In this document: piece by piece, positions 1 through 64,000 of the stretch
Position numbering within the stretch: position 1 is the stretch's first letter
Layout: each line of letters begins with the position of its first letter
Assembly: GCA_008012115.1 (NCBI GenBank)
Contig: SSEB01000005.1
Coordinates: forward strand, 1 to 64,000
Direction of reading: 5' to 3'
DNA length: 64,000 nucleotides
Source of the DNA: Nevskiaceae bacterium
GTDB lineage: Bacteria; Pseudomonadota; Gammaproteobacteria; Nevskiales; Nevskiaceae
Notes under the pieces: model-generated
The model's database searches: none
The model's input: only the letters and a program-made list of their open reading frames with translations
Told to the model about the DNA's origin: nothing
Position numbers and translations under genes: made by a program

Positions 1-210
1 GTACGGCAGCAGCGCCAGGAAGCGCGCGCGCTTGATGGCGACGGCGAGCTGACGCTGGTAGCGCGACTTGGTGCCGGTGATGCGGCTCGGCACGATCTTG
101 CCGTTCTCGACGATGTACTGCTTGAGGGTGGCCAGATCTTTGTAGTCGATCTCGGCAGCGCCCTCGGAGCTGAACTTGCAGGTCTTCTTGCGACGGAAAT
201 AGGCGGACAT
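1..210 (-). CDS. rpsR: 30S ribosomal protein S18 (3' end outside window)
   Basis: S18 binds the platform of the 30S subunit next to S6. The visible 70 residues start [13 protein letters not shown] and contain the family signatures [13 protein letters not shown] and [19 protein letters not shown], ending in FLALLPY, so only about the last five residues are missing. It starts 2 bp after the rpsF stop and is clearly co-transcribed with rpsF, which matches the physical pairing of S6 and S18. Identity is certain from the near-complete match to the known family; the true 3' end lies beyond base 1. Confidence 0.97.
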
Positions 211-212
211 GA

Positions 213-626
213 TCAGGCTCCTGCGGCTTCGGCCGACGCGTCGGCGGCTTCATCGGAAGCCGGCGCTTCGTTGCGGGCGCGGTACTCGCCCTTCGGCTTC
301 TCGTCTTCGGGGTTCTTGAACAGCGGCGACTGCGCGGTGACGGCGTCGTCCTTGCGCACCACCAGCTTGCGGATCACGGCGTCGTTGAAGCGGAAGGCGT
401 TCTCCAGTTCCGCCAGCGCCTTGTCGCTGCACTCGACGTTCATCAGAACGTAGTGCGCCTTGTGCGCCTTGGCGATGGGATAGGCCAGCTGACGACGGCC
501 CCAGTCCTCGAGGCGGTGAACCTTGCCGCCGTCGGTCTGGATCATGTTCTTGTAACGCTCGATCATGGCGGGGACCTGTTCACTCTGGTCCGGATGCACC
601 ATGACGACAATCTCGTAATGTCTCAT
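213..626 (-). CDS. rpsF: 30S ribosomal protein S6
   Basis: S6 is a 137-residue ribosomal protein that forms a heterodimer with S18 on the 16S rRNA platform. The family N-terminus [19 protein letters not shown] fixes the start at 626; an in-frame ATG at 680 would add 18 unrelated residues and cut into the leader hairpin. AAGGAA lies just upstream as a ribosome binding site. The signature [13 protein letters not shown] is present. The C-terminal tail from about residue 100 is acidic and alanine-rich ([13 protein letters not shown]), a common variable S6 extension. It is first in the rpsF-rpsR unit, which is separated from rlmB by a terminator. Confidence 0.97.
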
Positions 627-682
627 GCGATTTCCTTGTGGATATGCCTTGCGGCATAGCTCCCCTCGCGGGTGGAGCAAGT
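627..682 (-). promoter_or_regulatory. rpsF leader with hairpin, possible S6:S18 autoregulatory site
   Basis: The 56 bases before rpsF hold a perfect 6-bp hairpin, TATGCC/GGCATA (643-658), with a four-base loop, about 10 nt upstream of the AAGGAA ribosome binding site. On the coding strand the stem-loop includes CCGCAAGG, which places a CCG triplet in the apical part. Known rpsF leaders that bind the S6:S18 dimer present a CCG motif in a stem-loop, so this is a candidate, but I infer the function from position and motif only. TTGACT lies at the far end as a possible -35 box; I cannot place a convincing -10. Confidence 0.4.
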
Positions 683-714
683 CAATAAAAAGCCCTTTCG
701 GCAGGCGAAGGGGC
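683..714 (-). terminator. Intrinsic terminator after rlmB
   Basis: On the minus strand GCCCCTTCG pairs with CGAAAGGGC (9 bp with one mismatch, 5-nt loop) and is followed by TTTTTATTG. It sits between rlmB and rpsF and separates the two units. Confidence 0.75.
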
Positions 715-755
715 GCGAATAGTAAGGGAATCAGGCCCTTGTTGCAATCCGGCCG

Positions 756-1526
756 TTATCTGCGCGCACCGGCGGCCGGCGCCGGATGGCGCTGACGGTA
801 GGCCTCGTACAGGCACACCGCGGCGGCGACCGACACGTTGAGGCTCTCGGTCTTGCCCTCCATCGGGATGCGCACCAGGCGGTCGCAGGCCTCGCGGGTC
901 AGGCGCCGCAGACCCTCGCCCTCGGCCCCCATCACCAGCACCAGCGGACCGGTGAGATCGGCTTCGAACAGGGTCTGTTCGCCCTCGCCGGCCAGTCCGG
1001 TCAGCCAGTAGCCGAGTTCCTTGAGGCGTTCCAGGGTACGGGCCAGGTTGGTCACCGCGATCACCGGCACGCGCTCCGCCGCACCGGCGGCGGCCTTGCG
1101 CGTCACCGCGGTCAGCGTCGCCGAGCGGTCCCGCGGAATGATCACCGCATCGACGCCCGCAGCCTCCGCCGTGCGCAGACAGGCGCCGAGATTGTGCGGG
1201 TCCTGCACGCCATCCAATGCCAGCAGCAGGCGTTGGGGCGTCGCCGGCAGTTCCAGCGCATCCTCGCCCTGGAATTTGCGCTCCGGCAGCATCGCCAGCA
1301 CACCCTGGTGGCGCAGCTCCGGCGCGCGCAGGTCGAGATCCGACCGTGGCCGCTGCGATACCGGAATCTCCCGCTCCCGCGCCAGCGCCATCACACGTCG
1401 CGCGCGTTCGTCGTTGCGGCTGTCGGACAGCCAGATTTCGAAGGGCTGGTCGCTGCCGTCTTCCAGCACCGCCAGCACGGCATGAAAGCCGCCGATGATC
1501 GTGTATTGAGCCACGGAATGCGTCAC
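756..1526 (-). CDS. rlmB: 23S rRNA (guanosine-2251-2'-O)-methyltransferase RlmB
   Basis: SPOUT-class enzyme that 2'-O-methylates G2251 in the 23S P-loop using SAM. The N-terminal substrate-binding domain begins IIGGFHAVLAVLEDG. The SpoU domain shows motif 1 (DGVQDPHNLGACLRTAEAAG, with its Asn and Arg), motif 2 (VMGAEGEGLRRLTRE) and motif 3 (IPMEGKTESLNVSVAAA), which make the trefoil knot and SAM pocket. Length, 256 residues, is normal. The first start is GTG at 1526, inside the left end of repeat R1. A second GTG at 1514 (product MAQYTIIGGFHAV) has GGGTGA from the repeat end about 8 nt upstream and fits family N-termini as well, so either may be used. Confidence 0.93.
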   Translation of the reverse strand: MTHSVAQYTIIGGFHAVLAVLEDGSDQPFEIWLSDSRNDERARRVMALAREREIPVSQRPRSDLDLRAPELRHQGVLAMLPERKFQGEDALELPATPQRLLLALDGVQDPHNLGACLRTAEAAGVDAVIIPRDRSATLTAVTRKAAAGAAERVPVIAVTNLARTLERLKELGYWLTGLAGEGEQTLFEADLTGPLVLVMGAEGEGLRRLTREACDRLVRIPMEGKTESLNVSVAAAVCLYEAYRQRHPAPAAGARR

Positions 1527-1634
1527 CCGCTGATGAATGGAGCGCTGCGGAGTTGGTTATATTTTATTTATTGAATTTTAATTCGTTAAATAATTAATAA
1601 CAAACTGATGGCCTATCCTGCTGAGAGCGGGTGG
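1523..1634. repeat. R1: 112-bp palindromic repeat element
   Basis: This copy has the exact 33-46-33 layout of the family. The left end is TCACCCGCT (1523-1531), the right end AGCGGGTGG (1626-1634), and the 46-bp core 1556-1601 begins GTTATATTTT and ends AATTAATAAC, with GAA and TTCG at core positions 18-20 and 27-30. It lies between the OmpA-like lipoprotein gene and rlmB, both on the minus strand. Its left end overlaps the GTG start of rlmB, so it would be transcribed into the rlmB mRNA leader. Confidence 0.9.
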
Positions 1635-1657
1635 CGGTCGCAGCCTGCTGTACCGCC

Positions 1658-2242
1658 TTATTTTAGACCGCCAGGCTCCCGCGAGGCGGCCGGCGCCGGC
1701 GGCATCCAGGCCTGCGCTTCCGCACCCGCGACCACCGGGCGGATGGTCAGCATCACCACGCCCGTCTCGGGGCCAGCGCTACCCGCATGACGCAGGTGCG
1801 CGCCGTCGAGGCCCAGTTCGTCGAGGTACGCCGCCAGCGACGCGGCACGGCGTTCACCCAGGCTCGAATCCGCCGCCTCGCCGGGATCGCCGTCGACGAC
1901 GATTTGCAGCACGACAGCACCGGAACCGCGCAGGGCCTGTGCGATGCCGTCGAAACACTCGAGTGCGTCGGCACGCAATTGCGCACTGCCGGCTGCAAAC
2001 ACCCGGGCCATGGGCAGGATCAGTTGCAGTGCATCGCCCGGCTGCGCGGACCAGTGCACATCGGCTCGCGGAATCGCACCCGTCGCTGCCTGCTCCAGTC
2101 GGCGGCGCAGAGCGGCCATTTCGGCAGACGCTTCCGACGGCGCCAGCACACGCGCGCTGGCGACGACTGGCGTGGTGCGCGACACGGGCGCCACACAGGC
2201 CGCCAGCATCAGGCACAGCGCGGCGGCGGCGATCCGCTTCAC
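1658..2242 (-). CDS. OmpA-like outer-membrane lipoprotein
   Basis: A 194-residue protein with a lipoprotein signal peptide: MKRIAAAALCLMLAAC gives a clear lipobox with Cys16 as the lipidated residue. The rest resembles a degenerate OmpA C-terminal peptidoglycan-binding domain: FAAGSAQLRADALECFDGIAQAL corresponds to the F..gsa.L...a...L.. block and SLGERRAASLAAYLDELGL to the N..LS..RA..V...L block. The usual Asp and Arg that hold diaminopimelate are only partly kept, so peptidoglycan binding is uncertain. The start codon overlaps the rnr stop (ATGA), so it is translationally coupled to rnr. Its job is unknown. Confidence 0.75.
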   Translation of the reverse strand: MKRIAAAALCLMLAACVAPVSRTTPVVASARVLAPSEASAEMAALRRRLEQAATGAIPRADVHWSAQPGDALQLILPMARVFAAGSAQLRADALECFDGIAQALRGSGAVVLQIVVDGDPGEAADSSLGERRAASLAAYLDELGLDGAHLRHAGSAGPETGVVMLTIRPVVAGAEAQAWMPPAPAASREPGGLK

Positions 2243-4551
2243 CGGCGACGCCTCTTCTTGCGCGGCGCGCCGCCTTCGTCACCGGTCGCGGGCCTGGAAG
2301 ACGCCGTGGCGCCCTTCTCGACCAGTTCGAGATCGATCTTGCGTTCGTCGAGATTGACGCGCACCACGCGCACGCGCACTCGGTCACCGAGTGCGTAGAC
2401 GCGCCCGTTGCGCCCGCCGACCAGGCGGTGGTGCTTGGCGTCGTGCTGGTAGTAGTCGTTCTTCAGCGAGGACACGTGCACCAGCCCGTCGATGTAGAGA
2501 CCTTCCAGTTCCACAAACAATCCGAAATTCGGCACTGCCGTGACCAGCCCGTCAAACTCCTCGCCGACGCGGTCCCGCATGAACTCGCACTTGAGCCAGA
2601 CCGACACATCGCGCGTCGCTTCGTCGGCGCGTCGCTCGGTCATCGAGCAGTGCGCACCGAGCGCACCCATCTGCTCCGGCGTGTACAGGAACGGCTCGCT
2701 CTTGCGCCGGAAGATGCCGGCGGTCCTGCGCTGGGCGTTGATCGCGTGCTTGATCGCGCGATGCAGCAACAGGTCGGGATAGCGGCGGATCGGCGAGGTG
2801 AAGTGCGCGTAATGCGTCAGCGCCAGGCCGAAATGGCCGGTGTTCTCCGGCTTGTATTGCGCCTGCATCAGCGAGCGCAGCAGCACCGTCTGGATCAGGC
2901 CGGCATCCGGCCGCTTGCGCGCGATCGCCAGGGTCTTGGCGTAGTCCATGGCCTTGGGCTTGTCGCCGCCGCCCAGGCGCAGACCGCGGCCGGCGAGGAA
3001 CTCGCGCAGCGCCAGCACCTTGGCCGGATCCGGATCGTCGTGGATGCGGTAAAGGTTCGGCAGCTTGGCCTTCTCGACAAACTTCGCCGATTCGACGTTG
3101 GCCGCGATCATGCATTCCTCGATCAGGCGGTGCGCGCGGTTGCGCTGCACCGGCACGATCTTGTCGATCTTGCGGTCGCTGCCGAACACGATGCGCGTCT
3201 CGGTGCTTTCGAAGTCGATGGCGCCGCGTGCCTCGCGCGCCGCGAACAGCGCGCCGAACACCGCATCGAGCGCCTGCAGGTGCGGAATCAGCACTGCGCG
3301 CTTTTGCGCCAGCTCGCCCTGCGGCTGCGCCAGCATCGTCGCCACATCCTCGTAAATCAGCCGCGCCTGCGAGCGCATCACGCCCTCATAGAAGCGCGAC
3401 TTGTCGATCTCGCCGCTGGGCAGCACGCGCATCTCGCAGACCATGCACAGGCGATCGACCTCGGGATTGAGCGAGCAGAGACCGTTGGACAGCTTCTCCG
3501 GCAGCATCGGGATCACACGCTGCGGGAAATACACCGAGTTGCCGCGCCGCGCCGCCTCGGTATCCAGCGGCGTGCCCGGCATCACATAGGCCGAGACATC
3601 GGCAATGGCCACCCACAAGGTCCAGCCCTTCTTCTCAGGCCGGCAATAGACCGCGTCGTCGAAGTCGCGCGCATCGGCACCGTCGATGGTCACCAGCGGC
3701 AGGTGGCGGATGTCCTCGCGACCCTTGATCTGGGCCGGCTGCACCGTATCGGGTATCGCCGCGGCCTCCTGCTCCACCGCCACCGGCCACTCGAAGGGCA
3801 GATTGTGCGTGCGGATCGCCGCCTCGATCTCCATGCCCGGCGCCATGTGTTCGCCGAGAATCTCGACGACGCGCCCCAGTGGCAGCGTGCGCGTACCCGG
3901 CGGCTCGGTAATTTCGGCGACCACCATCTGGCCGCGCTTGGCATTCATGCGCTGGTCCGGCGGGATCAGCACGTCCTGCTGCACGCGCGGATTGTCCGGA
4001 ATCACATAGCTGATGCCCTGATCGAGGTGGAAGCGCCCCACCACCGTGCGCAGGCCGCGCTCCAGCACCTCGGCCACCGAGCCCTCGGGCCGTCCCTTGA
4101 AATCGGTGCCGGAAATGCGCACCAGCACGCGGTCGCCGTTCATCAGCGAGCGCATCTGGCGCGGCGGCAGGAAGATGTCCTGGCCGCCTTCGTCCGGAAT
4201 CAGGAATCCGAACCCGTCGCGGTGCGCCTGCACCACGCCGGCCACCAGGTTCATGCGCGTCACCACCCCCCATGCACCCTTGCGGTTCTGCACGGTCTGC
4301 CCCTCGCGCTGCATCGCCACCAGCCGGCGCGACAAGGCCTCCTGCTGCGTCAGTTTCTGCAAACCGAAATGCCCGATGAGTTCATCGAGCGTCAGCGGCT
4401 CGCCTTTTTCGGTCAGCGTCTGAAGGATCAGCGCGCGGCTCGGGATCGGATCTTCGTAGCGCCCCTGCTCGCTCTGGAACTCGGGGTCCTGCTTGCGCCA
4501 GTCGCTCTTGGACGGCGTCGGATGATTCTTGCTGTTGCGGATTTTTTTCAT
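2239..4551 (-). CDS. rnr: Ribonuclease R
   Basis: RNase R is a processive 3'-5' exoribonuclease that degrades structured RNA in mRNA decay, rRNA quality control and trans-translation. The 770-residue product has an N-terminal winged-helix region (about 25-90), two cold-shock domains (from GVVQAHRDGFGFLIPD), the RNB catalytic domain with its metal-binding aspartates in DGADARDFDDAV, and a C-terminal S1 domain (VPNFGLFVELEGLYIDGL). It ends in a basic tail, RKKRRRR. I chose ATG at 4551; a TTG two codons earlier is also in frame. The start overlaps the -35 box of the oppositely oriented tRNA-Leu promoter. It heads the rnr-lipoprotein-rlmB series. Confidence 0.96.
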   Translation of the reverse strand: MKKIRNSKNHPTPSKSDWRKQDPEFQSEQGRYEDPIPSRALILQTLTEKGEPLTLDELIGHFGLQKLTQQEALSRRLVAMQREGQTVQNRKGAWGVVTRMNLVAGVVQAHRDGFGFLIPDEGGQDIFLPPRQMRSLMNGDRVLVRISGTDFKGRPEGSVAEVLERGLRTVVGRFHLDQGISYVIPDNPRVQQDVLIPPDQRMNAKRGQMVVAEITEPPGTRTLPLGRVVEILGEHMAPGMEIEAAIRTHNLPFEWPVAVEQEAAAIPDTVQPAQIKGREDIRHLPLVTIDGADARDFDDAVYCRPEKKGWTLWVAIADVSAYVMPGTPLDTEAARRGNSVYFPQRVIPMLPEKLSNGLCSLNPEVDRLCMVCEMRVLPSGEIDKSRFYEGVMRSQARLIYEDVATMLAQPQGELAQKRAVLIPHLQALDAVFGALFAAREARGAIDFESTETRIVFGSDRKIDKIVPVQRNRAHRLIEECMIAANVESAKFVEKAKLPNLYRIHDDPDPAKVLALREFLAGRGLRLGGGDKPKAMDYAKTLAIARKRPDAGLIQTVLLRSLMQAQYKPENTGHFGLALTHYAHFTSPIRRYPDLLLHRAIKHAINAQRRTAGIFRRKSEPFLYTPEQMGALGAHCSMTERRADEATRDVSVWLKCEFMRDRVGEEFDGLVTAVPNFGLFVELEGLYIDGLVHVSSLKNDYYQHDAKHHRLVGGRNGRVYALGDRVRVRVVRVNLDERKIDLELVEKGATASSRPATGDEGGAPRKKRRRR

Positions 4552-4579
4552 TGACAAAGGTTCAGGCAGTGGACAAAAT
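4551..4579 (+). promoter_or_regulatory. Sigma-70-type promoter of tRNA-Leu
   Basis: A perfect TTGACA (4551-4556), a 17-bp spacer and CAAAAT (4574-4579) precede the mature tRNA start by 11 bp, which places the transcription start near 4586. The -35 box overlaps the first codon of rnr on the other strand. Confidence 0.7.
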
Positions 4580-4590
4580 GCGCGCCCATT

Positions 4591-4675
4591 GCCGAGATGG
4601 CGGAATTGGTAGACGCACCAGTTTCAGGTACTGGCGGGTAACACCGTGGAGGTTCGAGTCCTCTTCTCGGCACCA
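4591..4675 (+). tRNA. tRNA-Leu (anticodon CAG)
   Basis: An 85-nt class II tRNA with CCA encoded. The acceptor stem GCCGAGA pairs with TCTCGGC, the anticodon stem is CCAGT/ACTGG with loop TTCAGGT giving anticodon CAG (reads CUG), a long variable arm follows, and the T loop is GGTTCGAGTCC. It has its own promoter and terminator and is a single-gene unit. Confidence 0.97.
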
Positions 4676-4684
4676 AACAAAACG

Positions 4685-4707
4685 GCCCAGCTTTGCTGGG
4701 CTTTTTT
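4685..4707 (+). terminator. Intrinsic terminator of tRNA-Leu
   Basis: GCCCAGC (4685-4691) pairs with GCTGGGC (4695-4701) around a TTT loop and is followed by six T residues. It starts 10 bp after the encoded CCA. Confidence 0.92.
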
Positions 4708-4753
4708 GTTTGGTGCCCGTAACGCCGGATAGTCTCTCACATCCCCCGCGTTG

Positions 4754-4788
4754 CCGCCGACGATCCCCAGTGGGAATCGTCACGGCGG
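4754..4788 (-). terminator. Strong hairpin downstream of purA
   Basis: CCGCCG/CGGCGG and ACGAT/ATCGT form two stacked stems separated by a small bulge, 26 bp beyond the purA stop. No U-run follows, so it may be a 3'-end stabilising hairpin instead of an intrinsic terminator. Confidence 0.4.
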
Positions 4789-4813
4789 TAAACGCGCAGG
4801 CAGCCGGCACGGC

Positions 4814-6109
<1,296 letters not shown>

Positions 6110-6126
6110 TCATTCTTCCCTTGGAT

Positions 6127-6147
6127 GCGCCGGAAGACCTCCGGCGC
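6127..6147 (-). other. Intergenic hairpin between hisZ and purA
   Basis: GCGCCGGA pairs with TCCGGCGC (8 bp, 5-nt loop). No U-run follows on the minus strand, so it would interrupt but probably not terminate hisZ-purA transcription. It could act as an RNA stabiliser or processing site. Confidence 0.4.
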
Positions 6148-6165
6148 CTTGAAATTCCGATGCTC

Positions 6166-7164
6166 TCACGCTGCCCGACGGTTGCCGCCGAGGCGTAGCA
6201 GCTCGTTGATGTCGGCAGAAAATCCCGTCGCCGGGCGTGCCGCACCGAACTCGTGACCAACGCCGTCGTAACGTCCGCCACGTGCCAGCTCGCGGCCGTG
6301 TCCCGGTACGAAGGCGGCGAACACCATGCCGGTCTGGTAGCGATAACCGCGCAGCTCGGCCAGATCGATATGGATCGGCAGCTTGGGATATTCGCGTTGC
6401 AGTTCAGTGGCGGTGCGCTCCACCGCCGCCAATGCCGTAACGATCTCCTCGCCGGCCGATGACAGGGCCTCGCGTGCGCGCGCAAACACCGTCAGGTCAC
6501 CGTTCAGCTCCATCAACTGCGACAGCAGGCGCGTCGAAGGCAGCGGCAATCGCCGCGCCAGCGCGAAGTCCTGCAGGTCCGGCTGCGACTTGCGCTGCAG
6601 GATGTCGAACAGCCCGGCCTCGTCGTCGGCGTGCAGGCCAAGCTGCGCCGCAATCGTCCGGTAGACACCGACATGGCCCAGGTCGAGATGCACATCCGCG
6701 ACCCCGGCCAGCTCCAGCGTCTTGAGCATCATGCGCAGGATTTCCAGGTCGGCTGCAAGGCCAGCATCCCCGAAAATCTCGCAGCCGACCTGGCGCGGCG
6801 AACGCGGGCCGCCCAGGCTGTCCGGCCGGGTGCGCAGCACGGTTCCGAGGTAGCAGAGTCGCACCAGCGGCACGTCGGCGTAGCGGCGGGCGGCGATGCG
6901 CGCGGCCTGCGGCGTCATATCGGCGCGCAGTCCCAGCAAGCGGCCGCTGGCCGGGTCGGTCAGCTTGAAGGTTTGCTGTTCGAGGTCCTGCGCGGTGCCG
7001 GTCAGCAAGGCATCGAGGTGCTCCAGCAAGGGCGGCAGGATCAGCTCGTAACCCGTGGCGCGATAGTGATCGAGCAACTTCCGGCGCAGGTCTTCGAGCT
7101 GCCAGGAGAACGGCGGCAGGGCCTCTTCCATGCCATCGGGCAGCATCCAGCGTTTGATCGACAT
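6166..7164 (-). CDS. hisZ: ATP phosphoribosyltransferase regulatory subunit
   Basis: HisZ is a catalytically dead histidyl-tRNA synthetase paralogue that joins short-form HisG to make the first enzyme of histidine biosynthesis responsive to histidine. The 332-residue length and the class-II synthetase-like core (LPPLLEHLDALLTG, FKLTDPASGRLLGLRADMTPQAARI and C-terminal ARGGRYDGVGHEFG) fit HisZ, which lacks the anticodon-binding domain of HisRS. It lies 1 bp after the DUF2065 gene. The hisG partner is not in the window. Confusion with true HisS is unlikely because of the short length and the purA/hfl neighbours. Confidence 0.93.
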   Translation of the reverse strand: MSIKRWMLPDGMEEALPPFSWQLEDLRRKLLDHYRATGYELILPPLLEHLDALLTGTAQDLEQQTFKLTDPASGRLLGLRADMTPQAARIAARRYADVPLVRLCYLGTVLRTRPDSLGGPRSPRQVGCEIFGDAGLAADLEILRMMLKTLELAGVADVHLDLGHVGVYRTIAAQLGLHADDEAGLFDILQRKSQPDLQDFALARRLPLPSTRLLSQLMELNGDLTVFARAREALSSAGEEIVTALAAVERTATELQREYPKLPIHIDLAELRGYRYQTGMVFAAFVPGHGRELARGGRYDGVGHEFGAARPATGFSADINELLRLGGNRRAA

Positions 7165-7165
7165 A

Positions 7166-7354
7166 TCAATCCAGGAATTTCAGTGCGGCGAGACCGCTCA
7201 GCATGCCGAGCAGGCCGACGACGCGGAGCGCGCGATCATCCATGACAGAGAGCCTCAGCATGGCGCTGCGCCAGCGGGCGGGCGCCAGGAACGGCATGAT
7301 GCTCTCGATGACCATGAACAATGCCAGTGCGCGTGCAAGTTCGTTCCAATCCAA
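7166..7354 (-). CDS. DUF2065 small inner-membrane protein (YjeT-like)
   Basis: A 62-residue protein with two hydrophobic segments (about residues 8-24 and 44-59) joined by a short polar stretch with RWRSAMLRLS. It matches the DUF2065/YjeT family, usually found directly after hflKC. It starts 2 bp after hflC and ends 1 bp before hisZ, so it belongs to the hflK-hflC-hisZ-purA unit. No biochemical role is established; the context suggests a link with the HflKC membrane complex. Confidence 0.85.
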   Translation of the reverse strand: MDWNELARALALFMVIESIMPFLAPARWRSAMLRLSVMDDRALRVVGLLGMLSGLAALKFLD

Positions 7355-7356
7355 GC

Positions 7357-8223
7357 TTACTTCCCGGCGCCCTTGAAGTAGCGGAAGAATTCACCCTTCG
7401 GTTCCATCACCAGAACATCCTGCTTGGTGCTGAAGGCGTCGCGGTAAACATTCAGGCTGCGGTAGAAGCTGTAGAACTCCGGATCCTCGCCATAAGCCTT
7501 GGCGTATATTTCCGCCGCCCTGGCGTCGCCCTGACCGCGGATTTTTTCGGCATCCCGGTAGGCATCGGCCATCGTCGTCTCGGCATTGCGGTCTGCCTCC
7601 GCGCGCAGCTTCTCGGCCTCCTCGGCACCGCGAGCGCGCAGGTCTGAAGCCACGCGGGTGCGCTCGGCGCGCATGCGCTCGTAGACTGACTCGCTGACTT
7701 CCTTGGGAAGGTCGATACGCTTGACGCGCACGTCGACGATTTCGATGCCCAGTTCGCGCACCTTGTCCGCAGCCGATTTCTGCAGCGCCCGCATGATGTC
7801 GTCACGCTCACCGGACACCGCTTGCTGGATCGTGCGTGCACCGAACTCGTCGCGCAGTCCGCGGTTGACGATCGCCGACAGGCGATCCATCGCCACCAGG
7901 TCCTGTCCGCCGGTCGCACGGTAGTAAGCGGTGGTGTCGGCGATGCGCCACTTGACGTAGAAATCCACCTCGACGTTCTTTTTCTCGACCGTGAGAAAAT
8001 TCTCGACTTGGTTGTCGAGAGTCAGCAGGCGTCCGTCGAACTTCTGCACCGTCTGCACGAAGGGAATCTTGAGGTGCAGCCCGGGTGGCAGATCCGTTGC
8101 GCGGATTTCGCCCAGCTGGAACATGGCGACACGCTCGCGCTGATCGACGACGAAGAACGCGCTGTTGACGGTCAGACCGGCTACGACCACCAGCACCAGC
8201 CAGAAAAATGGACTGTTCTTCAT
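7357..8223 (-). CDS. hflC: HflC, SPFH-domain modulator of FtsH
   Basis: HflC pairs with HflK in a large periplasm-facing cage around the FtsH protease and tempers degradation of membrane proteins. The 288-residue product has one N-terminal transmembrane anchor (FFWLVLVVVAGLTVNSAFFV), an SPFH/band-7 domain (residues about 20-185) and a long charged helical region (RAEADRNAETTMADAYRDAE). The start shares one base with the hflK stop (TAATG), so translation is coupled. The final segment MEPKGEFFRYFKGAGK is typical of HflC. Confidence 0.95.
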   Translation of the reverse strand: MKNSPFFWLVLVVVAGLTVNSAFFVVDQRERVAMFQLGEIRATDLPPGLHLKIPFVQTVQKFDGRLLTLDNQVENFLTVEKKNVEVDFYVKWRIADTTAYYRATGGQDLVAMDRLSAIVNRGLRDEFGARTIQQAVSGERDDIMRALQKSAADKVRELGIEIVDVRVKRIDLPKEVSESVYERMRAERTRVASDLRARGAEEAEKLRAEADRNAETTMADAYRDAEKIRGQGDARAAEIYAKAYGEDPEFYSFYRSLNVYRDAFSTKQDVLVMEPKGEFFRYFKGAGK

Positions 8224-9371
8224 TAGCGTCCCCTGTCTCGCGAACGAGGCGCGTCGGCACCCGGCACCGGGTTGCCGCCCGCCTTCGGCGCCACCGCCGA
8301 CGGTGTCTGCGCAGACGGCAGGTCGCTGGCGTTGCCCGCGTCCGGCAGGCGCGGCTGGTTCTTCATGACCTGGTCCAGCGGCAGGTAGATCATCGAGCCG
8401 TTCTTGTCGACGTCGACCAGCACCTTGCTGGTGTTGGACAGGACGCTGCTCATGCTGTCGAGATAGAGGCGCTCGCGGGTCACTTTCGGCGCCTTGTGGT
8501 ATTCCGCCACCAGCTGGCCGAAGCGCGCCGCATCGCCCTGGGCCTTGGCCACGACCTGGGCCTGATAGGCGGAGGCTTCCTCCAGCGCACGGGCCGCGGC
8601 GCCGCGCGCGCGCGGCAGACGGTCGTTGGCGTAAGCCTCGGCCTCGTTCTTGAGTCGCTGCTGGTCCTCGCGCGCCTTGATCGCATCGGCAAACGCCGCC
8701 TGCACCGGCTCCGGCGGCTGCGCCTGCTGGAGGTTGATCTCGGTCACGGTGAGCCCCGACTTGTAATCATTGAGGCGGTCCTGCAACAAGCGCTTGGTGC
8801 GCTCGGCCACTTCCTCGCGTCCATCGGTGAGGATGAAATCCATGGTGCTCTGGCCCACGACTTCGCGCACCGCTGACTTGGTGGCTTGGCGCAGCGTCAT
8901 GTCCGGATCATCGACATTGAACAGGTAGGCCTCGGCCGAGGACACCCGGTACTGCACGGAGAGCTCGATGTCGACGATGTTTTCGTCCTTGGTCAGGATC
9001 ACCGCCTCGTCCTTCACCGAACGCACGCCCGTGACATTGACGATCTCCTCGCGCTCGATCGGCCACGGCAGATGCCACTGCAGTCCCGGGTCGGCGGTGC
9101 CGACATACTTGCCCAGGCGCAGCACCACGCCGCGCTCCTGCTCATCGACCACGTAAAAACCCGAGGCGATCCACAGCAGCCCCAGAAGCGCGGCCAGCAG
9201 GCCGATCATGCGTCCGGGCAGCGGCAGCCCGCCTTTACCGCCCGGCGCAGCACCGCCGAAGCGCTGCTTGAAGCGCTTGAGCATTTCGTCGAGGTCGGGT
9301 GCGCCCTCACCCCGCTTGGGCCCCTGGTTCCACGGGTCGCGGCCGGGGCCGGGCTCATTCCAAGCCATCAT
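8223..9371 (-). CDS. hflK: HflK, SPFH-domain modulator of FtsH
   Basis: HflK is the larger partner of HflC. The 382-residue protein has a glycine-rich cytoplasmic N-terminus (AWNEPGPGRDPWNQGPKRGE), a transmembrane helix near residues 53-72 (LAALLGLLWIASGFYVVDEQ), a band-7 domain and an alanine/glutamate-rich helical C-terminal part, ending in a low-complexity Pro/Ala tail. Two adjacent ATG codons (9371, 9368) are possible starts. The 112 bp between hflX and hflK hold no clear terminator, so the hfq-hflX-hflK-hflC order probably works as a loose operon. Confidence 0.95.
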   Translation of the reverse strand: MMAWNEPGPGRDPWNQGPKRGEGAPDLDEMLKRFKQRFGGAAPGGKGGLPLPGRMIGLLAALLGLLWIASGFYVVDEQERGVVLRLGKYVGTADPGLQWHLPWPIEREEIVNVTGVRSVKDEAVILTKDENIVDIELSVQYRVSSAEAYLFNVDDPDMTLRQATKSAVREVVGQSTMDFILTDGREEVAERTKRLLQDRLNDYKSGLTVTEINLQQAQPPEPVQAAFADAIKAREDQQRLKNEAEAYANDRLPRARGAAARALEEASAYQAQVVAKAQGDAARFGQLVAEYHKAPKVTRERLYLDSMSSVLSNTSKVLVDVDKNGSMIYLPLDQVMKNQPRLPDAGNASDLPSAQTPSAVAPKAGGNPVPGADAPRSRDRGR

Positions 9372-9483
9372 TTACTCCAGATAACTGCGTTTTTTGATCC
9401 AAGACCAGCGGCCAGGTTTACCGGAGACTCGCCGCCGGCAGGAGGCAGGCGGAGGGCAGAACGGATCAGTCAGAGGCGGAATT

Positions 9484-10797
9484 CTAGGGGGATACTTCCC
9501 ATTCCTCAATGACATGCGGTGGTGCCGGCGGTTCCACACCGGCAGCGGCGCAGAGGCCACGGAGACGTTCGTGCGGCATCGCCACGCGCAGGTGGAAATT
9601 GCCGTCCGGGTCCAGGGTTTCGCTACGGATCGCATGGTGGGCAAACAACTGTGCCCGCAGGCGCGCAGCCGAGGGAGGCAGCACCAGTTCGTGCTCGGAC
9701 AATCCGGGCCGCAGGATTTCCGCCACCGCCTCCCGCAGCAGATCGAGCCCCTGGCCATCACGTGCCGACAGGAACACGCGCACGGCGCGCCCCAGTTCGT
9801 CGCGTTCGATCCGCGCCACCTCGCCTTCCCGCAGATCGATCTTGTTGAACACCTGCAGCATCGGCACACCCTCGACGCCGATCTGGCGCAATACATCCTC
9901 GACCTGGACGATACGCGACATGCGCTCGGGATCGGCGCTGTCGATGACATGCAGCAGCAGCGACGCCTCGCGCGCTTCTTCCAGCGTCGCACGGAAGGCG
10001 GCCACCAGATCGTGCGGCAGGTCGCGGATGAATCCGACGGTGTCAGCGAGCAGTGCCGGCTCGCCGCTGGGCAGGTCCAGCTTGCGGACGGTGGTGTCGA
10101 GCGTGGCGAAGAGCTGGCTGGATGCGAAGCTGCGGTCGCCGGTCAGGGCGTTGAACAGCGTGGACTTGCCGGCATTCGTGTAACCCACCAGCGACACCGT
10201 CGGGATGTTGGACCGGGAACGCGCCTGACGATTCTGGGCACGGCGCGAACGAACCGTTTCCAGGTGGCGCTTGAGCGTGGCGATGCGGCCGCGGATCAGG
10301 CGGCGATCCATTTCCAGCTGCGTTTCACCCGGACCGCGCAGGCCGATGCCGCCGCCGCGCTGACGCTCAAGATGCGTCCAGCCCCGCACCAGGCGGGTGG
10401 CGATATGCTGCAGTTGCGCCAACTCCACCTGCAATTTGCCCTCGTGCGAACGTGCGCGCTGCGCAAAGATGTCGAGGATCAGGCCCGCACGATCCAGCAC
10501 GCGCGCCTTGACCAGCTTTTCGAGGTTGCGCTCCTGGCTCGGCGACAGGTCGTGATTGAAGATCACCAGCTCCGCGCCGCTGGACGCTACGGTCGCCGCC
10601 AGTTCTTCGGCCTTGCCGCTGCCGATGAACAGGCCAGCATCCGGCCGCTGCCGGGAGCCGCCAAGGACGCCGAGAACGTCGGCACCAGCGGAACGCGCCA
10701 GTTCTTCGAACTCGCGACGATCGCTTTCGAAATCGCTACCGGGGAATTCCAGGTGAACCAGAACCGCCTTCTGGCCGGCTTGAGGCCGTTCAAACAT
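9484..10797 (-). CDS. hflX: Ribosome-splitting GTPase HflX
   Basis: HflX is an OBG-family GTPase that binds and splits stalled 70S ribosomes under stress. The 437-residue protein has the HflX N-terminal domain (about 1-190, with the conserved GGGIGLRGPGETQLEMDRR linker) followed by a G domain with G1 GYTNAGKSTLFN, G2 around DTTVR, G3 DTVGFI and G4 NKID. It is downstream of hfq, as in Escherichia coli, with 62 bp between them that contain a strong hairpin. Confidence 0.96.
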   Translation of the reverse strand: MFERPQAGQKAVLVHLEFPGSDFESDRREFEELARSAGADVLGVLGGSRQRPDAGLFIGSGKAEELAATVASSGAELVIFNHDLSPSQERNLEKLVKARVLDRAGLILDIFAQRARSHEGKLQVELAQLQHIATRLVRGWTHLERQRGGGIGLRGPGETQLEMDRRLIRGRIATLKRHLETVRSRRAQNRQARSRSNIPTVSLVGYTNAGKSTLFNALTGDRSFASSQLFATLDTTVRKLDLPSGEPALLADTVGFIRDLPHDLVAAFRATLEEAREASLLLHVIDSADPERMSRIVQVEDVLRQIGVEGVPMLQVFNKIDLREGEVARIERDELGRAVRVFLSARDGQGLDLLREAVAEILRPGLSEHELVLPPSAARLRAQLFAHHAIRSETLDPDGNFHLRVAMPHERLRGLCAAAGVEPPAPPHVIEEWEVSP

Positions 10798-10816
10798 CGG
10801 CGACAGACACGACCTT

Positions 10817-10841
10817 GCGCCCCGTCTCGCCGACGGGGCGC
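10817..10841 (-). other. Hairpin between hfq and hflX
   Basis: GCGCCCCGTC (10817-10826) pairs perfectly with GACGGGGCGC (10832-10841) around a 5-nt loop. No U-run follows in the direction of transcription, so partial attenuation or RNA processing is more likely than full termination. Confidence 0.5.
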
Positions 10842-10859
10842 GCGACAGAAGCGGTCAAA

Positions 10860-11141
10860 TCAGTTGCCAGCCGCAGGAGGCGTTTCGGCGTGAGCATCGT
10901 CCCCGCCATGATCGCCGGCGTCGCCGTCATAGACGCGCACAGCGCGGGCCGGGACGACCGTGGAAATCGCATGCTTGTAAACCATTTGGCTTACGCTGTT
11001 CTTGAGCAGAACCACAAAAGAATCAAAGGATTCGATCTGACCCTGGAGCTTGATGCCATTGACCAGGTAGATCGAAACGGGGATTCGTTCCTTGCGCAAT
11101 GCATTGAGGAAGGGCTCTTGTAATGTGTGACCTTTTGACAT
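10860..11141 (-). CDS. hfq: RNA chaperone Hfq
   Basis: Hfq is the hexameric Sm-like protein that pairs small RNAs with mRNAs. The 93-residue product starts [20 protein letters not shown], contains Sm1 ([19 protein letters not shown]) and Sm2 with YKHAIST, and has a tail rich in Gly, Asp, His and Ala ([13 protein letters not shown]). I chose ATG at 11141 because it begins the invariant family sequence and AAGG lies about 9 nt upstream; an ATG at 11150 sits directly on that AAGG. It follows miaA, as is usual in gammaproteobacteria. Confidence 0.97.
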
Positions 11142-11225
11142 TGGCGTCATCCTTTTTTTGCTTGTCGCGGGCAAATGCCGCGGTGATCCCCGAGAGGAAA
11201 GTGTAGCAGCCGCTTGATATGGCTG

Positions 11226-12155
11226 TCATTTCAGCAGATTCAAGGCTTGTTCGAGCAGATCTTGAGATGCCGGGTCCAGCCAGTGGACGGAAACTTCCGA
11301 GCGCAGCCAGGTGATCTGCCGCTTGGCGAACTGCCGGGTGGCAGCAATTCCACGTTCGATCGCATCCTCCAGGCTGTCGCGCCCCTCCAGGTGTTCCCAG
11401 AGCTGGCGATAACCGACTGCGCGGATGGATGGAAGTTCCGCCCGCAGATCGCCACGGGCGTGCAGACGGCGCACCTCGTCAAGGAAACCATCGCGCATCA
11501 TCTGGCGGAAGCGGCGCTCGATCCGCTCGTGCAGTTGCGCACGGGTTGGCGGGCTCAGGGCCAGCTTGATGACGCGCCCCGACAGCCCCGCCGACGGTGC
11601 CCTGGCATGGAAAGCTGACGGCGCCATGCCGGTCAGTTCGACAATCTCCAGCGCGCGCTGGATTCGCTGCTGGTCATTGGGATGCAGACGCGCAGCGGTC
11701 ACGGGGTCCTTCTGGGCCAGCCGGGCATGCAAGGCCGGCCAGCCTTCTCGTGCGGCCTGCCCTTCGAGCCTTTGACGCAGCGCCGGATCGGCCGCCGGCA
11801 GATCGCTCAGGCCGTATTGCAAGGCACGGTAGTACAGCATGGTGCCGCCCACCAGCAGGGGCATGCGGCCACGGGCACGGATCTCATCGATCAGGCGCAA
11901 AGCATCGTCGCGGAAACGCGCCGCCGAATACGCCTCGCTCGGATCGAGGATATCGAGCAGATGATGGGGCACGGCGCCGCGCTCGACGGCATCGGGCTTG
12001 GCGGTCCCGATGTCCATGCCGCGGTACACCTGGGCCGAATCGACGGTCACGATTTCCACCGGCAGCTGCTGCGCGAGACGCAGGGACAGCCCGGTCTTGC
12101 CTGAAGCCGTGGGGCCCATCAGCAGAACGACGGGCAATGGCTGGAGATCGCTCAT
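11226..12155 (-). CDS. miaA: tRNA dimethylallyltransferase
   Basis: MiaA adds a dimethylallyl group to A37 of tRNAs that read codons starting with U. The 309-residue protein has the P-loop [14 protein letters not shown], the [16 protein letters not shown] motif with the catalytic Asp, and [19 protein letters not shown]. Its [13 protein letters not shown] element belongs to the tRNA-binding region. It lies 75 bp after mutL and 84 bp before hfq, the classic mutL-miaA-hfq-hflX order. Confidence 0.96.
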
Positions 12156-12230
12156 TGCGCAGAGGCCACGCGACGGCCTGCCGGGTGCAGGGCGACGAGG
12201 GACCCGATGGCCACGCTGCGCCGTCCCGCT

Positions 12231-14036
12231 TCAGCGCCCACGCAGAAACAGCCGGTCGAGTTCATCCATGCCGATTTGCACCCAGGTCGGTCGGCCATGG
12301 TTGCATTGGCCGGACAGCTCGGTGCGCTCCATGTCGCGCAGCAGGGCATCCATCTCCGGCAGGCTGAGGCGCCGGTTGGCCTTGATCGCGGCCTTGCAGG
12401 CCATGTCGGCCATGACGCGATGCTGGGCGTCGAGCACCTCGCCCAGGTGGTTGGCCGTCGCCGTCAACTGGTCGGCGCCCGCCAGTTCGCGCAACAAGTT
12501 GGCGATGTCCTGCCGCGCCAGCAGCGGCGGGACCGCGCGCACCACCAGAGTTCCAGGCCCGAGTCGGTCGAGCGCCAGCCCATAACGCCGGAGTTCATCG
12601 CTGCGCGCTTCCAGCGCGTCAGCCTCGTCCTCGTGCAGCGCAACCCGTTCCGGCACCAGCAACGCCTGGGAGGCGATTTGGCCATCAGCCAGTTGGCGCT
12701 TGAATTGTTCGTAAATGACCCGCTCGTGCGCGGCGTGCGCGTCCACCAGCAGCAGGCCCCGGCGGTTCTGCGCCAGGATGTAGATGCCGTGAAGTTGGGC
12801 CAGCGCGTGGCCCAGCGGATATTCCTCTTCGCTGACCGTGGTCACTGGCGCGGGTTGGGGCGACGCCGCGACGGACTCCGGCCGCAACGCGGCCCAGGTG
12901 TTCTCCAGGCGCACCGGCGGCTCCCTCGCGTCCAGCGCCAGAGACGGTGACGGCGCTGTGGCATAACGCATCGGCTGCTGTTGTGGCGGCGGCGAGGCTT
13001 CGGCGAAACGCGCCTGGTGATGCTGCTCCGGCTCCGGTCGCAAGCGCCGCAGCAGCTGGTGCACGGCACCGAACAGGAAATCGTGCACACGCGAGGATTC
13101 GCGGAAACGCACCTCGGTCTTCTGCGGATGAACGTTGACATCCACCAGCGCGGGATCGAGCTCCAGATAGAGCACGAAGGCCGGGTGATGCGTCGAGTGC
13201 ATGACGTCGGCGAAGGCGCGACGCAGGGCATGCGCCAGCAGCTTGTCGCGCACCGCGCGGCCGTTGACGTAGAGAAACTGCAGGTCGGTCTGGGTGCGCG
13301 CGAAGCTGGGCAGCCCGACCCAGCCGCTCAGCCTCATACCCATGCGCTGTTCGTCGATCGCCACCGCGTTCGCGAGAAAATCTTCGCCGCAGACCTGCGC
13401 GATGCGGGCTTCGCGCTCGGCCTGCGACAGCGCCGGCGCCAGATCGAGCGTCCGCCGCTGGTTGTGTCGCAAGGTGAAGCCAGCCTGGAAATGCGCCAGC
13501 GCGATACGTCCGACAAACTGGCTGATGTTGCGGAACTCGGTGCTTTCCGCCTTCATGAATTTGCGCCGCGCCGGTGTGTTGAAAAACAGATCGCGCACTT
13601 CGACACTGGTGCCGGGCGCATGCGCCGCGGGCTGTGGCGCCTCTTGGTCCAGCGTTCCCGCACCGCCGACTTGCCAGCCATGCGCGGCCTCTGCGGTCCG
13701 CGAGGTCAGCGAGAAGCGTGATACCGACAGGATGCTGGGCAGCGCTTCGCCGCGGAAGCCGAGGCTGGCCACGCGCTCCAAGTCGTCGAGTTGCGCGATC
13801 TTGCTGGTGGCATGCCGCTGCAGGGCCAGCGGCAACTCGTCTTTCGCGATGCCGCCGCCGTTGTCGCGGATGCGGATGAGCCCGAGCCCGCCCTGCTCCA
13901 CCTCGATCTCGACGCGCGTCGCCCCCGCGTCCAGGCTGTTCTCGACCAGCTCCTTGACCACTGCGGCGGGGCGCTCGACGACCTCGCCGGCTTTGATCTG
14001 GTTGACCAGTTGATCGGGAAGAATGCGGATCGGCAT
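12231..14036 (-). CDS. mutL: DNA mismatch repair protein MutL, endonuclease type
   Basis: MutL couples MutS mismatch recognition to strand processing. The 601-residue protein has an N-terminal GHKL ATPase (KELVENSLDAGAT, IRDNGGGIAKDEL, GFRGEALPSI) and a C-terminal dimerisation domain. That domain contains DAHAAHERVIYE, close to the metal-binding DQHA-X2-E-X4-E endonuclease motif, plus ACKAAIKAN and a final CNHGRPTWVQIG. These motifs mark nicking MutL proteins of bacteria without MutH; Escherichia coli MutL lacks them. MPIRILPDQL sets the start at 14036; an upstream in-frame ATG would add 18 unrelated residues. Confidence 0.95.
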   Translation of the reverse strand: MPIRILPDQLVNQIKAGEVVERPAAVVKELVENSLDAGATRVEIEVEQGGLGLIRIRDNGGGIAKDELPLALQRHATSKIAQLDDLERVASLGFRGEALPSILSVSRFSLTSRTAEAAHGWQVGGAGTLDQEAPQPAAHAPGTSVEVRDLFFNTPARRKFMKAESTEFRNISQFVGRIALAHFQAGFTLRHNQRRTLDLAPALSQAEREARIAQVCGEDFLANAVAIDEQRMGMRLSGWVGLPSFARTQTDLQFLYVNGRAVRDKLLAHALRRAFADVMHSTHHPAFVLYLELDPALVDVNVHPQKTEVRFRESSRVHDFLFGAVHQLLRRLRPEPEQHHQARFAEASPPPQQQPMRYATAPSPSLALDAREPPVRLENTWAALRPESVAASPQPAPVTTVSEEEYPLGHALAQLHGIYILAQNRRGLLLVDAHAAHERVIYEQFKRQLADGQIASQALLVPERVALHEDEADALEARSDELRRYGLALDRLGPGTLVVRAVPPLLARQDIANLLRELAGADQLTATANHLGEVLDAQHRVMADMACKAAIKANRRLSLPEMDALLRDMERTELSGQCNHGRPTWVQIGMDELDRLFLRGR

Positions 14037-14086
14037 GAACGGCGCTCTGAAGAGGCCGCAAAGCATAAGCGAGCGCGTCGAAAACG

Positions 14087-14198
14087 CCACCCGCTGTCGG
14101 CGAACGGCGCCCGCAGGTTGTTATAAAAGATTATTTGAATTTAACTTCGGTTAATAAATTAAAACAGCCCGGATGGCGCCAAACGCCAGAGCGGGTGG
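14087..14198. repeat. R2: 112-bp palindromic repeat element
   Basis: Ends CCACCCGCT (14087-14095) and AGCGGGTGG (14190-14198) flank the 46-bp core 14120-14165, which begins GTTATAAAAG and ends AAATTAAAAC. The left arm holds GGCG/CGCC and the right arm TGGCG/CGCCA, each able to form a small hairpin. It lies in the amiC-mutL interval (both minus strand), 6 bp from the amiC stop and 50 bp before the mutL start. Confidence 0.93.
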
Positions 14199-14204
14199 CG
14201 TCGC

Positions 14205-15608
14205 TCAGCGGGCCAAGCCTGCCGTCGGATCCTTGGCGCCGCCGCGTTTACGCTCCAGGCTGACCTGCACAGCCCTTGCCGGATCGTCGCTGCGGTCACC
14301 GCCGTTGTTGTCCACCACTTGCTGCTGCGGCCGGTAGTTCTGGAAATAGCCCTTGATGCCGGTGAGCATGGAGGTGGCCATCTTGTCCTGATAGCCGTCG
14401 TCGGCCAGCATGCGCTCTTCGCGCGGATTGGTGATGAACGCCGTCTCCACCAGCACGGACGGGATATCCGGCGCCTTCAGCACCACGAACCCCGCCTGCT
14501 GAACGTGCGGCTTCTGCAGGGTGTTCACCCTGCCCAGCGAGTCGAGCATGCGGTTGCCCAGATCGAAGCTGGCTTCCATCGTCGCACTTTGCGAAAGATC
14601 GATGAGCACGGCCGCGAGCTCGTGATCCTTGTCCTGGATATCGATGCCGCCGACCATGTCGGCCGCGTTTTCCTGGTTGGCCAGCCAGCGCGCGTGCTCA
14701 TTGGTCGCACCGCGCGTCGACAGCACGTAGACCGCGGTGCCATGCATCTCGCGGCGCGTCAGCGCATTGCAGTGGATGGACACGAAGAGATCGGCCTGCG
14801 CCTTGCGCGCCTTCTGCACGCGCTCACGCAGCCCGACGTAGTAGTCGCCATCGCGCGTCAGTACCGCCCGCATGCCCGGCTGCTCGTTGATCTTGCCTGC
14901 GAGCCGCTTGGCGATGGCCAGCGCAACATCCTTCTCCAGCAGGCCGGAATTGCCGCGCGCACCCGGATCCTCGCCACCGTGTCCCGCATCCACCGCGACC
15001 ACGATCGGCTTGTCGGCAAGACGCACGGCCGGTCCTGCCGGCGGGGGAGCAGCCTTGGCCGCAGGCGGCGCGATTTTCGGCAGAGACGACGACGCGACAG
15101 CCGGCGGCGGTGCTGCAGGTGGTGTGGCGGCAACGGTGACCACCGGCACGGCGGGCGGCGTCGCCGCTGGCGCCGTCGCGCCGGACGCCGGCACCGCGTC
15201 CGTGACGGACGATGCGGTCGCCTTGTCATACAGGTCCAGCACCAGTCGGTAGCCATAACCGCTGTTGGGCTGGATATCGAAAGCCTTGGGATCGACCTCG
15301 TGCGCAACCTCCAGCACGACACGCAGGGAGCCATCCTCCTTAGGTGCCGAGCGCAGCTTCTGCACCAGGCCCTTGCCTCCGACGCGATTCACCAGGGCTG
15401 CCGCGGCCTTCTGGCCGGCGCCGGCGATATCGACGACGACGCGATCAGGATTGCTCAGGGTGAAGACTTTATGTTCCGGCGCGCCATTGAGATCGAAGAC
15501 GATGCGCGTGCTGTCAGGTCCGTCCCAAAGGCGCAGGTCGCGCAACTCCGCCGCCCCCGCCGCGGGAGCGATGCCGAGCATGGCGGTGATCAGGAAAACT
15601 CTGCGCAT
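14205..15608 (-). CDS. amiC: N-acetylmuramoyl-L-alanine amidase (AmiC type)
   Basis: Periplasmic zinc amidase that cleaves septal peptidoglycan between MurNAc and L-Ala. The 467-residue product has a signal peptide (MRRVFLITAMLGIAPAAGAA), an AMIN domain (about 22-130, with DSTRIVFDLNG) that targets the septum, a Pro/Ala-rich linker (about 145-200) and an Amidase_3 domain. Zinc and catalytic residues are seen in VAVDAGHGGEDPGARG, LLEKDVALA, FVSIHCNA and PSVLVETAFITN. The reading frame stays open far upstream, but the signal peptide sets the start at 15608. The gene follows tsaE and precedes mutL, a common gammaproteobacterial order. The C-terminal tail after YFQNYRP is Gly/Asp/Arg rich and has no assigned role. 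Confidence 0.93.
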   Translation of the reverse strand: MRRVFLITAMLGIAPAAGAAELRDLRLWDGPDSTRIVFDLNGAPEHKVFTLSNPDRVVVDIAGAGQKAAAALVNRVGGKGLVQKLRSAPKEDGSLRVVLEVAHEVDPKAFDIQPNSGYGYRLVLDLYDKATASSVTDAVPASGATAPAATPPAVPVVTVAATPPAAPPPAVASSSLPKIAPPAAKAAPPPAGPAVRLADKPIVVAVDAGHGGEDPGARGNSGLLEKDVALAIAKRLAGKINEQPGMRAVLTRDGDYYVGLRERVQKARKAQADLFVSIHCNALTRREMHGTAVYVLSTRGATNEHARWLANQENAADMVGGIDIQDKDHELAAVLIDLSQSATMEASFDLGNRMLDSLGRVNTLQKPHVQQAGFVVLKAPDIPSVLVETAFITNPREERMLADDGYQDKMATSMLTGIKGYFQNYRPQQQVVDNNGGDRSDDPARAVQVSLERKRGGAKDPTAGLAR

Positions 15609-15727
15609 GAGCGTCGCTGTGGAACCCGTAGGCCGAAGATTAGCGTGACAATTTATGCAAAGCAAGCACTTTCTACTATACAAACCATACAGATACGCGA
15701 CATATCTCAGGCAATTTACACAAAACA

Positions 15728-16186
15728 TCACGCAAGCTTGGCAACGAGTGCCGCTGTCTCGTGCTCGGTAAGGCCCGTCAGTTCGACGTTCCGGCCCTTT
15801 CCGTCGGCGCGCATCGCAATAGAAATATCTGCTGGCGGCAATACCCCCGCCCCACGCTGCGGCCATTCCACCAGCCAGACGGTGCGCTCGGGGGGATAAT
15901 CGACCAGACCCAGTTGATGAAGTTCCTCGGGGTCGCGCAGGCGGTACAAATCCATGTGCAGCAGCTCGCGCCCGGCAACGGAATATGGCTCCAGCAGCGT
16001 GTAGGTCGGACTGCGGATGGCGCCTCCAACCCCGCAGCCGCGCAGCAAGCCACGGGCCAGGGTGGTCTTGCCCGCGCCCAGATCGCCGTACAGGTAGACC
16101 ACGGCACCAGGGCGGGCGGCCAGCACCGACGCCAGGGCCGCTCCGAAAGCCGCCGTGTCGGCCTCGTCGTCGAGATGACGGATCAT
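15728..16186 (-). CDS. tsaE: tRNA threonylcarbamoyladenosine biosynthesis ATPase TsaE
   Basis: TsaE is the small ATPase that cycles the TsaBD complex during t6A37 tRNA modification. The 152-residue protein has the P-loop YLYGDLGAGKTTLARGLL, SPTYTLLEPY in the switch region, HMDLYRL and VEWPQRG. The start at 16186 (MIRHLDDEADTAAF) overlaps the nnr stop by 4 bp (ATGA); upstream in-frame sequence belongs to nnr in another frame. The nnr-tsaE-amiC-mutL order is well known. The 119 bp between tsaE and amiC are AT-rich and may hold an amiC promoter, but no clear boxes stand out. Confidence 0.95.
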   Translation of the reverse strand: MIRHLDDEADTAAFGAALASVLAARPGAVVYLYGDLGAGKTTLARGLLRGCGVGGAIRSPTYTLLEPYSVAGRELLHMDLYRLRDPEELHQLGLVDYPPERTVWLVEWPQRGAGVLPPADISIAMRADGKGRNVELTGLTEHETAALVAKLA

Positions 16187-17646
16187 GGATTGACGATCTC
16201 CCGCAACGACGCCAGCAGGTCGCTGGGCAGAAGGCCACGCTGCCCCGCCACCGCCGCCGCATCGCCTGCCAGCGCATGGGCGAGCACCCCGGCGCGCGCT
16301 GCCGCCTCGCACGGCAGACCCTGGGCAGCCATGGCGGCGATGACGCCCGTGAGCACATCGCCCATGCCGCCGACCGCCATGCCGGGGTTGCCGGCGCTGC
16401 AGAGCGCCAGGCGCTCGCCCTGCACCAGCGTACCCGCACCCTTGAGCACGACCACACCGCCATAGCGCTCTCGCAGCCGCGCGACGGCAGCAGGGCGGTC
16501 ATCCTGGATGGCGCGCGTACTGACGTGCAGCAGTCGGGCCGCCTCACCGGGGTGCGGCGTCAATACCCAGTCGTCGCGGCGCAAGGGCTCTTCGGCCAGC
16601 AGGTTCAGGGCATCGGCGTCCACCACCAGGGGCCCTCGGGATTCCCAGATTCCCGACAACAACGGGCGCGCCCATGGCCCTTGCCCCAGCCCGGGACCCG
16701 CAGCGATCACTGTCGCGCGTTCCAGCAAGGGCGCGAGATCCCGCGGAGACGACACACCGTGACACATCAGTTCCGGCTGCGCCGCGGTGAGGGTGGCCGC
16801 ATGTGCCGGATGCGTGGCCAAGCTGACCAGGCCGGCACCGGCGCGTAGCGCCGCGCGCCCCGCCAGCAGTGCCGCGCCGGCCATGCCGACATCGCCGCCG
16901 AGAATCAGCACATGCCCGTTGCGCCCCTTGTGCGTATCACGGGCACGCGGCGGCAGCCACGCCGCGAGATTTTCCCTGGAGAGCAAATCGGCTCTGTCCT
17001 CACCCACGTGCTGCGGCAGCCCGAGGTCGTCAAACACCACCTGACCCGCACAATCGACACCGGCGCCGGTATACAGCCCCAGCTTGCGGCCGATAAAGGT
17101 CACCGTCACCTCGGCCTGCACTGCTTCGCCGCGGATGCGTCCGGTGTCGCTATCGAGTCCCGACGGGACGTCTACCGCCAGCACCCAGGCGCCGCGCCGG
17201 CGTGCCGCGTTGATGCTGTTTACCGCCTCCAGTGCCGCGCCAGACAGATCGCGGGCGAGCCCGATGCCGAACAGCGCATCCACCACCGTTTTCGCGCCCT
17301 CGAGGCTATCGGCCCGCAGTGCCGCGGTGATGCCGCCATCGTCCCGCCATGCACGCCATGCCGTGTGCGCATCACCACGGACTGGCGTGGCGCCAACATG
17401 CCAGACCCTGACTTCGTGGCCCGCACGGCGCGCGATCCGGGCGATTTCGTAGCCGTCGCCACCGTTGTTGCCCTCACCACACACCACGTCGATGCGCCGG
17501 CTCGGAGGCCGCTGTTGCAGCGCCTGCCAGGAGGCCTGGGCAGCGCGCTGCATCAGGACATAGCCTGCGAGGCCACCCGCTATCGCAAGGCGATCCATCT
17601 CGCGCACCTGCGCCGCGGAATACAATTTGCGGAACTCCATCGTCAT
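16183..17646 (-). CDS. nnr: Bifunctional NAD(P)HX epimerase/dehydratase
   Basis: This enzyme repairs hydrated NADH and NADPH: the N-terminal NnrE domain epimerises S/R-NAD(P)HX and the C-terminal NnrD domain dehydrates it using ADP. The 487-residue length fits the fusion. NnrE carries VVCGEGNNGGDGYEIAR near residue 55 and DALFGIGLARDLSG; NnrD carries HKGRNGHVLILGGD, VLTPHPGEAARLL and the ADP-site NPGMAVGGMGDVLTG. I chose ATG at 17646 (MTMEFRKLYSAAQ); ATG at 17640 is equally possible. It diverges from queG with only 17 bp between the start codons, and a TATACT box sits 6 nt before the chosen ATG. Confidence 0.94.
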   Translation of the reverse strand: MTMEFRKLYSAAQVREMDRLAIAGGLAGYVLMQRAAQASWQALQQRPPSRRIDVVCGEGNNGGDGYEIARIARRAGHEVRVWHVGATPVRGDAHTAWRAWRDDGGITAALRADSLEGAKTVVDALFGIGLARDLSGAALEAVNSINAARRRGAWVLAVDVPSGLDSDTGRIRGEAVQAEVTVTFIGRKLGLYTGAGVDCAGQVVFDDLGLPQHVGEDRADLLSRENLAAWLPPRARDTHKGRNGHVLILGGDVGMAGAALLAGRAALRAGAGLVSLATHPAHAATLTAAQPELMCHGVSSPRDLAPLLERATVIAAGPGLGQGPWARPLLSGIWESRGPLVVDADALNLLAEEPLRRDDWVLTPHPGEAARLLHVSTRAIQDDRPAAVARLRERYGGVVVLKGAGTLVQGERLALCSAGNPGMAVGGMGDVLTGVIAAMAAQGLPCEAAARAGVLAHALAGDAAAVAGQRGLLPSDLLASLREIVNP

Positions 17647-17663
17647 GCCATCAGTATAGGGCT

Positions 17664-18743
17664 GTGCCCGCCTTGATTCCGTCCGCGCCATCTCTCGAAG
17701 CCCTCCCGCAACTCATCAAAGCCTGGGCGCTCGAACTCGGTTTTGCCGATGCCGGCATCGCCTCATTGCAGCTCGGCGAGGATCTGGACCATCTCCGGCG
17801 CTGGCTCGATGAGGGCATGCACGGCGGCATGGCGTTCATGCGCCGCGACCTGCACCTGCGCGAACACCCTGCGCAGCTGCGCCCCGGCACGCTCAGCGTG
17901 ATCTGTGCGCGCCTCGATTACCGGCCGCACGCGGAAAGTGCTTTGCGAGTGCTGGAACAGCCGGACCGCGCCTACATCTCACGCTACGCGCTCGGCCGCG
18001 ACTACCACCGTCTCATGCGCGCGCGCCTGCTCAAGCTCGGCAAGCGCATCGAAGAGGCGATCGGGCCACACGGGTATCGCGTACTCACCGACAGCGCGCC
18101 CGCGCTGGAAAAGGCACTGGCGCGCAACGCGCACCTGGGGTGGATCGGCAAGAACACGCTGCTGCTCAACCGCCATGCCGGCTCGTGGTTTTTCCTCGGC
18201 GAGATCTACACCGATCTCGCGCTACCCCCCGATCCAGAACCCGCAGTCGAAAACCGCTGCGGCAGCTGCGTGGCCTGTATCAAGATCTGCCCGACACAGG
18301 CAATCGTCGGCCCTTACCGCCTCGATGCGCGGCGCTGCATCTCCTACCTGACCATCGAGCATCACGGCAGCATCCCGGAAGAACTCCGGCCGATGATCGG
18401 CAACCGCATTTTTGGTTGCGACGACTGCCAACTGGTCTGCCCCTGGAACCGCTATGCCGGCCTCACCCAGGAACCCGACTTCGCGCCGCGACATCGCCTG
18501 GACAGCGCGAAACTCATCGAGCTCTTTGCCTGGGACGAAACCGAATGGCTGGCCAAAACCGAGGGCATGGCGCTGCGCCGCGCCGGCTATCTGCGCTGGC
18601 TGCGCAATCTTGCGGTCGCGCTGGGAAATAGCCCCTCGAGTCCCGAGACCATCGCCGCACTGCAAGCCCGCGCCCATCACACGGATGACACCGTGCGCGA
18701 GCACGTGCAATGGGCGTTGCGGCGCCTAGTCCAGACGCCGTAG
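17664..18743 (+). CDS. queG: Epoxyqueuosine reductase
   Basis: QueG is a cobalamin and double-[4Fe-4S] enzyme that reduces epoxyqueuosine to queuosine, the last step of tRNA Q34 modification. The 359-residue protein has ferredoxin-type clusters in CGSCVACIKICPTQAI and CDDCQLVCPWNR, and the family segments ISRYALGRDYHRLMR and AHLGWIGKNTLLLN. The start is GTG at 17664. Its last 18 bp overlap the 3' end of pgi on the opposite strand. In Escherichia coli queG is also divergent from nnr. Confidence 0.95.
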   Translation: MPALIPSAPSLEALPQLIKAWALELGFADAGIASLQLGEDLDHLRRWLDEGMHGGMAFMRRDLHLREHPAQLRPGTLSVICARLDYRPHAESALRVLEQPDRAYISRYALGRDYHRLMRARLLKLGKRIEEAIGPHGYRVLTDSAPALEKALARNAHLGWIGKNTLLLNRHAGSWFFLGEIYTDLALPPDPEPAVENRCGSCVACIKICPTQAIVGPYRLDARRCISYLTIEHHGSIPEELRPMIGNRIFGCDDCQLVCPWNRYAGLTQEPDFAPRHRLDSAKLIELFAWDETEWLAKTEGMALRRAGYLRWLRNLAVALGNSPSSPETIAALQARAHHTDDTVREHVQWALRRLVQTP

Positions 18744-20348
18744 CAGGCGGCGCGTCGATGGATCCAGCGCAACGGCATCGCCACCGGCCATCGCCCGCAG
18801 CACGCGTTGCGCCAGTTGCTTGCCCAACTCCACACCCCATTGATCAAAGGGATTGATGTTCCAGATCACGCTCAGTACGAAAGTGCGGTGCTCGTAGAGC
18901 GCCAGCAGCGCACCAAGGTGATAAGGATCGATCGTCGGCAGCGTCACGGTGTTACTGGGACGATTGCCATGGAAAACGCGATGCGGGATCGCTGCTTCCA
19001 GCACCTCGCCCGCATAGCCCTTGGCGACCAACTCCTCGCGGACTTCTGCAGCGGACTTCCCCGTCATCAAGGCTGCGCTCTGCGCCAGGCAGTTCGCCAC
19101 CAGCATGGCGTGCTGATCGCGCAGTTCGTGTTCGGACTGCAGCGGCAGGATGAAATCGATCGCGTGAATCGCCGGCCCCTGGTGCAGCATCTGGAAAAAT
19201 GCATGCTGCCCGTTGGTGCCGACATCGCCCCACAGCACCGGCGTCGTCGCATAGTCCACGGGATTGCCGGCGCGGTCGACGCCTTTGCCGTTGGACTCCA
19301 TCTCCAGTTGCTGCAGCCAGGCGGTGAAGCGTTCCAGACGCTGCGAATACGGAGCCATGCAATGGCTGGCGCAGCCCAGGAAATTGTTGTTCCAGATCGC
19401 CAGCAGAGCCATGAGGATCGGCAGATTGCGCTCCGGCGATGCGGTGCGGAAATGCACATCCATGGCGTGCGCACCGGCCAGCAATTCGCGAAAGCGCAGC
19501 GGGCCGATCGCCAGGATGATCGGCAGGCCCACCGCCGACCATAGCGAATACCGGCCGCCGACCCAGTCCCAGAAGCCGAACATGTTGTCCGTCGAGATCC
19601 CGAACTCGCGTACCGCGGCCTGATGAGTGGAGACGGCAACAAAATGCCGCGCGATGGCGGACTCGGGTGCATCCTGCAGAAACCAGCGACGCGCCGCATG
19701 GGCGTTGGCCATGGTTTCCTGGGTGGTGAAGGTCTTTGACGTGACGATCCAGAGCGTCGTTTCCGGCCGCACCTCGCCGAACAGCGCACTGATCTGCGCG
19801 CCATCGACATTCGACACGAAGTGCAGCCGTGGACCATCGGCATAAGCCGCCAGCGCGGAGCAGGCCATGCGCGGTCCCAGGTCGGAGCCGCCGATGCCGA
19901 TATTGATGACATCGGTGATGCGCTCGCCGGTATAGCCCGTCCATGCGCCACTGCGAACCTGCGAGGCAAAGGCCTCGAGCCGGTCCAGCACGCCATGCAC
20001 CAACGGCGCAACATCCTGTCCGCAGACCGGCGCCTTTGCCTCGCGCGGCGCGCGCAGCGCCACGTGTGCGGCGGCGCGGTGCTCCGTGTCGTTGATCGGC
20101 TCGCCGCCGAAGAGGCGCTCCCGCCATTTCTCCAGACCCTGCTGTCGCGCCAGGGCCTGCAGCAAATCCAGCGTTTCCGGCGTGATCCGCTGCTTGGAAT
20201 AGTCCAGGGAGATGCCGGCGCCTTCTGCGGAGAAACGCTCGGCGCGCCGCGGGTCCGCCGAGAAAAGGTCGGTGGTGCGCGTCGATTGCAGGTTGCGCGC
20301 GTGCTCCTGCAGGGCGCGCCAGGCAGCGCTTTGGGTCAACTCGGACAT
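18726..20348 (-). CDS. pgi: Glucose-6-phosphate isomerase
   Basis: Pgi interconverts glucose-6-phosphate and fructose-6-phosphate. The 540-residue protein shows the signature WVGGRYSLWSAVGLP, the sugar-phosphate segment NIGIGGSDLGPRMAC, SKTFTTQETMANA, and the catalytic C-terminal part with VELGKQLAQRVL. Length and motifs are normal for the bacterial long form. It ends in an 18-bp convergent overlap with queG. It starts about 75 bp from the neighbouring oxygenase-like gene and may share its transcript. Confidence 0.96.
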   Translation of the reverse strand: MSELTQSAAWRALQEHARNLQSTRTTDLFSADPRRAERFSAEGAGISLDYSKQRITPETLDLLQALARQQGLEKWRERLFGGEPINDTEHRAAAHVALRAPREAKAPVCGQDVAPLVHGVLDRLEAFASQVRSGAWTGYTGERITDVINIGIGGSDLGPRMACSALAAYADGPRLHFVSNVDGAQISALFGEVRPETTLWIVTSKTFTTQETMANAHAARRWFLQDAPESAIARHFVAVSTHQAAVREFGISTDNMFGFWDWVGGRYSLWSAVGLPIILAIGPLRFRELLAGAHAMDVHFRTASPERNLPILMALLAIWNNNFLGCASHCMAPYSQRLERFTAWLQQLEMESNGKGVDRAGNPVDYATTPVLWGDVGTNGQHAFFQMLHQGPAIHAIDFILPLQSEHELRDQHAMLVANCLAQSAALMTGKSAAEVREELVAKGYAGEVLEAAIPHRVFHGNRPSNTVTLPTIDPYHLGALLALYEHRTFVLSVIWNINPFDQWGVELGKQLAQRVLRAMAGGDAVALDPSTRRLLRRLD

Positions 20349-20422
20349 GGGCTGGTTTTTATTCTGTCTGCGGCAAGCTTAAACGCAAGCCGGCATGCCA
20401 CGCGATAGCAAAAATCCGACCG

Positions 20423-21046
20423 TTATTGCGTCCAGTGATAGTTGAAGCTGATGCTGACGCGTTCGCGCGCCGTCTGGCTCATCGACACCTCGTGGCGCAG
20501 CCAGCTTTCAAACAGAATCACCTTGCCCTGTTCCGCGGGATACGTGATGTGCGCCTGTTGCGCTTGGCGCGCCTGCGCCCTGCGAGGCGGCGCCGCCATG
20601 AGGCGGGAAAGCCGCGGGTCCTCGAACTTCAGCCCCGGACATCCACGCGGTGTTTGCACGTAGTAGGTGCCGCTGATCACGGACTGCGGATGCAGGTGGA
20701 AGCTGTGCACCGCGCCGCGCGGCATGATGTTGATCCAGCAGTCGCTCATTTCGAGCCGGCCGCCCAGCAGATCCCAGTCCAGCGCCCGGGCATAGCGACG
20801 CACGTGACGGTCGAGATGCTGCCGCAGGGCGTCGAAGGTCGAGGAAAACCGGTGCAGCCGGTCCATCGAGCCATAGCTGGTGTAGCCGCCGGGGTAGTTG
20901 CGCTGCGACCAGCGGCGGCCGGCGCGATCATAGTCGCGAATCTGCTGGCATTCGCGCAGCAACTCGGCATTGAACGCCTGCCCGCCCCGGGCGAGCAGGC
21001 GCTCGGCATAGATCAGCGTGGGAAACCACGCCTGGATTTTCTTCAC
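20423..21046 (-). CDS. Putative 2OG-Fe(II) oxygenase (TIGR02466-like)
   Basis: A 207-residue protein of the family described as putative 2-oxoglutarate-Fe(II) oxygenases. The core block NIMPRGAVHSFHLHPQSV is followed by ISGTYYVQTPRG, FEDPR, and a C-terminal ILFESWLRHEVSMSQ then RVSISFNYHW. These fit the double-stranded beta-helix pattern, with histidines of the HxH and LRH segments as candidate iron ligands and RVSISFN in the 2-oxoglutarate Arg position. The classic HxD pair is not obvious, so activity is inferred. The substrate is unknown. It lies just after panD on the same strand. Confidence 0.75.
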   Translation of the reverse strand: MKKIQAWFPTLIYAERLLARGGQAFNAELLRECQQIRDYDRAGRRWSQRNYPGGYTSYGSMDRLHRFSSTFDALRQHLDRHVRRYARALDWDLLGGRLEMSDCWINIMPRGAVHSFHLHPQSVISGTYYVQTPRGCPGLKFEDPRLSRLMAAPPRRAQARQAQQAHITYPAEQGKVILFESWLRHEVSMSQTARERVSISFNYHWTQ

Positions 21047-21062
21047 GCCGCGAATCGGTGGA

Positions 21063-21443
21063 TCAGGCCGCCTGCACCGCGATGGTGTTGGCGGAACGGA
21101 CCACGCGATTGCTGGCGTCGAGATAAACCAGTCGCGGCTTGTGCAGCTTGATCTCGGCGGCCTCGAAGTTGGCGTAAGCGCAAATGATCACGCGATCACC
21201 GACTCGCGCCTTGTGCGCCGCAGCGCCGTTGACCGAAATGATGCCGGAACCCGGCTCGGCCACAATCGCGTAGGTGGTGAATCGCTCACCGTTGGTGATG
21301 TTGTAAATCTGGATCTGCTCGAATTCCTGGATACCCGACAGTTCGAGCAGGCGCGCATCGATTGCGCAGGAGCCGTCGTAATCGAGCTCGGCGTGGGTCA
21401 CGCGCGCCTGATGGAGCTTGCACTTCAACATGTTGAGCTGCAT
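21063..21443 (-). CDS. panD: Aspartate 1-decarboxylase precursor
   Basis: PanD makes beta-alanine for pantothenate. It is a pyruvoyl enzyme made as an inactive proenzyme and self-cleaved between Gly and Ser. The 126-residue protein begins [20 protein letters not shown] and contains [13 protein letters not shown], where cleavage of GS creates the pyruvoyl group. [20 protein letters not shown] is also typical. It is the last pan gene, 228 bp after panC; that gap contains paired 25-bp repeats and may contain its own promoter. Confidence 0.97.
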
Positions 21444-21468
21444 GGCTTATTCCCGGTTGGGTGAACGG

Positions 21469-21542
21469 GGGCGGCCCACCAAGACATACGCCCAGCATTC
21501 AGGGTTCTTTGAGAAGCGGGCGGCCCAATAAGACATACGCCC
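21469..21542. repeat. Pair of 25-bp direct repeats upstream of panD
   Basis: GGGCGGCCCACCAAGACATA... at 21469-21493 is repeated at 21518-21542 with two changes (CCACC to CCAAT) at a 49-bp offset. Each copy has complementary ends (GGGCG/CGCCC), so each could form a small stem. They lie 26-99 bp before the panD start codon, in its untranslated leader or promoter region. Confidence 0.75.
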
Positions 21543-21671
21543 GTCGCCAACCACCGCTGCCGGCTGGCGAAGAGTTATAAGTTTAGTCGATTTTGCCCGA
21601 TCATTAAACTGTCACAGTGATATTGGCGAGAGAAGCGACACGCCTGCCGAGTAAATGCCACACGCGCGGCA

Positions 21672-22523
21672 CTACACCGCAATACGAACCGTGACGTTGT
21701 CGATCAGGCGCGTCTTGCCCAGGTAGGCCGCGGCAAGAATCACGAACTCGGCATCCTCGCGACCCGGTGCGCCGAGATCGGGAGCGCGCACTTCGAGGTA
21801 TTGGGGGCGGAACTGGCTGGCCTCCAGGCGCTTGATGCCGGCATAGCACAGGGCCGGAAAATCCCGCCGCCCCGCCCTGAGCTTGTCGGCCACTTCGCAT
21901 AGCGTCGCGTACATCTCCGGCGCCAGGCGCCGCTCGTCGGCGCTTAGATACTGGTTGCGCGAAGATAACGCCAACCCGTCCGGCTCGCGCTCGGTGGCCA
22001 CGCCAATGATCTCGATCGGCATGTGCAGATCGGCGACGATCCGCCGGATGATCAGCAGCTGCTGATAGTCCTTCTCGCCGAACAGCGCCACATCCGGCTG
22101 CACCAGGTTGAACAGGATGCTGACCACGGTGGCCACGCCGTCAAAATGGCCAGGGCGGAAATGGCCGCAGAGACTGGTGGACACGCCGGGCACGCCGACA
22201 CGGGTCAGGCCCTCCATGCCGCGCGGGTAGACCTCCTGCGCAGTCGGTGCGAACAGTAAATCCGCCCCGACCTCGGCCAGCGCAGCCTGATCCTGCGGCA
22301 AGGTTCGCGGATACCGGTTGAAGTCTTCGTTGGGACCAAACTGCAGCGGATTGACGAACACGCTGGCAACGACGCGATCGGCCACAGCGCGGCCGCGGCG
22401 CACCAGTTCCAGATGACCGCGATGAAGATTGCCCATCGTCGGCACAAACGCGATGCGCTGCCCCTCCCTGCGCCAGGCCGCAAGCGTGGCGCGCAATTCC
22501 GCAATCGCGTGAATCGTCTGCAT
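21672..22523 (-). CDS. panC: Pantothenate synthetase
   Basis: PanC ligates pantoate and beta-alanine with ATP to make pantothenate. The 283-residue protein starts MQTIHAIAELRATLAAWRRE and shows the ATP-binding FVPTMGNLHRGHLELV (a HIGH-like motif), VFVNPLQFGPNEDF, LFGEKDYQQLLIIRR and the KMSKS-like LALSSRNQYLS. The start at 22523 is fixed by this N-terminus; the frame stays open upstream into panB. It follows panB by 11 bp. The last strand NVTVRIAV replaces the longer tail of some homologues. Confidence 0.97.
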   Translation of the reverse strand: MQTIHAIAELRATLAAWRREGQRIAFVPTMGNLHRGHLELVRRGRAVADRVVASVFVNPLQFGPNEDFNRYPRTLPQDQAALAEVGADLLFAPTAQEVYPRGMEGLTRVGVPGVSTSLCGHFRPGHFDGVATVVSILFNLVQPDVALFGEKDYQQLLIIRRIVADLHMPIEIIGVATEREPDGLALSSRNQYLSADERRLAPEMYATLCEVADKLRAGRRDFPALCYAGIKRLEASQFRPQYLEVRAPDLGAPGREDAEFVILAAAYLGKTRLIDNVTVRIAV

Positions 22524-22534
22524 GGGCACGTCGG

Positions 22535-23440
22535 CTACTTGCGCCGCTGCGGCGCAGCCGCCGCTCCGGCCACGGCAGGAATTGCGGCCGCCGTCTCCGG
22601 CTTGGGCAGCGCGGCATCGCCAAAGCTGTGTTCCGCCGCCGGGTAAACGCCAGACTTCACTTCCCGCACATAGGCGGCCACGGCGCCTTCGATATCGACG
22701 CCGCCGGTCATGAAGTTCTTGACGAAGCGCGGCTTGCGGCCCAGCGTCACCATCGGCGAGATATTGAGAATGTCCTGCAGCACCAGGATCTGGCCGTGGG
22801 TATCCGGCCCGGCGCCGATGCCGATCACCGGCACCTTCGAGACTTCGGAAATGCGGCGACCGAGATCCGACGGAATACATTCCACGACCAACAGATCGGC
22901 ACCCGCTTCGGTGAGCACCTTGGCGTCATGCAGCATTGCTTCGGCGGCCGCATCATCGCGTCCCTGCACCTTGAATGCGCCGACCTTGTGAATGAACTGC
23001 GGCTGCAGGCCGAGGTGCGCGCACACCGGCACGCCGCGCACCGCCAGGTATTCGACAATGCTGGCCTGTTCGCGGCCGCCCTCCAGCTTGACCATCTTGG
23101 CGCCGCCTTCCTGCATCATGCGCTGCGAGGCATCGAGCGCGCGCTCCAGCGTCGCAAACGACAGGAACGGCAGGTCGGCCACGAGGAAGGCGCGCTTGAG
23201 ATGCGGCGCCACGCAGCGCGAGTGATAGACGACATGGTCGACGGTGACCGGCGTGGTCGTGGTGCCGCCCTGCATCACCATGCCCAGCGAGTCGCCGACC
23301 AGGATCACGTCAACGCCAGCGCGATCCTCCAGCAGCGCGAAGCTGGCGTCGTAGCAGGTCAACGCGGCGATCTTCTCGCCGGCCTCGCGCATGCGGCGCA
23401 GTTCGGCGACGTTGACAGGCTTGATCGGTTCCATGCGCAC
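22535..23440 (-). CDS. panB: 3-methyl-2-oxobutanoate hydroxymethyltransferase
   Basis: PanB converts alpha-ketoisovalerate to ketopantoate using methylene-THF. The 301-residue protein has TCYDASFALLEDRAGVDVIL, VGDSLGMVMQGG (metal-binding Asp), MVKLEGG, GVPVCAHLGLQPQ and GIGAGPDTHGQILVLQD. The C-terminal 40 residues (from about PAAEHSFGDAALP) are an Ala/Pro-rich extension with no known role. Start may be 23440 or the ATG two codons later at 23434. Its substrate comes from the valine pathway encoded elsewhere in the window (ilvB, ilvN, ilvC). Confidence 0.97.
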   Translation of the reverse strand: MRMEPIKPVNVAELRRMREAGEKIAALTCYDASFALLEDRAGVDVILVGDSLGMVMQGGTTTTPVTVDHVVYHSRCVAPHLKRAFLVADLPFLSFATLERALDASQRMMQEGGAKMVKLEGGREQASIVEYLAVRGVPVCAHLGLQPQFIHKVGAFKVQGRDDAAAEAMLHDAKVLTEAGADLLVVECIPSDLGRRISEVSKVPVIGIGAGPDTHGQILVLQDILNISPMVTLGRKPRFVKNFMTGGVDIEGAVAAYVREVKSGVYPAAEHSFGDAALPKPETAAAIPAVAGAAAAPQRRK

Positions 23441-23544
23441 TCGGCTCTTTCAAAGGCGGCGCGACTATAACAAAAGGCCGCGCTGCGGTTGCACCGCGAC
23501 GTGCAGCGCGATCCACGCGCCGGCAGCGCCCTCATCCGCGGCGC

Positions 23545-24030
23545 TCAGGATGTCCACGGTGCCAGCCCGTCGCGGCCGATGTCTCGTGCCAGTTCATCGA
23601 CACGCCCCAGTCCGGGAATCTCCAGTGCTGGTGCGATATCCGCCAGCGGCACCAGCACGAAGTTGCGGCGAGCGATCTCGGGATGCGGCAGCTTGAGCCA
23701 CAGCGTCTCACGCTTCACGCCCTCGACATGCAGCAGGTCGAGGTCCAGCAGGCGCGGACCCCAGCGATCGCCATTGCGCACCCGGCCCGCCAGCCGCTCC
23801 TGCGCCAGCAACTCGGCCAGCAGCGCTTCCGGCGTCAGCACGGTCTCCACCGCACAGACTGCGTTGCAGTAGTCCGGCTGATCCGCCGGCCCGAGCGGGG
23901 CGCTGCGATACAAGGGTGAGCAGGACTGCAGCCCGATGCCCTCGGTTTGCGACAGGCGCTCGAGGGCATCCCGCACTTGCTGATCCGGTCGCCCGAGATT
24001 GGCGCCGAGGGCGATGTAAGCAGTGGCCAT
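23545..24030 (-). CDS. folK: 7,8-dihydro-6-hydroxymethylpterin pyrophosphokinase
   Basis: FolK transfers pyrophosphate from ATP to hydroxymethyldihydropterin in folate synthesis. The 161-residue protein starts MATAYIALGANLGRPDQQV and contains the signature GDRWGPRLLDLDLL plus LKLPHPEIARRNFVLVPLADI. An upstream in-frame start at 24081 would read into repeat R3, so 24030 is preferred. It is the usual link between pcnB and panB. Confidence 0.95.
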   Translation of the reverse strand: MATAYIALGANLGRPDQQVRDALERLSQTEGIGLQSCSPLYRSAPLGPADQPDYCNAVCAVETVLTPEALLAELLAQERLAGRVRNGDRWGPRLLDLDLLHVEGVKRETLWLKLPHPEIARRNFVLVPLADIAPALEIPGLGRVDELARDIGRDGLAPWTS

Positions 24031-24077
24031 GGCAGCACTATAAGACGGTCGTGCCGGTGAGAACGGCGTTTCGGATG

Positions 24078-24189
24078 CCACCCGCTCTCCATTCTCGGCA
24101 CTCCGAGTTTGTTTTAAATTATTATACGTTTAGTATTTTTATAAATACTATAAAACAATTTCCCGACGCAATCCCAGGACAGCGGGTGC
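24078..24189. repeat. R3: 112-bp palindromic repeat element
   Basis: Ends CCACCCGCT (24078-24086) and AGCGGGTGC (24181-24189) flank the core 24111-24156, which begins GTTTTAAATT and ends ACTATAAAAC and contains an internal hairpin TAGTATTT/AAATACTA. The left arm holds CTCGG/CCGAG around a 4-nt loop. It lies between pcnB and folK, 20 bp after the pcnB stop. Confidence 0.93.
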
Positions 24190-24209
24190 GGCAAGAAAAC
24201 GCCGCGCGG

Positions 24210-25541
24210 TCACTCCGAGGCTGAACTGCCCCCGCCGCCGGGCTTGCGATTGCGGCGACCGCCGCGGCGCCGGCGCTTGCGCGGCGCCGACGCGCCCTCC
24301 GCGCCCTCGTCGTCGCCCTCCGCCGGCGGCGCGGTGTCACGCACCGGTGGCAGCTCCGCGCCGGTTTGCGCCTGCGTCCACCACTCGGCCAGCTCCTGCG
24401 GCGCCTCGCCTGCCTGGGCGCGCAGCAGCAGAAAATCGTAGGCCGCGCGGAAACGCGGATGCGTCAGCAGGCGACGCGCCCGACCGCCCTTGCGCATCTC
24501 GAAGCGCGGCTGCAACTGCCAGATCTCGCGCATCGGCAGCGAGAAGCGCTTGGGAATGGCAATGCGCGACAAGGCCTGCGCCAGCACTTCCTCGCAGGCC
24601 TGCACGCTGGCGACATTGGGGTGATGCCCCTGCCGCGCGATCAGGTCGCGCATGCGGGCCACCACTGGCGGCCACAGCAACGCGGCGTAGAGAAACGCCG
24701 GATTCACCGGCGCATCGCGCTTGATGCGCTCCGCAGTGTTGAGCAGGGCACCCGCCACGAAATTGTAGGAGCGTGCATCCGCCTCGATGGCCGCATCGGT
24801 CTGCGGGAACAACTGCTCGAACAAGCCCAGCTCGCGCAGCTTGAGGAAGCTGGCGACCGCGTCCTTGCTCATCAGGACCTTGATCACCTCGTCGAACAGG
24901 CGTGCCGCCGGGATTTCGCCCAGCAGCGGCGCCAGACGGGGAATCGGCTTCGCCGTCTCCGCAGCCAGCTTGAAGCCCAGCTTGTTGGCGATGCGCACGG
25001 CGCGCAGCATCCGCACCGGATCCTCGCGGTAGCGCAGTTCGGGATCACCGATCAGGCGGATCACGCCACGCTGCAAGTCGGCGAGACCGTTGGCGAAATC
25101 GACGATGGAATAGTCGCGGATATCGTAATAGAGCGCGTTGACGGTGAAATCGCGCCGGAAGGCATCCTGCTCCAGCGTGCCGTATTCGTTGTCGCTGAGG
25201 ATGCGGCCGGTCTCGTCACGCTCGTGACTGTCGGTGATCGGGCCGCGGAAGGTCGTCACCTCGGTGATCTCATCGCCGAAGCGGACGTGACAGATGACGA
25301 AGCGACGACCCACCAGGCGACAGGAGCGGAACAGCGCCTTGACCTGCTCCGGGTGCGCGTTGGTGGCGATGTCGAAGTCTTTCGGTTCCAGCCCCGCAAG
25401 CAGGTCGCGCACGCCACCACCGACCATGTAGGCCTCGTAGCCGGCGTCCTTGAGGGTATAGAGCACCTTGAGCGTGCCCGGGGAAATCTGCGAGCGCGAG
25501 ATGCAATGCTCCGCGCGTGGAATGCGTGTTGGCTCGGTAAT
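24210..25541 (-). CDS. pcnB: Poly(A) polymerase I, probable AUU start
   Basis: PcnB adds poly(A) tails that target RNAs for decay. The 443-residue product has the nucleotidyltransferase motif MVGGGVRDLLAGLEPKDFD (catalytic DxD), LVGRRFVICHVRFG, RRDFTVNALYYD and an RNA-binding head domain, ending in a basic tail (RKRRRRGGRRNRKP). No ATG, GTG or TTG lies between the conserved N-terminus (RIPRAEHCISRSQIS) and 25628. The open frame's ATG at 25667 falls inside tRNA-Glu, and a GTG at 25628 touches the tRNA 5' end. ATT at 25541 has AGGAA 7 nt upstream. Escherichia coli pcnB is known to initiate at AUU, so I assign this start. Confidence 0.9.
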   Translation of the reverse strand: MTEPTRIPRAEHCISRSQISPGTLKVLYTLKDAGYEAYMVGGGVRDLLAGLEPKDFDIATNAHPEQVKALFRSCRLVGRRFVICHVRFGDEITEVTTFRGPITDSHERDETGRILSDNEYGTLEQDAFRRDFTVNALYYDIRDYSIVDFANGLADLQRGVIRLIGDPELRYREDPVRMLRAVRIANKLGFKLAAETAKPIPRLAPLLGEIPAARLFDEVIKVLMSKDAVASFLKLRELGLFEQLFPQTDAAIEADARSYNFVAGALLNTAERIKRDAPVNPAFLYAALLWPPVVARMRDLIARQGHHPNVASVQACEEVLAQALSRIAIPKRFSLPMREIWQLQPRFEMRKGGRARRLLTHPRFRAAYDFLLLRAQAGEAPQELAEWWTQAQTGAELPPVRDTAPPAEGDDEGAEGASAPRKRRRRGGRRNRKPGGGGSSASE

Positions 25542-25576
25542 GACTGGATTCCTGATGCTTTTTTGTTGTGTCCGCC

Positions 25577-25604
25577 TTGTCGGCGGCGCGACGGTGCGTA
25601 TAAT
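25577..25604 (+). promoter_or_regulatory. tRNA-Glu promoter overlapping a possible pcnB promoter
   Basis: TTGTCG (25577-25582), a 16-bp spacer and a perfect TATAAT (25599-25604) precede the tRNA by 24 bp. The discriminator ACGCGCC is GC-rich, as in stringently controlled stable-RNA promoters. The -10 lies in the palindrome GCGTATAATACGC, so the other strand reads TATTAT and could serve pcnB in the opposite direction. Confidence 0.7.
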
Positions 25605-25628
25605 ACGCGCCGCTTTGCCCTCTCGCAC

Positions 25629-25704
25629 GCTCCTATCGTCTAGAGGCCTAGGACGGAGCCCTCTCAAGGCTTAAACCCGGGTTCGAATCCCGGTAGGAGC
25701 GCCA
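25629..25704 (+). tRNA. tRNA-Glu (anticodon CTC)
   Basis: A 76-nt tRNA with CCA encoded. The acceptor stem GCTCCTA pairs with TAGGAGC, the anticodon stem GAGCC/GGCTT closes the loop CTCTCAA giving anticodon CTC (reads GAG), and the T arm is CCGGGTTCGAATCCCGG. The D arm TCGTCTAGAGG matches bacterial tRNA-Glu. No clear terminator is seen before the RDD gene, which starts 36 bp downstream. Confidence 0.95.
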
Positions 25705-25739
25705 TCTCGTTCAGCCGGGCATCCGGCTCACCGGATGCC

Positions 25740-26171
25740 ATGACGCCCGACGCAATCCCCGCCCCGCTCTGGCGCCGGCTCGCCGCTGCGGTTTACGACG
25801 CTCTGCTGCTGCTCGGTCTGTGGCTGTCGTCCACCTTCATCGCCTGGATCGTGGCCCACCTGTTCGGCCACGATGTGCTGCCGCCGACGTTCATGCGCGC
25901 CTACCTGTTCGTCATCACCTTCGGCTTCTTCGGCTGGTTCTGGACCCACGGCGGCCAGACCCTGGGCATGCGCGCCTGGCGCCTGCAATTGCGGCGCACG
26001 GATGGCACGGCGCTGAACTGGCCCATCGCGATGCTGCGTTTCGCCGCCGCCATACCGGCCTGGCTGTTCCTGCTGGGCATCCTGTGGAGCCTGCTGGATC
26101 ATCGCCGCCGCTGCTGGCACGACCTCGCCGCGGGCACCGAAGTCCTGCAAATGCCGAAAACCGCCGCTTAA
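25740..26171 (+). CDS. RDD-family inner-membrane protein
   Basis: A 143-residue membrane protein of the RDD family. It starts WRRLAAAVYDALLLLGLW, which contains the Arg and Asp that name the family, and has three hydrophobic segments (about residues 18-42, 50-68 and 97-117). The polar GGQTLGMRAWRLQL follows the second helix, as is typical. The family is linked to transport, in some cases Na+/H+ exchange, but function here is unknown. It may be read from the tRNA-Glu promoter. Its last 4 bp overlap the 3' end of lptG on the other strand. Confidence 0.85.
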   Translation: MTPDAIPAPLWRRLAAAVYDALLLLGLWLSSTFIAWIVAHLFGHDVLPPTFMRAYLFVITFGFFGWFWTHGGQTLGMRAWRLQLRRTDGTALNWPIAMLRFAAAIPAWLFLLGILWSLLDHRRRCWHDLAAGTEVLQMPKTAA

Positions 26172-27232
26172 CGCGCGCGCGACAGTCGGTAAAGCCCGCC
26201 GCTGGCCAGTACGAAGGTCGGCACCGCCGCCGCCAGGAAAGGCGGCCAGCGATACAGCTGACCGAGGTTGGACGAGACCTCGTTGATCACGTAGAACCCG
26301 ACACCGATCAGGATGCCGATCAGCAGCCGTTGGCCCGCACCACTGTTGCGCATCGAGCCCAGCACGAACGGGATCGCGAACAGCATCATCGCCATCACCG
26401 TGAACGGCGCCATCAGCTTGCGCCAGAACTCCAGGCGATATTCGGCGGAATCGAGCCGGTTGCTGTCCAGGTAGCGGATCAGACGCATCAAGCCAGGCAT
26501 GGTGAGACTGTCGGCCTCCAGCACGAACAGGCGCAGCACTTCGGGCGACAGCGAACCCTGCCAGTCCAGCGTGGGTGACTGCGACACGGTCGTCGCGCCG
26601 GGGGACAAGGCCGTCTGGCTGATGCCGCTGAAATGCCAGACGCCATCTAGGTAGCGGCCTTCCTGAGCGCGCAGTACCGCGGCAAGGCTCATGTCCGGCG
26701 CGAGACGGAAAATCTCGATATCGGCGACATGATCCTCCGACAGCAAGCGCTGGATGTGGAAGATGCTGTCGCCGTCGCGCAGCCACACCGCATGGTTGCC
26801 AAGGCCTGGCGCGATCCCCGTGCGGGCTTTGGTCTTGTATGCCTCGGCCGATTCCGAACCGGCCGGCGCGAGCCAGTCGCCCAGCACGAGCCCGAAAATG
26901 CCCAGGGCCACGCCGGCCAGCAGGGTGGCGCGTCCGATACGCAACAGGGAGACGCCGGCGGCGCGCATCGCGATCAACTCGCTCTGTCCGGCCAGGGCAC
27001 CGAGGCCCATCAGCGTGCCGAGCATGGCGATGATCGGCAGCAGCGTGTAGAGACCGGCCGGCATCTGCATCAGGGTGTAGATCATCAACTCGAGCACGCC
27101 GAATTTGCCCTGGCCGGTGCTGTCGATCCCGGTGACGAACCCGACGAAGGAGTAGATCGCCAGCAGCGCCAGCCCGACAACCGCGGTGAAGCCGAAGATA
27201 TGGGCGATGATGTAACGGTCGATGGTTCTCAT
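26168..27232 (-). CDS. lptG: LPS export ABC transporter permease LptG
   Basis: LptG and LptF form the membrane part of the LptB2FG machine that pulls lipopolysaccharide from the inner membrane and feeds it to LptC/LptA. The 354-residue protein starts MRTIDRYIIAHIFGFTAVVG; ATG at 27232 overlaps the lptF stop (ATGA). It has N-terminal transmembrane helices, a periplasmic beta-jellyroll middle (about 120-265) and C-terminal helices with FAIPFVLGSMRNSGAGQRLLIG. SELIAMRAAGVS is the coupling-helix region that contacts LptB. Confidence 0.95.
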   Translation of the reverse strand: MRTIDRYIIAHIFGFTAVVGLALLAIYSFVGFVTGIDSTGQGKFGVLELMIYTLMQMPAGLYTLLPIIAMLGTLMGLGALAGQSELIAMRAAGVSLLRIGRATLLAGVALGIFGLVLGDWLAPAGSESAEAYKTKARTGIAPGLGNHAVWLRDGDSIFHIQRLLSEDHVADIEIFRLAPDMSLAAVLRAQEGRYLDGVWHFSGISQTALSPGATTVSQSPTLDWQGSLSPEVLRLFVLEADSLTMPGLMRLIRYLDSNRLDSAEYRLEFWRKLMAPFTVMAMMLFAIPFVLGSMRNSGAGQRLLIGILIGVGFYVINEVSSNLGQLYRWPPFLAAAVPTFVLASGGLYRLSRAR

Positions 27233-28308
27233 GAGCGCCCCAGACCGCCGGCGCGCTTGGCGACCAGCCACAGGGCCAAACCCAGCATCAGCGCATGCGC
27301 CCACCACAGCCCTACCGCCGGCGGGATCACGCCCTTCGCGATCCAGGCCTGCCCGACGGCGATCAACTGCGAGTAGACCAGGTAGGCCAGGATGCCGAGC
27401 ACGACCTTGCTGTAGCGTCCCTGCCGCGGCCGGATGTGCGACAGTGGCACCGCCATCAACGCCAAAATCAAAACCGAGAACGGCGCGGCGAGGCGCCATT
27501 GCAGCTCGGCGCGGTCTTCCAGATCGTTGGAGCGCCAGAGATCGGCGGTACGGTAGAGACGGCGTTTGTCGCTGACGAACACGAACTCCGGCGGCTGGAT
27601 GAAGGTTTTGAACTCATCGAAACGCATCACATCGAACTGCGCCAGGCCCGCTTCGCCGCGATAGCGATAACCGTCGCTGAGGGTGACTTCGCGTTCGCCG
27701 GTCAGCGGGTTGGCGTCCTGGTGTCCGCGCTGGGCGATCACGATGGCATCGCCATCTTTTTCGTGGACACGGGCAAATACCGTGGTCAGCTCGCGCCCCT
27801 GCGCATCCATTTCCCCGGTATAGACCACCGCCCGCCCGCCAGCGACTTCCTTGAAACGTCCGGCCTCGAAGGGGTTGTACTGGACAAAGCGAGCGGCGTC
27901 CTTGGAGATGTACTCGGCGGTACGCCCTGCCCAGGGACCGATATAGAAGGACAGCGCGAACGCCAGCAACGTCAGTGCGGCCCCCAGCCCCAGAAAGGGC
28001 CGGTAGAGCTTGGCCATGCCCACGCCGCAACCGCTCATGGCGGCGATCTCGTTGTCCCTGTAAAGACGCCCCATCGCCAACATGATCGCCAGCAACAGCG
28101 ACACCGGGATCAGGATGACCAGGTACTGCAGACTGGACAGCGCCACGACCTCGAACAGCAGCTCGCGCGGCAGGATGCCGGTGGCGGCTTCACCGAGAAA
28201 CCGCGCGAATCGCGTGGCCAGCATGATCGACAGCAGGACCAAGGTAACCGCCAGCCACGCGCCACCCGCTTCGCGCAGGAGATATCGATCCAGGATTCCG
28301 AGCTTCAT
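27229..28308 (-). CDS. lptF: LPS export ABC transporter permease LptF
   Basis: LptF is the partner permease of LptG. The 359-residue protein begins MKLGILDRYLLREAGGAWLA, has the coupling region RDNEIAAMSGCGVGMAKLYR, a periplasmic jellyroll domain in the middle and C-terminal transmembrane helices with MAVPLSHIRPRQGRYSKVVLGIL. It is divergent from pepA, as in Escherichia coli. The 425-bp divergent interval contains repeat R4. Confidence 0.95.
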   Translation of the reverse strand: MKLGILDRYLLREAGGAWLAVTLVLLSIMLATRFARFLGEAATGILPRELLFEVVALSSLQYLVILIPVSLLLAIMLAMGRLYRDNEIAAMSGCGVGMAKLYRPFLGLGAALTLLAFALSFYIGPWAGRTAEYISKDAARFVQYNPFEAGRFKEVAGGRAVVYTGEMDAQGRELTTVFARVHEKDGDAIVIAQRGHQDANPLTGEREVTLSDGYRYRGEAGLAQFDVMRFDEFKTFIQPPEFVFVSDKRRLYRTADLWRSNDLEDRAELQWRLAAPFSVLILALMAVPLSHIRPRQGRYSKVVLGILAYLVYSQLIAVGQAWIAKGVIPPAVGLWWAHALMLGLALWLVAKRAGGLGRS

Positions 28309-28733
28309 GCCGTCGCCGCTGCTTTTTGGTGGATTATGCCCGGTTTTCGGCTGGGCAGTGCCTCAGACACCCAAATGCAAGTTATATATGATTTAACGAA
28401 CAATTTAGTTATTATTATAATAAAACATATCACGGCTACAAGCTTGCCCCGGCGGGTCGTCGCCTCAGTGCCTTGATATAAAAATTAAGTAAAAATCGAC
28501 CTGGCAACGGGCGGATCCTCGGCATATTGTGAATCTCAAAAAAAATTAACCTAACCGCCGCATTTTTTCGCGAAGAGACTGGCAAAGTGCCGCCCGTGCC
28601 TTAAAATGTGCTTTTCATCACAAAGAAGTCGCATCCGCCTGATGTCTAGCCGGAAATTGCCCCGCCAGGCTTGGCCACGGGCGGCCGGATATGCTGCAGC
28701 GTGAGCTTGCCGACTCAAAAAAACGAGGTTGTC
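28309..28733. other. Divergent lptF/pepA intergenic region
   Basis: This 425-bp gap separates two divergent transcription units. It holds repeat R4 (28348-28459), then a second AT-rich stretch (about 28474-28620) containing ATATAAAAATTAAG, a run of A residues near 28540 and a TTAAAAT near 28602 that could be a -10 box for pepA. GAGG lies 9 bp before the pepA ATG. No RNA gene or clear ORF is seen. Confidence 0.5.
28348..28459. repeat. R4: degenerate copy of the 112-bp repeat element
   Basis: The 46-bp core 28381-28426 begins GTTATATATG and ends AATAAAAC, and the right end GGCGGGTCG at 28451-28459 lies exactly 33 bp further on, matching 7 of 9 terminal bases. The left end is no longer recognisable at its expected place, although the left arm still has CTG-GGC/GCC-CAG pairing. 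I treat it as an eroded ninth member. Confidence 0.65.
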
Positions 28734-30248
28734 ATGGAATATTTCGTCAAGAGTGGGAATCCCGAAAAACAACGCGTGGCCTGCGTGATTGTCGGCATCT
28801 TTGATCGCCGCGCTCCTACGGAAGCCGCCGAAACCATCGATAAGGTCAGCGACGGCGCCATCGCCGCCGTGATGCGTCGTGGCGACGTGGACGGCAAGCT
28901 GGGCAGCACCCTCGTTCTTCACAATGTTCCGGGCACTTTTGCCGACCGCGTCATGCTGGTTGGCTTGGGCAAAGAGCGTAATTTCGACGAAAACGCCTAT
29001 CGCAAGGCGATGACCGCATCTGCCCGGGCCCTGCGTCAGACCGGCGCGATCGACGCCGTCAACTATCTCACCCACTTGGCGCTCAAGGGCCGCGACTTCC
29101 AGTGGAATGTGCAGCAAGCGGTGCTGGCGACCGAGGAAACCTACTATCGTTTCGACGAATGCCGAGGCGAAAAAGCCCGTGAAGAGCTGCCCAGCTACAA
29201 GTTCGAGCGCTATACCTTCGACGTGCCGCGCCGCTCCGACCTGCCGGCCGGCGAGCGCGGCCTGGCCGAGGCCCTGGCCATCGCCAAGGGCATGAACCTG
29301 GCCAAGAACCTCGGCAATCTTCCGGGCAACCTCTGCACGCCCACCTACCTCGCCGAGCAGGCGCTCAAGCTCGCCGAGCAGTACCCGATCAAGACCAAGA
29401 TCCTCGAAGAAGCCGACATGGAGAAGCTCGGCATGGGCTCGCTGCTGTCGGTCGCCAAGGGCAGCCGCCAGCCGGCCAAGCTGATTGTCATGGAGTACCT
29501 GCGCGGCCCCAAGGACGAGAAGCCGGTGGCGCTGGTCGGCAAGGGCCTGACTTTTGACGCCGGCGGCATCAGCATCAAGCCCGCCGCCAAGATGGACGAG
29601 ATGAAGTTCGACATGTGCGGCGGCGCCAGCGTGTTCGGCACCCTCGTCGCCATCGCCGAACTGAAGCTGCCGATCAATGTCGTCGGCATCGTGCCCTCCA
29701 CCGAGAATCTCATCAACGGCCAGGCCAGCAAGCCCGGCGACGTCGTCACCAGCATGGCCGGCATCACCATCGAGGTGCTCAACACCGACGCCGAGGGCCG
29801 CCTGATCCTGGCCGACGCCCTCACCTACGCCGAGAAGTTCTACGAGCCGGCGCAGTGCATCGACATGGCGACGCTCACCGGCGCCTGCGTCGTGGCGCTG
29901 GGCGCGCATGCCTCCGGCCTGTTCGCCAACCAGTCGGGCCTCGCCCGCAGCCTGCTCGCCGCCGGCGAGCAGATCGGCGACCGCGCCTGGGAACTGCCGA
30001 TCTGGCCGGAATACGACGAGCAGATCCGCAGCGAGTGCGCGGACATCGCCAACATCGCCACCGTTGGCGCGGGCGAGGCAGGTGCCATCATCGGCGCCGT
30101 GTTCCTGCACCGCTTCACCCGCAAGATGAAGTGGGCGCACCTGGACATCGCCGGCACCGCCTGGAAGGGCAAGAAATCCACCGGCCGCCCGGTGCCGCTG
30201 CTAACCCAGTACCTGCTGAACTACACGGCCAAGAAAGGCGACGAGTAA
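28734..30248 (+). CDS. pepA: Leucyl aminopeptidase A
   Basis: PepA is a hexameric M17 metalloaminopeptidase of the cytoplasm; in Escherichia coli it also binds DNA in Xer recombination and carAB control. The 504-residue product shows VGKGLTFDAGGISIKP (metal-binding Lys and Asp), KFDMCGGASV and the family signature NTDAEGRLILADAL with its metal-binding Asp and Glu. MEYFVKSGNPEKQR sets the start at 28734, with GAGG upstream; the frame is open for 21 more codons. It is followed by a terminator, then holC. Confidence 0.96.
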   Translation: MEYFVKSGNPEKQRVACVIVGIFDRRAPTEAAETIDKVSDGAIAAVMRRGDVDGKLGSTLVLHNVPGTFADRVMLVGLGKERNFDENAYRKAMTASARALRQTGAIDAVNYLTHLALKGRDFQWNVQQAVLATEETYYRFDECRGEKAREELPSYKFERYTFDVPRRSDLPAGERGLAEALAIAKGMNLAKNLGNLPGNLCTPTYLAEQALKLAEQYPIKTKILEEADMEKLGMGSLLSVAKGSRQPAKLIVMEYLRGPKDEKPVALVGKGLTFDAGGISIKPAAKMDEMKFDMCGGASVFGTLVAIAELKLPINVVGIVPSTENLINGQASKPGDVVTSMAGITIEVLNTDAEGRLILADALTYAEKFYEPAQCIDMATLTGACVVALGAHASGLFANQSGLARSLLAAGEQIGDRAWELPIWPEYDEQIRSECADIANIATVGAGEAGAIIGAVFLHRFTRKMKWAHLDIAGTAWKGKKSTGRPVPLLTQYLLNYTAKKGDE

Positions 30249-30260
30249 GCGCGGCAACAG

Positions 30261-30297
30261 GCCCCTCGCCGGCAACGGCGGGGGGCTTCGTTTGTTT
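30261..30297 (+). terminator. Intrinsic terminator after pepA
   Basis: GCCCCTCGCCG (30261-30271) pairs with CGGCGGGGGGC (30276-30286) through 11 bp including one G-T, around a GCAA loop, and is followed by TTCGTTTGTTT. It starts 12 bp after the pepA stop. Confidence 0.8.
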
Positions 30298-30308
30298 ACA
30301 ATCCCCGC

Positions 30309-30782
30309 ATGACCCGCATCGACTTTTACATCCTGCCCGACGGCGCAGGCCCGGCAGAAGGCGCCGTCATGGCCACCTGCAAACTCTGCGACAAAGCCAC
30401 ATCGGCCGGACACCGGGTTTACGTGCACGCACCCGATGCCGCCCAGGCGGAGGAGCTGGACGGCGCGCTGTGGAGTTTCCGCCAGGGCAGCTTCATCTCG
30501 CACGAGCGCCACCATGGCCAGCGCATCGAAGAGCCGTCGCCCATGGTGCTGATCGGGACCAGCGAACCACCGGATAGCCATCACGGCATCCTGATCAACC
30601 TGGGCCTCGAGGTGCCGGTCAGCTTCAGCCGTTTCGAACGCGTGCTGGAGATCGTCGAGGGCGACGCCGCGCGCCGCGCCAAATCCCGCGAACGCTACAA
30701 GTTTTACAAAGACCGCGGTTACGAGTTGAACACCTACGAGCAGGCGCCCGAAGGCAGCTGGGTGCAGCGGAAAAAGACGTAA
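30309..30782 (+). CDS. holC: DNA polymerase III chi subunit
   Basis: HolC (chi) links the clamp loader to SSB. The 157-residue protein has the family N-terminus MTRIDFYILPDG, CKLCDKATSAGHRVYVHAPD, the segment DGALWSFRQGSFISHE and the SSB/psi-contact region PVSFSRFERVLEIVEGD. A C-terminal extension (about 135-157, ELNTYEQAPEGSWVQRKKT) completes it. It sits between pepA and valS, its normal place in gammaproteobacteria. Confidence 0.93.
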   Translation: MTRIDFYILPDGAGPAEGAVMATCKLCDKATSAGHRVYVHAPDAAQAEELDGALWSFRQGSFISHERHHGQRIEEPSPMVLIGTSEPPDSHHGILINLGLEVPVSFSRFERVLEIVEGDAARRAKSRERYKFYKDRGYELNTYEQAPEGSWVQRKKT

Positions 30783-30876
30783 TGCCATGAATGGCATGAC
30801 GTCCCGCTGCACGCCCGGCCAGGGACGGCCGGGCCGGGGCCGGTTCGGCCAAAACCCGGTCGCGCCATGGATGGCG
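30783..30876. repeat. Two short palindromes between holC and valS
   Basis: TGCCATGAATGGCA (30783-30796) and CGCCATGGATGGCG (30863-30876) are both inverted repeats with the shared centre GCCATGRATGGC, 80 bp apart. The sequence between them is very GC-rich and contains CGTCCC/GGGACG, which can also pair. They may be REP-like remnants or mRNA hairpins in the holC-valS interval. Confidence 0.5.
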
Positions 30877-30961
30877 AGGGCGATTCTGCTCTACCACGTC
30901 GGCTTGGCTTAAAATCGCGCTCTTTTTCCACCGCCCCGCTCCGGGGCCATCCGGTTGGTTC

Positions 30962-33781
30962 ATGGACAAGACTTTCGAAGCGCGCACCGTCGAAGCCCGC
31001 TGGCGCGAAACCTGGGAACAGAGCGGCTGCTTCGCCGCGGGCGCTGGTCGCAGCGAGGGCGCAGCGCCCTACTCCATCATGATCCCGCCGCCGAACGTCA
31101 CCGGCTCGTTGCATATGGGCCACGCCTTCCAGCACACGGTGATGGATGCGCTGACGCGCTATCACCGCATGTCGGGCGCCGACACGCTGTGGCAGCCGGG
31201 CACCGATCATGCCGGCATCGCCACGCAGATGGTGGTCGAGCGCAATCTCAAGCTGGCTGGCGAGCCGACGCGCGCCGAACTCGGCCGCGAAAAATTCCTC
31301 GAGAAAGTCTGGGAATGGAAGAAGTTCTCCGGCGACACCATCGAGAACCAGATCCGCCGCATGGGCAGCAGCGTGGACTGGTCGCGCAAGGCGTTCACGA
31401 TGGACCCGTCCTACTCCACCGCCGTGATCGAGCACTTCGTGCGCCTGCACGACGAGGGCCTGATCTACCGCGGCAAGCGCCTCGTCAACTGGGACCCGGT
31501 GCTGCAAACCGCGATCTCCGATCTCGAAGTGGTGCAGGAAGAGGAGAACGGCAAGCTCTGGCACATCCGCTACCCGCTCGCCGACGGCAGCGGTCATCTG
31601 GTCGTCGCCACCACGCGACCGGAGACGATGCTGGGCGACGCCGCCGTCGCCGTGCATCCCGAGGACGAGCGCTACCAGAAGCTGATCGGCAAGACCGTGA
31701 AGCTGCCGCTGTGTGACCGCGAGATTCCGATCATCGGCGACGACTACGTCGACCGCGAGTTCGGCACCGGCTGCGTCAAGATCACGCCAGCGCACGACTT
31801 CAACGACTACCAGGTCGGTCAGCGTCACCAACTGCCGCTGATCAACATCTTCACCAAGACCGCCTTCATCAATGACGACGCGCCTGCCGCCTATCGCGGC
31901 CTGGATCGCATCGTCGCGCGCAAGAAGATCGTCGCCGATCTCGAAGCCGCGGGCCTGATGGAGAAGATCGAGGACCACAAGCTCAAGGTGCCGCGCGGCG
32001 ACCGCACCGGCGTAGTGCTGGAGCCCTATCTCACCGATCAGTGGTTCGTCGATCTCACGCGCGACACGCGCCACGACGGCCAGCCCGGTCCGGGCGGGCG
32101 CAAGGCCATCACCGAACCCGCGATCCGCGCCGTCGAGGATGGCCGCATCAGGTTCGTGCCGGAAAACTGGAGCAACACCTACTTCCACTGGCTGCGCAAC
32201 ATCCAGGACTGGTGCATCTCGCGCCAGCTCTGGTGGGGTCACCGCATCCCGGCGTGGTATGACGCCGACGGCAAGGTCTATGTCGCGCGCAGCGAGGCGG
32301 AAGCGCGCAGCAAGTACCGACTCGACGCGAGTGTCGCGCTCAAGCAAGACGAGGACGTGTTCGACACCTGGTTCTCGTCGGACATCTGGCCGTTCGCCAC
32401 GCTCGGCTGGCCCCAGCAGACGCCGGAGCTGAAGAAGTACTACCCGACCAGCGTGCTGGTGACCGGCTTCGACATCATCTTCTTCTGGGTCGCGCGCATG
32501 GTGATGATGGGCATGAAGCTCGTCGGCGACGTCCCGTTCCGCGAGGTCTACGTGCACGGCCTGATCCGCGATCCGGAAGGCCAGAAGATGAGCAAGTCCA
32601 AGGGCAACGTGCTCGACCCGCTCGACCTGGTGGACGGCATCGCGCTCGAAGACCTGGTCAAGAAGCGCACCACCGGCCTGATGAAGCCGGAGACGGCGCC
32701 GAAGATCGAGAAGGCCACGCGCAAGGATTATCCCAACGGCATCGCCGCCGTCGGCGTGGACGCGCTGCGCTTCACCTTCGCCGCGCTGGCCTCGCCGGGC
32801 CGCGACATCCGCTTCGACGCCGGCCGCGCCGAGGGCTATCGCAACTTCTGCAACAAGATCTGGAACGCGGCGCGCTATGTGCTGATGAACTGCGAAGGCA
32901 AGGATGTCGGCCTCGACGCCAACGCCGCCGTCACCCTGTCCGCCGCCGATCACTGGATCATCTCGCGTCTGCAGAAAGTCGAGGCCGAAGCGGCTGAACA
33001 TTTCAAAACGTATCGTTTCGACCTGCTGGCGAAGACGCTCTACGAGTTCATCTGGAACGAATACTGCGACTGGTACCTGGAGCTGACCAAGCCGGCGCTG
33101 GCGCAGGGCGACGAGGCCACCCAGCGCGGCACCCGCCGCACGCTGCTGCGCGTGCTGGAAGCCTGGCTGCGCTTGCTGCACCCGCTGATGCCCTTCATCA
33201 CCGAGGAAGTGTGGCAGCGCATCGCGCCGCTGGCGGGCGTCAACGGCCCCACGATCATGCTGCAGCGCTACCCCGTCGCACAGCCCGGCAAAATCAACGA
33301 GGCGGCCGAAGCCGACATCGAATGGCTCAAGGGCTTCATCCTCGGCCTGCGCCAGATTCGCGGCGAGATGGACATCTCGCCAGGCAAGCCGCTGCCGCTG
33401 CTGTTGCAAAACGCGAGCCCTGCAGACCGTGAGCGCATCGCCAGGTTCGAGAGCAGCATCCGCTTCCTCGCGCGCATCGAATCGCTGCGGATTCTCGTCG
33501 ACGGCGAAACGCCGCCGCAGTGCGCCACCGCCCTGCTGGGCCAGATGAACCTGCTGGTGCCGATGGCCGGACTGATCGACAAGGACGCCGAACTGGCGCG
33601 CCTCGGCAAGGCCGCGGCCAAGCTCGAAGGCGACATGGCCAAGACCGAGGCGCGCGTCGGCAATCCCAACTTCGGCAAGGCGCCGGAGGCGGTGCAGCAG
33701 CAGACGCGCGACCTTCTGGCCAAGCAGCAGCAGGATCTCGCCGCCCTTCGCGCGCAGATGGCCCGCATCCAGTCGCTCTGA
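30962..33781 (+). CDS. valS: Valyl-tRNA synthetase
   Basis: ValS charges tRNA-Val and edits misacylated Thr. The 939-residue class I enzyme has the HIGH motif in [14 protein letters not shown], the editing domain [19 protein letters not shown], the KMSKS motif in [20 protein letters not shown] and a C-terminal coiled-coil arm (from about residue 875) that grips tRNA. All domains appear complete and the length is normal. It follows holC by 179 bp, which contain two small palindromes and a TTAAAAT that may be part of a promoter. Confidence 0.97.
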
Positions 33782-33794
33782 GCCCGTAAACACG

Positions 33795-33906
33795 CCACCC
33801 GCTCTCTGCCGTCCGCGCACCAAGACTGTTATTAATTATCTATCGATTTTATTTTCGATATATATTTAATAACCATCTTCGCACGGCGAAACCCGGGAGC
33901 GGGTGA
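33795..33906. repeat. R5: 112-bp palindromic repeat element
   Basis: Ends CCACCCGCT (33795-33803) and AGCGGGTGA (33898-33906) flank the core 33828-33873, the clearest palindrome of the set: GTTATTAA pairs with TTAATAAC, and the inner TATCGA pairs with TCGATA. The right arm holds TTCGC/GCGAA around a 3-nt loop. It lies between convergent valS and the patatin gene, 13 bp after the valS stop. Confidence 0.95.
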
Positions 33907-33930
33907 CGGGTTCAGAACGCCGATGCCAAC

Positions 33931-33958
33931 AAAAAAAGCCGCTGTCGCGACCTTTTTT
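33931..33958. terminator. Possible bidirectional terminator between valS and the patatin gene
   Basis: AAAAAAG (932-938 of 33 kb) pairs with CTTTTTT (952-958) and the centre contains GTCGCGAC. A and T runs flank both sides, as expected for a terminator used from either direction. The GC part of the stem is imperfect, so strength is uncertain. Confidence 0.45.
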
Positions 33959-33975
33959 GCGAACGGGCTTCGCCC

Positions 33976-35472
33976 TCAGCGCTGCGTGCGCTGGCGCACC
34001 ACGCGCAGGCCCGGCTTCTTGGGCATGTCGAGCACTTTCTCGCTCTGGTGGTCGCGCTCGAGACGATCGACGCATTGATCCAGCGTCTGGCTGATCATGG
34101 TCTGCGTGCGGATCATCTCCAGGCGCGGCCAGGTGGCGCGTTCGCCTTCGAGGATGAAGCGCTTCACCCCATCCATGTCCGGGTTGCGCGTGACGTTGGC
34201 GTAGCGCCACAGGCTCACTTCCGGGTAGATGTTGATGTTGCCGCGATAGTCCTGGTCGAGAATGCTGGCGGCGGTGTCCAGCGGCTTGTTGAGATCGCCC
34301 AGCGGCACCGCGGCGCGGGCCAGGTTGATCAGGCTCTTGGCCTGGTGGCGCACGGTGGTGAAGGCGTAGTCGCGCGCCGAGTTCGCCAGCCCCTTGCTGC
34401 CGGGCTCGCGCCTGGAGACGAACGGCAGGACGTGCGGATTGGTCTGGCTGACCACGAAATGATTGACGTTGTGCAGGCGGCGCAGGCGCAGCGTCGGCAG
34501 ATCGGACTTGAGCGAGCCGTCGTTCCACTTCAGCAGCGGCATGTAGGGCACGCGCTCGCCGTGCTCGTCGCGCGTCATCAGCATCACCGGCGGGAACAGC
34601 ACCGGCACCGCGCAGGACGCCAGCACCGCCTCGCGCGCGTAGAGGTACGGGAAGGTCAGGTAGTTGAGCAGGCGCGGCGGCTGGTTCACGCCCGCCGGCG
34701 ACACCGTGATGTTGATGACCTTGCCGGAGAGCTTGTAGGCCTCCTCGAAGGTCAGGTCCTTGATGTTCTCGGCGATGGCGCGACGCAGCTGATCCTGGTC
34801 CATGATCGCGCGCCGGCGCAGCATCTGCGATGGCGGCAGCACGCGCCAGAAGTGGTAGTAGGCGTTCTTCGGATCGAGCAGGTCCTCCAGCTCGTCGTTG
34901 GCGCGCGTGCCGACGGTGGCGGCGACCACCGAGCCGGCGCTGGAACCGGACAGCACGGTCGGCAGAATGCCTTCGCGGAACAGCGCCTTGACCACGCCGA
35001 CGTGGAACAGGCCCAGCGTCGCGCCGCCCGAGAGCATCAGCGCCGAGCGGCCGAAGCTCAACGCCACCTCGTGGAAGAAGCGCAGCTTGTCACCGTTGGG
35101 GAACACGCTGCGGTCGAGCTGGCTCAACTCCTGCAGCGCGGCGCAGACCTCGCTGACGTACTCGTTGATCAGGTGCTTGGTGCCGACACGGGTACGGAGG
35201 TAGAGCTGCGGGTTGCCGATGTTGCCGAGGTTCCAGTGCAGACCCTGGCGCAGGTGGTAGATCAGCCGCGGCACATTGCTCTCGTCGCGGCACTGGCGGA
35301 TCTGGCGCAGGCGCGAGCGGATCAGGCGCCAGTCGTAATCGTCCGAGGTCTCGTCCTGCTTCCACTCGTCGAGCCCCTGGCGGCGGTCGAGTTCCTCCGC
35401 CGCCTCGCGCCAGGTCGCATAGTCGACAGCATTGCGCATCTGCGCGGCGCATTCACGGGAAGTTCGATCCAC
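33976..35472 (-). CDS. DUF3336 / patatin-like phospholipase
   Basis: A 498-residue predicted lipid acyl hydrolase. The N-terminal DUF3336 domain (about 10-130: ATWREAAEELDRRQGLDEWK, GNPQLYLRTRVGTKHLI) precedes a patatin domain with the oxyanion loop SGGATLGLFHVG, the nucleophile elbow GSSAGS and the catalytic Asp in WNDGSLKSD. This pairing is found in fungal triacylglycerol lipases (TGL3-5) and their bacterial relatives. A GTG start at 35472 is chosen because GGAG lies 7 nt upstream; ATG at 35439 and a longer frame from 35538 are alternatives. The C-terminus is basic. The substrate, storage lipid or phospholipid, is inferred only. Confidence 0.88.
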   Translation of the reverse strand: MDRTSRECAAQMRNAVDYATWREAAEELDRRQGLDEWKQDETSDDYDWRLIRSRLRQIRQCRDESNVPRLIYHLRQGLHWNLGNIGNPQLYLRTRVGTKHLINEYVSEVCAALQELSQLDRSVFPNGDKLRFFHEVALSFGRSALMLSGGATLGLFHVGVVKALFREGILPTVLSGSSAGSVVAATVGTRANDELEDLLDPKNAYYHFWRVLPPSQMLRRRAIMDQDQLRRAIAENIKDLTFEEAYKLSGKVINITVSPAGVNQPPRLLNYLTFPYLYAREAVLASCAVPVLFPPVMLMTRDEHGERVPYMPLLKWNDGSLKSDLPTLRLRRLHNVNHFVVSQTNPHVLPFVSRREPGSKGLANSARDYAFTTVRHQAKSLINLARAAVPLGDLNKPLDTAASILDQDYRGNINIYPEVSLWRYANVTRNPDMDGVKRFILEGERATWPRLEMIRTQTMISQTLDQCVDRLERDHQSEKVLDMPKKPGLRVVRQRTQR

Positions 35473-35627
35473 GCGGTGACTCCGGGAAATAATGACGCTA
35501 TGTTCACACCTTACCCGGGCCGGCCGCAATCGCGGCACCCGGTAAAAACATACCGTTCATCACGGATCGCCATTAGACTTCTGCCGTTCAGGCACCTACA
35601 ACAACTTTTCATCCCTGGGACATTTCG

Positions 35628-36539
35628 ATGACTCTCGCCATCCAGCAGGCGCTGCAGGGCCTCAACCAGATCGTGCTCGGCAAACCGCAGCAGCTGAAAC
35701 TCACCCTCGCCTGTCTGATCGCGCGCGGCCACCTGCTGATCGAGGACATTCCCGGCGTCGGCAAAACCACGCTGGCGCTGGCACTGGCCAAGGTGCTGGG
35801 CCTGAAGTTCCAGCGCGTGCAGTTCACCAGCGACCTGCTGCCGGCCGACATCCTCGGCGTGTCGATCTACGAGCAGGCCAGCGGCGCTTTCCGCTTTCAT
35901 CCCGGCCCGATCTTCGCGCAGCTGGTGCTGGCCGACGAGGTCAACCGCGCCAGCCCCAAGACGCAGTCCGCGCTGCTGGAGGCGATGGAAGAGCGTCAGG
36001 TCACCGCCGAGGGCGAGACGCGCGTGCTGCCGGAGCCGTTCTTCGTCATCGCCACGCAGAACCCTTCGCACCAGATCGGCACCTTCCCGCTGCCGGAATC
36101 GCAGCTCGACCGTTTCCTGATGCGCATCTCGCTGGGCTACCCGTCCGCGGAGGCCGAGCGCGCCCTGCTGATGGAGCGCGAGCGCCGCGACCTGCTGGCC
36201 GAAACCGTGCCCGCGCTGACGCCGGCACAGTTGCTGGATCTGCAGGAGCAGGCCAAGGCCGTGCGCACCTCGCCGGCTCTGCTCGACTATCTGGTCGCGC
36301 TGATCCAGAGCACCCGCAACCACCAGGGCTTGCGCCAGGGCCTGTCGCCGCGTGCCGGCCTGTCGCTGCGCCGCGCGGCCCAGGCCTGGGCGCTGATCGA
36401 AGGTCGCAGCGGCGTAATCCCGGAGGACGTGCAGGCCGTGTTCGCCGCCGTGGTCAATCATCGCCTGGTCGCCGCTTCCGAACGGGAAGCCGGCGCGCCG
36501 ACCGCCGAGGACATCCTCGCGCGTGTCGCGATTCCGTGA
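35628..36539 (+). CDS. MoxR-family AAA+ ATPase
   Basis: MoxR ATPases are thought to be chaperones that mature partner complexes. The 303-residue protein has Walker A DIPGVGKTTLALALAK, Walker B LVLADEVNRASPKTQSALLEAM, sensor 1 FFVIATQNPSHQIGTFPLPESQLDRF and a C-terminal lid. It is followed 62 bp later by a DUF58 gene and then a transglutaminase gene, the standard MoxR-DUF58-TgpA trio. The trio probably acts together at the inner membrane. It is divergent from the patatin gene. Confidence 0.92.
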   Translation: MTLAIQQALQGLNQIVLGKPQQLKLTLACLIARGHLLIEDIPGVGKTTLALALAKVLGLKFQRVQFTSDLLPADILGVSIYEQASGAFRFHPGPIFAQLVLADEVNRASPKTQSALLEAMEERQVTAEGETRVLPEPFFVIATQNPSHQIGTFPLPESQLDRFLMRISLGYPSAEAERALLMERERRDLLAETVPALTPAQLLDLQEQAKAVRTSPALLDYLVALIQSTRNHQGLRQGLSPRAGLSLRRAAQAWALIEGRSGVIPEDVQAVFAAVVNHRLVAASEREAGAPTAEDILARVAIP

Positions 36540-36601
36540 GCGCGGCGCTGCATTCGCAGGGGCGAAGGTCCACCGGACATTCCCCTTAACCCTGCTCACC
36601 C

Positions 36602-37597
36602 ATGCGCTTCTGGCTGATCTTCAAGATCCTGCTGCACCCGCTGCGTTACGCGCAGGAGCGCATCGACGCCTGGGTGCTGGCGCGCGTCAAGCGCCAGCCC
36701 GGCCCCATCGAGATCACCCGCCGCCGCGTCTACATCGTGCCGACCCGCTTCGGCTACGGCTTCGCCGCGCTGGCCTTCGTGATGCTGATGGGCGCGATGA
36801 ACTACAGCAACAGCATGGCCTTCGCGCTGACCTTCCTGCTGGCCGGCCTGGGCCTGGTGTGCATGCACCAGACCCACGGCAACATGGTCAACCTGCGCAT
36901 CCATGCCGGCCGCGCCGAGCCGGTGTTCGCCGGCGAGACGGCGCACTTCGACATCCATGTCGAGAACCCTGCCGCGCAGTCGCGCTATGCCATCGCGCTG
37001 GCCTGGCCCAAGACGGAAGCCGAGGCGGCGCAGGGCGACATCGAGGCGCGCGGCGCCACCCACCTGCGCCTGAGTCGGCCAGCGCCACAGCGCGGCTGGC
37101 TGCGCAGCGGCATCTTCAGCCTGTTCACCGAGTTTCCGCTCGGGCTGTTCCACGCCTGGACCTGGGCGGAACTGGACACCGCCTGCCTGGTGTACCCGCG
37201 GCCGGCCGCGCCGGGACGTCCGCCGCCCGCCACCGCCGGCGTCGGCGGACACGCCAGCGGCGGCCGCAGCGGCCAGGACGAATTCGCCGGCCTGCGCAAT
37301 TACCAGCGCGGCGACACCGCGCGCTCGATCCACTGGAAGAGCCTGCCGAAACTGCAGACGCCGATGGTCAAGCAGTTCACCGAGACCGTGGACCGCGAGC
37401 TGTGGCTGGACTGGAACGCGCTGCCGGAACTTGATACCGAGGCGCGGCTGTCGCAGCTCACGCGCTGGGTGCTCGATGTCGAAGCCGAAGGCCTGGCCTA
37501 TGGCCTGCGCCTGCCCGGCACGGTGCTGGCGCCCGCGCGCGGCGACGTGCACCAGCACCAGTGCCTGAAACTGCTGGCGTTGTACGAGGCGCCGTGA
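36602..37597 (+). CDS. DUF58 membrane protein
   Basis: A 331-residue protein of the DUF58 family (von Willebrand-like fold) that travels with MoxR ATPases. Two transmembrane helices lie near residues 50-90 (GYGFAALAFVMLMGAMNYSN). The DUF58 core GQDEFAGLRNYQRGDTARSI then HWKSLPK is clear, and WNALPELDTEARLSQLTRWV follows. The stop overlaps the GTG start of the transglutaminase gene (GTGA), so translation is coupled. Its molecular role is unknown. Confidence 0.9.
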   Translation: MRFWLIFKILLHPLRYAQERIDAWVLARVKRQPGPIEITRRRVYIVPTRFGYGFAALAFVMLMGAMNYSNSMAFALTFLLAGLGLVCMHQTHGNMVNLRIHAGRAEPVFAGETAHFDIHVENPAAQSRYAIALAWPKTEAEAAQGDIEARGATHLRLSRPAPQRGWLRSGIFSLFTEFPLGLFHAWTWAELDTACLVYPRPAAPGRPPPATAGVGGHASGGRSGQDEFAGLRNYQRGDTARSIHWKSLPKLQTPMVKQFTETVDRELWLDWNALPELDTEARLSQLTRWVLDVEAEGLAYGLRLPGTVLAPARGDVHQHQCLKLLALYEAP

Positions 37598-39549
37598 GCG
37601 ACTACCTCACGCAAACCACCCTGCTGCGCCTGCTGGCCGTCCTGCTGCTGGTGCTGGGTCCGCATCTGACGCGGCTGCCCGCCTGGGAGAGCCTGCTGCT
37701 GCTCACCGTGATCGGCTGGCGTGCCCTCATCGCCCTGCGCCAGTGGCGCCTGCCCGCCCCCTGGCTGCGCTCGCTGATCGCCCTGGCCTGCTTCGCCGCG
37801 GTCTATGCCAATTTCCGCAGCATCTCCGGCATGACCGCCGGCACCGCGCTGCTCAGCGTGATGGCGGTGCTCAAGCTGCTGGAGATGCGTGCGCGCCGCG
37901 ACGTGATGGTCGTGGTGCTGCTGATGTACTTCATCCTGGTCACGCACTTCCTGTTCTCGCAGGAACTGTGGACCGTGCTCTACCTGCTCGGCAGCGCCAT
38001 CGCCATCACCGCCCTGCTGATGGACTGCAACCACGCCGGCGAAGCGCTGCCGCTGCGGATGCTGCTACGCGCCGGTGGAGTGATGGTGCTGCGCGCGTTG
38101 CCGCTGATGCTGGTGTTCTTCGTGCTGTTCCCGCGCATCCCCGGTCCGCTGTGGAGCCTGCCGACCGATGCCGGCGGCGGCCGCACCGGCCTGTCGGAGA
38201 ACATGTCGCCTGGCGACATCGCCAGCCTGATGGAGTCCGATGAGGTCGCCTTCCGCGTGCGCTTCCTCGACCGCGTGCCGGCGCCCGGCGAGCGCTACTG
38301 GCGCGGCCCGGTGTTCGACCGCTTCGATGGCCGCGGCTGGAAGCCTTCGGGCCTGACCGTGCCGCGTCCGCCGGTGATCGAAGGCAGCGGCGCACCGCTG
38401 CACTATGAACTGACGCTGGAGCCGCAGGGCACGCGCTGGCTGCTGGCGCTGGACATGCCGGACCCCACCGCGCTGCCGCCGGACAGCGCCCTGGTCGGCG
38501 ACGGCCTGCTGATCGCACCGCGTCCCATCGAGCAGCGCCGCATCGTGCAGGCATCGGCCTACACCCGCTACGTGCTGTCGCCGACGCTCGGCGGCCGCGA
38601 GCTGGCGCAGGCGCTGCAGCTGCCGCCGGGCTACAACCCGCGCACGCGCGAACTGGCGGCCCAGTGGCGCGCACAGGGCCTGGACGATGCCGCCATCGTG
38701 CAGAAGGCGCTGCAGATGTTCCGGCGCGAGAATTTCAGCTACACCCTGCAGCCGCCGCGCCTCGCGCGCGACAGCGTCGACGATTTCCTGTTCAACACCC
38801 GCGCCGGCTTCTGCGAGCACTACGCCGGCAGCTTCACCTTCCTGATGCGCGCCGCCAACATCCCGGCGCGCGTGGTCACCGGCTACCAGGGCGGCGAGAA
38901 GAACGAGGTCGGTGACTATTACGTGGTGCGCCAGTACGACGCCCACGCCTGGAGCGAGGTCTGGCTGCAGGGACGCGGCTGGGTGCGGATCGACCCCACC
39001 GCCGCGGTGGCGCCGGAGCGCGTCGAGCACGGCGTGGCTTCGGCACTGACGCTCGCCACCGGCCTGCCCGGCTTCTTCGCGCACCGCAACGGCGCGCGCC
39101 TGTCGCTGACCATGCGATGGGACTGGGTGAACGCCAAGTGGAACGCCTGGGTGCTGGCCTACGGGCCGGAGTTGCAGGCAGATTTCCTGCGCAACTTCGG
39201 CATCGAGGACGTCGGCACCATGATCGCGGTGATGACCGTGCTGATCACCCTCGCCACCGGCGTCGTCAGCCTGCTGATGCTGCGCCAGTTCATGTCGGTG
39301 CAGCCGCACGATCCGGCGCTGCGGCTGTGGCGCCGCGCGCTGCGCCGGCTGCAGAAACTCGGGCTGGAGCAGCAGCCGCCGGAAGGGCCTCGCGATTTCG
39401 CCGAGCGCGTGACCCGCGAGCGGCCCGAGCTCGGCTCCGCCATGCAGCGCCTGCTGTCCGCCTATTTGCGCCTGCGCTATCTCGACGGCGGGCACGCGCC
39501 CGAAGCGGAACGCGAGATGCTCGCCGCGACGCGCGCGCTGCGCCGCTAG
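37594..39549 (+). CDS. Transglutaminase-like membrane protein (TgpA family)
   Basis: A 651-residue inner-membrane protein. The N-terminal third has about five to six transmembrane helices (DUF3488 region), followed by a periplasmic transglutaminase core with the catalytic triad Cys in TRAGFCEHYAGSF, His in YDAHAWSEVWL and Asp in WVRIDPTAAV. A further helix near 545-570 precedes a C-terminal cytoplasmic DUF4129-like tail. In Pseudomonas aeruginosa TgpA is essential, and the fold fits a protein-crosslinking or protease-like role. The GTG start at 37594 overlaps the DUF58 stop and has GAGG upstream. Confidence 0.9.
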   Translation: MSDYLTQTTLLRLLAVLLLVLGPHLTRLPAWESLLLLTVIGWRALIALRQWRLPAPWLRSLIALACFAAVYANFRSISGMTAGTALLSVMAVLKLLEMRARRDVMVVVLLMYFILVTHFLFSQELWTVLYLLGSAIAITALLMDCNHAGEALPLRMLLRAGGVMVLRALPLMLVFFVLFPRIPGPLWSLPTDAGGGRTGLSENMSPGDIASLMESDEVAFRVRFLDRVPAPGERYWRGPVFDRFDGRGWKPSGLTVPRPPVIEGSGAPLHYELTLEPQGTRWLLALDMPDPTALPPDSALVGDGLLIAPRPIEQRRIVQASAYTRYVLSPTLGGRELAQALQLPPGYNPRTRELAAQWRAQGLDDAAIVQKALQMFRRENFSYTLQPPRLARDSVDDFLFNTRAGFCEHYAGSFTFLMRAANIPARVVTGYQGGEKNEVGDYYVVRQYDAHAWSEVWLQGRGWVRIDPTAAVAPERVEHGVASALTLATGLPGFFAHRNGARLSLTMRWDWVNAKWNAWVLAYGPELQADFLRNFGIEDVGTMIAVMTVLITLATGVVSLLMLRQFMSVQPHDPALRLWRRALRRLQKLGLEQQPPEGPRDFAERVTRERPELGSAMQRLLSAYLRLRYLDGGHAPEAEREMLAATRALRR

Positions 39550-39593
39550 GCCAACATCGGCCACTTAAAGCCCGTCGCCAGCCTCCGCACGGG

Positions 39594-39705
39594 CCACCCG
39601 CTGTTGCCGTTTTCCCCAGGCAATTTGTTATTAATTAATATATGAATTATATTTCGATATATATTTAATAACAATGTGGATGACCCTCGCCGCCAGAGCG
39701 GGTGG
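39594..39705. repeat. R6: 112-bp palindromic repeat element
   Basis: Ends CCACCCGCT (39594-39602) and AGCGGGTGG (39697-39705) flank the core 39627-39672, which begins GTTATTAATT, ends TTTAATAAC and has only 5 G/C in 46 bases. The left arm holds TTGCC/GGCAA. It sits between tgpA and the acyltransferase gene and ends 17 bp before the latter's ATG, so it would be part of its mRNA leader. Confidence 0.95.
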
Positions 39706-39722
39706 CATTGCGGGAGTGCGAA

Positions 39723-40310
39723 ATGGTGCCGTCGACACAGTTGCCGCAATGGGGCAACGCCTGCACGCAGGTGCTGGGACGCACCGTGCTGCGCGCCTTC
39801 GGCTGGCGCCTGGAGGTGCGCTTGCCGGACGTGCCCAAGCTCGTGGTGATCGCCGCGCCGCATACCTCCAACTGGGATTTCGTGTTCGCGCTGGCGGCGA
39901 TCCTGGCGCTGCGCGTGCGCGTGCACTGGTTCGGCAAGCACACGCTGTTCCGCTGGCCCTTCCGGCGCATCTTGACCGCGCTGGGCGGCATTGCCATCGA
40001 CCGCAGCGCGGCCATCGGCGTGGTGCGACAGACCACGCAGCAGTTCGCCGCGCACGAGCGCCTGCTGATCGGCCTGGCACCGGAGGGCACCCGCTCGCTC
40101 GCGCCTCATTGGAAAAGCGGCTTCTACCAGATCGCGCTCGCCGCCGGCGTACCCATCGTGCCGGCCTATCTCGACTACCGCACGCGCACCATCGGCCTGG
40201 GGCCCACGCTTCATCCCAGCGGCGACTACGCCGCGGACCTCGAGACGCTGCAGTCGTTCTACCGTGGCGTGACAGCGCGGCACCCGCAGAATTTTGCCGC
40301 CGAGGGCTAG
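39723..40310 (+). CDS. PlsC-like lysophospholipid acyltransferase
   Basis: A 195-residue protein of the PlsC/LPLAT superfamily that transfers acyl groups to a glycerol-phosphate or similar acceptor. The catalytic HX4D motif is HTSNWD, followed by FGKHTLFRWPFRRILTALGG, IAIDRS, the EGTRS motif and VPIVPAYLDY. It is shorter than PlsC itself (about 240) and lacks an obvious N-terminal anchor. ATG at 39723 is preferred because GGGAG lies 6 nt upstream; a GTG at 39702 falls inside repeat R6. The substrate is unknown. Confidence 0.85.
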   Translation: MVPSTQLPQWGNACTQVLGRTVLRAFGWRLEVRLPDVPKLVVIAAPHTSNWDFVFALAAILALRVRVHWFGKHTLFRWPFRRILTALGGIAIDRSAAIGVVRQTTQQFAAHERLLIGLAPEGTRSLAPHWKSGFYQIALAAGVPIVPAYLDYRTRTIGLGPTLHPSGDYAADLETLQSFYRGVTARHPQNFAAEG

Positions 40311-40352
40311 CGCACGACCGGCCGCAGCGCGCGCCGCCGCTCCCTCGTGCGC

Positions 40353-40706
40353 TCAGTGCGCCGTTTGGGGGCGCACCCGCGACAGCAGCAGGCCACCGAT
40401 CAGGAAGAACGGCAGCATGGTGACGGCGGCTCCGATCACCGTCATCAGCAGCTGGAAGCGCTTCTTGTAACCCTTGCGATCAGCGACGCCACCCAGCAGC
40501 GGCGCCAGCACCAGCACCATCACCACCAGACTGGCGATGGAGCCGCCTCAGCCCAGCTACCAGGTGCGCTCGGCGTCGGGCAGCGCGGCGGCCCAGTACT
40601 TGGCGAAAAAAATCGGAAAGAACCCGGCCAGCACCATGGTGGCAAAAGCCGAATCGGCCCAGTTGTACATCGCCCAGGCGAGCTGGCTGCGACGTTCGAC
40701 GCGCAT
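40353..40706 (-). pseudogene. Remnant of an MFS transporter (UMF1/Atg22-like), truncated
   Basis: The minus strand encodes 117 codons of a single frame that look like the N-terminal quarter of a UMF1-type MFS transporter: AWAMYNWADSAFATMVLAGF then FPIFFAKYW, later SIASLVVMVLVLAPLLGG, VADRKGYKKRFQLLM. Two in-frame stops, TAG at codon 50 and TGA at codon 53, interrupt it, and the remaining three quarters of a normal 420-residue protein are missing. The frame ends at a stop just before the acyltransferase 3' end. It starts 2 bp after rimI, so it was once the next gene of the rimI unit. This is a clear dead gene. Confidence 0.85.
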
Positions 40707-40708
40707 CG

Positions 40709-41179
40709 CTACACCAGTTCCAGGCTCAGCACGATGGCGTCTTCGCGCCCGTCCAGCGCCGGGTAGTAGCCCTTGCGCAGACCGATGCGCTCGAAGCCGC
40801 GGGTCTCGTAGAGGCGGAACGCCGCCTTGTTGGATTTGCGCACTTCCAGCAGCACCTGGGTGCAGTGCGCCGCCCGCGCCAGCGTGATGAGATGATCGAG
40901 CAGCTGCCGCCCCAGGCCGCTGCGCTGCCGCTGCGGATCGACGCAGAGATTGAGCACATGCGCCTCGCCCACCGCCATGCTCATCAGCGCGTAGGCCTGC
41001 ACCTCGCCCAGCGTATTGGTCAGCACCCACGCGCTGTAGCCGGTCTTGAGACAGTCGCGGAAGATGCCTTCGGTCCAGGGAAACGCGTAGGCGCGGCGCT
41101 CGATCTCCAGGACCTGCGGCAGATGCGCCGGATGCATCGGCAGCAACCGCCACGGCGAGGACTGGAGCTGTGCGCTCAA
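40709..41179 (-). CDS. rimI: Ribosomal protein S18-alanine N-acetyltransferase
   Basis: RimI is a GNAT enzyme that acetylates the N-terminal Ala of ribosomal protein S18. The 156-residue protein has IERRAYAFPWTEGIFRDCL, the acetyl-CoA loop VDPQRQRSGLGRQLLDHL (Q/RxxGxG/A) and NKAAFRLYETRGFERIGLRK then GYYP, all typical of RimI. Its start overlaps the stop of the uracil-DNA glycosylase gene (ATGA), so it is translationally coupled. A different frame through the same DNA is open for 270 codons but has no family features. Confidence 0.93.
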   Translation of the reverse strand: MSAQLQSSPWRLLPMHPAHLPQVLEIERRAYAFPWTEGIFRDCLKTGYSAWVLTNTLGEVQAYALMSMAVGEAHVLNLCVDPQRQRSGLGRQLLDHLITLARAAHCTQVLLEVRKSNKAAFRLYETRGFERIGLRKGYYPALDGREDAIVLSLELV

Positions 41180-42006
41180 GCGTGCTCCAGCAGGTAGCGA
41201 TGGACTTTCTTGAGATCGTCCCAGCTCTTGGCCTTCTCGCGCGGGCTGCGTAGCAGGTAGGCCGGGTGGTAGGTGATGAACAGCGGCGTGCGCTCCGGCC
41301 CGTACTGGTGCAGCGGACCTCGCAGGCGTGCCAGCGGTTCGTCGGTCTGCAGCAGTCGCTGCGCGGCAATGCGCCCCAGGGCGACGATCAGCCTGGGCTT
41401 GACCAGCTGGATCTGCCGTTCGAGAAACGGCCGGCAGGCCTCGGCCTCGTCCGGCTCGGGATCACGGTTGCCGGGCGGGCGGCATTTCACGACGTTGGCG
41501 ATGAACACGTTGTCCCGGCGCGAGCGGCCGATGCTCCTGAGCATCTCGTCCAACAGCTTGCCGGCACGACCGACGAAAGGTTCGCCCTGCGCATCCTCAT
41601 CCGCGCCCGGTCCCTCGCCCACCACCATCAAGGGCGCGTTCTCGACGCCGACGCCAAACACCGTCTGTGTACGCGTCGGGCACAGCTTGCAGCGGTTGCA
41701 GTCCTTCACCGCGGCGCGCAGGCCGTCCCAGTCTGCCGGCGCCACGTAGTCGCTGCGCGGCACGACCACCATCTTCGGCGCGGACACTGGCGGCGCCATC
41801 GCGGGCGCGCTGCCCGGCAGCGGGTGAATGCGCGGGCGGCCGCGCCCCCGCTTTTCCGGCATGACGGCCACCGCCGATGCCGGCTCGTCCGGCGTGGCGT
41901 CGGGCGATGCCAACGGCGCCGCCTCGACGTGGGTCTCGGCGTCGCGCCGCACCCAGGTGTCGACGTCCAGGGCCTTGAGGACTTGTTTGCGCTTGGTGGG
42001 AGTCAT
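41176..42006 (-). CDS. Family 4 uracil-DNA glycosylase with AT-hook-like N-terminus
   Basis: Family 4 UDGs are iron-sulphur enzymes that remove uracil from DNA. The 276-residue protein has the [4Fe-4S] cysteines in CNRCKLCPTR, in VVKCRPPGNRDP and in EACRPFL, the catalytic motif GEGPGADEDAQGEPFVGRAG and the C-terminal FITYHPAYLLRSP. The N-terminal 95 residues are an extra low-complexity region with EKRGRGRPRIHP, an AT-hook-like GRPR core, that could bind the minor groove of AT-rich DNA. The rimI-UDG coupling is common in proteobacteria. The enzyme assignment is strong; the AT-hook role is inferred. Confidence 0.9.
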   Translation of the reverse strand: MTPTKRKQVLKALDVDTWVRRDAETHVEAAPLASPDATPDEPASAVAVMPEKRGRGRPRIHPLPGSAPAMAPPVSAPKMVVVPRSDYVAPADWDGLRAAVKDCNRCKLCPTRTQTVFGVGVENAPLMVVGEGPGADEDAQGEPFVGRAGKLLDEMLRSIGRSRRDNVFIANVVKCRPPGNRDPEPDEAEACRPFLERQIQLVKPRLIVALGRIAAQRLLQTDEPLARLRGPLHQYGPERTPLFITYHPAYLLRSPREKAKSWDDLKKVHRYLLEHA

Positions 42007-42028
42007 GGCGTCATTCTGTCAAAAAAGA

Positions 42029-42228
42029 GCCCGTCCGCGACACGGGGCTTTCGCGCAGCGAAACGGGCGCGGGAGCGGACGGAGGGGCGCCGATCCAATC
42101 TCAACAGTCGCGGACCCGGGTCGCCTCCCGCACCCGCTGCTACGCAGACACCGTGTCGGCGCCCGTCCGCGACACAGGGCTTTCGCGCAGCGAAACGGGC
42201 GCGGGAGCGGACGGAGGGGCGCCGATCC
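42029..42228. repeat. 68-bp direct repeat (two copies) between leuA and the UDG gene
   Basis: Bases 42029-42096 and 42161-42228 are identical at 67 of 68 positions; the only change is GACACGGGGC versus GACACAGGGC. The offset is 132 bp, and the DNA after the second copy resembles that after the first more weakly (both contain ACGCAGAC...GGCGCCCG), suggesting a decaying tandem duplication. Each copy has complementary outer segments CCGTCCGC/GCGGACGG and an inner TTTCG/CGAAA, so each can form a long hairpin. The 321-bp gap contains no convincing gene. Confidence 0.93.
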
Positions 42229-42327
42229 GGCTTCGATCGTCGCCGCCCCGTCACCGCTGGAACCCGGCGCCCGAAGGACGCAGACGCGGCGCCCGCAATG
42301 CGGGCTCTTCAGGCAACGTCTGCATCA

Positions 42328-44025
42328 TCAGGCGGCAGCCGCCTTCGGCGATGCCAGGCGCAGCGCGCGATTGAGGCCGCACAGCACCGCCTTGAGCGAG
42401 GCGGTGACGATGTTGGAGTCCATGCCGACGCCGTAGATCGGCTTGCCGCCATCGACCCGCAACTCGATGTAGGTGATGGCCTTGGCATCCGCACCGGCGC
42501 CAATGGCGTGCTCGTGATAGTCCATCACCGTGATCTTCTGGTGGCTCAGCTTCTGCAGCGCCGCCACGAAGGCGTCAATCGGACCGTTGCCGCGACCGGC
42601 GAGCCGCTGCTTGGCCGCACCGTCCTGCACCTCGGTGACCAGTTCCACCTCATCGCGCGTGGAGTCTTCGACCAGATGGTGCGAGGCGTAGCTGTACGGC
42701 GCCGTCGCCTGCAGGTACTCGCGCTCGAAGATCGCCCACAGGTCGTCCGCAGTCACTTCCTTGCCGCTGGCGTCGGTGACTTCCTGCACCACGCCGGAGA
42801 ACTCGATCTGCAGGCGGCGCGGCAGCACTGCACCGTGCTCGGCCTCCATCAGGTAGGCGATGCCGCCCTTGCCCGACTGCGAGTTGACGCGGATCACCGC
42901 CTCGTAGCTGCGGCCCAGGTCCATGGGATCGAGCGGCAGGTAAGGCATTTCCCAGATATCGCCCTCCTGGCGGGCGGCGAAGGCCTTCTTGATCGCATCC
43001 TGATGCGAACCGGAGAAGCTGGTGTAGACCAGGTCGCCGGCATAGGGATGGCGCGGATGCACCGGCAGCTGCGTGCAGTACTCGGCGGTCGCGCGGATGG
43101 CGTCGATGTCCGAGAAATCCAGCCCCGGGTTGACGCCCTGCGAGTACAGGTTGAGCGCCATGTTGACGACATCGACGTTGCCGGTACGCTCGCCGCTGCC
43201 GAACAGGCAACCCTCGATGCGATCGGCACCGGCCATCAGCGCGAATTCGCCTGCGGCCGTGCCGGTGCCGCGGTCGTTATGCGGATGGATCGACAGGATG
43301 ATGGCGTCGCGTCGCGCCAGGTTGCGGTGCATCCACTCGACCATGTCGGCGAAAATGTTGGGCGTGGAGTGCTCGACCGTCGATGGCAGGTTGATGATGA
43401 CGGGCTTTTCCTTGGTCGCGCCGATGGCATCGACCACCGCGTCGACCACGCGCTTGGAGAACGCCAGTTCGGTGCCCGAGAACATTTCCGGGGAGTACTC
43501 GAAGCGCCAGTCGGTTTCCGGCTGCTGCGCCGCCAGTTCGCGCACCAGCTTCGCGTGCTTCACCGCCAGCTCGTTCAGCACTTCGTCCTGGCTCATGTTG
43601 AAGACCACGCGGCGCATCACCGGCGCGGTGGCGTTGTAGTAGTGCACGATGGCGCGCTTGGCGCCCTTCAGCGCCTCGAAGGTGCGGCGGATCAGGGGCT
43701 CGCGCGCCGGCGTCAGCACCTGCACGGTGACGTCGTCCGGGATCAGGTGGTTGTCGATCAGGTGCCGCAGAAAGTCGAACTCGGTCTGCGAGGCGCTGGG
43801 GAAACCGACCTCGATCTCCTTGAAGCCGATCTTCACCAGCTGCTCGAACATGCGCAGCTTGCGTGCGCGGTTCATCGGCTCGATCAGCGCCTGGTTCCCG
43901 TCGCGCAGGTCCGTGGAAAGCCAGATCGGCGCCTTGGTGATGACGGCATCGGGCCAGGTGCGGTCACGCAGGTGCACGGGCGCAAACGGACGGTATTTCT
44001 TCGAGGGATCGGTCAACATCGGCAT
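42328..44025 (-). CDS. leuA: 2-isopropylmalate synthase (long form)
   Basis: LeuA condenses acetyl-CoA with ketoisovalerate, the first leucine-specific step. The 565-residue protein is the longer form (LeuA2/TIGR00970-like), marked by [45 protein letters not shown] and a C-terminal regulatory domain that binds leucine. [17 protein letters not shown] with GGAG 6 nt upstream sets the start at 44025; an in-frame ATG at 44046 would add seven residues. It lies 253 bp after the TPR gene, an interval with a leucine-rich leader ORF. It is the last step of this window's ilv/leu set. Confidence 0.96.
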
Positions 44026-44145
44026 GGGAAACTCCAAATCTGCCAAATCGGGGTGGCCAGCCGCGGCAATTGCGGCGGTCTGGCGGAGGGTTCTGTCGGT
44101 TTACACGGTTTCGGCCCCGTGCCGGGCGCGGCGCGATGGTCTGCC

Positions 44146-44247
44146 TTACGGCAGAAGCGCGAGGGTAAGCAGCAGGGCCAGCGGACGCAGCGCGACGCCG
44201 CGAGCGTGCGCGGTGGCGTCGAATTCATGGCTGCTTGGCATCAACAT
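44146..44247 (-). CDS. Putative leucine leader peptide upstream of leuA
   Basis: A 33-codon ORF (ATG at 44247; a second ATG at 44241) ends LRPLALLLTLALLP, so eight of its last 14 residues are leucine. It stops 120 bp before leuA. A 6-bp hairpin TCTGCC/GGCAGA (44140-44155) covers the stop codon, and other short inverted repeats follow. This is the pattern of a transcription-attenuation leader, where ribosome stalling at Leu codons alters downstream RNA folding. I see no strong ribosome binding site and no clear U-run terminator before leuA, so the mechanism is unproven. Confidence 0.5.
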   Translation of the reverse strand: MLMPSSHEFDATAHARGVALRPLALLLTLALLP

Positions 44248-44256
44248 GGCTTGTAG

Positions 44257-44287
44257 AATATAGACCAAGTCCCGGCGCTCAGTCCAA
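44257..44287 (-). promoter_or_regulatory. Candidate promoter for the leuA leader
   Basis: On the minus strand TTGGAC (44287-44282) and TATATT (44262-44257) are 19 bp apart, a long but usable spacer, and lie just before the leader ORF start. They overlap the 3' end of the TPR gene. Confidence 0.35.
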
Positions 44288-45247
44288 TTGGCGCAGGGCC
44301 TGCGCCGCAACACCGTCCCCAGGGTCCAGGCGCAGCGCGGTGCGGTAGGCCTCGCGCGCGGCCTCCGGCCGGTCGCCGCGGGCCGACAGACGGCCGAGCA
44401 ACCGGTAAGCCAGCGCCAGCGACGGGTCATCGTCCGTCCGCGGGCCGCGGGCCAGATAGATGTTGAGAGCCGTCAGGCCGGCTTCCAGCCGCTGGCCCGA
44501 CTGCGCAGCCACCTCTGCCATCGCGTAGTAGACGGCGGTTTCCCCGGGCAACGCCTGCTGCAGCGCGCGGTAGGTGGCGAGCGCCGCGTCATAGTGCCCC
44601 TGCGCGAGCTGCACCCGGCCCAGTTCGTAACGCGCCAACGGACGGTCGGGCGCGGCTTCGATGGCAGCGCGAAATTCGCGCTCGGCCTCACCATAGTGGC
44701 GGTCATGCGCCGCGATCACGCCATGGGCGACGTGACCGCGCACCGGATCCAGGGCGGCGATGCGCGCGGCTTCGTCCTCCGCCTGGTCATGGCCGCCGCC
44801 GATGATGAGGGGCGCATCGAGGTAGAACTTCATCAGCCCGTCGTGAAGATCCACCACGCTGGGATCGGCGGCGACGCCGGCCAGCAGGTTGCGGTGGATT
44901 TCGCGCGCCAGCGTCAGCTTGCGGTAGAACGGCACCTCGTCGATGTAGGCGCCCAGCGCCTCGCAAAGATTGATGCGGTACTCGGCAATGTCCGGCGCCA
45001 GCGCGACGGCACGGCGCAGCAGATCGACCGCCTGGCGGCGGTGGTAGGCGCGCAATTGCAGGCGACCGAGGTAGTGCAGCACCACAGGATCGTCCGGCGC
45101 CTGCGTCCGCAACTGCTCGAACTGGCGCTGCGCCTCTTCGTTGTGCATCGCGCGGAATTCGGCACGGGCCGTATCCAGCGTGATGTCCGCCCAGGCGCTG
45201 GCGGCTCCGCACAGCAGCGCCAGCGCAACGAAGACCCGTCGGATCAC
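44279..45247 (-). CDS. Periplasmic TPR protein
   Basis: A 322-residue protein with a signal peptide (MIRRVFVALALLCGAASAWA, cut before DITLD) and several tetratricopeptide repeats: AEFRAMHNEEAQRQFEQLR, DDPVVLHYLGRLQLRAYHRR, ARYELGRVQLAQGHYDAALA and LALAYRLLGRLSARGDRPEAA. No enzyme domain is visible, so it is probably a periplasmic scaffold. Its start overlaps the pssA stop (ATGA), which ties it to phosphatidylserine synthesis or simply to the leu/ilv region. Function is unknown. Confidence 0.85.
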   Translation of the reverse strand: MIRRVFVALALLCGAASAWADITLDTARAEFRAMHNEEAQRQFEQLRTQAPDDPVVLHYLGRLQLRAYHRRQAVDLLRRAVALAPDIAEYRINLCEALGAYIDEVPFYRKLTLAREIHRNLLAGVAADPSVVDLHDGLMKFYLDAPLIIGGGHDQAEDEAARIAALDPVRGHVAHGVIAAHDRHYGEAEREFRAAIEAAPDRPLARYELGRVQLAQGHYDAALATYRALQQALPGETAVYYAMAEVAAQSGQRLEAGLTALNIYLARGPRTDDDPSLALAYRLLGRLSARGDRPEAAREAYRTALRLDPGDGVAAQALRQLD

Positions 45248-46017
45248 GCCTGCACGGCGGGAGCCTTGCGGTAACGCCGCCAGAGGGACAGCACGGGACC
45301 CGACAAGGCGTACCCGAAGAACACCAGGAAGAAGATGTGCGGCGGGTCCATCGCGAACAGCGCCAGCAGGCCGACCATCGAGACGATATAGCGGAACGGC
45401 ACACGTCCTTCGATCTTGACCTGCTTGAAGCTGGCAAAGCGGATATTGCTCACCATCAGGATGCCGGCCGCACCGGTGGTCAGCGCCGCCAGCAGCATCA
45501 CCGCCCAGTTGTCACCCGGCAGGCCCGACTCGCTCGCCGCCCAGACGAAACCCGTGACCACCGCGGCGGCGGCCGGTGACGGCAGGCCGAAGAAATCGCC
45601 CTTGGCGCCGCCGCGCGAGGCCAGCACGTTGAAGCGCGCCAGACGCAGCGCCGCGCAGGCCGCGTAAAGGAAGGCGATGGCCCAGCCGAGCTTGCCGCCG
45701 AGCCAGTGCACCTGCGCGAAATAATGAAGGCTGAAGGCATACATCACGATGCTGGCGGCAAAACCGAACGCGCCCATGTCGCAGAGGCTGTCGTATTCCT
45801 TGCCGAAGTCGCTGGAGGTATTGGTCAGGCGCGCGATGCGGCCGTCGAGGCCATCGGCGATCATCGCCGCGAGAATGCCGGCGCAGGCGGCGGAAAACTG
45901 GCCGTCCATCGCCGAAATGATCGCGTAGAAGCCGCCGAACAGCGTGCCCGTGGTGAACAGGTTGGGCAGCAGATAAATCCCCCTGCGCCGCTTCTTGCCG
46001 GTGACCGGTTCGTCCAT
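45244..46017 (-). CDS. pssA: CDP-diacylglycerol-serine O-phosphatidyltransferase
   Basis: PssA makes phosphatidylserine, precursor of phosphatidylethanolamine. The 257-residue inner-membrane protein has the CDP-alcohol phosphotransferase motif DGX2ARX8GX3DX3D as DGRIARLTNTSSDFGKEYD then SLCD, and about seven hydrophobic helices. This is the type II (Bacillus-like) enzyme, not the peripheral PssA of Escherichia coli. The placement between ilvC and leuA is common in beta- and gammaproteobacteria. A terminator separates it from ilvC. Confidence 0.94.
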   Translation of the reverse strand: MDEPVTGKKRRRGIYLLPNLFTTGTLFGGFYAIISAMDGQFSAACAGILAAMIADGLDGRIARLTNTSSDFGKEYDSLCDMGAFGFAASIVMYAFSLHYFAQVHWLGGKLGWAIAFLYAACAALRLARFNVLASRGGAKGDFFGLPSPAAAAVVTGFVWAASESGLPGDNWAVMLLAALTTGAAGILMVSNIRFASFKQVKIEGRVPFRYIVSMVGLLALFAMDPPHIFFLVFFGYALSGPVLSLWRRYRKAPAVQA

Positions 46018-46062
46018 GCTCAGCTTCCCTCGATGTTTCGCCGCATCTTACGGTTGCGGCCC

Positions 46063-46092
46063 GCAAAAGATAAGGGGCGCCGGAGCGCCCCT
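46063..46092 (-). terminator. Intrinsic terminator after ilvC
   Basis: On the minus strand AGGGGCGC pairs with GCGCCCCT (8 bp, 4-nt loop, 46073-46092) and is followed by TATCTTTTG. It lies 23 bp after the ilvC stop. Confidence 0.7.
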
Positions 46093-46115
46093 GATCGGTG
46101 TCACCGCGATGAAAC

Positions 46116-47689
<1,574 letters not shown>

Positions 47690-48015
47690 AGGGCGCGCAC
47701 CTTAGCCATGTTTGTGCTGCGGCGCAATAGCGTTGCGCCGACGCGTGCTGGCGGCGCGCGCGGGCCCGGCGAAGCCCCTCCGCGCGAGTCCGGATCACGT
47801 CCTGCACCGCCACCCGCTGGGCCGGCGCGGCAAGATGATATTGTTAATAAATATTTATCGTTTTTTATTTTGATATATTATTTATAACAATCTGCCCATG
47901 GTCAAGGGCAACAGCGGGTGACGCGTTCAAGGCCCGGATACTGCTCCGAAAACTGCCGGAAAGCAGCCTCTCGTGCTATAAAGCACACCCTTTTTTATTA
48001 GCCGCCTCGCCTTCC
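47690..48015. promoter_or_regulatory. Divergent ilvN/ilvB control region
   Basis: This 326-bp interval separates the two acetolactate synthase subunit genes. It holds a perfect 7-bp inverted repeat GGCGCAA/TTGCGCC (47721-47739, 5-nt loop) 30 bp before the ilvN ribosome binding site, repeat R7 (47810-47921), and a small hairpin GTGCT/AGCAC (47973-47986) followed by ACCCTTTTTT 16 bp before the ilvB leader end. The last could be a weak attenuator or, alternatively, TATAAA within it could be the ilvB -10 box. No branched-chain leader peptide was found for either gene. Confidence 0.5.
47810..47921. repeat. R7: 112-bp palindromic repeat element
   Basis: Ends CCACCCGCT (47810-47818) and AGCGGGTGA (47913-47921) flank the core 47843-47888, which begins GTTAATAAAT and ends TTTATAAC. 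The left arm holds GCCG/CGGC and the right arm TGCCC/GGGCA. It occupies the middle of the ilvN/ilvB divergent region. Confidence 0.95.
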
Positions 48016-49857
48016 ATGAACGCCGCACCGAAAACCCCGACGCATCCCCTCGCTGGCAAGACCCTGTCCGGCGCGGAAATCGTCGTGCAGGTGCTGGCGG
48101 ATGAGGGCGTCACGGCGATCTTCGGCTACAGCGGCGGCGCCATCCTGCCGACCTACGATGCCGTGTTCCGTTACAACGCCGAGCATCGCAACGCCGACGG
48201 CAGCGAGTCGATGCCGCTGATCGTGCCCGCCAACGAGCAGGCGGCCGGCTTCATGGCTGCCGGCTACGCCCGCGCCTCCGGCAAGGTCGGTGTGGCACTG
48301 GTGACCTCCGGCCCCGGCGCCACCAACACGGTGACGCCGGTGCGCGACTGCATGGCGGACTCCATCCCCATCGTCGTGATCTGCGGCCAGGTGCCGACCG
48401 CCGCCATCGGCTCCGACGGCTTCCAGGAAGCGCCGATCAGCAACATCATGTCGGCCTGCGCCAAGCACGTGTTCCTGGTCACCGACGCCAAGAAGCTCGA
48501 GGCGACCATGCGCACCGCCTTCGAGATCGCCCGCAGCGGCCGCCCCGGCCCGGTCGTGGTCGATATCCCCAAGGATGTCCAGAACTGGACCGGCACCTTC
48601 CGCGGCGAAGGCGTGCTGCCCGTGCCCGGTTACCGCGCCCGCCTCAAGGCCGTGGCCGACAGCACGCTCGATGAGGCGGCCTGCGCCCGCTTCCACGACA
48701 TGCTGTCGCAGTCGAAGCGTCCGCTGATCTATGCCGGCGGCGGCGTCATCAACGGCGAAGCCTCGCAGGCGCTGCGCGATTTCGCCCATACCTTCGGTAT
48801 CCCGGTCACCACCACGTTGATGGGCATCGGCGCCTACGACACCACCGAGCCGCTGGCCCTGCACATGCTGGGCATGCACGGCACCGCCTTTGCCAACTAC
48901 GCCACCGACGACTGCGATTTCCTGATTGCCGTCGGCGCCCGCTTCGACGACCGCGTCGCCGGCGTGCCAGCGCGCTTCGCCCGCAGCGCCAAGTGGATCG
49001 CGCACCTCGACATCGACGTGGCCGAGATCAACAAGGTCAAGCGCGTGCACTGGCATCACGTCGGCGAACTGAACCCGGCGCTGAAGGCGCTGCTGGCTTA
49101 CGCGCAGGACCGCGGCTTCAAGCCCGACTACAGCGAATGGCACCGCCACATCGCCGAGCTGAAGCACCAGCACGCCCTCAACTACGACCGCAGCAGCGAG
49201 GCCATCCAGCCGCACGCGGTGATCGAGGAGATCAACAAGGCCACGCGCGGCGAGGCCATCGTCGCCACCGGCGTCGGCCAGCACCAGATGTGGGCCGCGC
49301 AGTATTTCGACTTCAAGCAGCCGCGCCTGTGGCTCACCTCCGGTTCGATGGGCACCATGGGGTTCGGCCTGCCGGCCGCCATCGGCGCCGCCTTCGCGCA
49401 GCCCGGCAAGATCGTCATCGACATCGATGGCGATGCCAGCATCCGCATGAATCTCGGCGAGCTGGAAACCGCGACCACCTACAATCTGCCGGTCAAGGTG
49501 GTGGTGCTGAACAACAACGGCGACGGCATGGTCAAGCAGTGGCAGCGCCTGTTCTTCGAGAGCCGCTACGCCGGCAGCGACAAGTCGCTGCACCGCAAGG
49601 ACTTCATCAAGGCCGCGCAGGCCGACGGCTACGAGTTCGCCGAGCGCGTCACGCGCAAGGAAGACCTGGCCCGCGTGGTCCGCGACTTCATCGCCTTCAA
49701 GGGACCGGCCTTCCTCGAGGTGATCATCGACCCGGTGGCCTCGGTCTACCCGATGGTCGGCCCCGGCATGTCCTACGACCAGATGATCACCGGCGACTGG
49801 ATCCCGGCCCGCGCCGCGCCGGCGGCCACCAAGAGCGACAAGGCCGACCTGTTCTGA
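48016..49857 (+). CDS. ilvB: Acetolactate synthase large (catalytic) subunit
   Basis: This TPP enzyme joins two pyruvates, or pyruvate and ketobutyrate, in branched-chain amino acid synthesis. The 613-residue protein has the catalytic Glu segment PANEQAAGFMAAGYARASGK, the FAD-binding middle domain and the TPP/Mg2+ motif DIDGDASIRMNLGELE... NNN (about residues 474-497). The roughly 40-residue excess over the usual 570 lies in N-terminal and short internal insertions (YNAEHRNADGSES). It is on the plus strand, opposite to ilvN and ilvC, whereas these genes are usually one operon. It may also be labelled ilvI. Confidence 0.95.
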   Translation: MNAAPKTPTHPLAGKTLSGAEIVVQVLADEGVTAIFGYSGGAILPTYDAVFRYNAEHRNADGSESMPLIVPANEQAAGFMAAGYARASGKVGVALVTSGPGATNTVTPVRDCMADSIPIVVICGQVPTAAIGSDGFQEAPISNIMSACAKHVFLVTDAKKLEATMRTAFEIARSGRPGPVVVDIPKDVQNWTGTFRGEGVLPVPGYRARLKAVADSTLDEAACARFHDMLSQSKRPLIYAGGGVINGEASQALRDFAHTFGIPVTTTLMGIGAYDTTEPLALHMLGMHGTAFANYATDDCDFLIAVGARFDDRVAGVPARFARSAKWIAHLDIDVAEINKVKRVHWHHVGELNPALKALLAYAQDRGFKPDYSEWHRHIAELKHQHALNYDRSSEAIQPHAVIEEINKATRGEAIVATGVGQHQMWAAQYFDFKQPRLWLTSGSMGTMGFGLPAAIGAAFAQPGKIVIDIDGDASIRMNLGELETATTYNLPVKVVVLNNNGDGMVKQWQRLFFESRYAGSDKSLHRKDFIKAAQADGYEFAERVTRKEDLARVVRDFIAFKGPAFLEVIIDPVASVYPMVGPGMSYDQMITGDWIPARAAPAATKSDKADLF

Positions 49858-49934
49858 TCCCCTCGCCCCGGTCCGCCGGGGCGAGCGCCATACGGCATCC
49901 GTTATCCCGATTACCCACCCCGCTGGAGCGAGGC

Positions 49935-50702
49935 ATGTCACAGGTTCTCATCGAAAAAGACGGCGGCGTGATGACGCTACGCTTCCATCGTCCCGACAAG
50001 AAGAATGCGCTGACCGCGGTGATGTATCAGGCTGCCGCCGACGCGCTGACCCAGGCCGCCGCCGATCCCACCGTCCGCGTTGCACTGATCACCGGCACCA
50101 AGGACTGCTTCTCCAGCGGCAACGATCTGCAGGACTTCCTGCAGAACCCGCCGGTGGCGCCGGACGCGCCGGTGGCGCAGTTCATGCGCGCCGTCGCCAC
50201 TTTCCCCAAGCCGCTGGTGGCCGCGGTCAACGGCTTCGCCATCGGCGTCGGCACCACCCTGCTGCTGCACTGCGATCTGGTTTACGCCGGCCAGGGTGCA
50301 CGCTTCCAGCTGCCCTTCGTCAACATCGGCATCTGCCCGGAGCTGGCCTCCAGCTACCTGATGCCGCGCAGCATGGGTTACGCCCGTGCCGCCGAGCTGG
50401 TGCTGCTGGGCGAACCGTTCACTGCCGAAAAGGCGCTGGCTTACGGCATCGTCAACGAAGTGCTGCCGGACGCCGAATGCGAGGCCCGAGCACGCAATCG
50501 AGCCGAGCGCCTGGCCGCACAGCCGCCCGAAGCGATGCGCACCGCCAAGATGCTGCTGCGCCGCTGGGATCAGCAGACCGTGCTCGACGCCATCGCCTAC
50601 GAGGCCAGCTATTTCATGCCAATGCTGGGCAAGCCCGAGGCGCGCGAGGCGATGACCGCGTTCATGGAAAAGCGCAAGCCGGATTTCTCCCGCTTCAGCT
50701 GA
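49935..50702 (+). CDS. Enoyl-CoA hydratase/isomerase family protein
   Basis: A 255-residue crotonase-fold protein. It has the CoA-binding and oxyanion segments FSSGNDLQDFLQ and AAVNGFAIGVGTTLLLHCDL. In the active site it reads PFVNIGICPELASSYLMPR: the first crotonase Glu (as in QPEI) is replaced, while the Glu of PEL is present, the pattern of delta3,delta2-enoyl-CoA isomerases (ECI2-like). It may therefore move double bonds during unsaturated fatty acid oxidation, which fits the nearby fadAB. ATG at 49935 follows GAGCGAGGC. It ends before a strong terminator. Confidence 0.85.
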   Translation: MSQVLIEKDGGVMTLRFHRPDKKNALTAVMYQAAADALTQAAADPTVRVALITGTKDCFSSGNDLQDFLQNPPVAPDAPVAQFMRAVATFPKPLVAAVNGFAIGVGTTLLLHCDLVYAGQGARFQLPFVNIGICPELASSYLMPRSMGYARAAELVLLGEPFTAEKALAYGIVNEVLPDAECEARARNRAERLAAQPPEAMRTAKMLLRRWDQQTVLDAIAYEASYFMPMLGKPEAREAMTAFMEKRKPDFSRFS

Positions 50703-50721
50703 GGCACTGATGCCATACAAG

Positions 50722-50750
50722 AGAGGCCGCCCCAGGGCGGCCTCTTGCGT
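50722..50750 (+). terminator. Intrinsic terminator after the isomerase gene
   Basis: AGAGGCCGCCC (50722-50732) pairs perfectly with GGGCGGCCTCT (50735-50745) over 11 bp. The T-run after it is weak (TGCGTTT), but the stem is very stable and lies 20 bp after the stop. Confidence 0.65.
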
Positions 50751-50795
50751 TTCCGTACCTGCCCGTATCGGCGCGAAAGGGGCATAATCGCGGCC

Positions 50796-51455
50796 ATGAA
50801 GAAAACCGCCAGCAAGCGCGAACAAAACAAGTTGGCCAACCGCGCGGCGATCCTCGAAGCTGCCCAGCAGTCGTTCATCGAGCAGGGCTATGACGCAGTG
50901 ACGGTGCGCGACATCATCCGCAAGACCGGGCTGGCCGCCGGCACCTTCTACAACTATTTCGAGGACAAGGCCGAGCTGCTGCATGCGCTGATTGAACAGC
51001 ATATCGGCAGCCTCACCACCCGCCTCTCCGCGACCCGGCGTGCGGCGACCAGCATCGAGCAGTTCCTCCACGATGCCTATCTCGCGGTTTTCGAGGAGAT
51101 CGTGGAATACCCCGGCTTCTACGCGATGATGTTCCGCAACGAGCCGGTGATCCGCGCCTTCTACGACGACAACGTCATCGGCCACACCATGCTGGCGCTC
51201 AAGCAGGATCTGCGGCTGGCGATGGCACGCGGCGTGTTTCCCGAAATGGATGCCGACTATCTCACGGCGATTCTCGGTGGCGCCGGTTACGAACTGGCGC
51301 GGATGATGGTCGAGCGCAAGGGCAAGAAACCCGAGCAGGCCGCCGCCTTCGCCACGCGGCTGTTCCTTTCCGGCGTGCAGGGTTTTTCTGCCACCCAGGG
51401 CGGCGGCGCCCTGATCCGCCGCGGCTCCCTGAAAATCGGGGACGCCGCACGCTAG
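50796..51455 (+). CDS. TetR-family transcriptional regulator
   Basis: A 219-residue TetR-type repressor. The N-terminal helix-turn-helix is typical (ILEAAQQSFIEQGYDAVTVR then DIIRKTGLAAGTFYNYFEDK), followed by a ligand-binding domain of helices. It sits between an isomerase gene and convergent fadA/fadB, so control of fatty-acid oxidation genes (like PsrA or FadR-type TetR proteins) is a reasonable inference, with an acyl-CoA as ligand. A CATAAT box lies 7 nt before the ATG at 50796, so the mRNA may be leaderless; an in-frame ATG at 50745 would add 17 unrelated residues. Confidence 0.9.
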   Translation: MKKTASKREQNKLANRAAILEAAQQSFIEQGYDAVTVRDIIRKTGLAAGTFYNYFEDKAELLHALIEQHIGSLTTRLSATRRAATSIEQFLHDAYLAVFEEIVEYPGFYAMMFRNEPVIRAFYDDNVIGHTMLALKQDLRLAMARGVFPEMDADYLTAILGGAGYELARMMVERKGKKPEQAAAFATRLFLSGVQGFSATQGGGALIRRGSLKIGDAAR

Positions 51456-51471
51456 CGTCTTCGCTGACAAC

Positions 51472-51504
51472 AAAAAAAGGCCGGAGCATGCTCCGGCCTT
51501 TTTT
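51472..51504. terminator. Bidirectional terminator between the TetR gene and fadA
   Basis: A perfect palindrome GGCCGGAGCATGCTCCGGCC is flanked by seven A residues on one side and six T residues on the other. It serves both convergent genes. Confidence 0.93.
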
Positions 51505-51525
51505 CTTGCCGCGACGGCTGAGCGC

Positions 51526-54906
<3,381 letters not shown>

Positions 54907-55034
54907 AAGTGCTTCACCTCGTTAGATTATGAAACCTGGCGCGTCCGCGCGGCGGGCGACTGAAAAATGAGGCGGCAATCATAGCGACCGGTCGATAGCG
55001 CGTAAACCGACGCCGAACGGCAAAAAAATCGCGT

Positions 55035-55063
55035 TTGACAAGCACTTAGCCCATCCATAAACT
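55035..55063 (+). promoter_or_regulatory. Sigma-70-type promoter upstream of the small ORF / H1-like gene
   Basis: A perfect TTGACA (55035-55040), a 17-bp spacer and TAAACT (55058-55063) point to transcription of the plus strand from about 55070. A short inverted repeat ACTTTT/AAAAGT follows in the leader. Confidence 0.6.
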
Positions 55064-55103
55064 GCGTTCACTTTTCGGGGGAAAAGTCAATAGGGGACGA
55101 AAA

Positions 55104-55316
55104 ATGGCTGCCTACGAGCGGCTTGCCCGGTTTGATGGCGCATTGAGCGAATTGCTCCGCTCGACTGCAGTGCGTGCGCGCCCGATTTCCCCCACAGATT
55201 CCGTCTTCTTTCATGCGGCGCCGCAGGTCTTGCCGCCGCATGCAGCCGACTTCCGCGTCATAGCCTATGCACGCGATTCCCGGCCTTACCGGCCGCAACA
55301 CGTATGGAGCTCGTGA
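55104..55316 (+). CDS. Small ORF of unknown function before the H1-like gene
   Basis: A 70-codon ORF with AGGGGA about 6 nt before its ATG and a good promoter 41-69 bp upstream, so it has the signals of a real gene. Its product (MAAYERLARFDGALSELLRS...) has a helical start and a Pro/His-rich remainder and matches no family I know. It overlaps the first 13 bp of the H1-like gene in another frame, so it may act as a coupled leader ORF instead of coding for a stable protein. Confidence 0.35.
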   Translation: MAAYERLARFDGALSELLRSTAVRARPISPTDSVFFHAAPQVLPPHAADFRVIAYARDSRPYRPQHVWSS

Positions 55317-55987
55317 ATCTCATGAAGAAGTCCGTAAAGGGCGGCAAGGCCGCAAAGCCCGCCAGCCGGTTGGCCAGCAAGCTGAAATCCTCGGCCAAGA
55401 AGGCGGTGGCGCGCGTCAAGGCCTCGGCACAGAAGGCCCGGGGCAAGGTCAAGGCGGCTGAGAGCAAGGTGGTCACGCGCGCCAAGGCCACCGAGAAAAA
55501 ACTGGTCGGCAAGGTCAAGGCGGCAGAGAGCAAGGTCGCCAAGCGCGTGAAAGCAGCCGAAAAGAAAGTGGTCGCCAAGGCCAAGGCCGTCGAGCGCAAG
55601 GCCAAGGCGGCGGTGAAGAATCCGGTCGCCAAGGCCAAGGCCGTCGAGAAGAAAGTGGTGGCGAAAGCCAAGGCGGTTGAGCAGCAGGTGGTGACCAAGG
55701 CCAAGACCGTGACCCAGAAGCCGGTCGCCGAGGTCAAGGCGGCCGTCAAGAAGGCCGCGGACTCGGCGCAGAAAACGGCGACTCAGGCTCGCGAGAAAGT
55801 CGCGACCTTCGTGCAGCCGGTGGTGACGGCCGTCGCCCCGGTGATCCCGTCGCCGATGTCGCGCGCCTTCCTCGCCACCAGCAAGGGCAAGAAGGAAGCT
55901 GCCGATCACCCGGCGCCCGCCGCCGAACCGGCAGCCGCGCCCGCGGCGGAGCCCGCGCCGGCGCCGGTCGGCGACTCGCTGCCCTGA
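55304..55987 (+). CDS. Histone H1-like lysine/alanine-rich protein with 11-residue repeats
   Basis: A 227-residue basic protein rich in Lys, Ala and Val, resembling bacterial histone H1-like or AlgP proteins that coat DNA. From about residue 45 to 170 it is built of 11-residue units such as KVKAAESKVVT, RAKATEKKLVG, RVKAAEKKVVA, KAKAVEKKVVA and KAKAVEQQVVT, a hendecad pattern expected to form a long amphipathic helix or right-handed coiled coil. A Pro/Ala/Glu tail ends it. ATG at 55304 or 55322 may be the start; GGAG lies 11 nt before the second. DNA binding is inferred from composition. Confidence 0.8.
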   Translation: MELVNLMKKSVKGGKAAKPASRLASKLKSSAKKAVARVKASAQKARGKVKAAESKVVTRAKATEKKLVGKVKAAESKVAKRVKAAEKKVVAKAKAVERKAKAAVKNPVAKAKAVEKKVVAKAKAVEQQVVTKAKTVTQKPVAEVKAAVKKAADSAQKTATQAREKVATFVQPVVTAVAPVIPSPMSRAFLATSKGKKEAADHPAPAAEPAAAPAAEPAPAPVGDSLP

Positions 55988-56006
55988 GCCCGACGGCGTG
56001 AATGCC

Positions 56007-56035
56007 ACCCGCCAGCGAACGCTGGCGGGTTTTTT
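56007..56035 (+). terminator. Intrinsic terminator after the H1-like gene
   Basis: ACCCGCCAGC pairs perfectly with GCTGGCGGGT (10 bp, GAAC loop) followed by a run of T residues, 19 bp after the stop. Its ACCCGCC start resembles the repeat end sequence by chance; the true R8 element begins 32 bp further on. Confidence 0.93.
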
Positions 56036-56067
56036 CATGTCCATCGCCTCCAGGCGTGCCAGAATGC

Positions 56068-56179
56068 CCATCCGCTGTGCCGCGGCACGGGACTCGTGTT
56101 GTTATATTTTGACTTATAAATATAAAATCAATAAATGATTAGTAACACTTTCGACGCGATTTCGCGCTAGAGCGGGTCC
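56068..56179. repeat. R8: 112-bp palindromic repeat element
   Basis: Ends CCATCCGCT (56068-56076) and AGCGGGTCC (56171-56179) each differ by one or two bases from the consensus. The core 56101-56146 begins GTTATATTTT and ends GATTAGTAAC. The left arm holds GTGC/GCAC and the right arm CGCG/CGCG, both with 4-nt loops. It ends 7 bp before the ATG of the ArsR-methyltransferase gene. Confidence 0.9.
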
Positions 56180-56186
56180 GCCCTTC

Positions 56187-57116
56187 ATGCACCTTTCGCT
56201 CGAGCAAAGTACGCAGCTGTGCAGCCTGCTGGCCGACGAGAGCCGGCTGCGCCTGCTGCTGCTGCTGGAAGCGCACGAACTGTCGGTGGCCGAACTGACC
56301 GAAATCACCGGTCTGGCGCAGAGCCGCGTGTCGACGCACCTGTCGCGACTCAAGCGCGCGGCACTGGTGCAGGACAAGCGTGTCGGCGCGGCAGCGTTGT
56401 ACTCCGCCAGCGCCAACGGCGGCGACGCCCAGGCGCTGTGGGCGCTGCTGCGCGGCCAGATCGACGACCGCCAGGCCCGGCTGGACCGCGAGCGTGCCGA
56501 GGAAGTGATCCGCGCCCGCAAGCACGGCCAGACCTGGGCAGAGTCGGTGGCCGGCCGCATGGAGCTGCACTACTCCCCCGGCCGGACCTGGGAGGCCACC
56601 GCGCGCGCGGTGATCGGCCTGCACGAGTTCGGCGACGCGCTGGATCTCGCCTGCGGCGACGGCGTACTGGCCGAGCTGATCGCCGGGCACGCCCGCAGCG
56701 TCACCTGCGTCGACATCAGCGCCACCGTGATCGACGCCGCGCAGAAGCGCCTTGCCGCCTACGCCAACGTGCGCTTCTGCCAGGCCGATATGCACGCGCT
56801 GCCGCTGGCCGACGCCGGCTTCGATCACATCTTTGCCATGCATGCCCTGTCCTACTCGCGCCAGCCGCAGAAGATGCTGGCCGAAGCGGCGCGCCTGCTG
56901 CGTCCGGGCGGCCGCCTGGTCGTAGCCACGCTCAACGCGCATCGCCATGAAGAGGCGATGCGTGCCTACGACCATGTCAATCTCGGCCTGGCGCCCGACA
57001 AGCTGCGCAAGCTGCTGAGCGCCGCCGGCCTTCAGGTCGAGCAATGCGGCGTCACCTCGCGGGAGCCGCGGCCGCCCTATTTCGAAGTCGTGACCGCGCT
57101 GGCGCGCCGTCCCTGA
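56187..57116 (+). CDS. ArsR-type regulator fused to a SAM-dependent methyltransferase
   Basis: A 309-residue two-domain protein. Residues about 1-90 form an ArsR winged helix (LCSLLADESRLRLLLLLEAH, VAELTEITGLAQSRVSTHLS), and residues about 120-305 form a class I methyltransferase with motif I DALDLACGDGVLAELIAG, CVDIS, FCQADMHALPLADAGFDHIF and LLRPGGRLVVATLN. Such fusions are often found near methionine or SAM-cycle genes and may sense SAM or its product; none of those genes is in this window. No metal-site Cys pair is seen in the ArsR domain. Repeat R8 lies immediately upstream and would be in the mRNA leader or promoter. Confidence 0.88.
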   Translation: MHLSLEQSTQLCSLLADESRLRLLLLLEAHELSVAELTEITGLAQSRVSTHLSRLKRAALVQDKRVGAAALYSASANGGDAQALWALLRGQIDDRQARLDRERAEEVIRARKHGQTWAESVAGRMELHYSPGRTWEATARAVIGLHEFGDALDLACGDGVLAELIAGHARSVTCVDISATVIDAAQKRLAAYANVRFCQADMHALPLADAGFDHIFAMHALSYSRQPQKMLAEAARLLRPGGRLVVATLNAHRHEEAMRAYDHVNLGLAPDKLRKLLSAAGLQVEQCGVTSREPRPPYFEVVTALARRP

Positions 57117-57120
57117 AACC

Positions 57121-57807
57121 ATGAGCCGCAAGACCCTCAGGCGCTGGCTGCCGCTGCTGCTGTTCGCGCTGGCGCTGACCGCCAGCCTGGCCGTGGCACA
57201 TGCGCAGGGCGTCACCGTCGCCTCGGCGCTGCGCTGGCTCTACGTCACGCTGCGCGACGCGCCCTGGCTGGTGCTGGTGCTGTTCACGCTGCGGCCACCC
57301 TTCGTGCTGCCGATCAGCTGGCTGGTGCTGCTCTGCGGCATGCTCTGGGGGCTGCTGCTCGGCGGCGCCTGCGCGGTCGTCGGCATGCTGCTGTCGGCGG
57401 CCAGCAGCTACGCGGCGGCGCGTTTCCTGCTGCCACCGCAATCCGCCGACGGCGCCGCCAGCGGCAAGCTCGGTGCCTGGCTGGCGCGCCTGCGGCGCGA
57501 AGGATTCATGTCGGTGACGCTGATGCGGCTGATGCTGCTGCCCTTCGACCTGGTCAACTTCGCCGCCGCCGGCCTGCGCGTCGACTTTCGCAGCTTCCTT
57601 CTCGCCACCGCGCTGGGCAACACCGTGGCGACCGCAATCTACGCCAGTGTCGGCGCTTCGATCCACGTCGAAGCGTTTCTCGACAGCGGCCACCTGCCGG
57701 CGCTGCGCGAGGTGCTGGATACCCGCCAGTTGCTCCTGACGCTGGCAGCGCTGGCGGCCAGCCTGCTGCTGGCCCACTGGTTCAAGCGCCGCAACGGCAG
57801 CGCTTGA
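57121..57807 (+). CDS. VTT-domain (TVP38/DedA-like) membrane protein
   Basis: A 228-residue inner-membrane protein. After an N-terminal helix (LPLLLFALALTASLAVAHA), it has the VTT/SNARE-associated core: FVLPISWLVLLCGMLWGLLL, GGACAVVGMLLSAASSYAAA, TLMRLMLLPFDLVNFAAAGL and FLLATALGNTVATAIYASVG. VTT proteins are now thought to include lipid scramblases or transporters, for instance of undecaprenyl phosphate. It starts 4 bp after the methyltransferase gene, so the two are co-transcribed. It is convergent with dnaQ. The substrate is unknown. Confidence 0.87.
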   Translation: MSRKTLRRWLPLLLFALALTASLAVAHAQGVTVASALRWLYVTLRDAPWLVLVLFTLRPPFVLPISWLVLLCGMLWGLLLGGACAVVGMLLSAASSYAAARFLLPPQSADGAASGKLGAWLARLRREGFMSVTLMRLMLLPFDLVNFAAAGLRVDFRSFLLATALGNTVATAIYASVGASIHVEAFLDSGHLPALREVLDTRQLLLTLAALAASLLLAHWFKRRNGSA

Positions 57808-57816
57808 AGTCGCGGC

Positions 57817-58533
57817 TCAGGCGCCCAGTTCGCCGTCCCAGAGCAACTTGCCGGCCTTCTTCTTGATGCCTTCGAGCCGCGCCAGGTGCGCGGCGCGCTC
57901 CGCCTCGCCGGCGCGCGGCACCGGGAGCGTTTCGTAGCGCGGTGGCAGCAGCTCGTCGAGGCGCGAGGTCCGCGCCGCACCCGGACCGCTGTCGGCATCG
58001 AGCGTCAGGCGCGACTGCCCGCCGGTCATGGCCAGATAGACGTCGCCCAGCAGGCGCGCGTCGATCAACGCTCCGTGCAGATCGCGGTAGGAGTTGTCGA
58101 CGTTGTAGCGTTTGCACAGCGCATCGAGGTTCACCTTCTGCCCCGGGTGCAGACGCCGCGCCATCACCACGGTGTCGGTGATGGTGCAGATCTCGTGCAG
58201 CTTCTGCGTGAAGCCGGCGATCTCGAACTCGCGGTTGAGAAAACCGACATCGAAGGGCGCGTTGTGGATGATCAGCTCGGCGCCCTTGAGATAGTCCCAG
58301 AGCTCGCGCGCAATGGCGTCGAAGCGTGGCTTGTCGGCAAGAAACTCGCTGCTGATGCCGTGCACCTGCTGCGCACCGGGATCGATCGTCCGCTGCGGAT
58401 TGACGTAGCGATGGAAGTTGTTGCCGGTGGGCCGGCGGTTCTTGAATTCGACGCAGCCGACCTCGATCAGGCGATGGCCCAGTTCCACTTCCAGGCCGGT
58501 GGTTTCGGTGTCGAGAATGATCTGTCGCTGCAT
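57817..58533 (-). CDS. dnaQ: DNA polymerase III epsilon (proofreading) subunit
   Basis: DnaQ is the 3'-5' exonuclease that proofreads chromosomal replication. The 238-residue protein has Exo I ILDTETTGLEVELGHRLIEV, Exo II with HNAPFDVGFLNREF, and Exo III with HGALIDARLLGDVY, the DEDDh residues. A Q-rich or short C-terminal region (from about residue 185) ends in a tail that in homologues binds the alpha subunit and clamp. Its start overlaps the rnhA stop by one base (TGATG). The rnhA-dnaQ pairing is standard, but here they point the same way instead of being divergent as in Escherichia coli. Confidence 0.96.
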   Translation of the reverse strand: MQRQIILDTETTGLEVELGHRLIEVGCVEFKNRRPTGNNFHRYVNPQRTIDPGAQQVHGISSEFLADKPRFDAIARELWDYLKGAELIIHNAPFDVGFLNREFEIAGFTQKLHEICTITDTVVMARRLHPGQKVNLDALCKRYNVDNSYRDLHGALIDARLLGDVYLAMTGGQSRLTLDADSGPGAARTSRLDELLPPRYETLPVPRAGEAERAAHLARLEGIKKKAGKLLWDGELGA

Positions 58534-58994
58534 CAGCTGTTTCCCACGGCCGCGGAGGGCCGCATTGCTTCCTCGATGGCCTCATTGGCCAGCTGGTCCG
58601 CCCGCTCGTTGCCCGGATCGCCGGCGTGGCCCTTGACCCAGCGCCAGTCGATGCGATGGCGCTGCACGGCGGCATCGAGGCGCTGCCAGAGATCCTGGTT
58701 TTTCACCGGCTTCTTGTCGGCGGTGCGCCAGCCGCGCGCCTTCCAGTTCGGCAGCCACTGGGTGAGGCCGTCCATGACGTACTTGGAGTCAGTGTGCAGC
58801 AAGACCTCGCAGGGCTCGCGCAACGACTCCAGCGCACTGATCGCCGCCATCAGCTCCATGCGGTTGTTGGTGGTCGCGGGTTCGCCACCCTTGAGCGTCT
58901 TGCTGCGGCCGTTGTAGCTCAGCAGCGCGCCCCAGCCCCCGGGCCCCGGGTTTCCCTTGCAGGCGCCGTCGGTGTAGATGACGATCTTCTTCAC
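58533..58994 (-). CDS. rnhA: Ribonuclease HI
   Basis: RNase HI degrades the RNA strand of RNA-DNA hybrids. The 153-residue protein has the four catalytic acidic residues: Asp in [20 protein letters not shown], Glu in [12 protein letters not shown], Asp in [13 protein letters not shown] and the C-terminal Asp near [16 protein letters not shown]. Length and motifs match Escherichia coli RnhA. Its start overlaps the stop of the methyltransferase gene by 4 bp (ATGA), so three genes are translationally coupled. Confidence 0.97.
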
Positions 58995-59764
58995 GCTTCG
59001 TTGGGCTTGAATGTCGCGGAGGTGGAGCGCGCCTCGGAGGCCGGCACGCCGATGAGGGGGCGGATCTGCGCGCGCTGTACGCGCCCGCGCAGCGTCATCG
59101 GCAGCACGCGCTTGCGCGCCACCACCAGATAAGCCTCGGCAAACGGCTGCGCCAGCGAACCCAGGTGCAGCGGCTCGCCGTCGGAATGCGGATTCAGCCA
59201 GGGCATGCCCGCGCCGTAGCGCCGCACTTCGACGACCTCGAAGTCGAGCAGCTCCAGCCAGTCACACAGGCGGCCGGCGGAATGAAAATGCGCGCCGGGC
59301 GGAAACGCGCGGTGGCGCAGGCCCACCGCCTGGCGCAGGCCCCAGCCGCTCCAGGGATTGAAGCCCAGCGCCAGCAGCCGGCCGCGGTCGGTGAGGACGC
59401 GATCGACCTCGCGCAGCACCGCCTTGGGGGTGCGCGCGAACTCCAGCGTGTGCGGCAGCAGCACGGCATCGACGCTCTTGGACATCACCGGCAATTGTTC
59501 CGGAGCGGCCAGGGCCTGCGCGCCCATGCCGCCGACGCTGCCGATCACCGCGCTGTGCAGGGTTTCGCTGGAAGCGATCAACTGACCGCCGCGGCCCCAG
59601 CTGCCGACCTGCAGCAGGTGGCGGCCAAACACGTCCGGCAGCACGCGGCGCACCTCGCGCTCCTCGAGCTCCAGCAGGCGCCCGCCGCGCGGCGACTGCA
59701 GCCACTGCTCGAGGGCGACGCGGCTGAACGGCCGCCCGCCACGCCGTCCGCGCGACGCGCTCAT
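58991..59764 (-). CDS. SAM-dependent methyltransferase (class I, YafS-like)
   Basis: A 257-residue Rossmann-fold methyltransferase, the usual neighbour of gloB, rnhA and dna[18 protein letters not shown] is motif [21 protein letters not shown] motif IV, and [20 protein letters not shown] motif V-VI. ATG at 59764 is conservative. An ATG at 59806 or 59809 has GAGAGGG five nt upstream and would add 14-15 residues, overlapping the gloB start codon on the other strand. The substrate of this family is not known. Confidence 0.85.
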
Positions 59765-59807
59765 GGGCGATTGACCGGATGCCTGTTCATGGCCACCATT
59801 CTTCATC

Positions 59808-60581
59808 ATGTGGACCCTCTCCGCCATCCCCGCGTTCACCGACAACTACCTGTGGCTGCTCAGCCGCGACGGCGACGCCGTGATCGTCGATCCGGGCGAC
59901 GCCGCGCCGGTGCAGCGCGCGCTCGACGACCGCGGCCTGCGCCTGCGCGCCATCCTGGTCACGCACTGGCACCCGGACCATATCGGCGGCATCCCCACGC
60001 TGCGCGCGCGCCATGACGTGCCGGTCTACGGTCCGCGCGCGGAAGCGGCGAAGATCAAGACGCTGACGCAGCCGCTCGACGACGGCGACCGCGTCGCCCT
60101 GCCCGGCCTCGACCTGCAGGTGCTGGCGGTGCCCGGCCACACGCTGGGCCACATCGCCTATTACGCGCCCGGCCTGCTGCTCTGCGGCGATACGCTGTTC
60201 AGCGCCGGCTGCGGCCGCCTGTTCGAGGGCACGCCGGCGCAGATGCACGCCTCGCTGGCGCGCCTAGCGGCGCTGCCGCCGGAGACGCCGGTGTACTGCA
60301 CGCACGAATACACCGAGGCCAACCTCGCCTTCGCCCTTGCAGTGGAGCCAGACAACCTCGCGCTGCGCGACCATGCCTCGGCCGTGCGCGCGCTGCGCGC
60401 GCGTGGCGAGCCGAGTCTGCCGACGACGCTGGCGCTGGAGCGCGCGATCAATCCCTTCCTGCGCTGCGACGTCGCCGCGGTGCGCAACGCCGTCGCGGCG
60501 CAGGCCGCCCAGGCGCTGCCGGACGAGGTCACCGTGTTCGCCGCGCTGCGCCGCTGGAAGGATGGTTTTCGTCCGCACTGA
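59808..60581 (+). CDS. gloB: Hydroxyacylglutathione hydrolase (glyoxalase II)
   Basis: GloB hydrolyses S-lactoylglutathione to lactate and glutathione, the second glyoxalase step. The 257-residue metallo-beta-lactamase-fold protein starts MWTLSAIPAFTDNYLWLL and has the dinuclear metal motif THWHPDHIGG, VPGHTLGHIAYY, LLCGDTLFSAGCGRLFEG then TPAQM, and THEYTEANL. It is divergent from the methyltransferase gene with at most 43 bp between start codons. No strong ribosome binding site is seen. R9 begins 13 bp after the stop. Confidence 0.95.
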   Translation: MWTLSAIPAFTDNYLWLLSRDGDAVIVDPGDAAPVQRALDDRGLRLRAILVTHWHPDHIGGIPTLRARHDVPVYGPRAEAAKIKTLTQPLDDGDRVALPGLDLQVLAVPGHTLGHIAYYAPGLLLCGDTLFSAGCGRLFEGTPAQMHASLARLAALPPETPVYCTHEYTEANLAFALAVEPDNLALRDHASAVRALRARGEPSLPTTLALERAINPFLRCDVAAVRNAVAAQAAQALPDEVTVFAALRRWKDGFRPH

Positions 60582-60594
60582 ACCCGCCGGCAGG

Positions 60595-60706
60595 CCACCC
60601 GCTGTGGCGCCATGGCGCTGCCGGGTTGTTATTTTTGATATAGCGAATTTAATTTCGATAAACAATTGATAACATCGCGACCGGCGATAAAACGAACAGC
60701 GGGTGC
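60595..60706. repeat. R9: 112-bp palindromic repeat element
   Basis: Ends CCACCCGCT (60595-60603) and AGCGGGTGC (60698-60706) flank the core 60628-60673, which begins GTTATTTTTG, contains GCGAA/TTTCG and ends AATTGATAAC. The left arm holds GCGCC/GGCGC and the right arm ATCGC/GCGAT, both perfect. It lies between gloB and the envelope operon. Confidence 0.95.
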
Positions 60707-60871
60707 GCCGCTGCTGGCACTTCCGACGCAACCCGCAGTCCTATGCCGACAGATCGGCGGGCCGAAACCGCGCACCATGCGCCGCTCGTCGCATCGATCA
60801 CCACCTTGAATAAGGTCTCAACGTTCCGGCATTTCGTTTTGTTAAACTCGACCCGACCTTTTCGATCCCAC

Positions 60872-61450
60872 ATGCTGATGCTCGCCAATCCGCGCCGTAA
60901 GGCCGTGAGAGTCCTTGTCGTCGCGGCCGCCTGCGCTGTCGGCACGCTGCAGGCCGCCGCACCGCCGGCCCCGGACGCCAACGCCCTCCAGATCGACCAG
61001 AACATCCAGAGCCTCAAGGACGAGGTGCTGCAGTTCAACCGCGACGCGGTGACCCTCGAGCAGGACACGCTGTACCCGCCGTACTCGCGCACCAGCGTCT
61101 ATCTCGGCGTGCGCATCGGCGGCCTGCTGGTCAAGGATTTCAGCATCGCCTTCGACGACGGCACGCCGCAGACCTTCAATTTCACCGACGACGAAGGCCG
61201 CGCCTTCCTGCTGCACAACGGCCTGCGCCGCATGCTGCGCGCCAATCTGGCGCCGGGTCCTCACCGCATCCGTGCCGACTTCAGCGCGCAATACGCCGAC
61301 GCCAAGCCCAGCGACGCGCCGGTGACCAACCACTTCGAAGCCATTTTCGACAAGGGCTACAGCCAGACCGATCTGGAACTGACCCTCGGCCGCAGCACCC
61401 GCGTGGCCAAGCCGGGCCTGACGCTCAAGCAATGGAGCACGACGCGATGA
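60872..61450 (+). CDS. Secreted protein of unknown function, first gene of a TPR operon
   Basis: A 192-residue protein with a signal peptide (RRKAVRVLVVAAACAVGTLQ, cut near AAA), a helical stretch (QIDQNIQSLKDEVLQFNRDA) and a beta-rich region VYLGVRIGGLLVKDFSIAFD ... GPHRIRADFSAQYADAKPS, followed by GLTLKQW. No known domain is recognised. ATG at 60872 is preferred to an upstream ATG at 60743 because the signal peptide begins there; ATG 60878 is also possible. Its stop overlaps the next gene's ATG (ATGA). An operon with TPR proteins suggests an envelope complex, perhaps TonB/ExbB-like, but no such gene is in view. Confidence 0.7.
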   Translation: MLMLANPRRKAVRVLVVAAACAVGTLQAAAPPAPDANALQIDQNIQSLKDEVLQFNRDAVTLEQDTLYPPYSRTSVYLGVRIGGLLVKDFSIAFDDGTPQTFNFTDDEGRAFLLHNGLRRMLRANLAPGPHRIRADFSAQYADAKPSDAPVTNHFEAIFDKGYSQTDLELTLGRSTRVAKPGLTLKQWSTTR

Positions 61451-63249
61451 AGCGCACGCTCGCCCTCGCCGCGGCGCTCTTCGCTTCCGCTGCCGCCAGT
61501 GCCGCCGACCGTTACCTGCCGGGCGGCAACGACGATCCGAACCTGCGCGCCGCGCAGTACCAGAACGACGAGAATCGCTACTTCTCCGCCCTGACCGAAC
61601 TGCTGGCGGTGCCACGCAGCAACGACAAGGCCGCCGATCGCTACCAGTGGCTGCTGGCGGAAAACTACCTGTCGTTCGGCATGGGGCAGCGCGCCGAACC
61701 GATCTACCGCGAGCTGGCCATCTCCGCCACCGATCACCTGCTGCTCGGCCAGGCGCGTCTGAGGCTGGCGCGCTTCGACTATGAGCGCGGCTACTACGAA
61801 CAGGCGCGCAGCGCCCTGCTGAAGATGCAGGAGCATCTGCCCAAGCCGCTGGTCGACGAATGGCAGGATCTCTCGGCCCGCGTGCTGATGGCCCAGGGCC
61901 GCTACAACGAAGCGGTGGCGGTGCTGACCAGCACCGACAACGCCAGCCAGCAATCGCCGTACACGCGCTACAACCTCGGCGTGGCGCTGATCAACGACGG
62001 CCGCGTGCCGCAGGGCCGCGACGTGCTCGACCGCATCGGCCGCATGCGCGTGGAGACGCTCGACGATCTGGCGCTGCGCGACAAGGCCAATCTGACGCTA
62101 GGCTGGCACTTCCTGCACAACCAGCTGGGCGGCAGCGCCAAGCCCATTTTCGGGCGCGTGCGCTCGCAGGGCCCCTACTCCAACCGCGCGCTGCTCGGCC
62201 TGGGCTGGGCGGAACTGTCGCCGCAAGGCACCAAGCAGGCCCGCGCCACGCTGGCCGACGAAGAGCTGCAGGGTTCGCCGTTCACCACCTTCTCGACGCT
62301 GGGCGTGCTGCTGCGCCCGGGCTTCCTCGACCGCGACATTTTCAAGCGCGCCGGCATGCGCGACTTCAAGCTGGACAAGCTGGCCAAGGGCGAGCAGGAC
62401 GCGCTCAAGCGCGCGCTCGCCGCCTGGGTGGAACTGATCAACCGCGATCCCATGGACCCGGCGGTGCAGGAAGGCTGGCTGGCGATTCCCTACTCGCTGG
62501 ACAAGCTCGGCGCCCACGCGCAGGCCCTGCAGTTCTACGAGAAGGCGGTCGACAACCTGGAGAACAACCGCAAGCGCGCCGATGCGGCGATGACCTCGAT
62601 CCGCGAGGGGCGTATGGTCGAGACCATCGTGCGCCGCGACATCGACGCGGAGTCCGGCTGGGAATGGAAACTGAAGGACCTGCCGGACGCGCCGGAAACC
62701 TACTACCTGCAGAACCTGCTGGCCGAGCATCGCTTCCAGGAAGCGCTGAAGAATTATCGCGACGTGCGCATGATGCAGCGCAATCTCGACAGCTGGAAAG
62801 CGCGTCTCGACACCATGGAGACCGCCTACAAGCAGCCGCGCCCCGACGTCGCCCCGGAGATCCTGTTCCGCCGCGCCACCGAGGACTGGACACCGTCCTG
62901 GACCGAGCCGGCGATGACCCTGCGCGCGGACACCGCGCTGGCCGCGCCCGGCAGCTACGACGCCAAGGCCGCGCCAGCGTCGCCGCCGGCGATCGAGCTG
63001 GCGACCGGCATGCCCAAGCGCTTCGATGGCGACTGGGAGAAAATCCAGTCGCTCAAGGCGCGCCAGGCCTCGCTGCACGCGCTGCTGGAAACCGCAGCCA
63101 ACGATCAGGGCAAGGTCCTGCAGACCATGGCGATCAACGAACTGACCGGCCAGAAGAAGCAGATCGAAAAATACCTGGTGGAAGCGCGTTTCGCGCTGGC
63201 ACGCCTCTACGACCGCCAGCTCAAGGGCGAACTCGATGACCAGCATTAA
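61447..63249 (+). CDS. Periplasmic TPR-repeat protein
   Basis: A 600-residue protein with a signal peptide (MKRTLALAAALFASAAASAA) and TPR-like helical repeats through most of its length: YFSALTELLAVPRSNDKAAD, EPIYRELAISATDHLLLGQA, LMAQGRYNEAVAVLTST, YTRYNLGVALINDGRVPQGR and ALQFYEKAVDNLENN. A further region (about 480-600) is charged and helical. No catalytic motif is seen. ATG at 61447 overlaps the upstream stop by 4 bp; the next gene starts 14 bp before this one ends. It probably scaffolds a periplasmic or outer-membrane complex with its two neighbours. Confidence 0.8.
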   Translation: MKRTLALAAALFASAAASAADRYLPGGNDDPNLRAAQYQNDENRYFSALTELLAVPRSNDKAADRYQWLLAENYLSFGMGQRAEPIYRELAISATDHLLLGQARLRLARFDYERGYYEQARSALLKMQEHLPKPLVDEWQDLSARVLMAQGRYNEAVAVLTSTDNASQQSPYTRYNLGVALINDGRVPQGRDVLDRIGRMRVETLDDLALRDKANLTLGWHFLHNQLGGSAKPIFGRVRSQGPYSNRALLGLGWAELSPQGTKQARATLADEELQGSPFTTFSTLGVLLRPGFLDRDIFKRAGMRDFKLDKLAKGEQDALKRALAAWVELINRDPMDPAVQEGWLAIPYSLDKLGAHAQALQFYEKAVDNLENNRKRADAAMTSIREGRMVETIVRRDIDAESGWEWKLKDLPDAPETYYLQNLLAEHRFQEALKNYRDVRMMQRNLDSWKARLDTMETAYKQPRPDVAPEILFRRATEDWTPSWTEPAMTLRADTALAAPGSYDAKAAPASPPAIELATGMPKRFDGDWEKIQSLKARQASLHALLETAANDQGKVLQTMAINELTGQKKQIEKYLVEARFALARLYDRQLKGELDDQH

Positions 63250-64000
63250 GCGCCTGCCCCTCGCCCTGAGCCTGGTTCTCGCCGCCTGCACGCCGGCGGT
63301 GATCAAGAACGCCGCGCCGCCAATCCAGGATATCGAGCGCAAGGCCCCGGACGACAAGGTCCTGCCGATCATCCCCTCGCAGCCCATTGCCGCCGATCCG
63401 CAGAAGGCGCTGGACAACTACCGCAAGCTGCTGGAGCTGTCGCCCGATCCCGAGACCAAGGCCGAATCGATGCGTCGCCTCGCCGACCTGCAGGTGCAGA
63501 TCGAGGACGCCAAGGGCAACGACGATGCCGGCAGCGGCAAGACGCTGCAGGAATCGATCAAGCTCTACAACGACCTGCTCTACGCGCACCCGGAAGACAA
63601 GCACAACGACCGCATCTTCTACCAGATGGCGCGCGCGCAGCAGAATTCGGGCGAGGTCGATGCCGCCATCGACACGCTGCAACGCCTGACACAGCGGCAT
63701 CCCGACTCCAACCTTGCCGGCGACGCCCATTTCCGCCGCGCCGAACTGCTGTTCAGCCGCCGCCGCTACGCCGAGGCCGAGCCCGAGTACAAGACGGTGA
63801 TGGACCTCGGCGACAAGACGCCGTTCTTCGAGAACGCCCAGTACAAGTACGGCTGGTCGCGCTACAAGCAGCAGAACTACGATGGCGCGCTCGACGTGTT
63901 CATCGCCCTGCTCGACCGTGACCTGCCGCAGGGCGAGTTCTACGGCACCGAGGACGCGCTCAAGGGCGTGGCCAAGGCGCGCAGCGACATGGTGCGCGAT
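63236..64000 (+). CDS. TPR lipoprotein (3' end outside window)
   Basis: The 255 visible residues begin MTSIKRLPLALSLVLAAC, a lipoprotein signal with Cys18 as lipidation site. TPR units follow: AMSR-type repeats such as ALDNYRKLLELSPDPETKAE, RIFYQMARAQQNSGEVDAAI, AHFRRAELLFSRRRYAEAEP and QYKYGWSRYKQQNYDGALDV. The repeat style resembles outer-membrane TPR lipoproteins such as BamD or CpoB, but the sequence is longer and I cannot assign it. Translation starts inside the 3' end of the preceding gene, so the three genes form one unit. The reading frame is still open at base 64000. Confidence 0.75.
   Translation, partial: MTSIKRLPLALSLVLAACTPAVIKNAAPPIQDIERKAPDDKVLPIIPSQPIAADPQKALDNYRKLLELSPDPETKAESMRRLADLQVQIEDAKGNDDAGSGKTLQESIKLYNDLLYAHPEDKHNDRIFYQMARAQQNSGEVDAAIDTLQRLTQRHPDSNLAGDAHFRRAELLFSRRRYAEAEPEYKTVMDLGDKTPFFENAQYKYGWSRYKQQNYDGALDVFIALLDRDLPQGEFYGTEDALKGVAKARSDMVRD

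Follow-up and report, generated by a model that had tools for sequence, protein, structure and literature searches.

Elements in the window

A stretch of 64,000 nucleotides from a Nevskiaceae bacterium (the window, meaning the whole stretch of DNA that was analyzed) raises the question of why elements with diverged arms should keep one exact length and one internal layout. Nine such copies had been reported in a first-pass annotation, and all of their coordinates were confirmed. Eight are 112 bp long with a 33-46-33 geometry of arm, core, and arm, and no strand is assigned to any copy. These eight comprise (i) R1 (1523..1634), with the ends TCACCCGCT/AGCGGGTGG and its core at 1556-1601; (ii) R2 (14087..14198; core 14120-14165); (iii) R3 (24078..24189; core 24111-24156); (iv) R5 (33795..33906; core 33828-33873); (v) R6 (39594..39705; core 39627-39672), whose left arm is near the ancestral consensus described below; (vi) R7 (47810..47921; core 47843-47888); (vii) R8 (56068..56179; core 56101-56146), with the weakened ends CCATCCGCT/AGCGGGTCC; and (viii) R9 (60595..60706; core 60628-60673). 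The ninth copy, R4 (28348..28459), is eroded: its GTT...AAC core is present and the 9-bp ends are lost.

A core with 5-10 G/C that starts with GTT and ends with AAC was found in all nine copies, as had been described. The reported 9-bp terminal inverted repeats are present as well, but both ends are perfect in only two of the eight 112-bp copies (R2 and R6); five carry one mismatch in total, and R8 carries three. The family had not been recognized in the annotation, and it matched no described family here either. At gathering scores, the only Rfam matches in the window were two tRNAs, with the element unmatched, and the literature search yielded no described repeat family that fits it.

Copy number, length, and anatomy

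The end pattern CACCCGCW N90-102 WGCGGGTG matched 341 times genome-wide. Each of the 84 further genomes of the order gave 0-4 matches to the same pattern and 0-3 to its reversed control. Searching with CCACCCGCT N90-98 AGCGGGTGG returned 164 matches in the genome, and the reversed pattern none, which excludes a chance origin. The family of 112-bp elements has more than 300 copies in one chromosome.

Among the matches with both 9-bp ends intact, to which this count is confined, 157 of 164 had exactly N94 (i.e. 112 bp) and seven were off-length. A detailed sample covered 894 kb (28% of the genome); here, 91 of 92 matches to 8-bp ends were 112 bp long and one was 111 bp. A length-open search (60-199 bp), run on stretches picked around exact copies and on the window, gave 112 bp for 57 of 57 genuine copies. 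The 100 strong copies of the sample were taken from a gapless profile of 112 columns, to which length variants are invisible; the presence of a 46-bp core in all 100 is therefore circular and was not used. The family extends well beyond the window, to hundreds of copies whose length is tightly constrained.

Each element has two 9-bp ends, in which ACCCGC is almost invariant, and a 46-bp, AT-only core bounded by GTT and AAC at an exact spacing from the ends, joined by arms that are fixed in length and free in sequence. Ninety-six of the 100 AT islands (at least 85% AT over 40 bp) in the 894 kb lay inside elements, the cores making up almost all of the most pronounced AT islands of this 65% GC genome. 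The arms had been called almost unrelated. Their sequences have diverged (best pair 34/48 identical, median 17/48, one tandem duplication aside), but a palindrome-like ancestral consensus arm, TTTCCCTGGGGAAA, is visible in part of them, its motif surviving in a minority. At least in part, the arms thus appear to have drifted from one still recognizable ancestral arm, with the ends, the core, and the 33-46-33 geometry fixed. The tandem duplication, on C3, is a 111-bp copy whose twin lies 1,387 bp away, and it provides the sole recently copied arms; it scored below the cut and stands outside the spacing count. Left-right agreement was seen mainly at core positions 46-51. Sixteen CCACCCGCT 9-mers were listed outside the strong copies in the 894 kb.

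Placement and spacing

None of the 100 strong copies lay inside a predicted gene (894-kb sample, simple gene caller). This agrees with the claim that all copies lie between genes, which is not proven for every copy because the gene caller overlooks some genes; four neighbor distances exceed 1 kb. Gene ends were overlapped by at least 1 bp in nine of the 100 copies, the largest overlaps being 16-29 bp in three. The neighboring genes were tandem in 67 cases, divergent in 17, and convergent in 15 among the 100 copies. A function as promoter or terminator was rejected, as this orientation mix is near background.

The 93 intervals between strong copies of the sample had a minimum of 3,244 bp. Without three gaps of more than 20 kb, the mean was 7.83 kb with a CV of 0.37 (n = 90), and most intervals were quasi-regular at 3-16 kb. 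Random placement on gene junctions (2,000 placements, done twice) never gave a CV below 0.62 and produced at least 18 intervals shorter than 3.2 kb, against none observed. Transposition with target immunity could also have left this regular spacing as a relic. The three element-free gaps (118 kb in total) have a low GC content, and the largest, at least, appears to be acquired DNA; recent spread of the elements is therefore not indicated.

Helical phasing of the flanking DNA

Outside the element, AT content oscillates with the helical repeat (~10.5 bp), phase-locked to the element. The phasing is strong up to 45 bp away, stays clear to 66-87 bp in both flanks, and continues more weakly to ~130 bp; the phased AT/GC pattern extends past the element into neighboring genes. 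The 10.5-bp power in the ranges -45..-4, -66..-46, and -87..-46 was above all 2,000 phase-jittered nulls; in the first of these it reached 0.154, against at most 0.0098 in 500 draws of ordinary junctions. The phase was 3.8-4.0 in left flanks, in right flanks, and in all four contig groups (-66..-4). Farther out (-129..-67), phasing was significant in two of the four contig groups only. The best period was 10.4 bp for -45..-4 and 10.55 bp for -129..-4. For R6 as an example, the wider site would span 39549..39750 (again without strand), with ~45 bp on each side in which AT is phased near 10.5 bp; this phasing is an average over the 200 flanks of 100 copies and hence a family statistic, not one of R6 alone.

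The phasing survived removal of start and stop codons. Within 45 bp, third codon positions (p 0.0014) and noncoding flanks showed it as well, and stop codons were phased relative to the element (Rayleigh p 2e-4, n = 82). Beyond 45 bp, it came mainly from codon positions 1+2, which could reflect a periodicity natural to proteins that was selected when the elements inserted, rather than a present constraint. As a test of fossil against present selection, the codon positions gave a mixed outcome.

AA and GC peaks lie about half a turn apart in the flanks, and T peaks before A. Peaks of AA and GC half a turn apart are a feature of wrapped DNA, and a periodicity of this kind is left by the wrapping of DNA in nucleosomes and by gyrase. 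We read the order of T before A with GC in antiphase as wrapped DNA rather than A-tract curvature.

Related genomes

One genome of the same genus (G001) was compared with the genome carrying the elements studied here (G000). Exact patterns had suggested that G001 simply lacks the family, but a profile search revealed degenerate copies with variable geometry and most ends lost. The G001 cores are 40-48 bp long (30 of 55 at 45 bp, 17 at 46 bp) and keep GTT/AAC, although their detection is biased toward cores of this type. Given such cores, it is not certain that the G001 family is simply dead.

Of the six G001 copies mapped on both sides, four share their gap with an intact copy in G000, so the element sites are old and have been retained. 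A fifth copy, mapped on one side only, agrees with a G000 copy position. The sites do turn over, because two of the six have no G000 counterpart and because, for the window copies R2-R9, an AT island was seen in the orthologous G001 gap in only two of eight cases (R4 and R9; the gap corresponding to R3 has no visible counterpart). Selection on geometry instead of fresh transposition, which the annotation had read from constant length and diverged arms, gains support from the genome-wide length data, from the lack of recently copied arms bar the one tandem duplication, and from the variable geometry of the degenerate G001 copies.

Profile matches with E<=0.01 occurred in 11 of 100 genomes, nine of them besides G000 and G001. 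Among these nine, four from genus g8 gave 4-18 hit rows each, with a best E of 4.8e-7 (G027). Fourteen weak loci were checked; six of the 12 from the same order have a 45-46-bp, AT-only stretch bounded by GTT/GTG and AAC/CAC, boundaries that the locating step favors. None of these six core-like loci has CCACCCGCT ends; the best fit on either side leaves 2-6 mismatches. Judging from these stretches, there may be core-only relatives in further genera, g8 among them. None of the other genomes searched contained the full element, and a search of the IMG/VR viruses with one element pattern gave no exact match.

Interpretation

We give somewhat better than even chances to the reading that the elements are selected sites at which a putative dedicated DNA-binding protein assembles and wraps ~200 bp or more, which would pin the chromosome at ~8-kb steps. 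Each half would offer two contact sites, the end and the core edge, separated by about three turns of the helix. A symmetrical complex of the protein would touch all four contacts, with the flanks lying on its surface and AT minor grooves facing inward. Its role may be chromosome architecture, i.e. the anchoring of loops or supercoils, because the elements are regularly spaced and placed without regard to gene orientation. The family may have had a single origin as a near-perfect 112-bp palindrome, perhaps a mobile element; since then, the geometry would have been kept by selection in this species and decayed or changed in G001.

More tentatively, several hundred positioned, nucleosome-like particles could be arrayed quasi-regularly along the whole chromosome. 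Each particle would be nucleated by a 112-bp site with four contacts and an invariant geometry and would wrap 200-300 bp, and the rotational phasing would be written in the flanking genes. Bacterial chromosomes have topological domains of ~10 kb that are thought to be without fixed boundaries, and we know of no sequence-encoded chromatin-like scaffold in bacteria. This genome appears to write domain-size steps in its sequence, with hundreds of quasi-regular sites of one geometry and phased flanks. If a protein wraps them, a bacterium would possess a positioned nucleosome-like unit, and domain size and loop anchoring would be directly testable, with G001 and its degenerate copies as a natural comparison genome.

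It is unlikely that the elements are fossil MITEs, now functionless, derived from a palindromic 112-bp element whose transposase target immunity set the minimum spacing and whose preference for bent target DNA accounts for the phased flanks. Terminal inverted repeats of 9 bp, as in MITEs and transposable elements, the recoverable palindrome-like consensus, intergenic placement, the minimum spacing, and the degenerate G001 copies fit such a history, as does flank phasing that beyond 45 bp comes from amino-acid-determining codon positions. However, no target-site duplication was found in the 100 copies: abutting 1-6-bp direct repeats and 2-12-bp column matches were near shuffled levels, and the longest direct repeat within 30 bp was on average slightly above the shuffled value (5.07 against 4.80), although old target duplications could be eroded. 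Arm comparison yielded no young dispersed copies, the C3 tandem duplication aside. A dead family is also expected to vary in length like that of G001, whereas length here is nearly constant when intact ends are required; further, the phasing that third codon positions and noncoding flanks show within 45 bp, as well as the low-GC element-free gaps with no sign of recent spread, count against a fossil. An actively moving MITE was rejected as the main reading, given no target duplications, no young copies, and old orthologous positions. Insertion into terminator hairpins, hinted at by R3 alone, was likewise rejected, as flank inverted repeats were at shuffled level over 100 copies.

Strong DNA gyrase sites, at which the gyrase wrap would impose the periodicity and set supercoiling per ~8-kb domain as at Mu SGS or BIME-2, are an improbable explanation. 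According to PMC6379681, such sites (E. coli motif, Mu SGS, BIME-2) resemble our elements in symmetry, in helically phased AT/GC flanks, and in a proposed role in genome organization; the E. coli motif spans 130 bp with a 10.75-bp flanking GC periodicity likened to nucleosomes, and BIME-2 is intergenic and gyrase-bound. Helically periodic GC around a center was found here too. Yet the motif given there is degenerate, without conserved ends or an AT-only core, and consists of a central 36-bp cleavage region and periodic wings ending ~65 bp from the center; in the passages cited from PMC6379681, gyrase sites are not described as elements of fixed length arrayed quasi-regularly every 8 kb. The present elements combine an AT-only core of 46 bp with two specific 9-bp motifs, and their phasing is still clear at distances of more than 100 bp from the center. 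Gyrase is moreover universal, but the full element is confined to one of the genomes searched.

Also quite unlikely are protein-free DNA mechanics, in which the AT-only core melts, extrudes, or sits at plectoneme tips between curved flanks. The AT islands formed by the cores and the left-right agreement within them are in favor, and plectonemes are pinned by intrinsic curvature (PMC6301789). Such mechanics would nevertheless leave unexplained why a pair of GC-rich, near-invariant 9-bp motifs is held at a constant distance from the core, and the T-before-A order with GC antiphase is read as wrapped DNA. A structured RNA, terminator, or regulatory leader, to which the inverted repeats and a palindrome pairing marginally above shuffled might point, is highly improbable, as this pairing is 62.9% against 61.9% (11 of 500 shuffles reach the observed value), orientations are near background, and Rfam matched only the two tRNAs of the window. 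Hairpins or a cloverleaf, seen by eye in single arms, were rejected: covariation over all column pairs amounted to a weak palindrome diagonal only (score 0.171 against 0.157 shuffled; 7 of 500 shuffles reach it).

Comparison with known repeats and binding sites

ERIC elements are ~125 bp long and share sequence throughout, unlike our family with its unshared arms, AT-only core, and fixed geometry; regular spacing of ERIC has not, to our knowledge, been reported. Both are palindromic and intergenic, and ERIC reaches hundreds of copies (711 in Photorhabdus; PMC10969869). Bacterial MITEs (Correia, QMITE, Chunjie) are similarly short and intergenic with terminal inverted repeats. Their lengths vary (Chunjie 178-235 bp, QMITE1 39-400 bp; PMC10969869), and younger ones have direct repeats, whereas our elements keep to one length and showed no such repeats. 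REP/BIME sequences with RAYT transposases share the hundreds of intergenic palindromic copies, REPs being 20-40 bp long (PMC3733652). Clustered units of that size were not seen among the 100 strong copies of the sample, which are single 112-bp sites separated by 3.2 kb or more.

For the protein-bound sites that we favor, Noc-binding sites and parS offer a likeness as dispersed palindromic sites that load a chromosome-organizing protein. Such sites are ~14-16 bp long, and the ancestral arm resembles the Noc site, but its motif is found in a minority of arms and ParB-family gene counts are ordinary. The ParB and HU/IHF families were rejected as the binder for want of a gene excess: HU/IHF-type gene counts are ordinary in G000 and G001, and the two ParB_N matches in G000 are the commonest count among 41 genomes. 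G001 has three ParB_N matches above the cut-off and one below.

Anatomy, length and copy number of the element

The genome G000 comprises 3.25 Mb in 24 contigs, with the window covering bases 1–64000 of contig 4. Judged by one window protein, its closest named relatives are Sinimarinibacterium flocculans (83% identity; Gammaproteobacteria, Nevskiales, Nevskiaceae) and Hydrocarboniphaga daqingensis (78%). All nine window positions at which the first-pass annotation had placed copies of an intergenic element (1523, 14087, 24078, 28348, 33795, 39594, 47810, 56068, and 60595) were confirmed by coordinate check. The length of 112 bp and the 33-46-33 geometry (33-bp arms with inverted 9-bp ends around an AT-rich 46-bp core) that it claimed for intact copies were found in eight of the nine, two of which carry perfect ends on both sides. 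The copy at 28348 has lost its ends and kept the core alone. A second eroded G000 copy (L071, contig C5, about 251713) was noted, with its core kept, one end gone, and one arm seemingly 1 bp short.

Pairs of exact ends 90–98 bp apart occurred 164 times in G000, while a reversed end pattern, used as a control at the same distance over the whole genome, gave 0 matches. Of the 164 pairs, 157 corresponded to 112 bp (94 bp between the ends) and seven to other lengths. Relaxing the pattern to 8-bp ends with 90–102 bp between them yielded 341 matches. In an 894-kb sample (28% of the genome), this pattern matched 92 times, always on an element; 91 of these were 112 bp and one was 111 bp. A length-open search (60–199 bp), applied to the window and 400 kb chosen around exact copies, returned 57 genuine copies, all of 112 bp, and three further matches that were chance ends overlapping a genuine copy. 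Profile scores in the sample split cleanly, with 100 strong copies above 70 bits (both ends exact in 45) and next best scores of 31 and 29, the latter being the 111-bp tandem copy on C3. Since the profile has 112 gapless columns and is blind to length variants, this set was left out as evidence on length. Used as a scaling factor for the relaxed-pattern count, the 100 strong copies suggest a total of ~370 elements.

Element anatomy was compiled from 200 half-elements. The ends read CCACCCGCT, with the ACCCGC part nearly invariant and CG ahead of the ends in most cases. The 24 positions of the arm interior are free or nearly free in sequence. GTT follows at positions 34–36, and from there to the centre 87–100% of bases are A/T, positions 50–51 excepted. 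Of the 200 arms, 24 agreed with a rough arm consensus, STSGCCGTTTTCCCTGGGGAAATT, in at least 17 of its 24 positions, compared with about 4 expected from column shuffling. The arms thus derive, at least partly, by decay from a single ancestral arm; the ancestor was probably a near-perfect 112-bp palindrome. The ancestral arm contains the motif TTTCCCTGGGGAAA (e.g. at L020:4116-4227), which resembles the Noc-binding site of Bacillus; the consensus is well kept in about an eighth of arms. Core halves agreed slightly better within than between elements (z 2.6), due to the inner part (z 3.7) and mainly to positions 46–51. Pairing over the whole palindrome (62.9% vs 61.9% in shuffled elements, reached by 11 of 500 shuffles) is only slightly above the shuffled level and thus offers little for a conserved RNA. 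We also noted a tandem pair in G000 (L079; C3:65966 and C3:67353) with near-identical arms, one copy being 111 bp long. Its core centres differ in both halves together (CGAA...TTCG vs CTAA...TTAG), as though the symmetry of the palindrome had been rebuilt following the duplication.

Placement and spacing

Genes were predicted with a simple gene caller of our own, which misses some genes. No strong copy lay inside a predicted gene, and nine of 100 overlapped a gene end. The gaps occupied were tandem (67), divergent (17), or convergent (15), with one copy at an edge; among all gaps of at least 60 bp, the counts were 256, 85, and 44, respectively.

Spacing is far from random. The 93 intervals between strong copies had a minimum of 3,244 bp; the tandem copy of 111 bp, which lies 1,387 bp away from its twin, is not among the copies counted. 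With three gaps above 20 kb set aside, the remaining 90 intervals had a mean of 7.83 kb and a CV of 0.37. Random placement on gene junctions (two sets of 2,000) gave a CV of at least 0.62 and at least 18 intervals below 3.2 kb, compared with none observed. Regularity was slightly tighter in kb than in genes (CV 0.44). The three long gaps are low in GC (0.61–0.63). The largest, 67 kb without a strong element (C5:47139-114234; L064-L066), encodes heavy-metal efflux pumps, P-type ATPases, and a multicopper oxidase among seven proteins scanned, and looks acquired.

Helical phasing of the flanks

Flank AT content oscillates with distance from the element edge, peaking at about -6, -17, -27, -37, -49, and -60, with troughs at -1, -12, -22, -33, -42, and -55. 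The copies had been found without any use of flank sequence. The 10.5-bp power exceeded all 2,000 phase-jittered nulls in windows -45..-4, -66..-46, and -87..-46, and was reached by 4 of 2,000 nulls at -129..-88 and 17 of 2,000 at -213..-130. Ordinary junctions (500 draws) reached at most 0.0098 at -45..-4, compared with 0.154 at elements. Over -66..-4, the phase was alike in left (4.0) and right flanks (3.8) and in four contig groups (3.9–4.0). At -129..-67, phasing was significant on either side (p 0.0002 and 0.0064), yet in just two of the four groups. The peaks of AA (3.8) and GC (8.6) dinucleotides were separated by roughly half a helical turn, and the T peak (2.3) preceded that of A (4.9).

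The phasing survives removal of start and stop codons. Within 45 bp, noncoding DNA showed it, as did codon positions 1 and 2 and third codon positions (p 0.0014); farther out, it came mostly from codon positions 1 and 2. Phasing relative to the element was also seen for stop codons (82 distances, Rayleigh p 2e-4), and not for start codons (64 distances, p 0.19). We take this helical pattern to reflect contact of the DNA with the surface of a protein along some 200 bp, or possibly more. Part of the phasing at greater distance may be a trace of where sites could be placed, rather than of present selection.

Possible function

Geometry, spacing, phasing, and age of the elements are established by the present analysis. 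A protein complex may touch each element in four places, the two ends and the two core edges, an end and its core edge being some three helical turns apart, and the flanking DNA would follow the surface of the complex; the role of the element would be architectural. Counts of ParB-family and HU/IHF-family proteins were ordinary, with no excess pointing to a binder. Among the alternative readings, a fossil MITE family with target immunity is the strongest. A gyrase motif is described in PMC6379681, MITEs are reviewed in PMC10969869, and the pinning of plectonemes by intrinsic DNA curvature is the subject of PMC6301789.

Distribution and age

No full element turned up in 84 other genomes of the order (8-bp-end pattern) or in 184 others drawn from the class (exact ends only). 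In the literature searched, largely outside subscription journals, nothing among regular or fixed-length intergenic repeats was recognised as this 112-bp family. The profile gave weak matches in nine genomes beyond G000 and its congener G001. At some of these loci (L175, L177, L178, L180, L181, and L194), which belong to other genera of the order with GC-rich genomes, an AT-only stretch of 45–46 bp runs between GTT/GTG and AAC/CAC and lacks the CCACCCGCT ends; such stretches are possible core-only relatives.

Exact patterns were absent or nearly so from G001, where the profile search gave 126 match rows at E<=1; with both strands counted, these represent some 65 places. A core was recognisable in 55 of 56 places examined, and the ends were mostly lost or displaced; the weakest places could be AT-rich by chance, and well-kept cores are the more readily detected. 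Of 18 G001 copies compared with the 894-kb sample, six could be placed from both flanks. For four of them, an intact element sits in the corresponding G000 gap (C1:64486, C3:85499, C5:197847, and C8:17742), and for two it does not. One further copy, mapped on one side only, agrees (C5:205197), and the remaining 11 had no match or only weak or one-sided ones. Orthologous G001 gaps contained an AT island for two of the eight window copies examined (R4 at 28348 and R9 at 60595, among R2–R9). These shared positions indicate that many sites predate the split of G000 and G001, with the exact geometry kept in G000 and not in G001. Flank phasing in G001 was undetected at -87..-46 and weaker at -45..-4 (amplitude 0.028, p 0.0005), with the same phase as in G000.

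One degenerate G001 element (L219, C14:90397-90486) is located within 1 kb of a second ParB-family gene (C14:91189-91467); most relatives have two such genes as well. Most recognisable G001 cores (L234-L272 and other loci) measure 45 bp instead of 46 (45 in 30 places, 46 in 17, other in eight), and centre positions 50–51 tend to T-A, those of G000 being mainly C-G. Under the same detection bias, this would point to a genome-wide shift of core geometry and sequence in G001.
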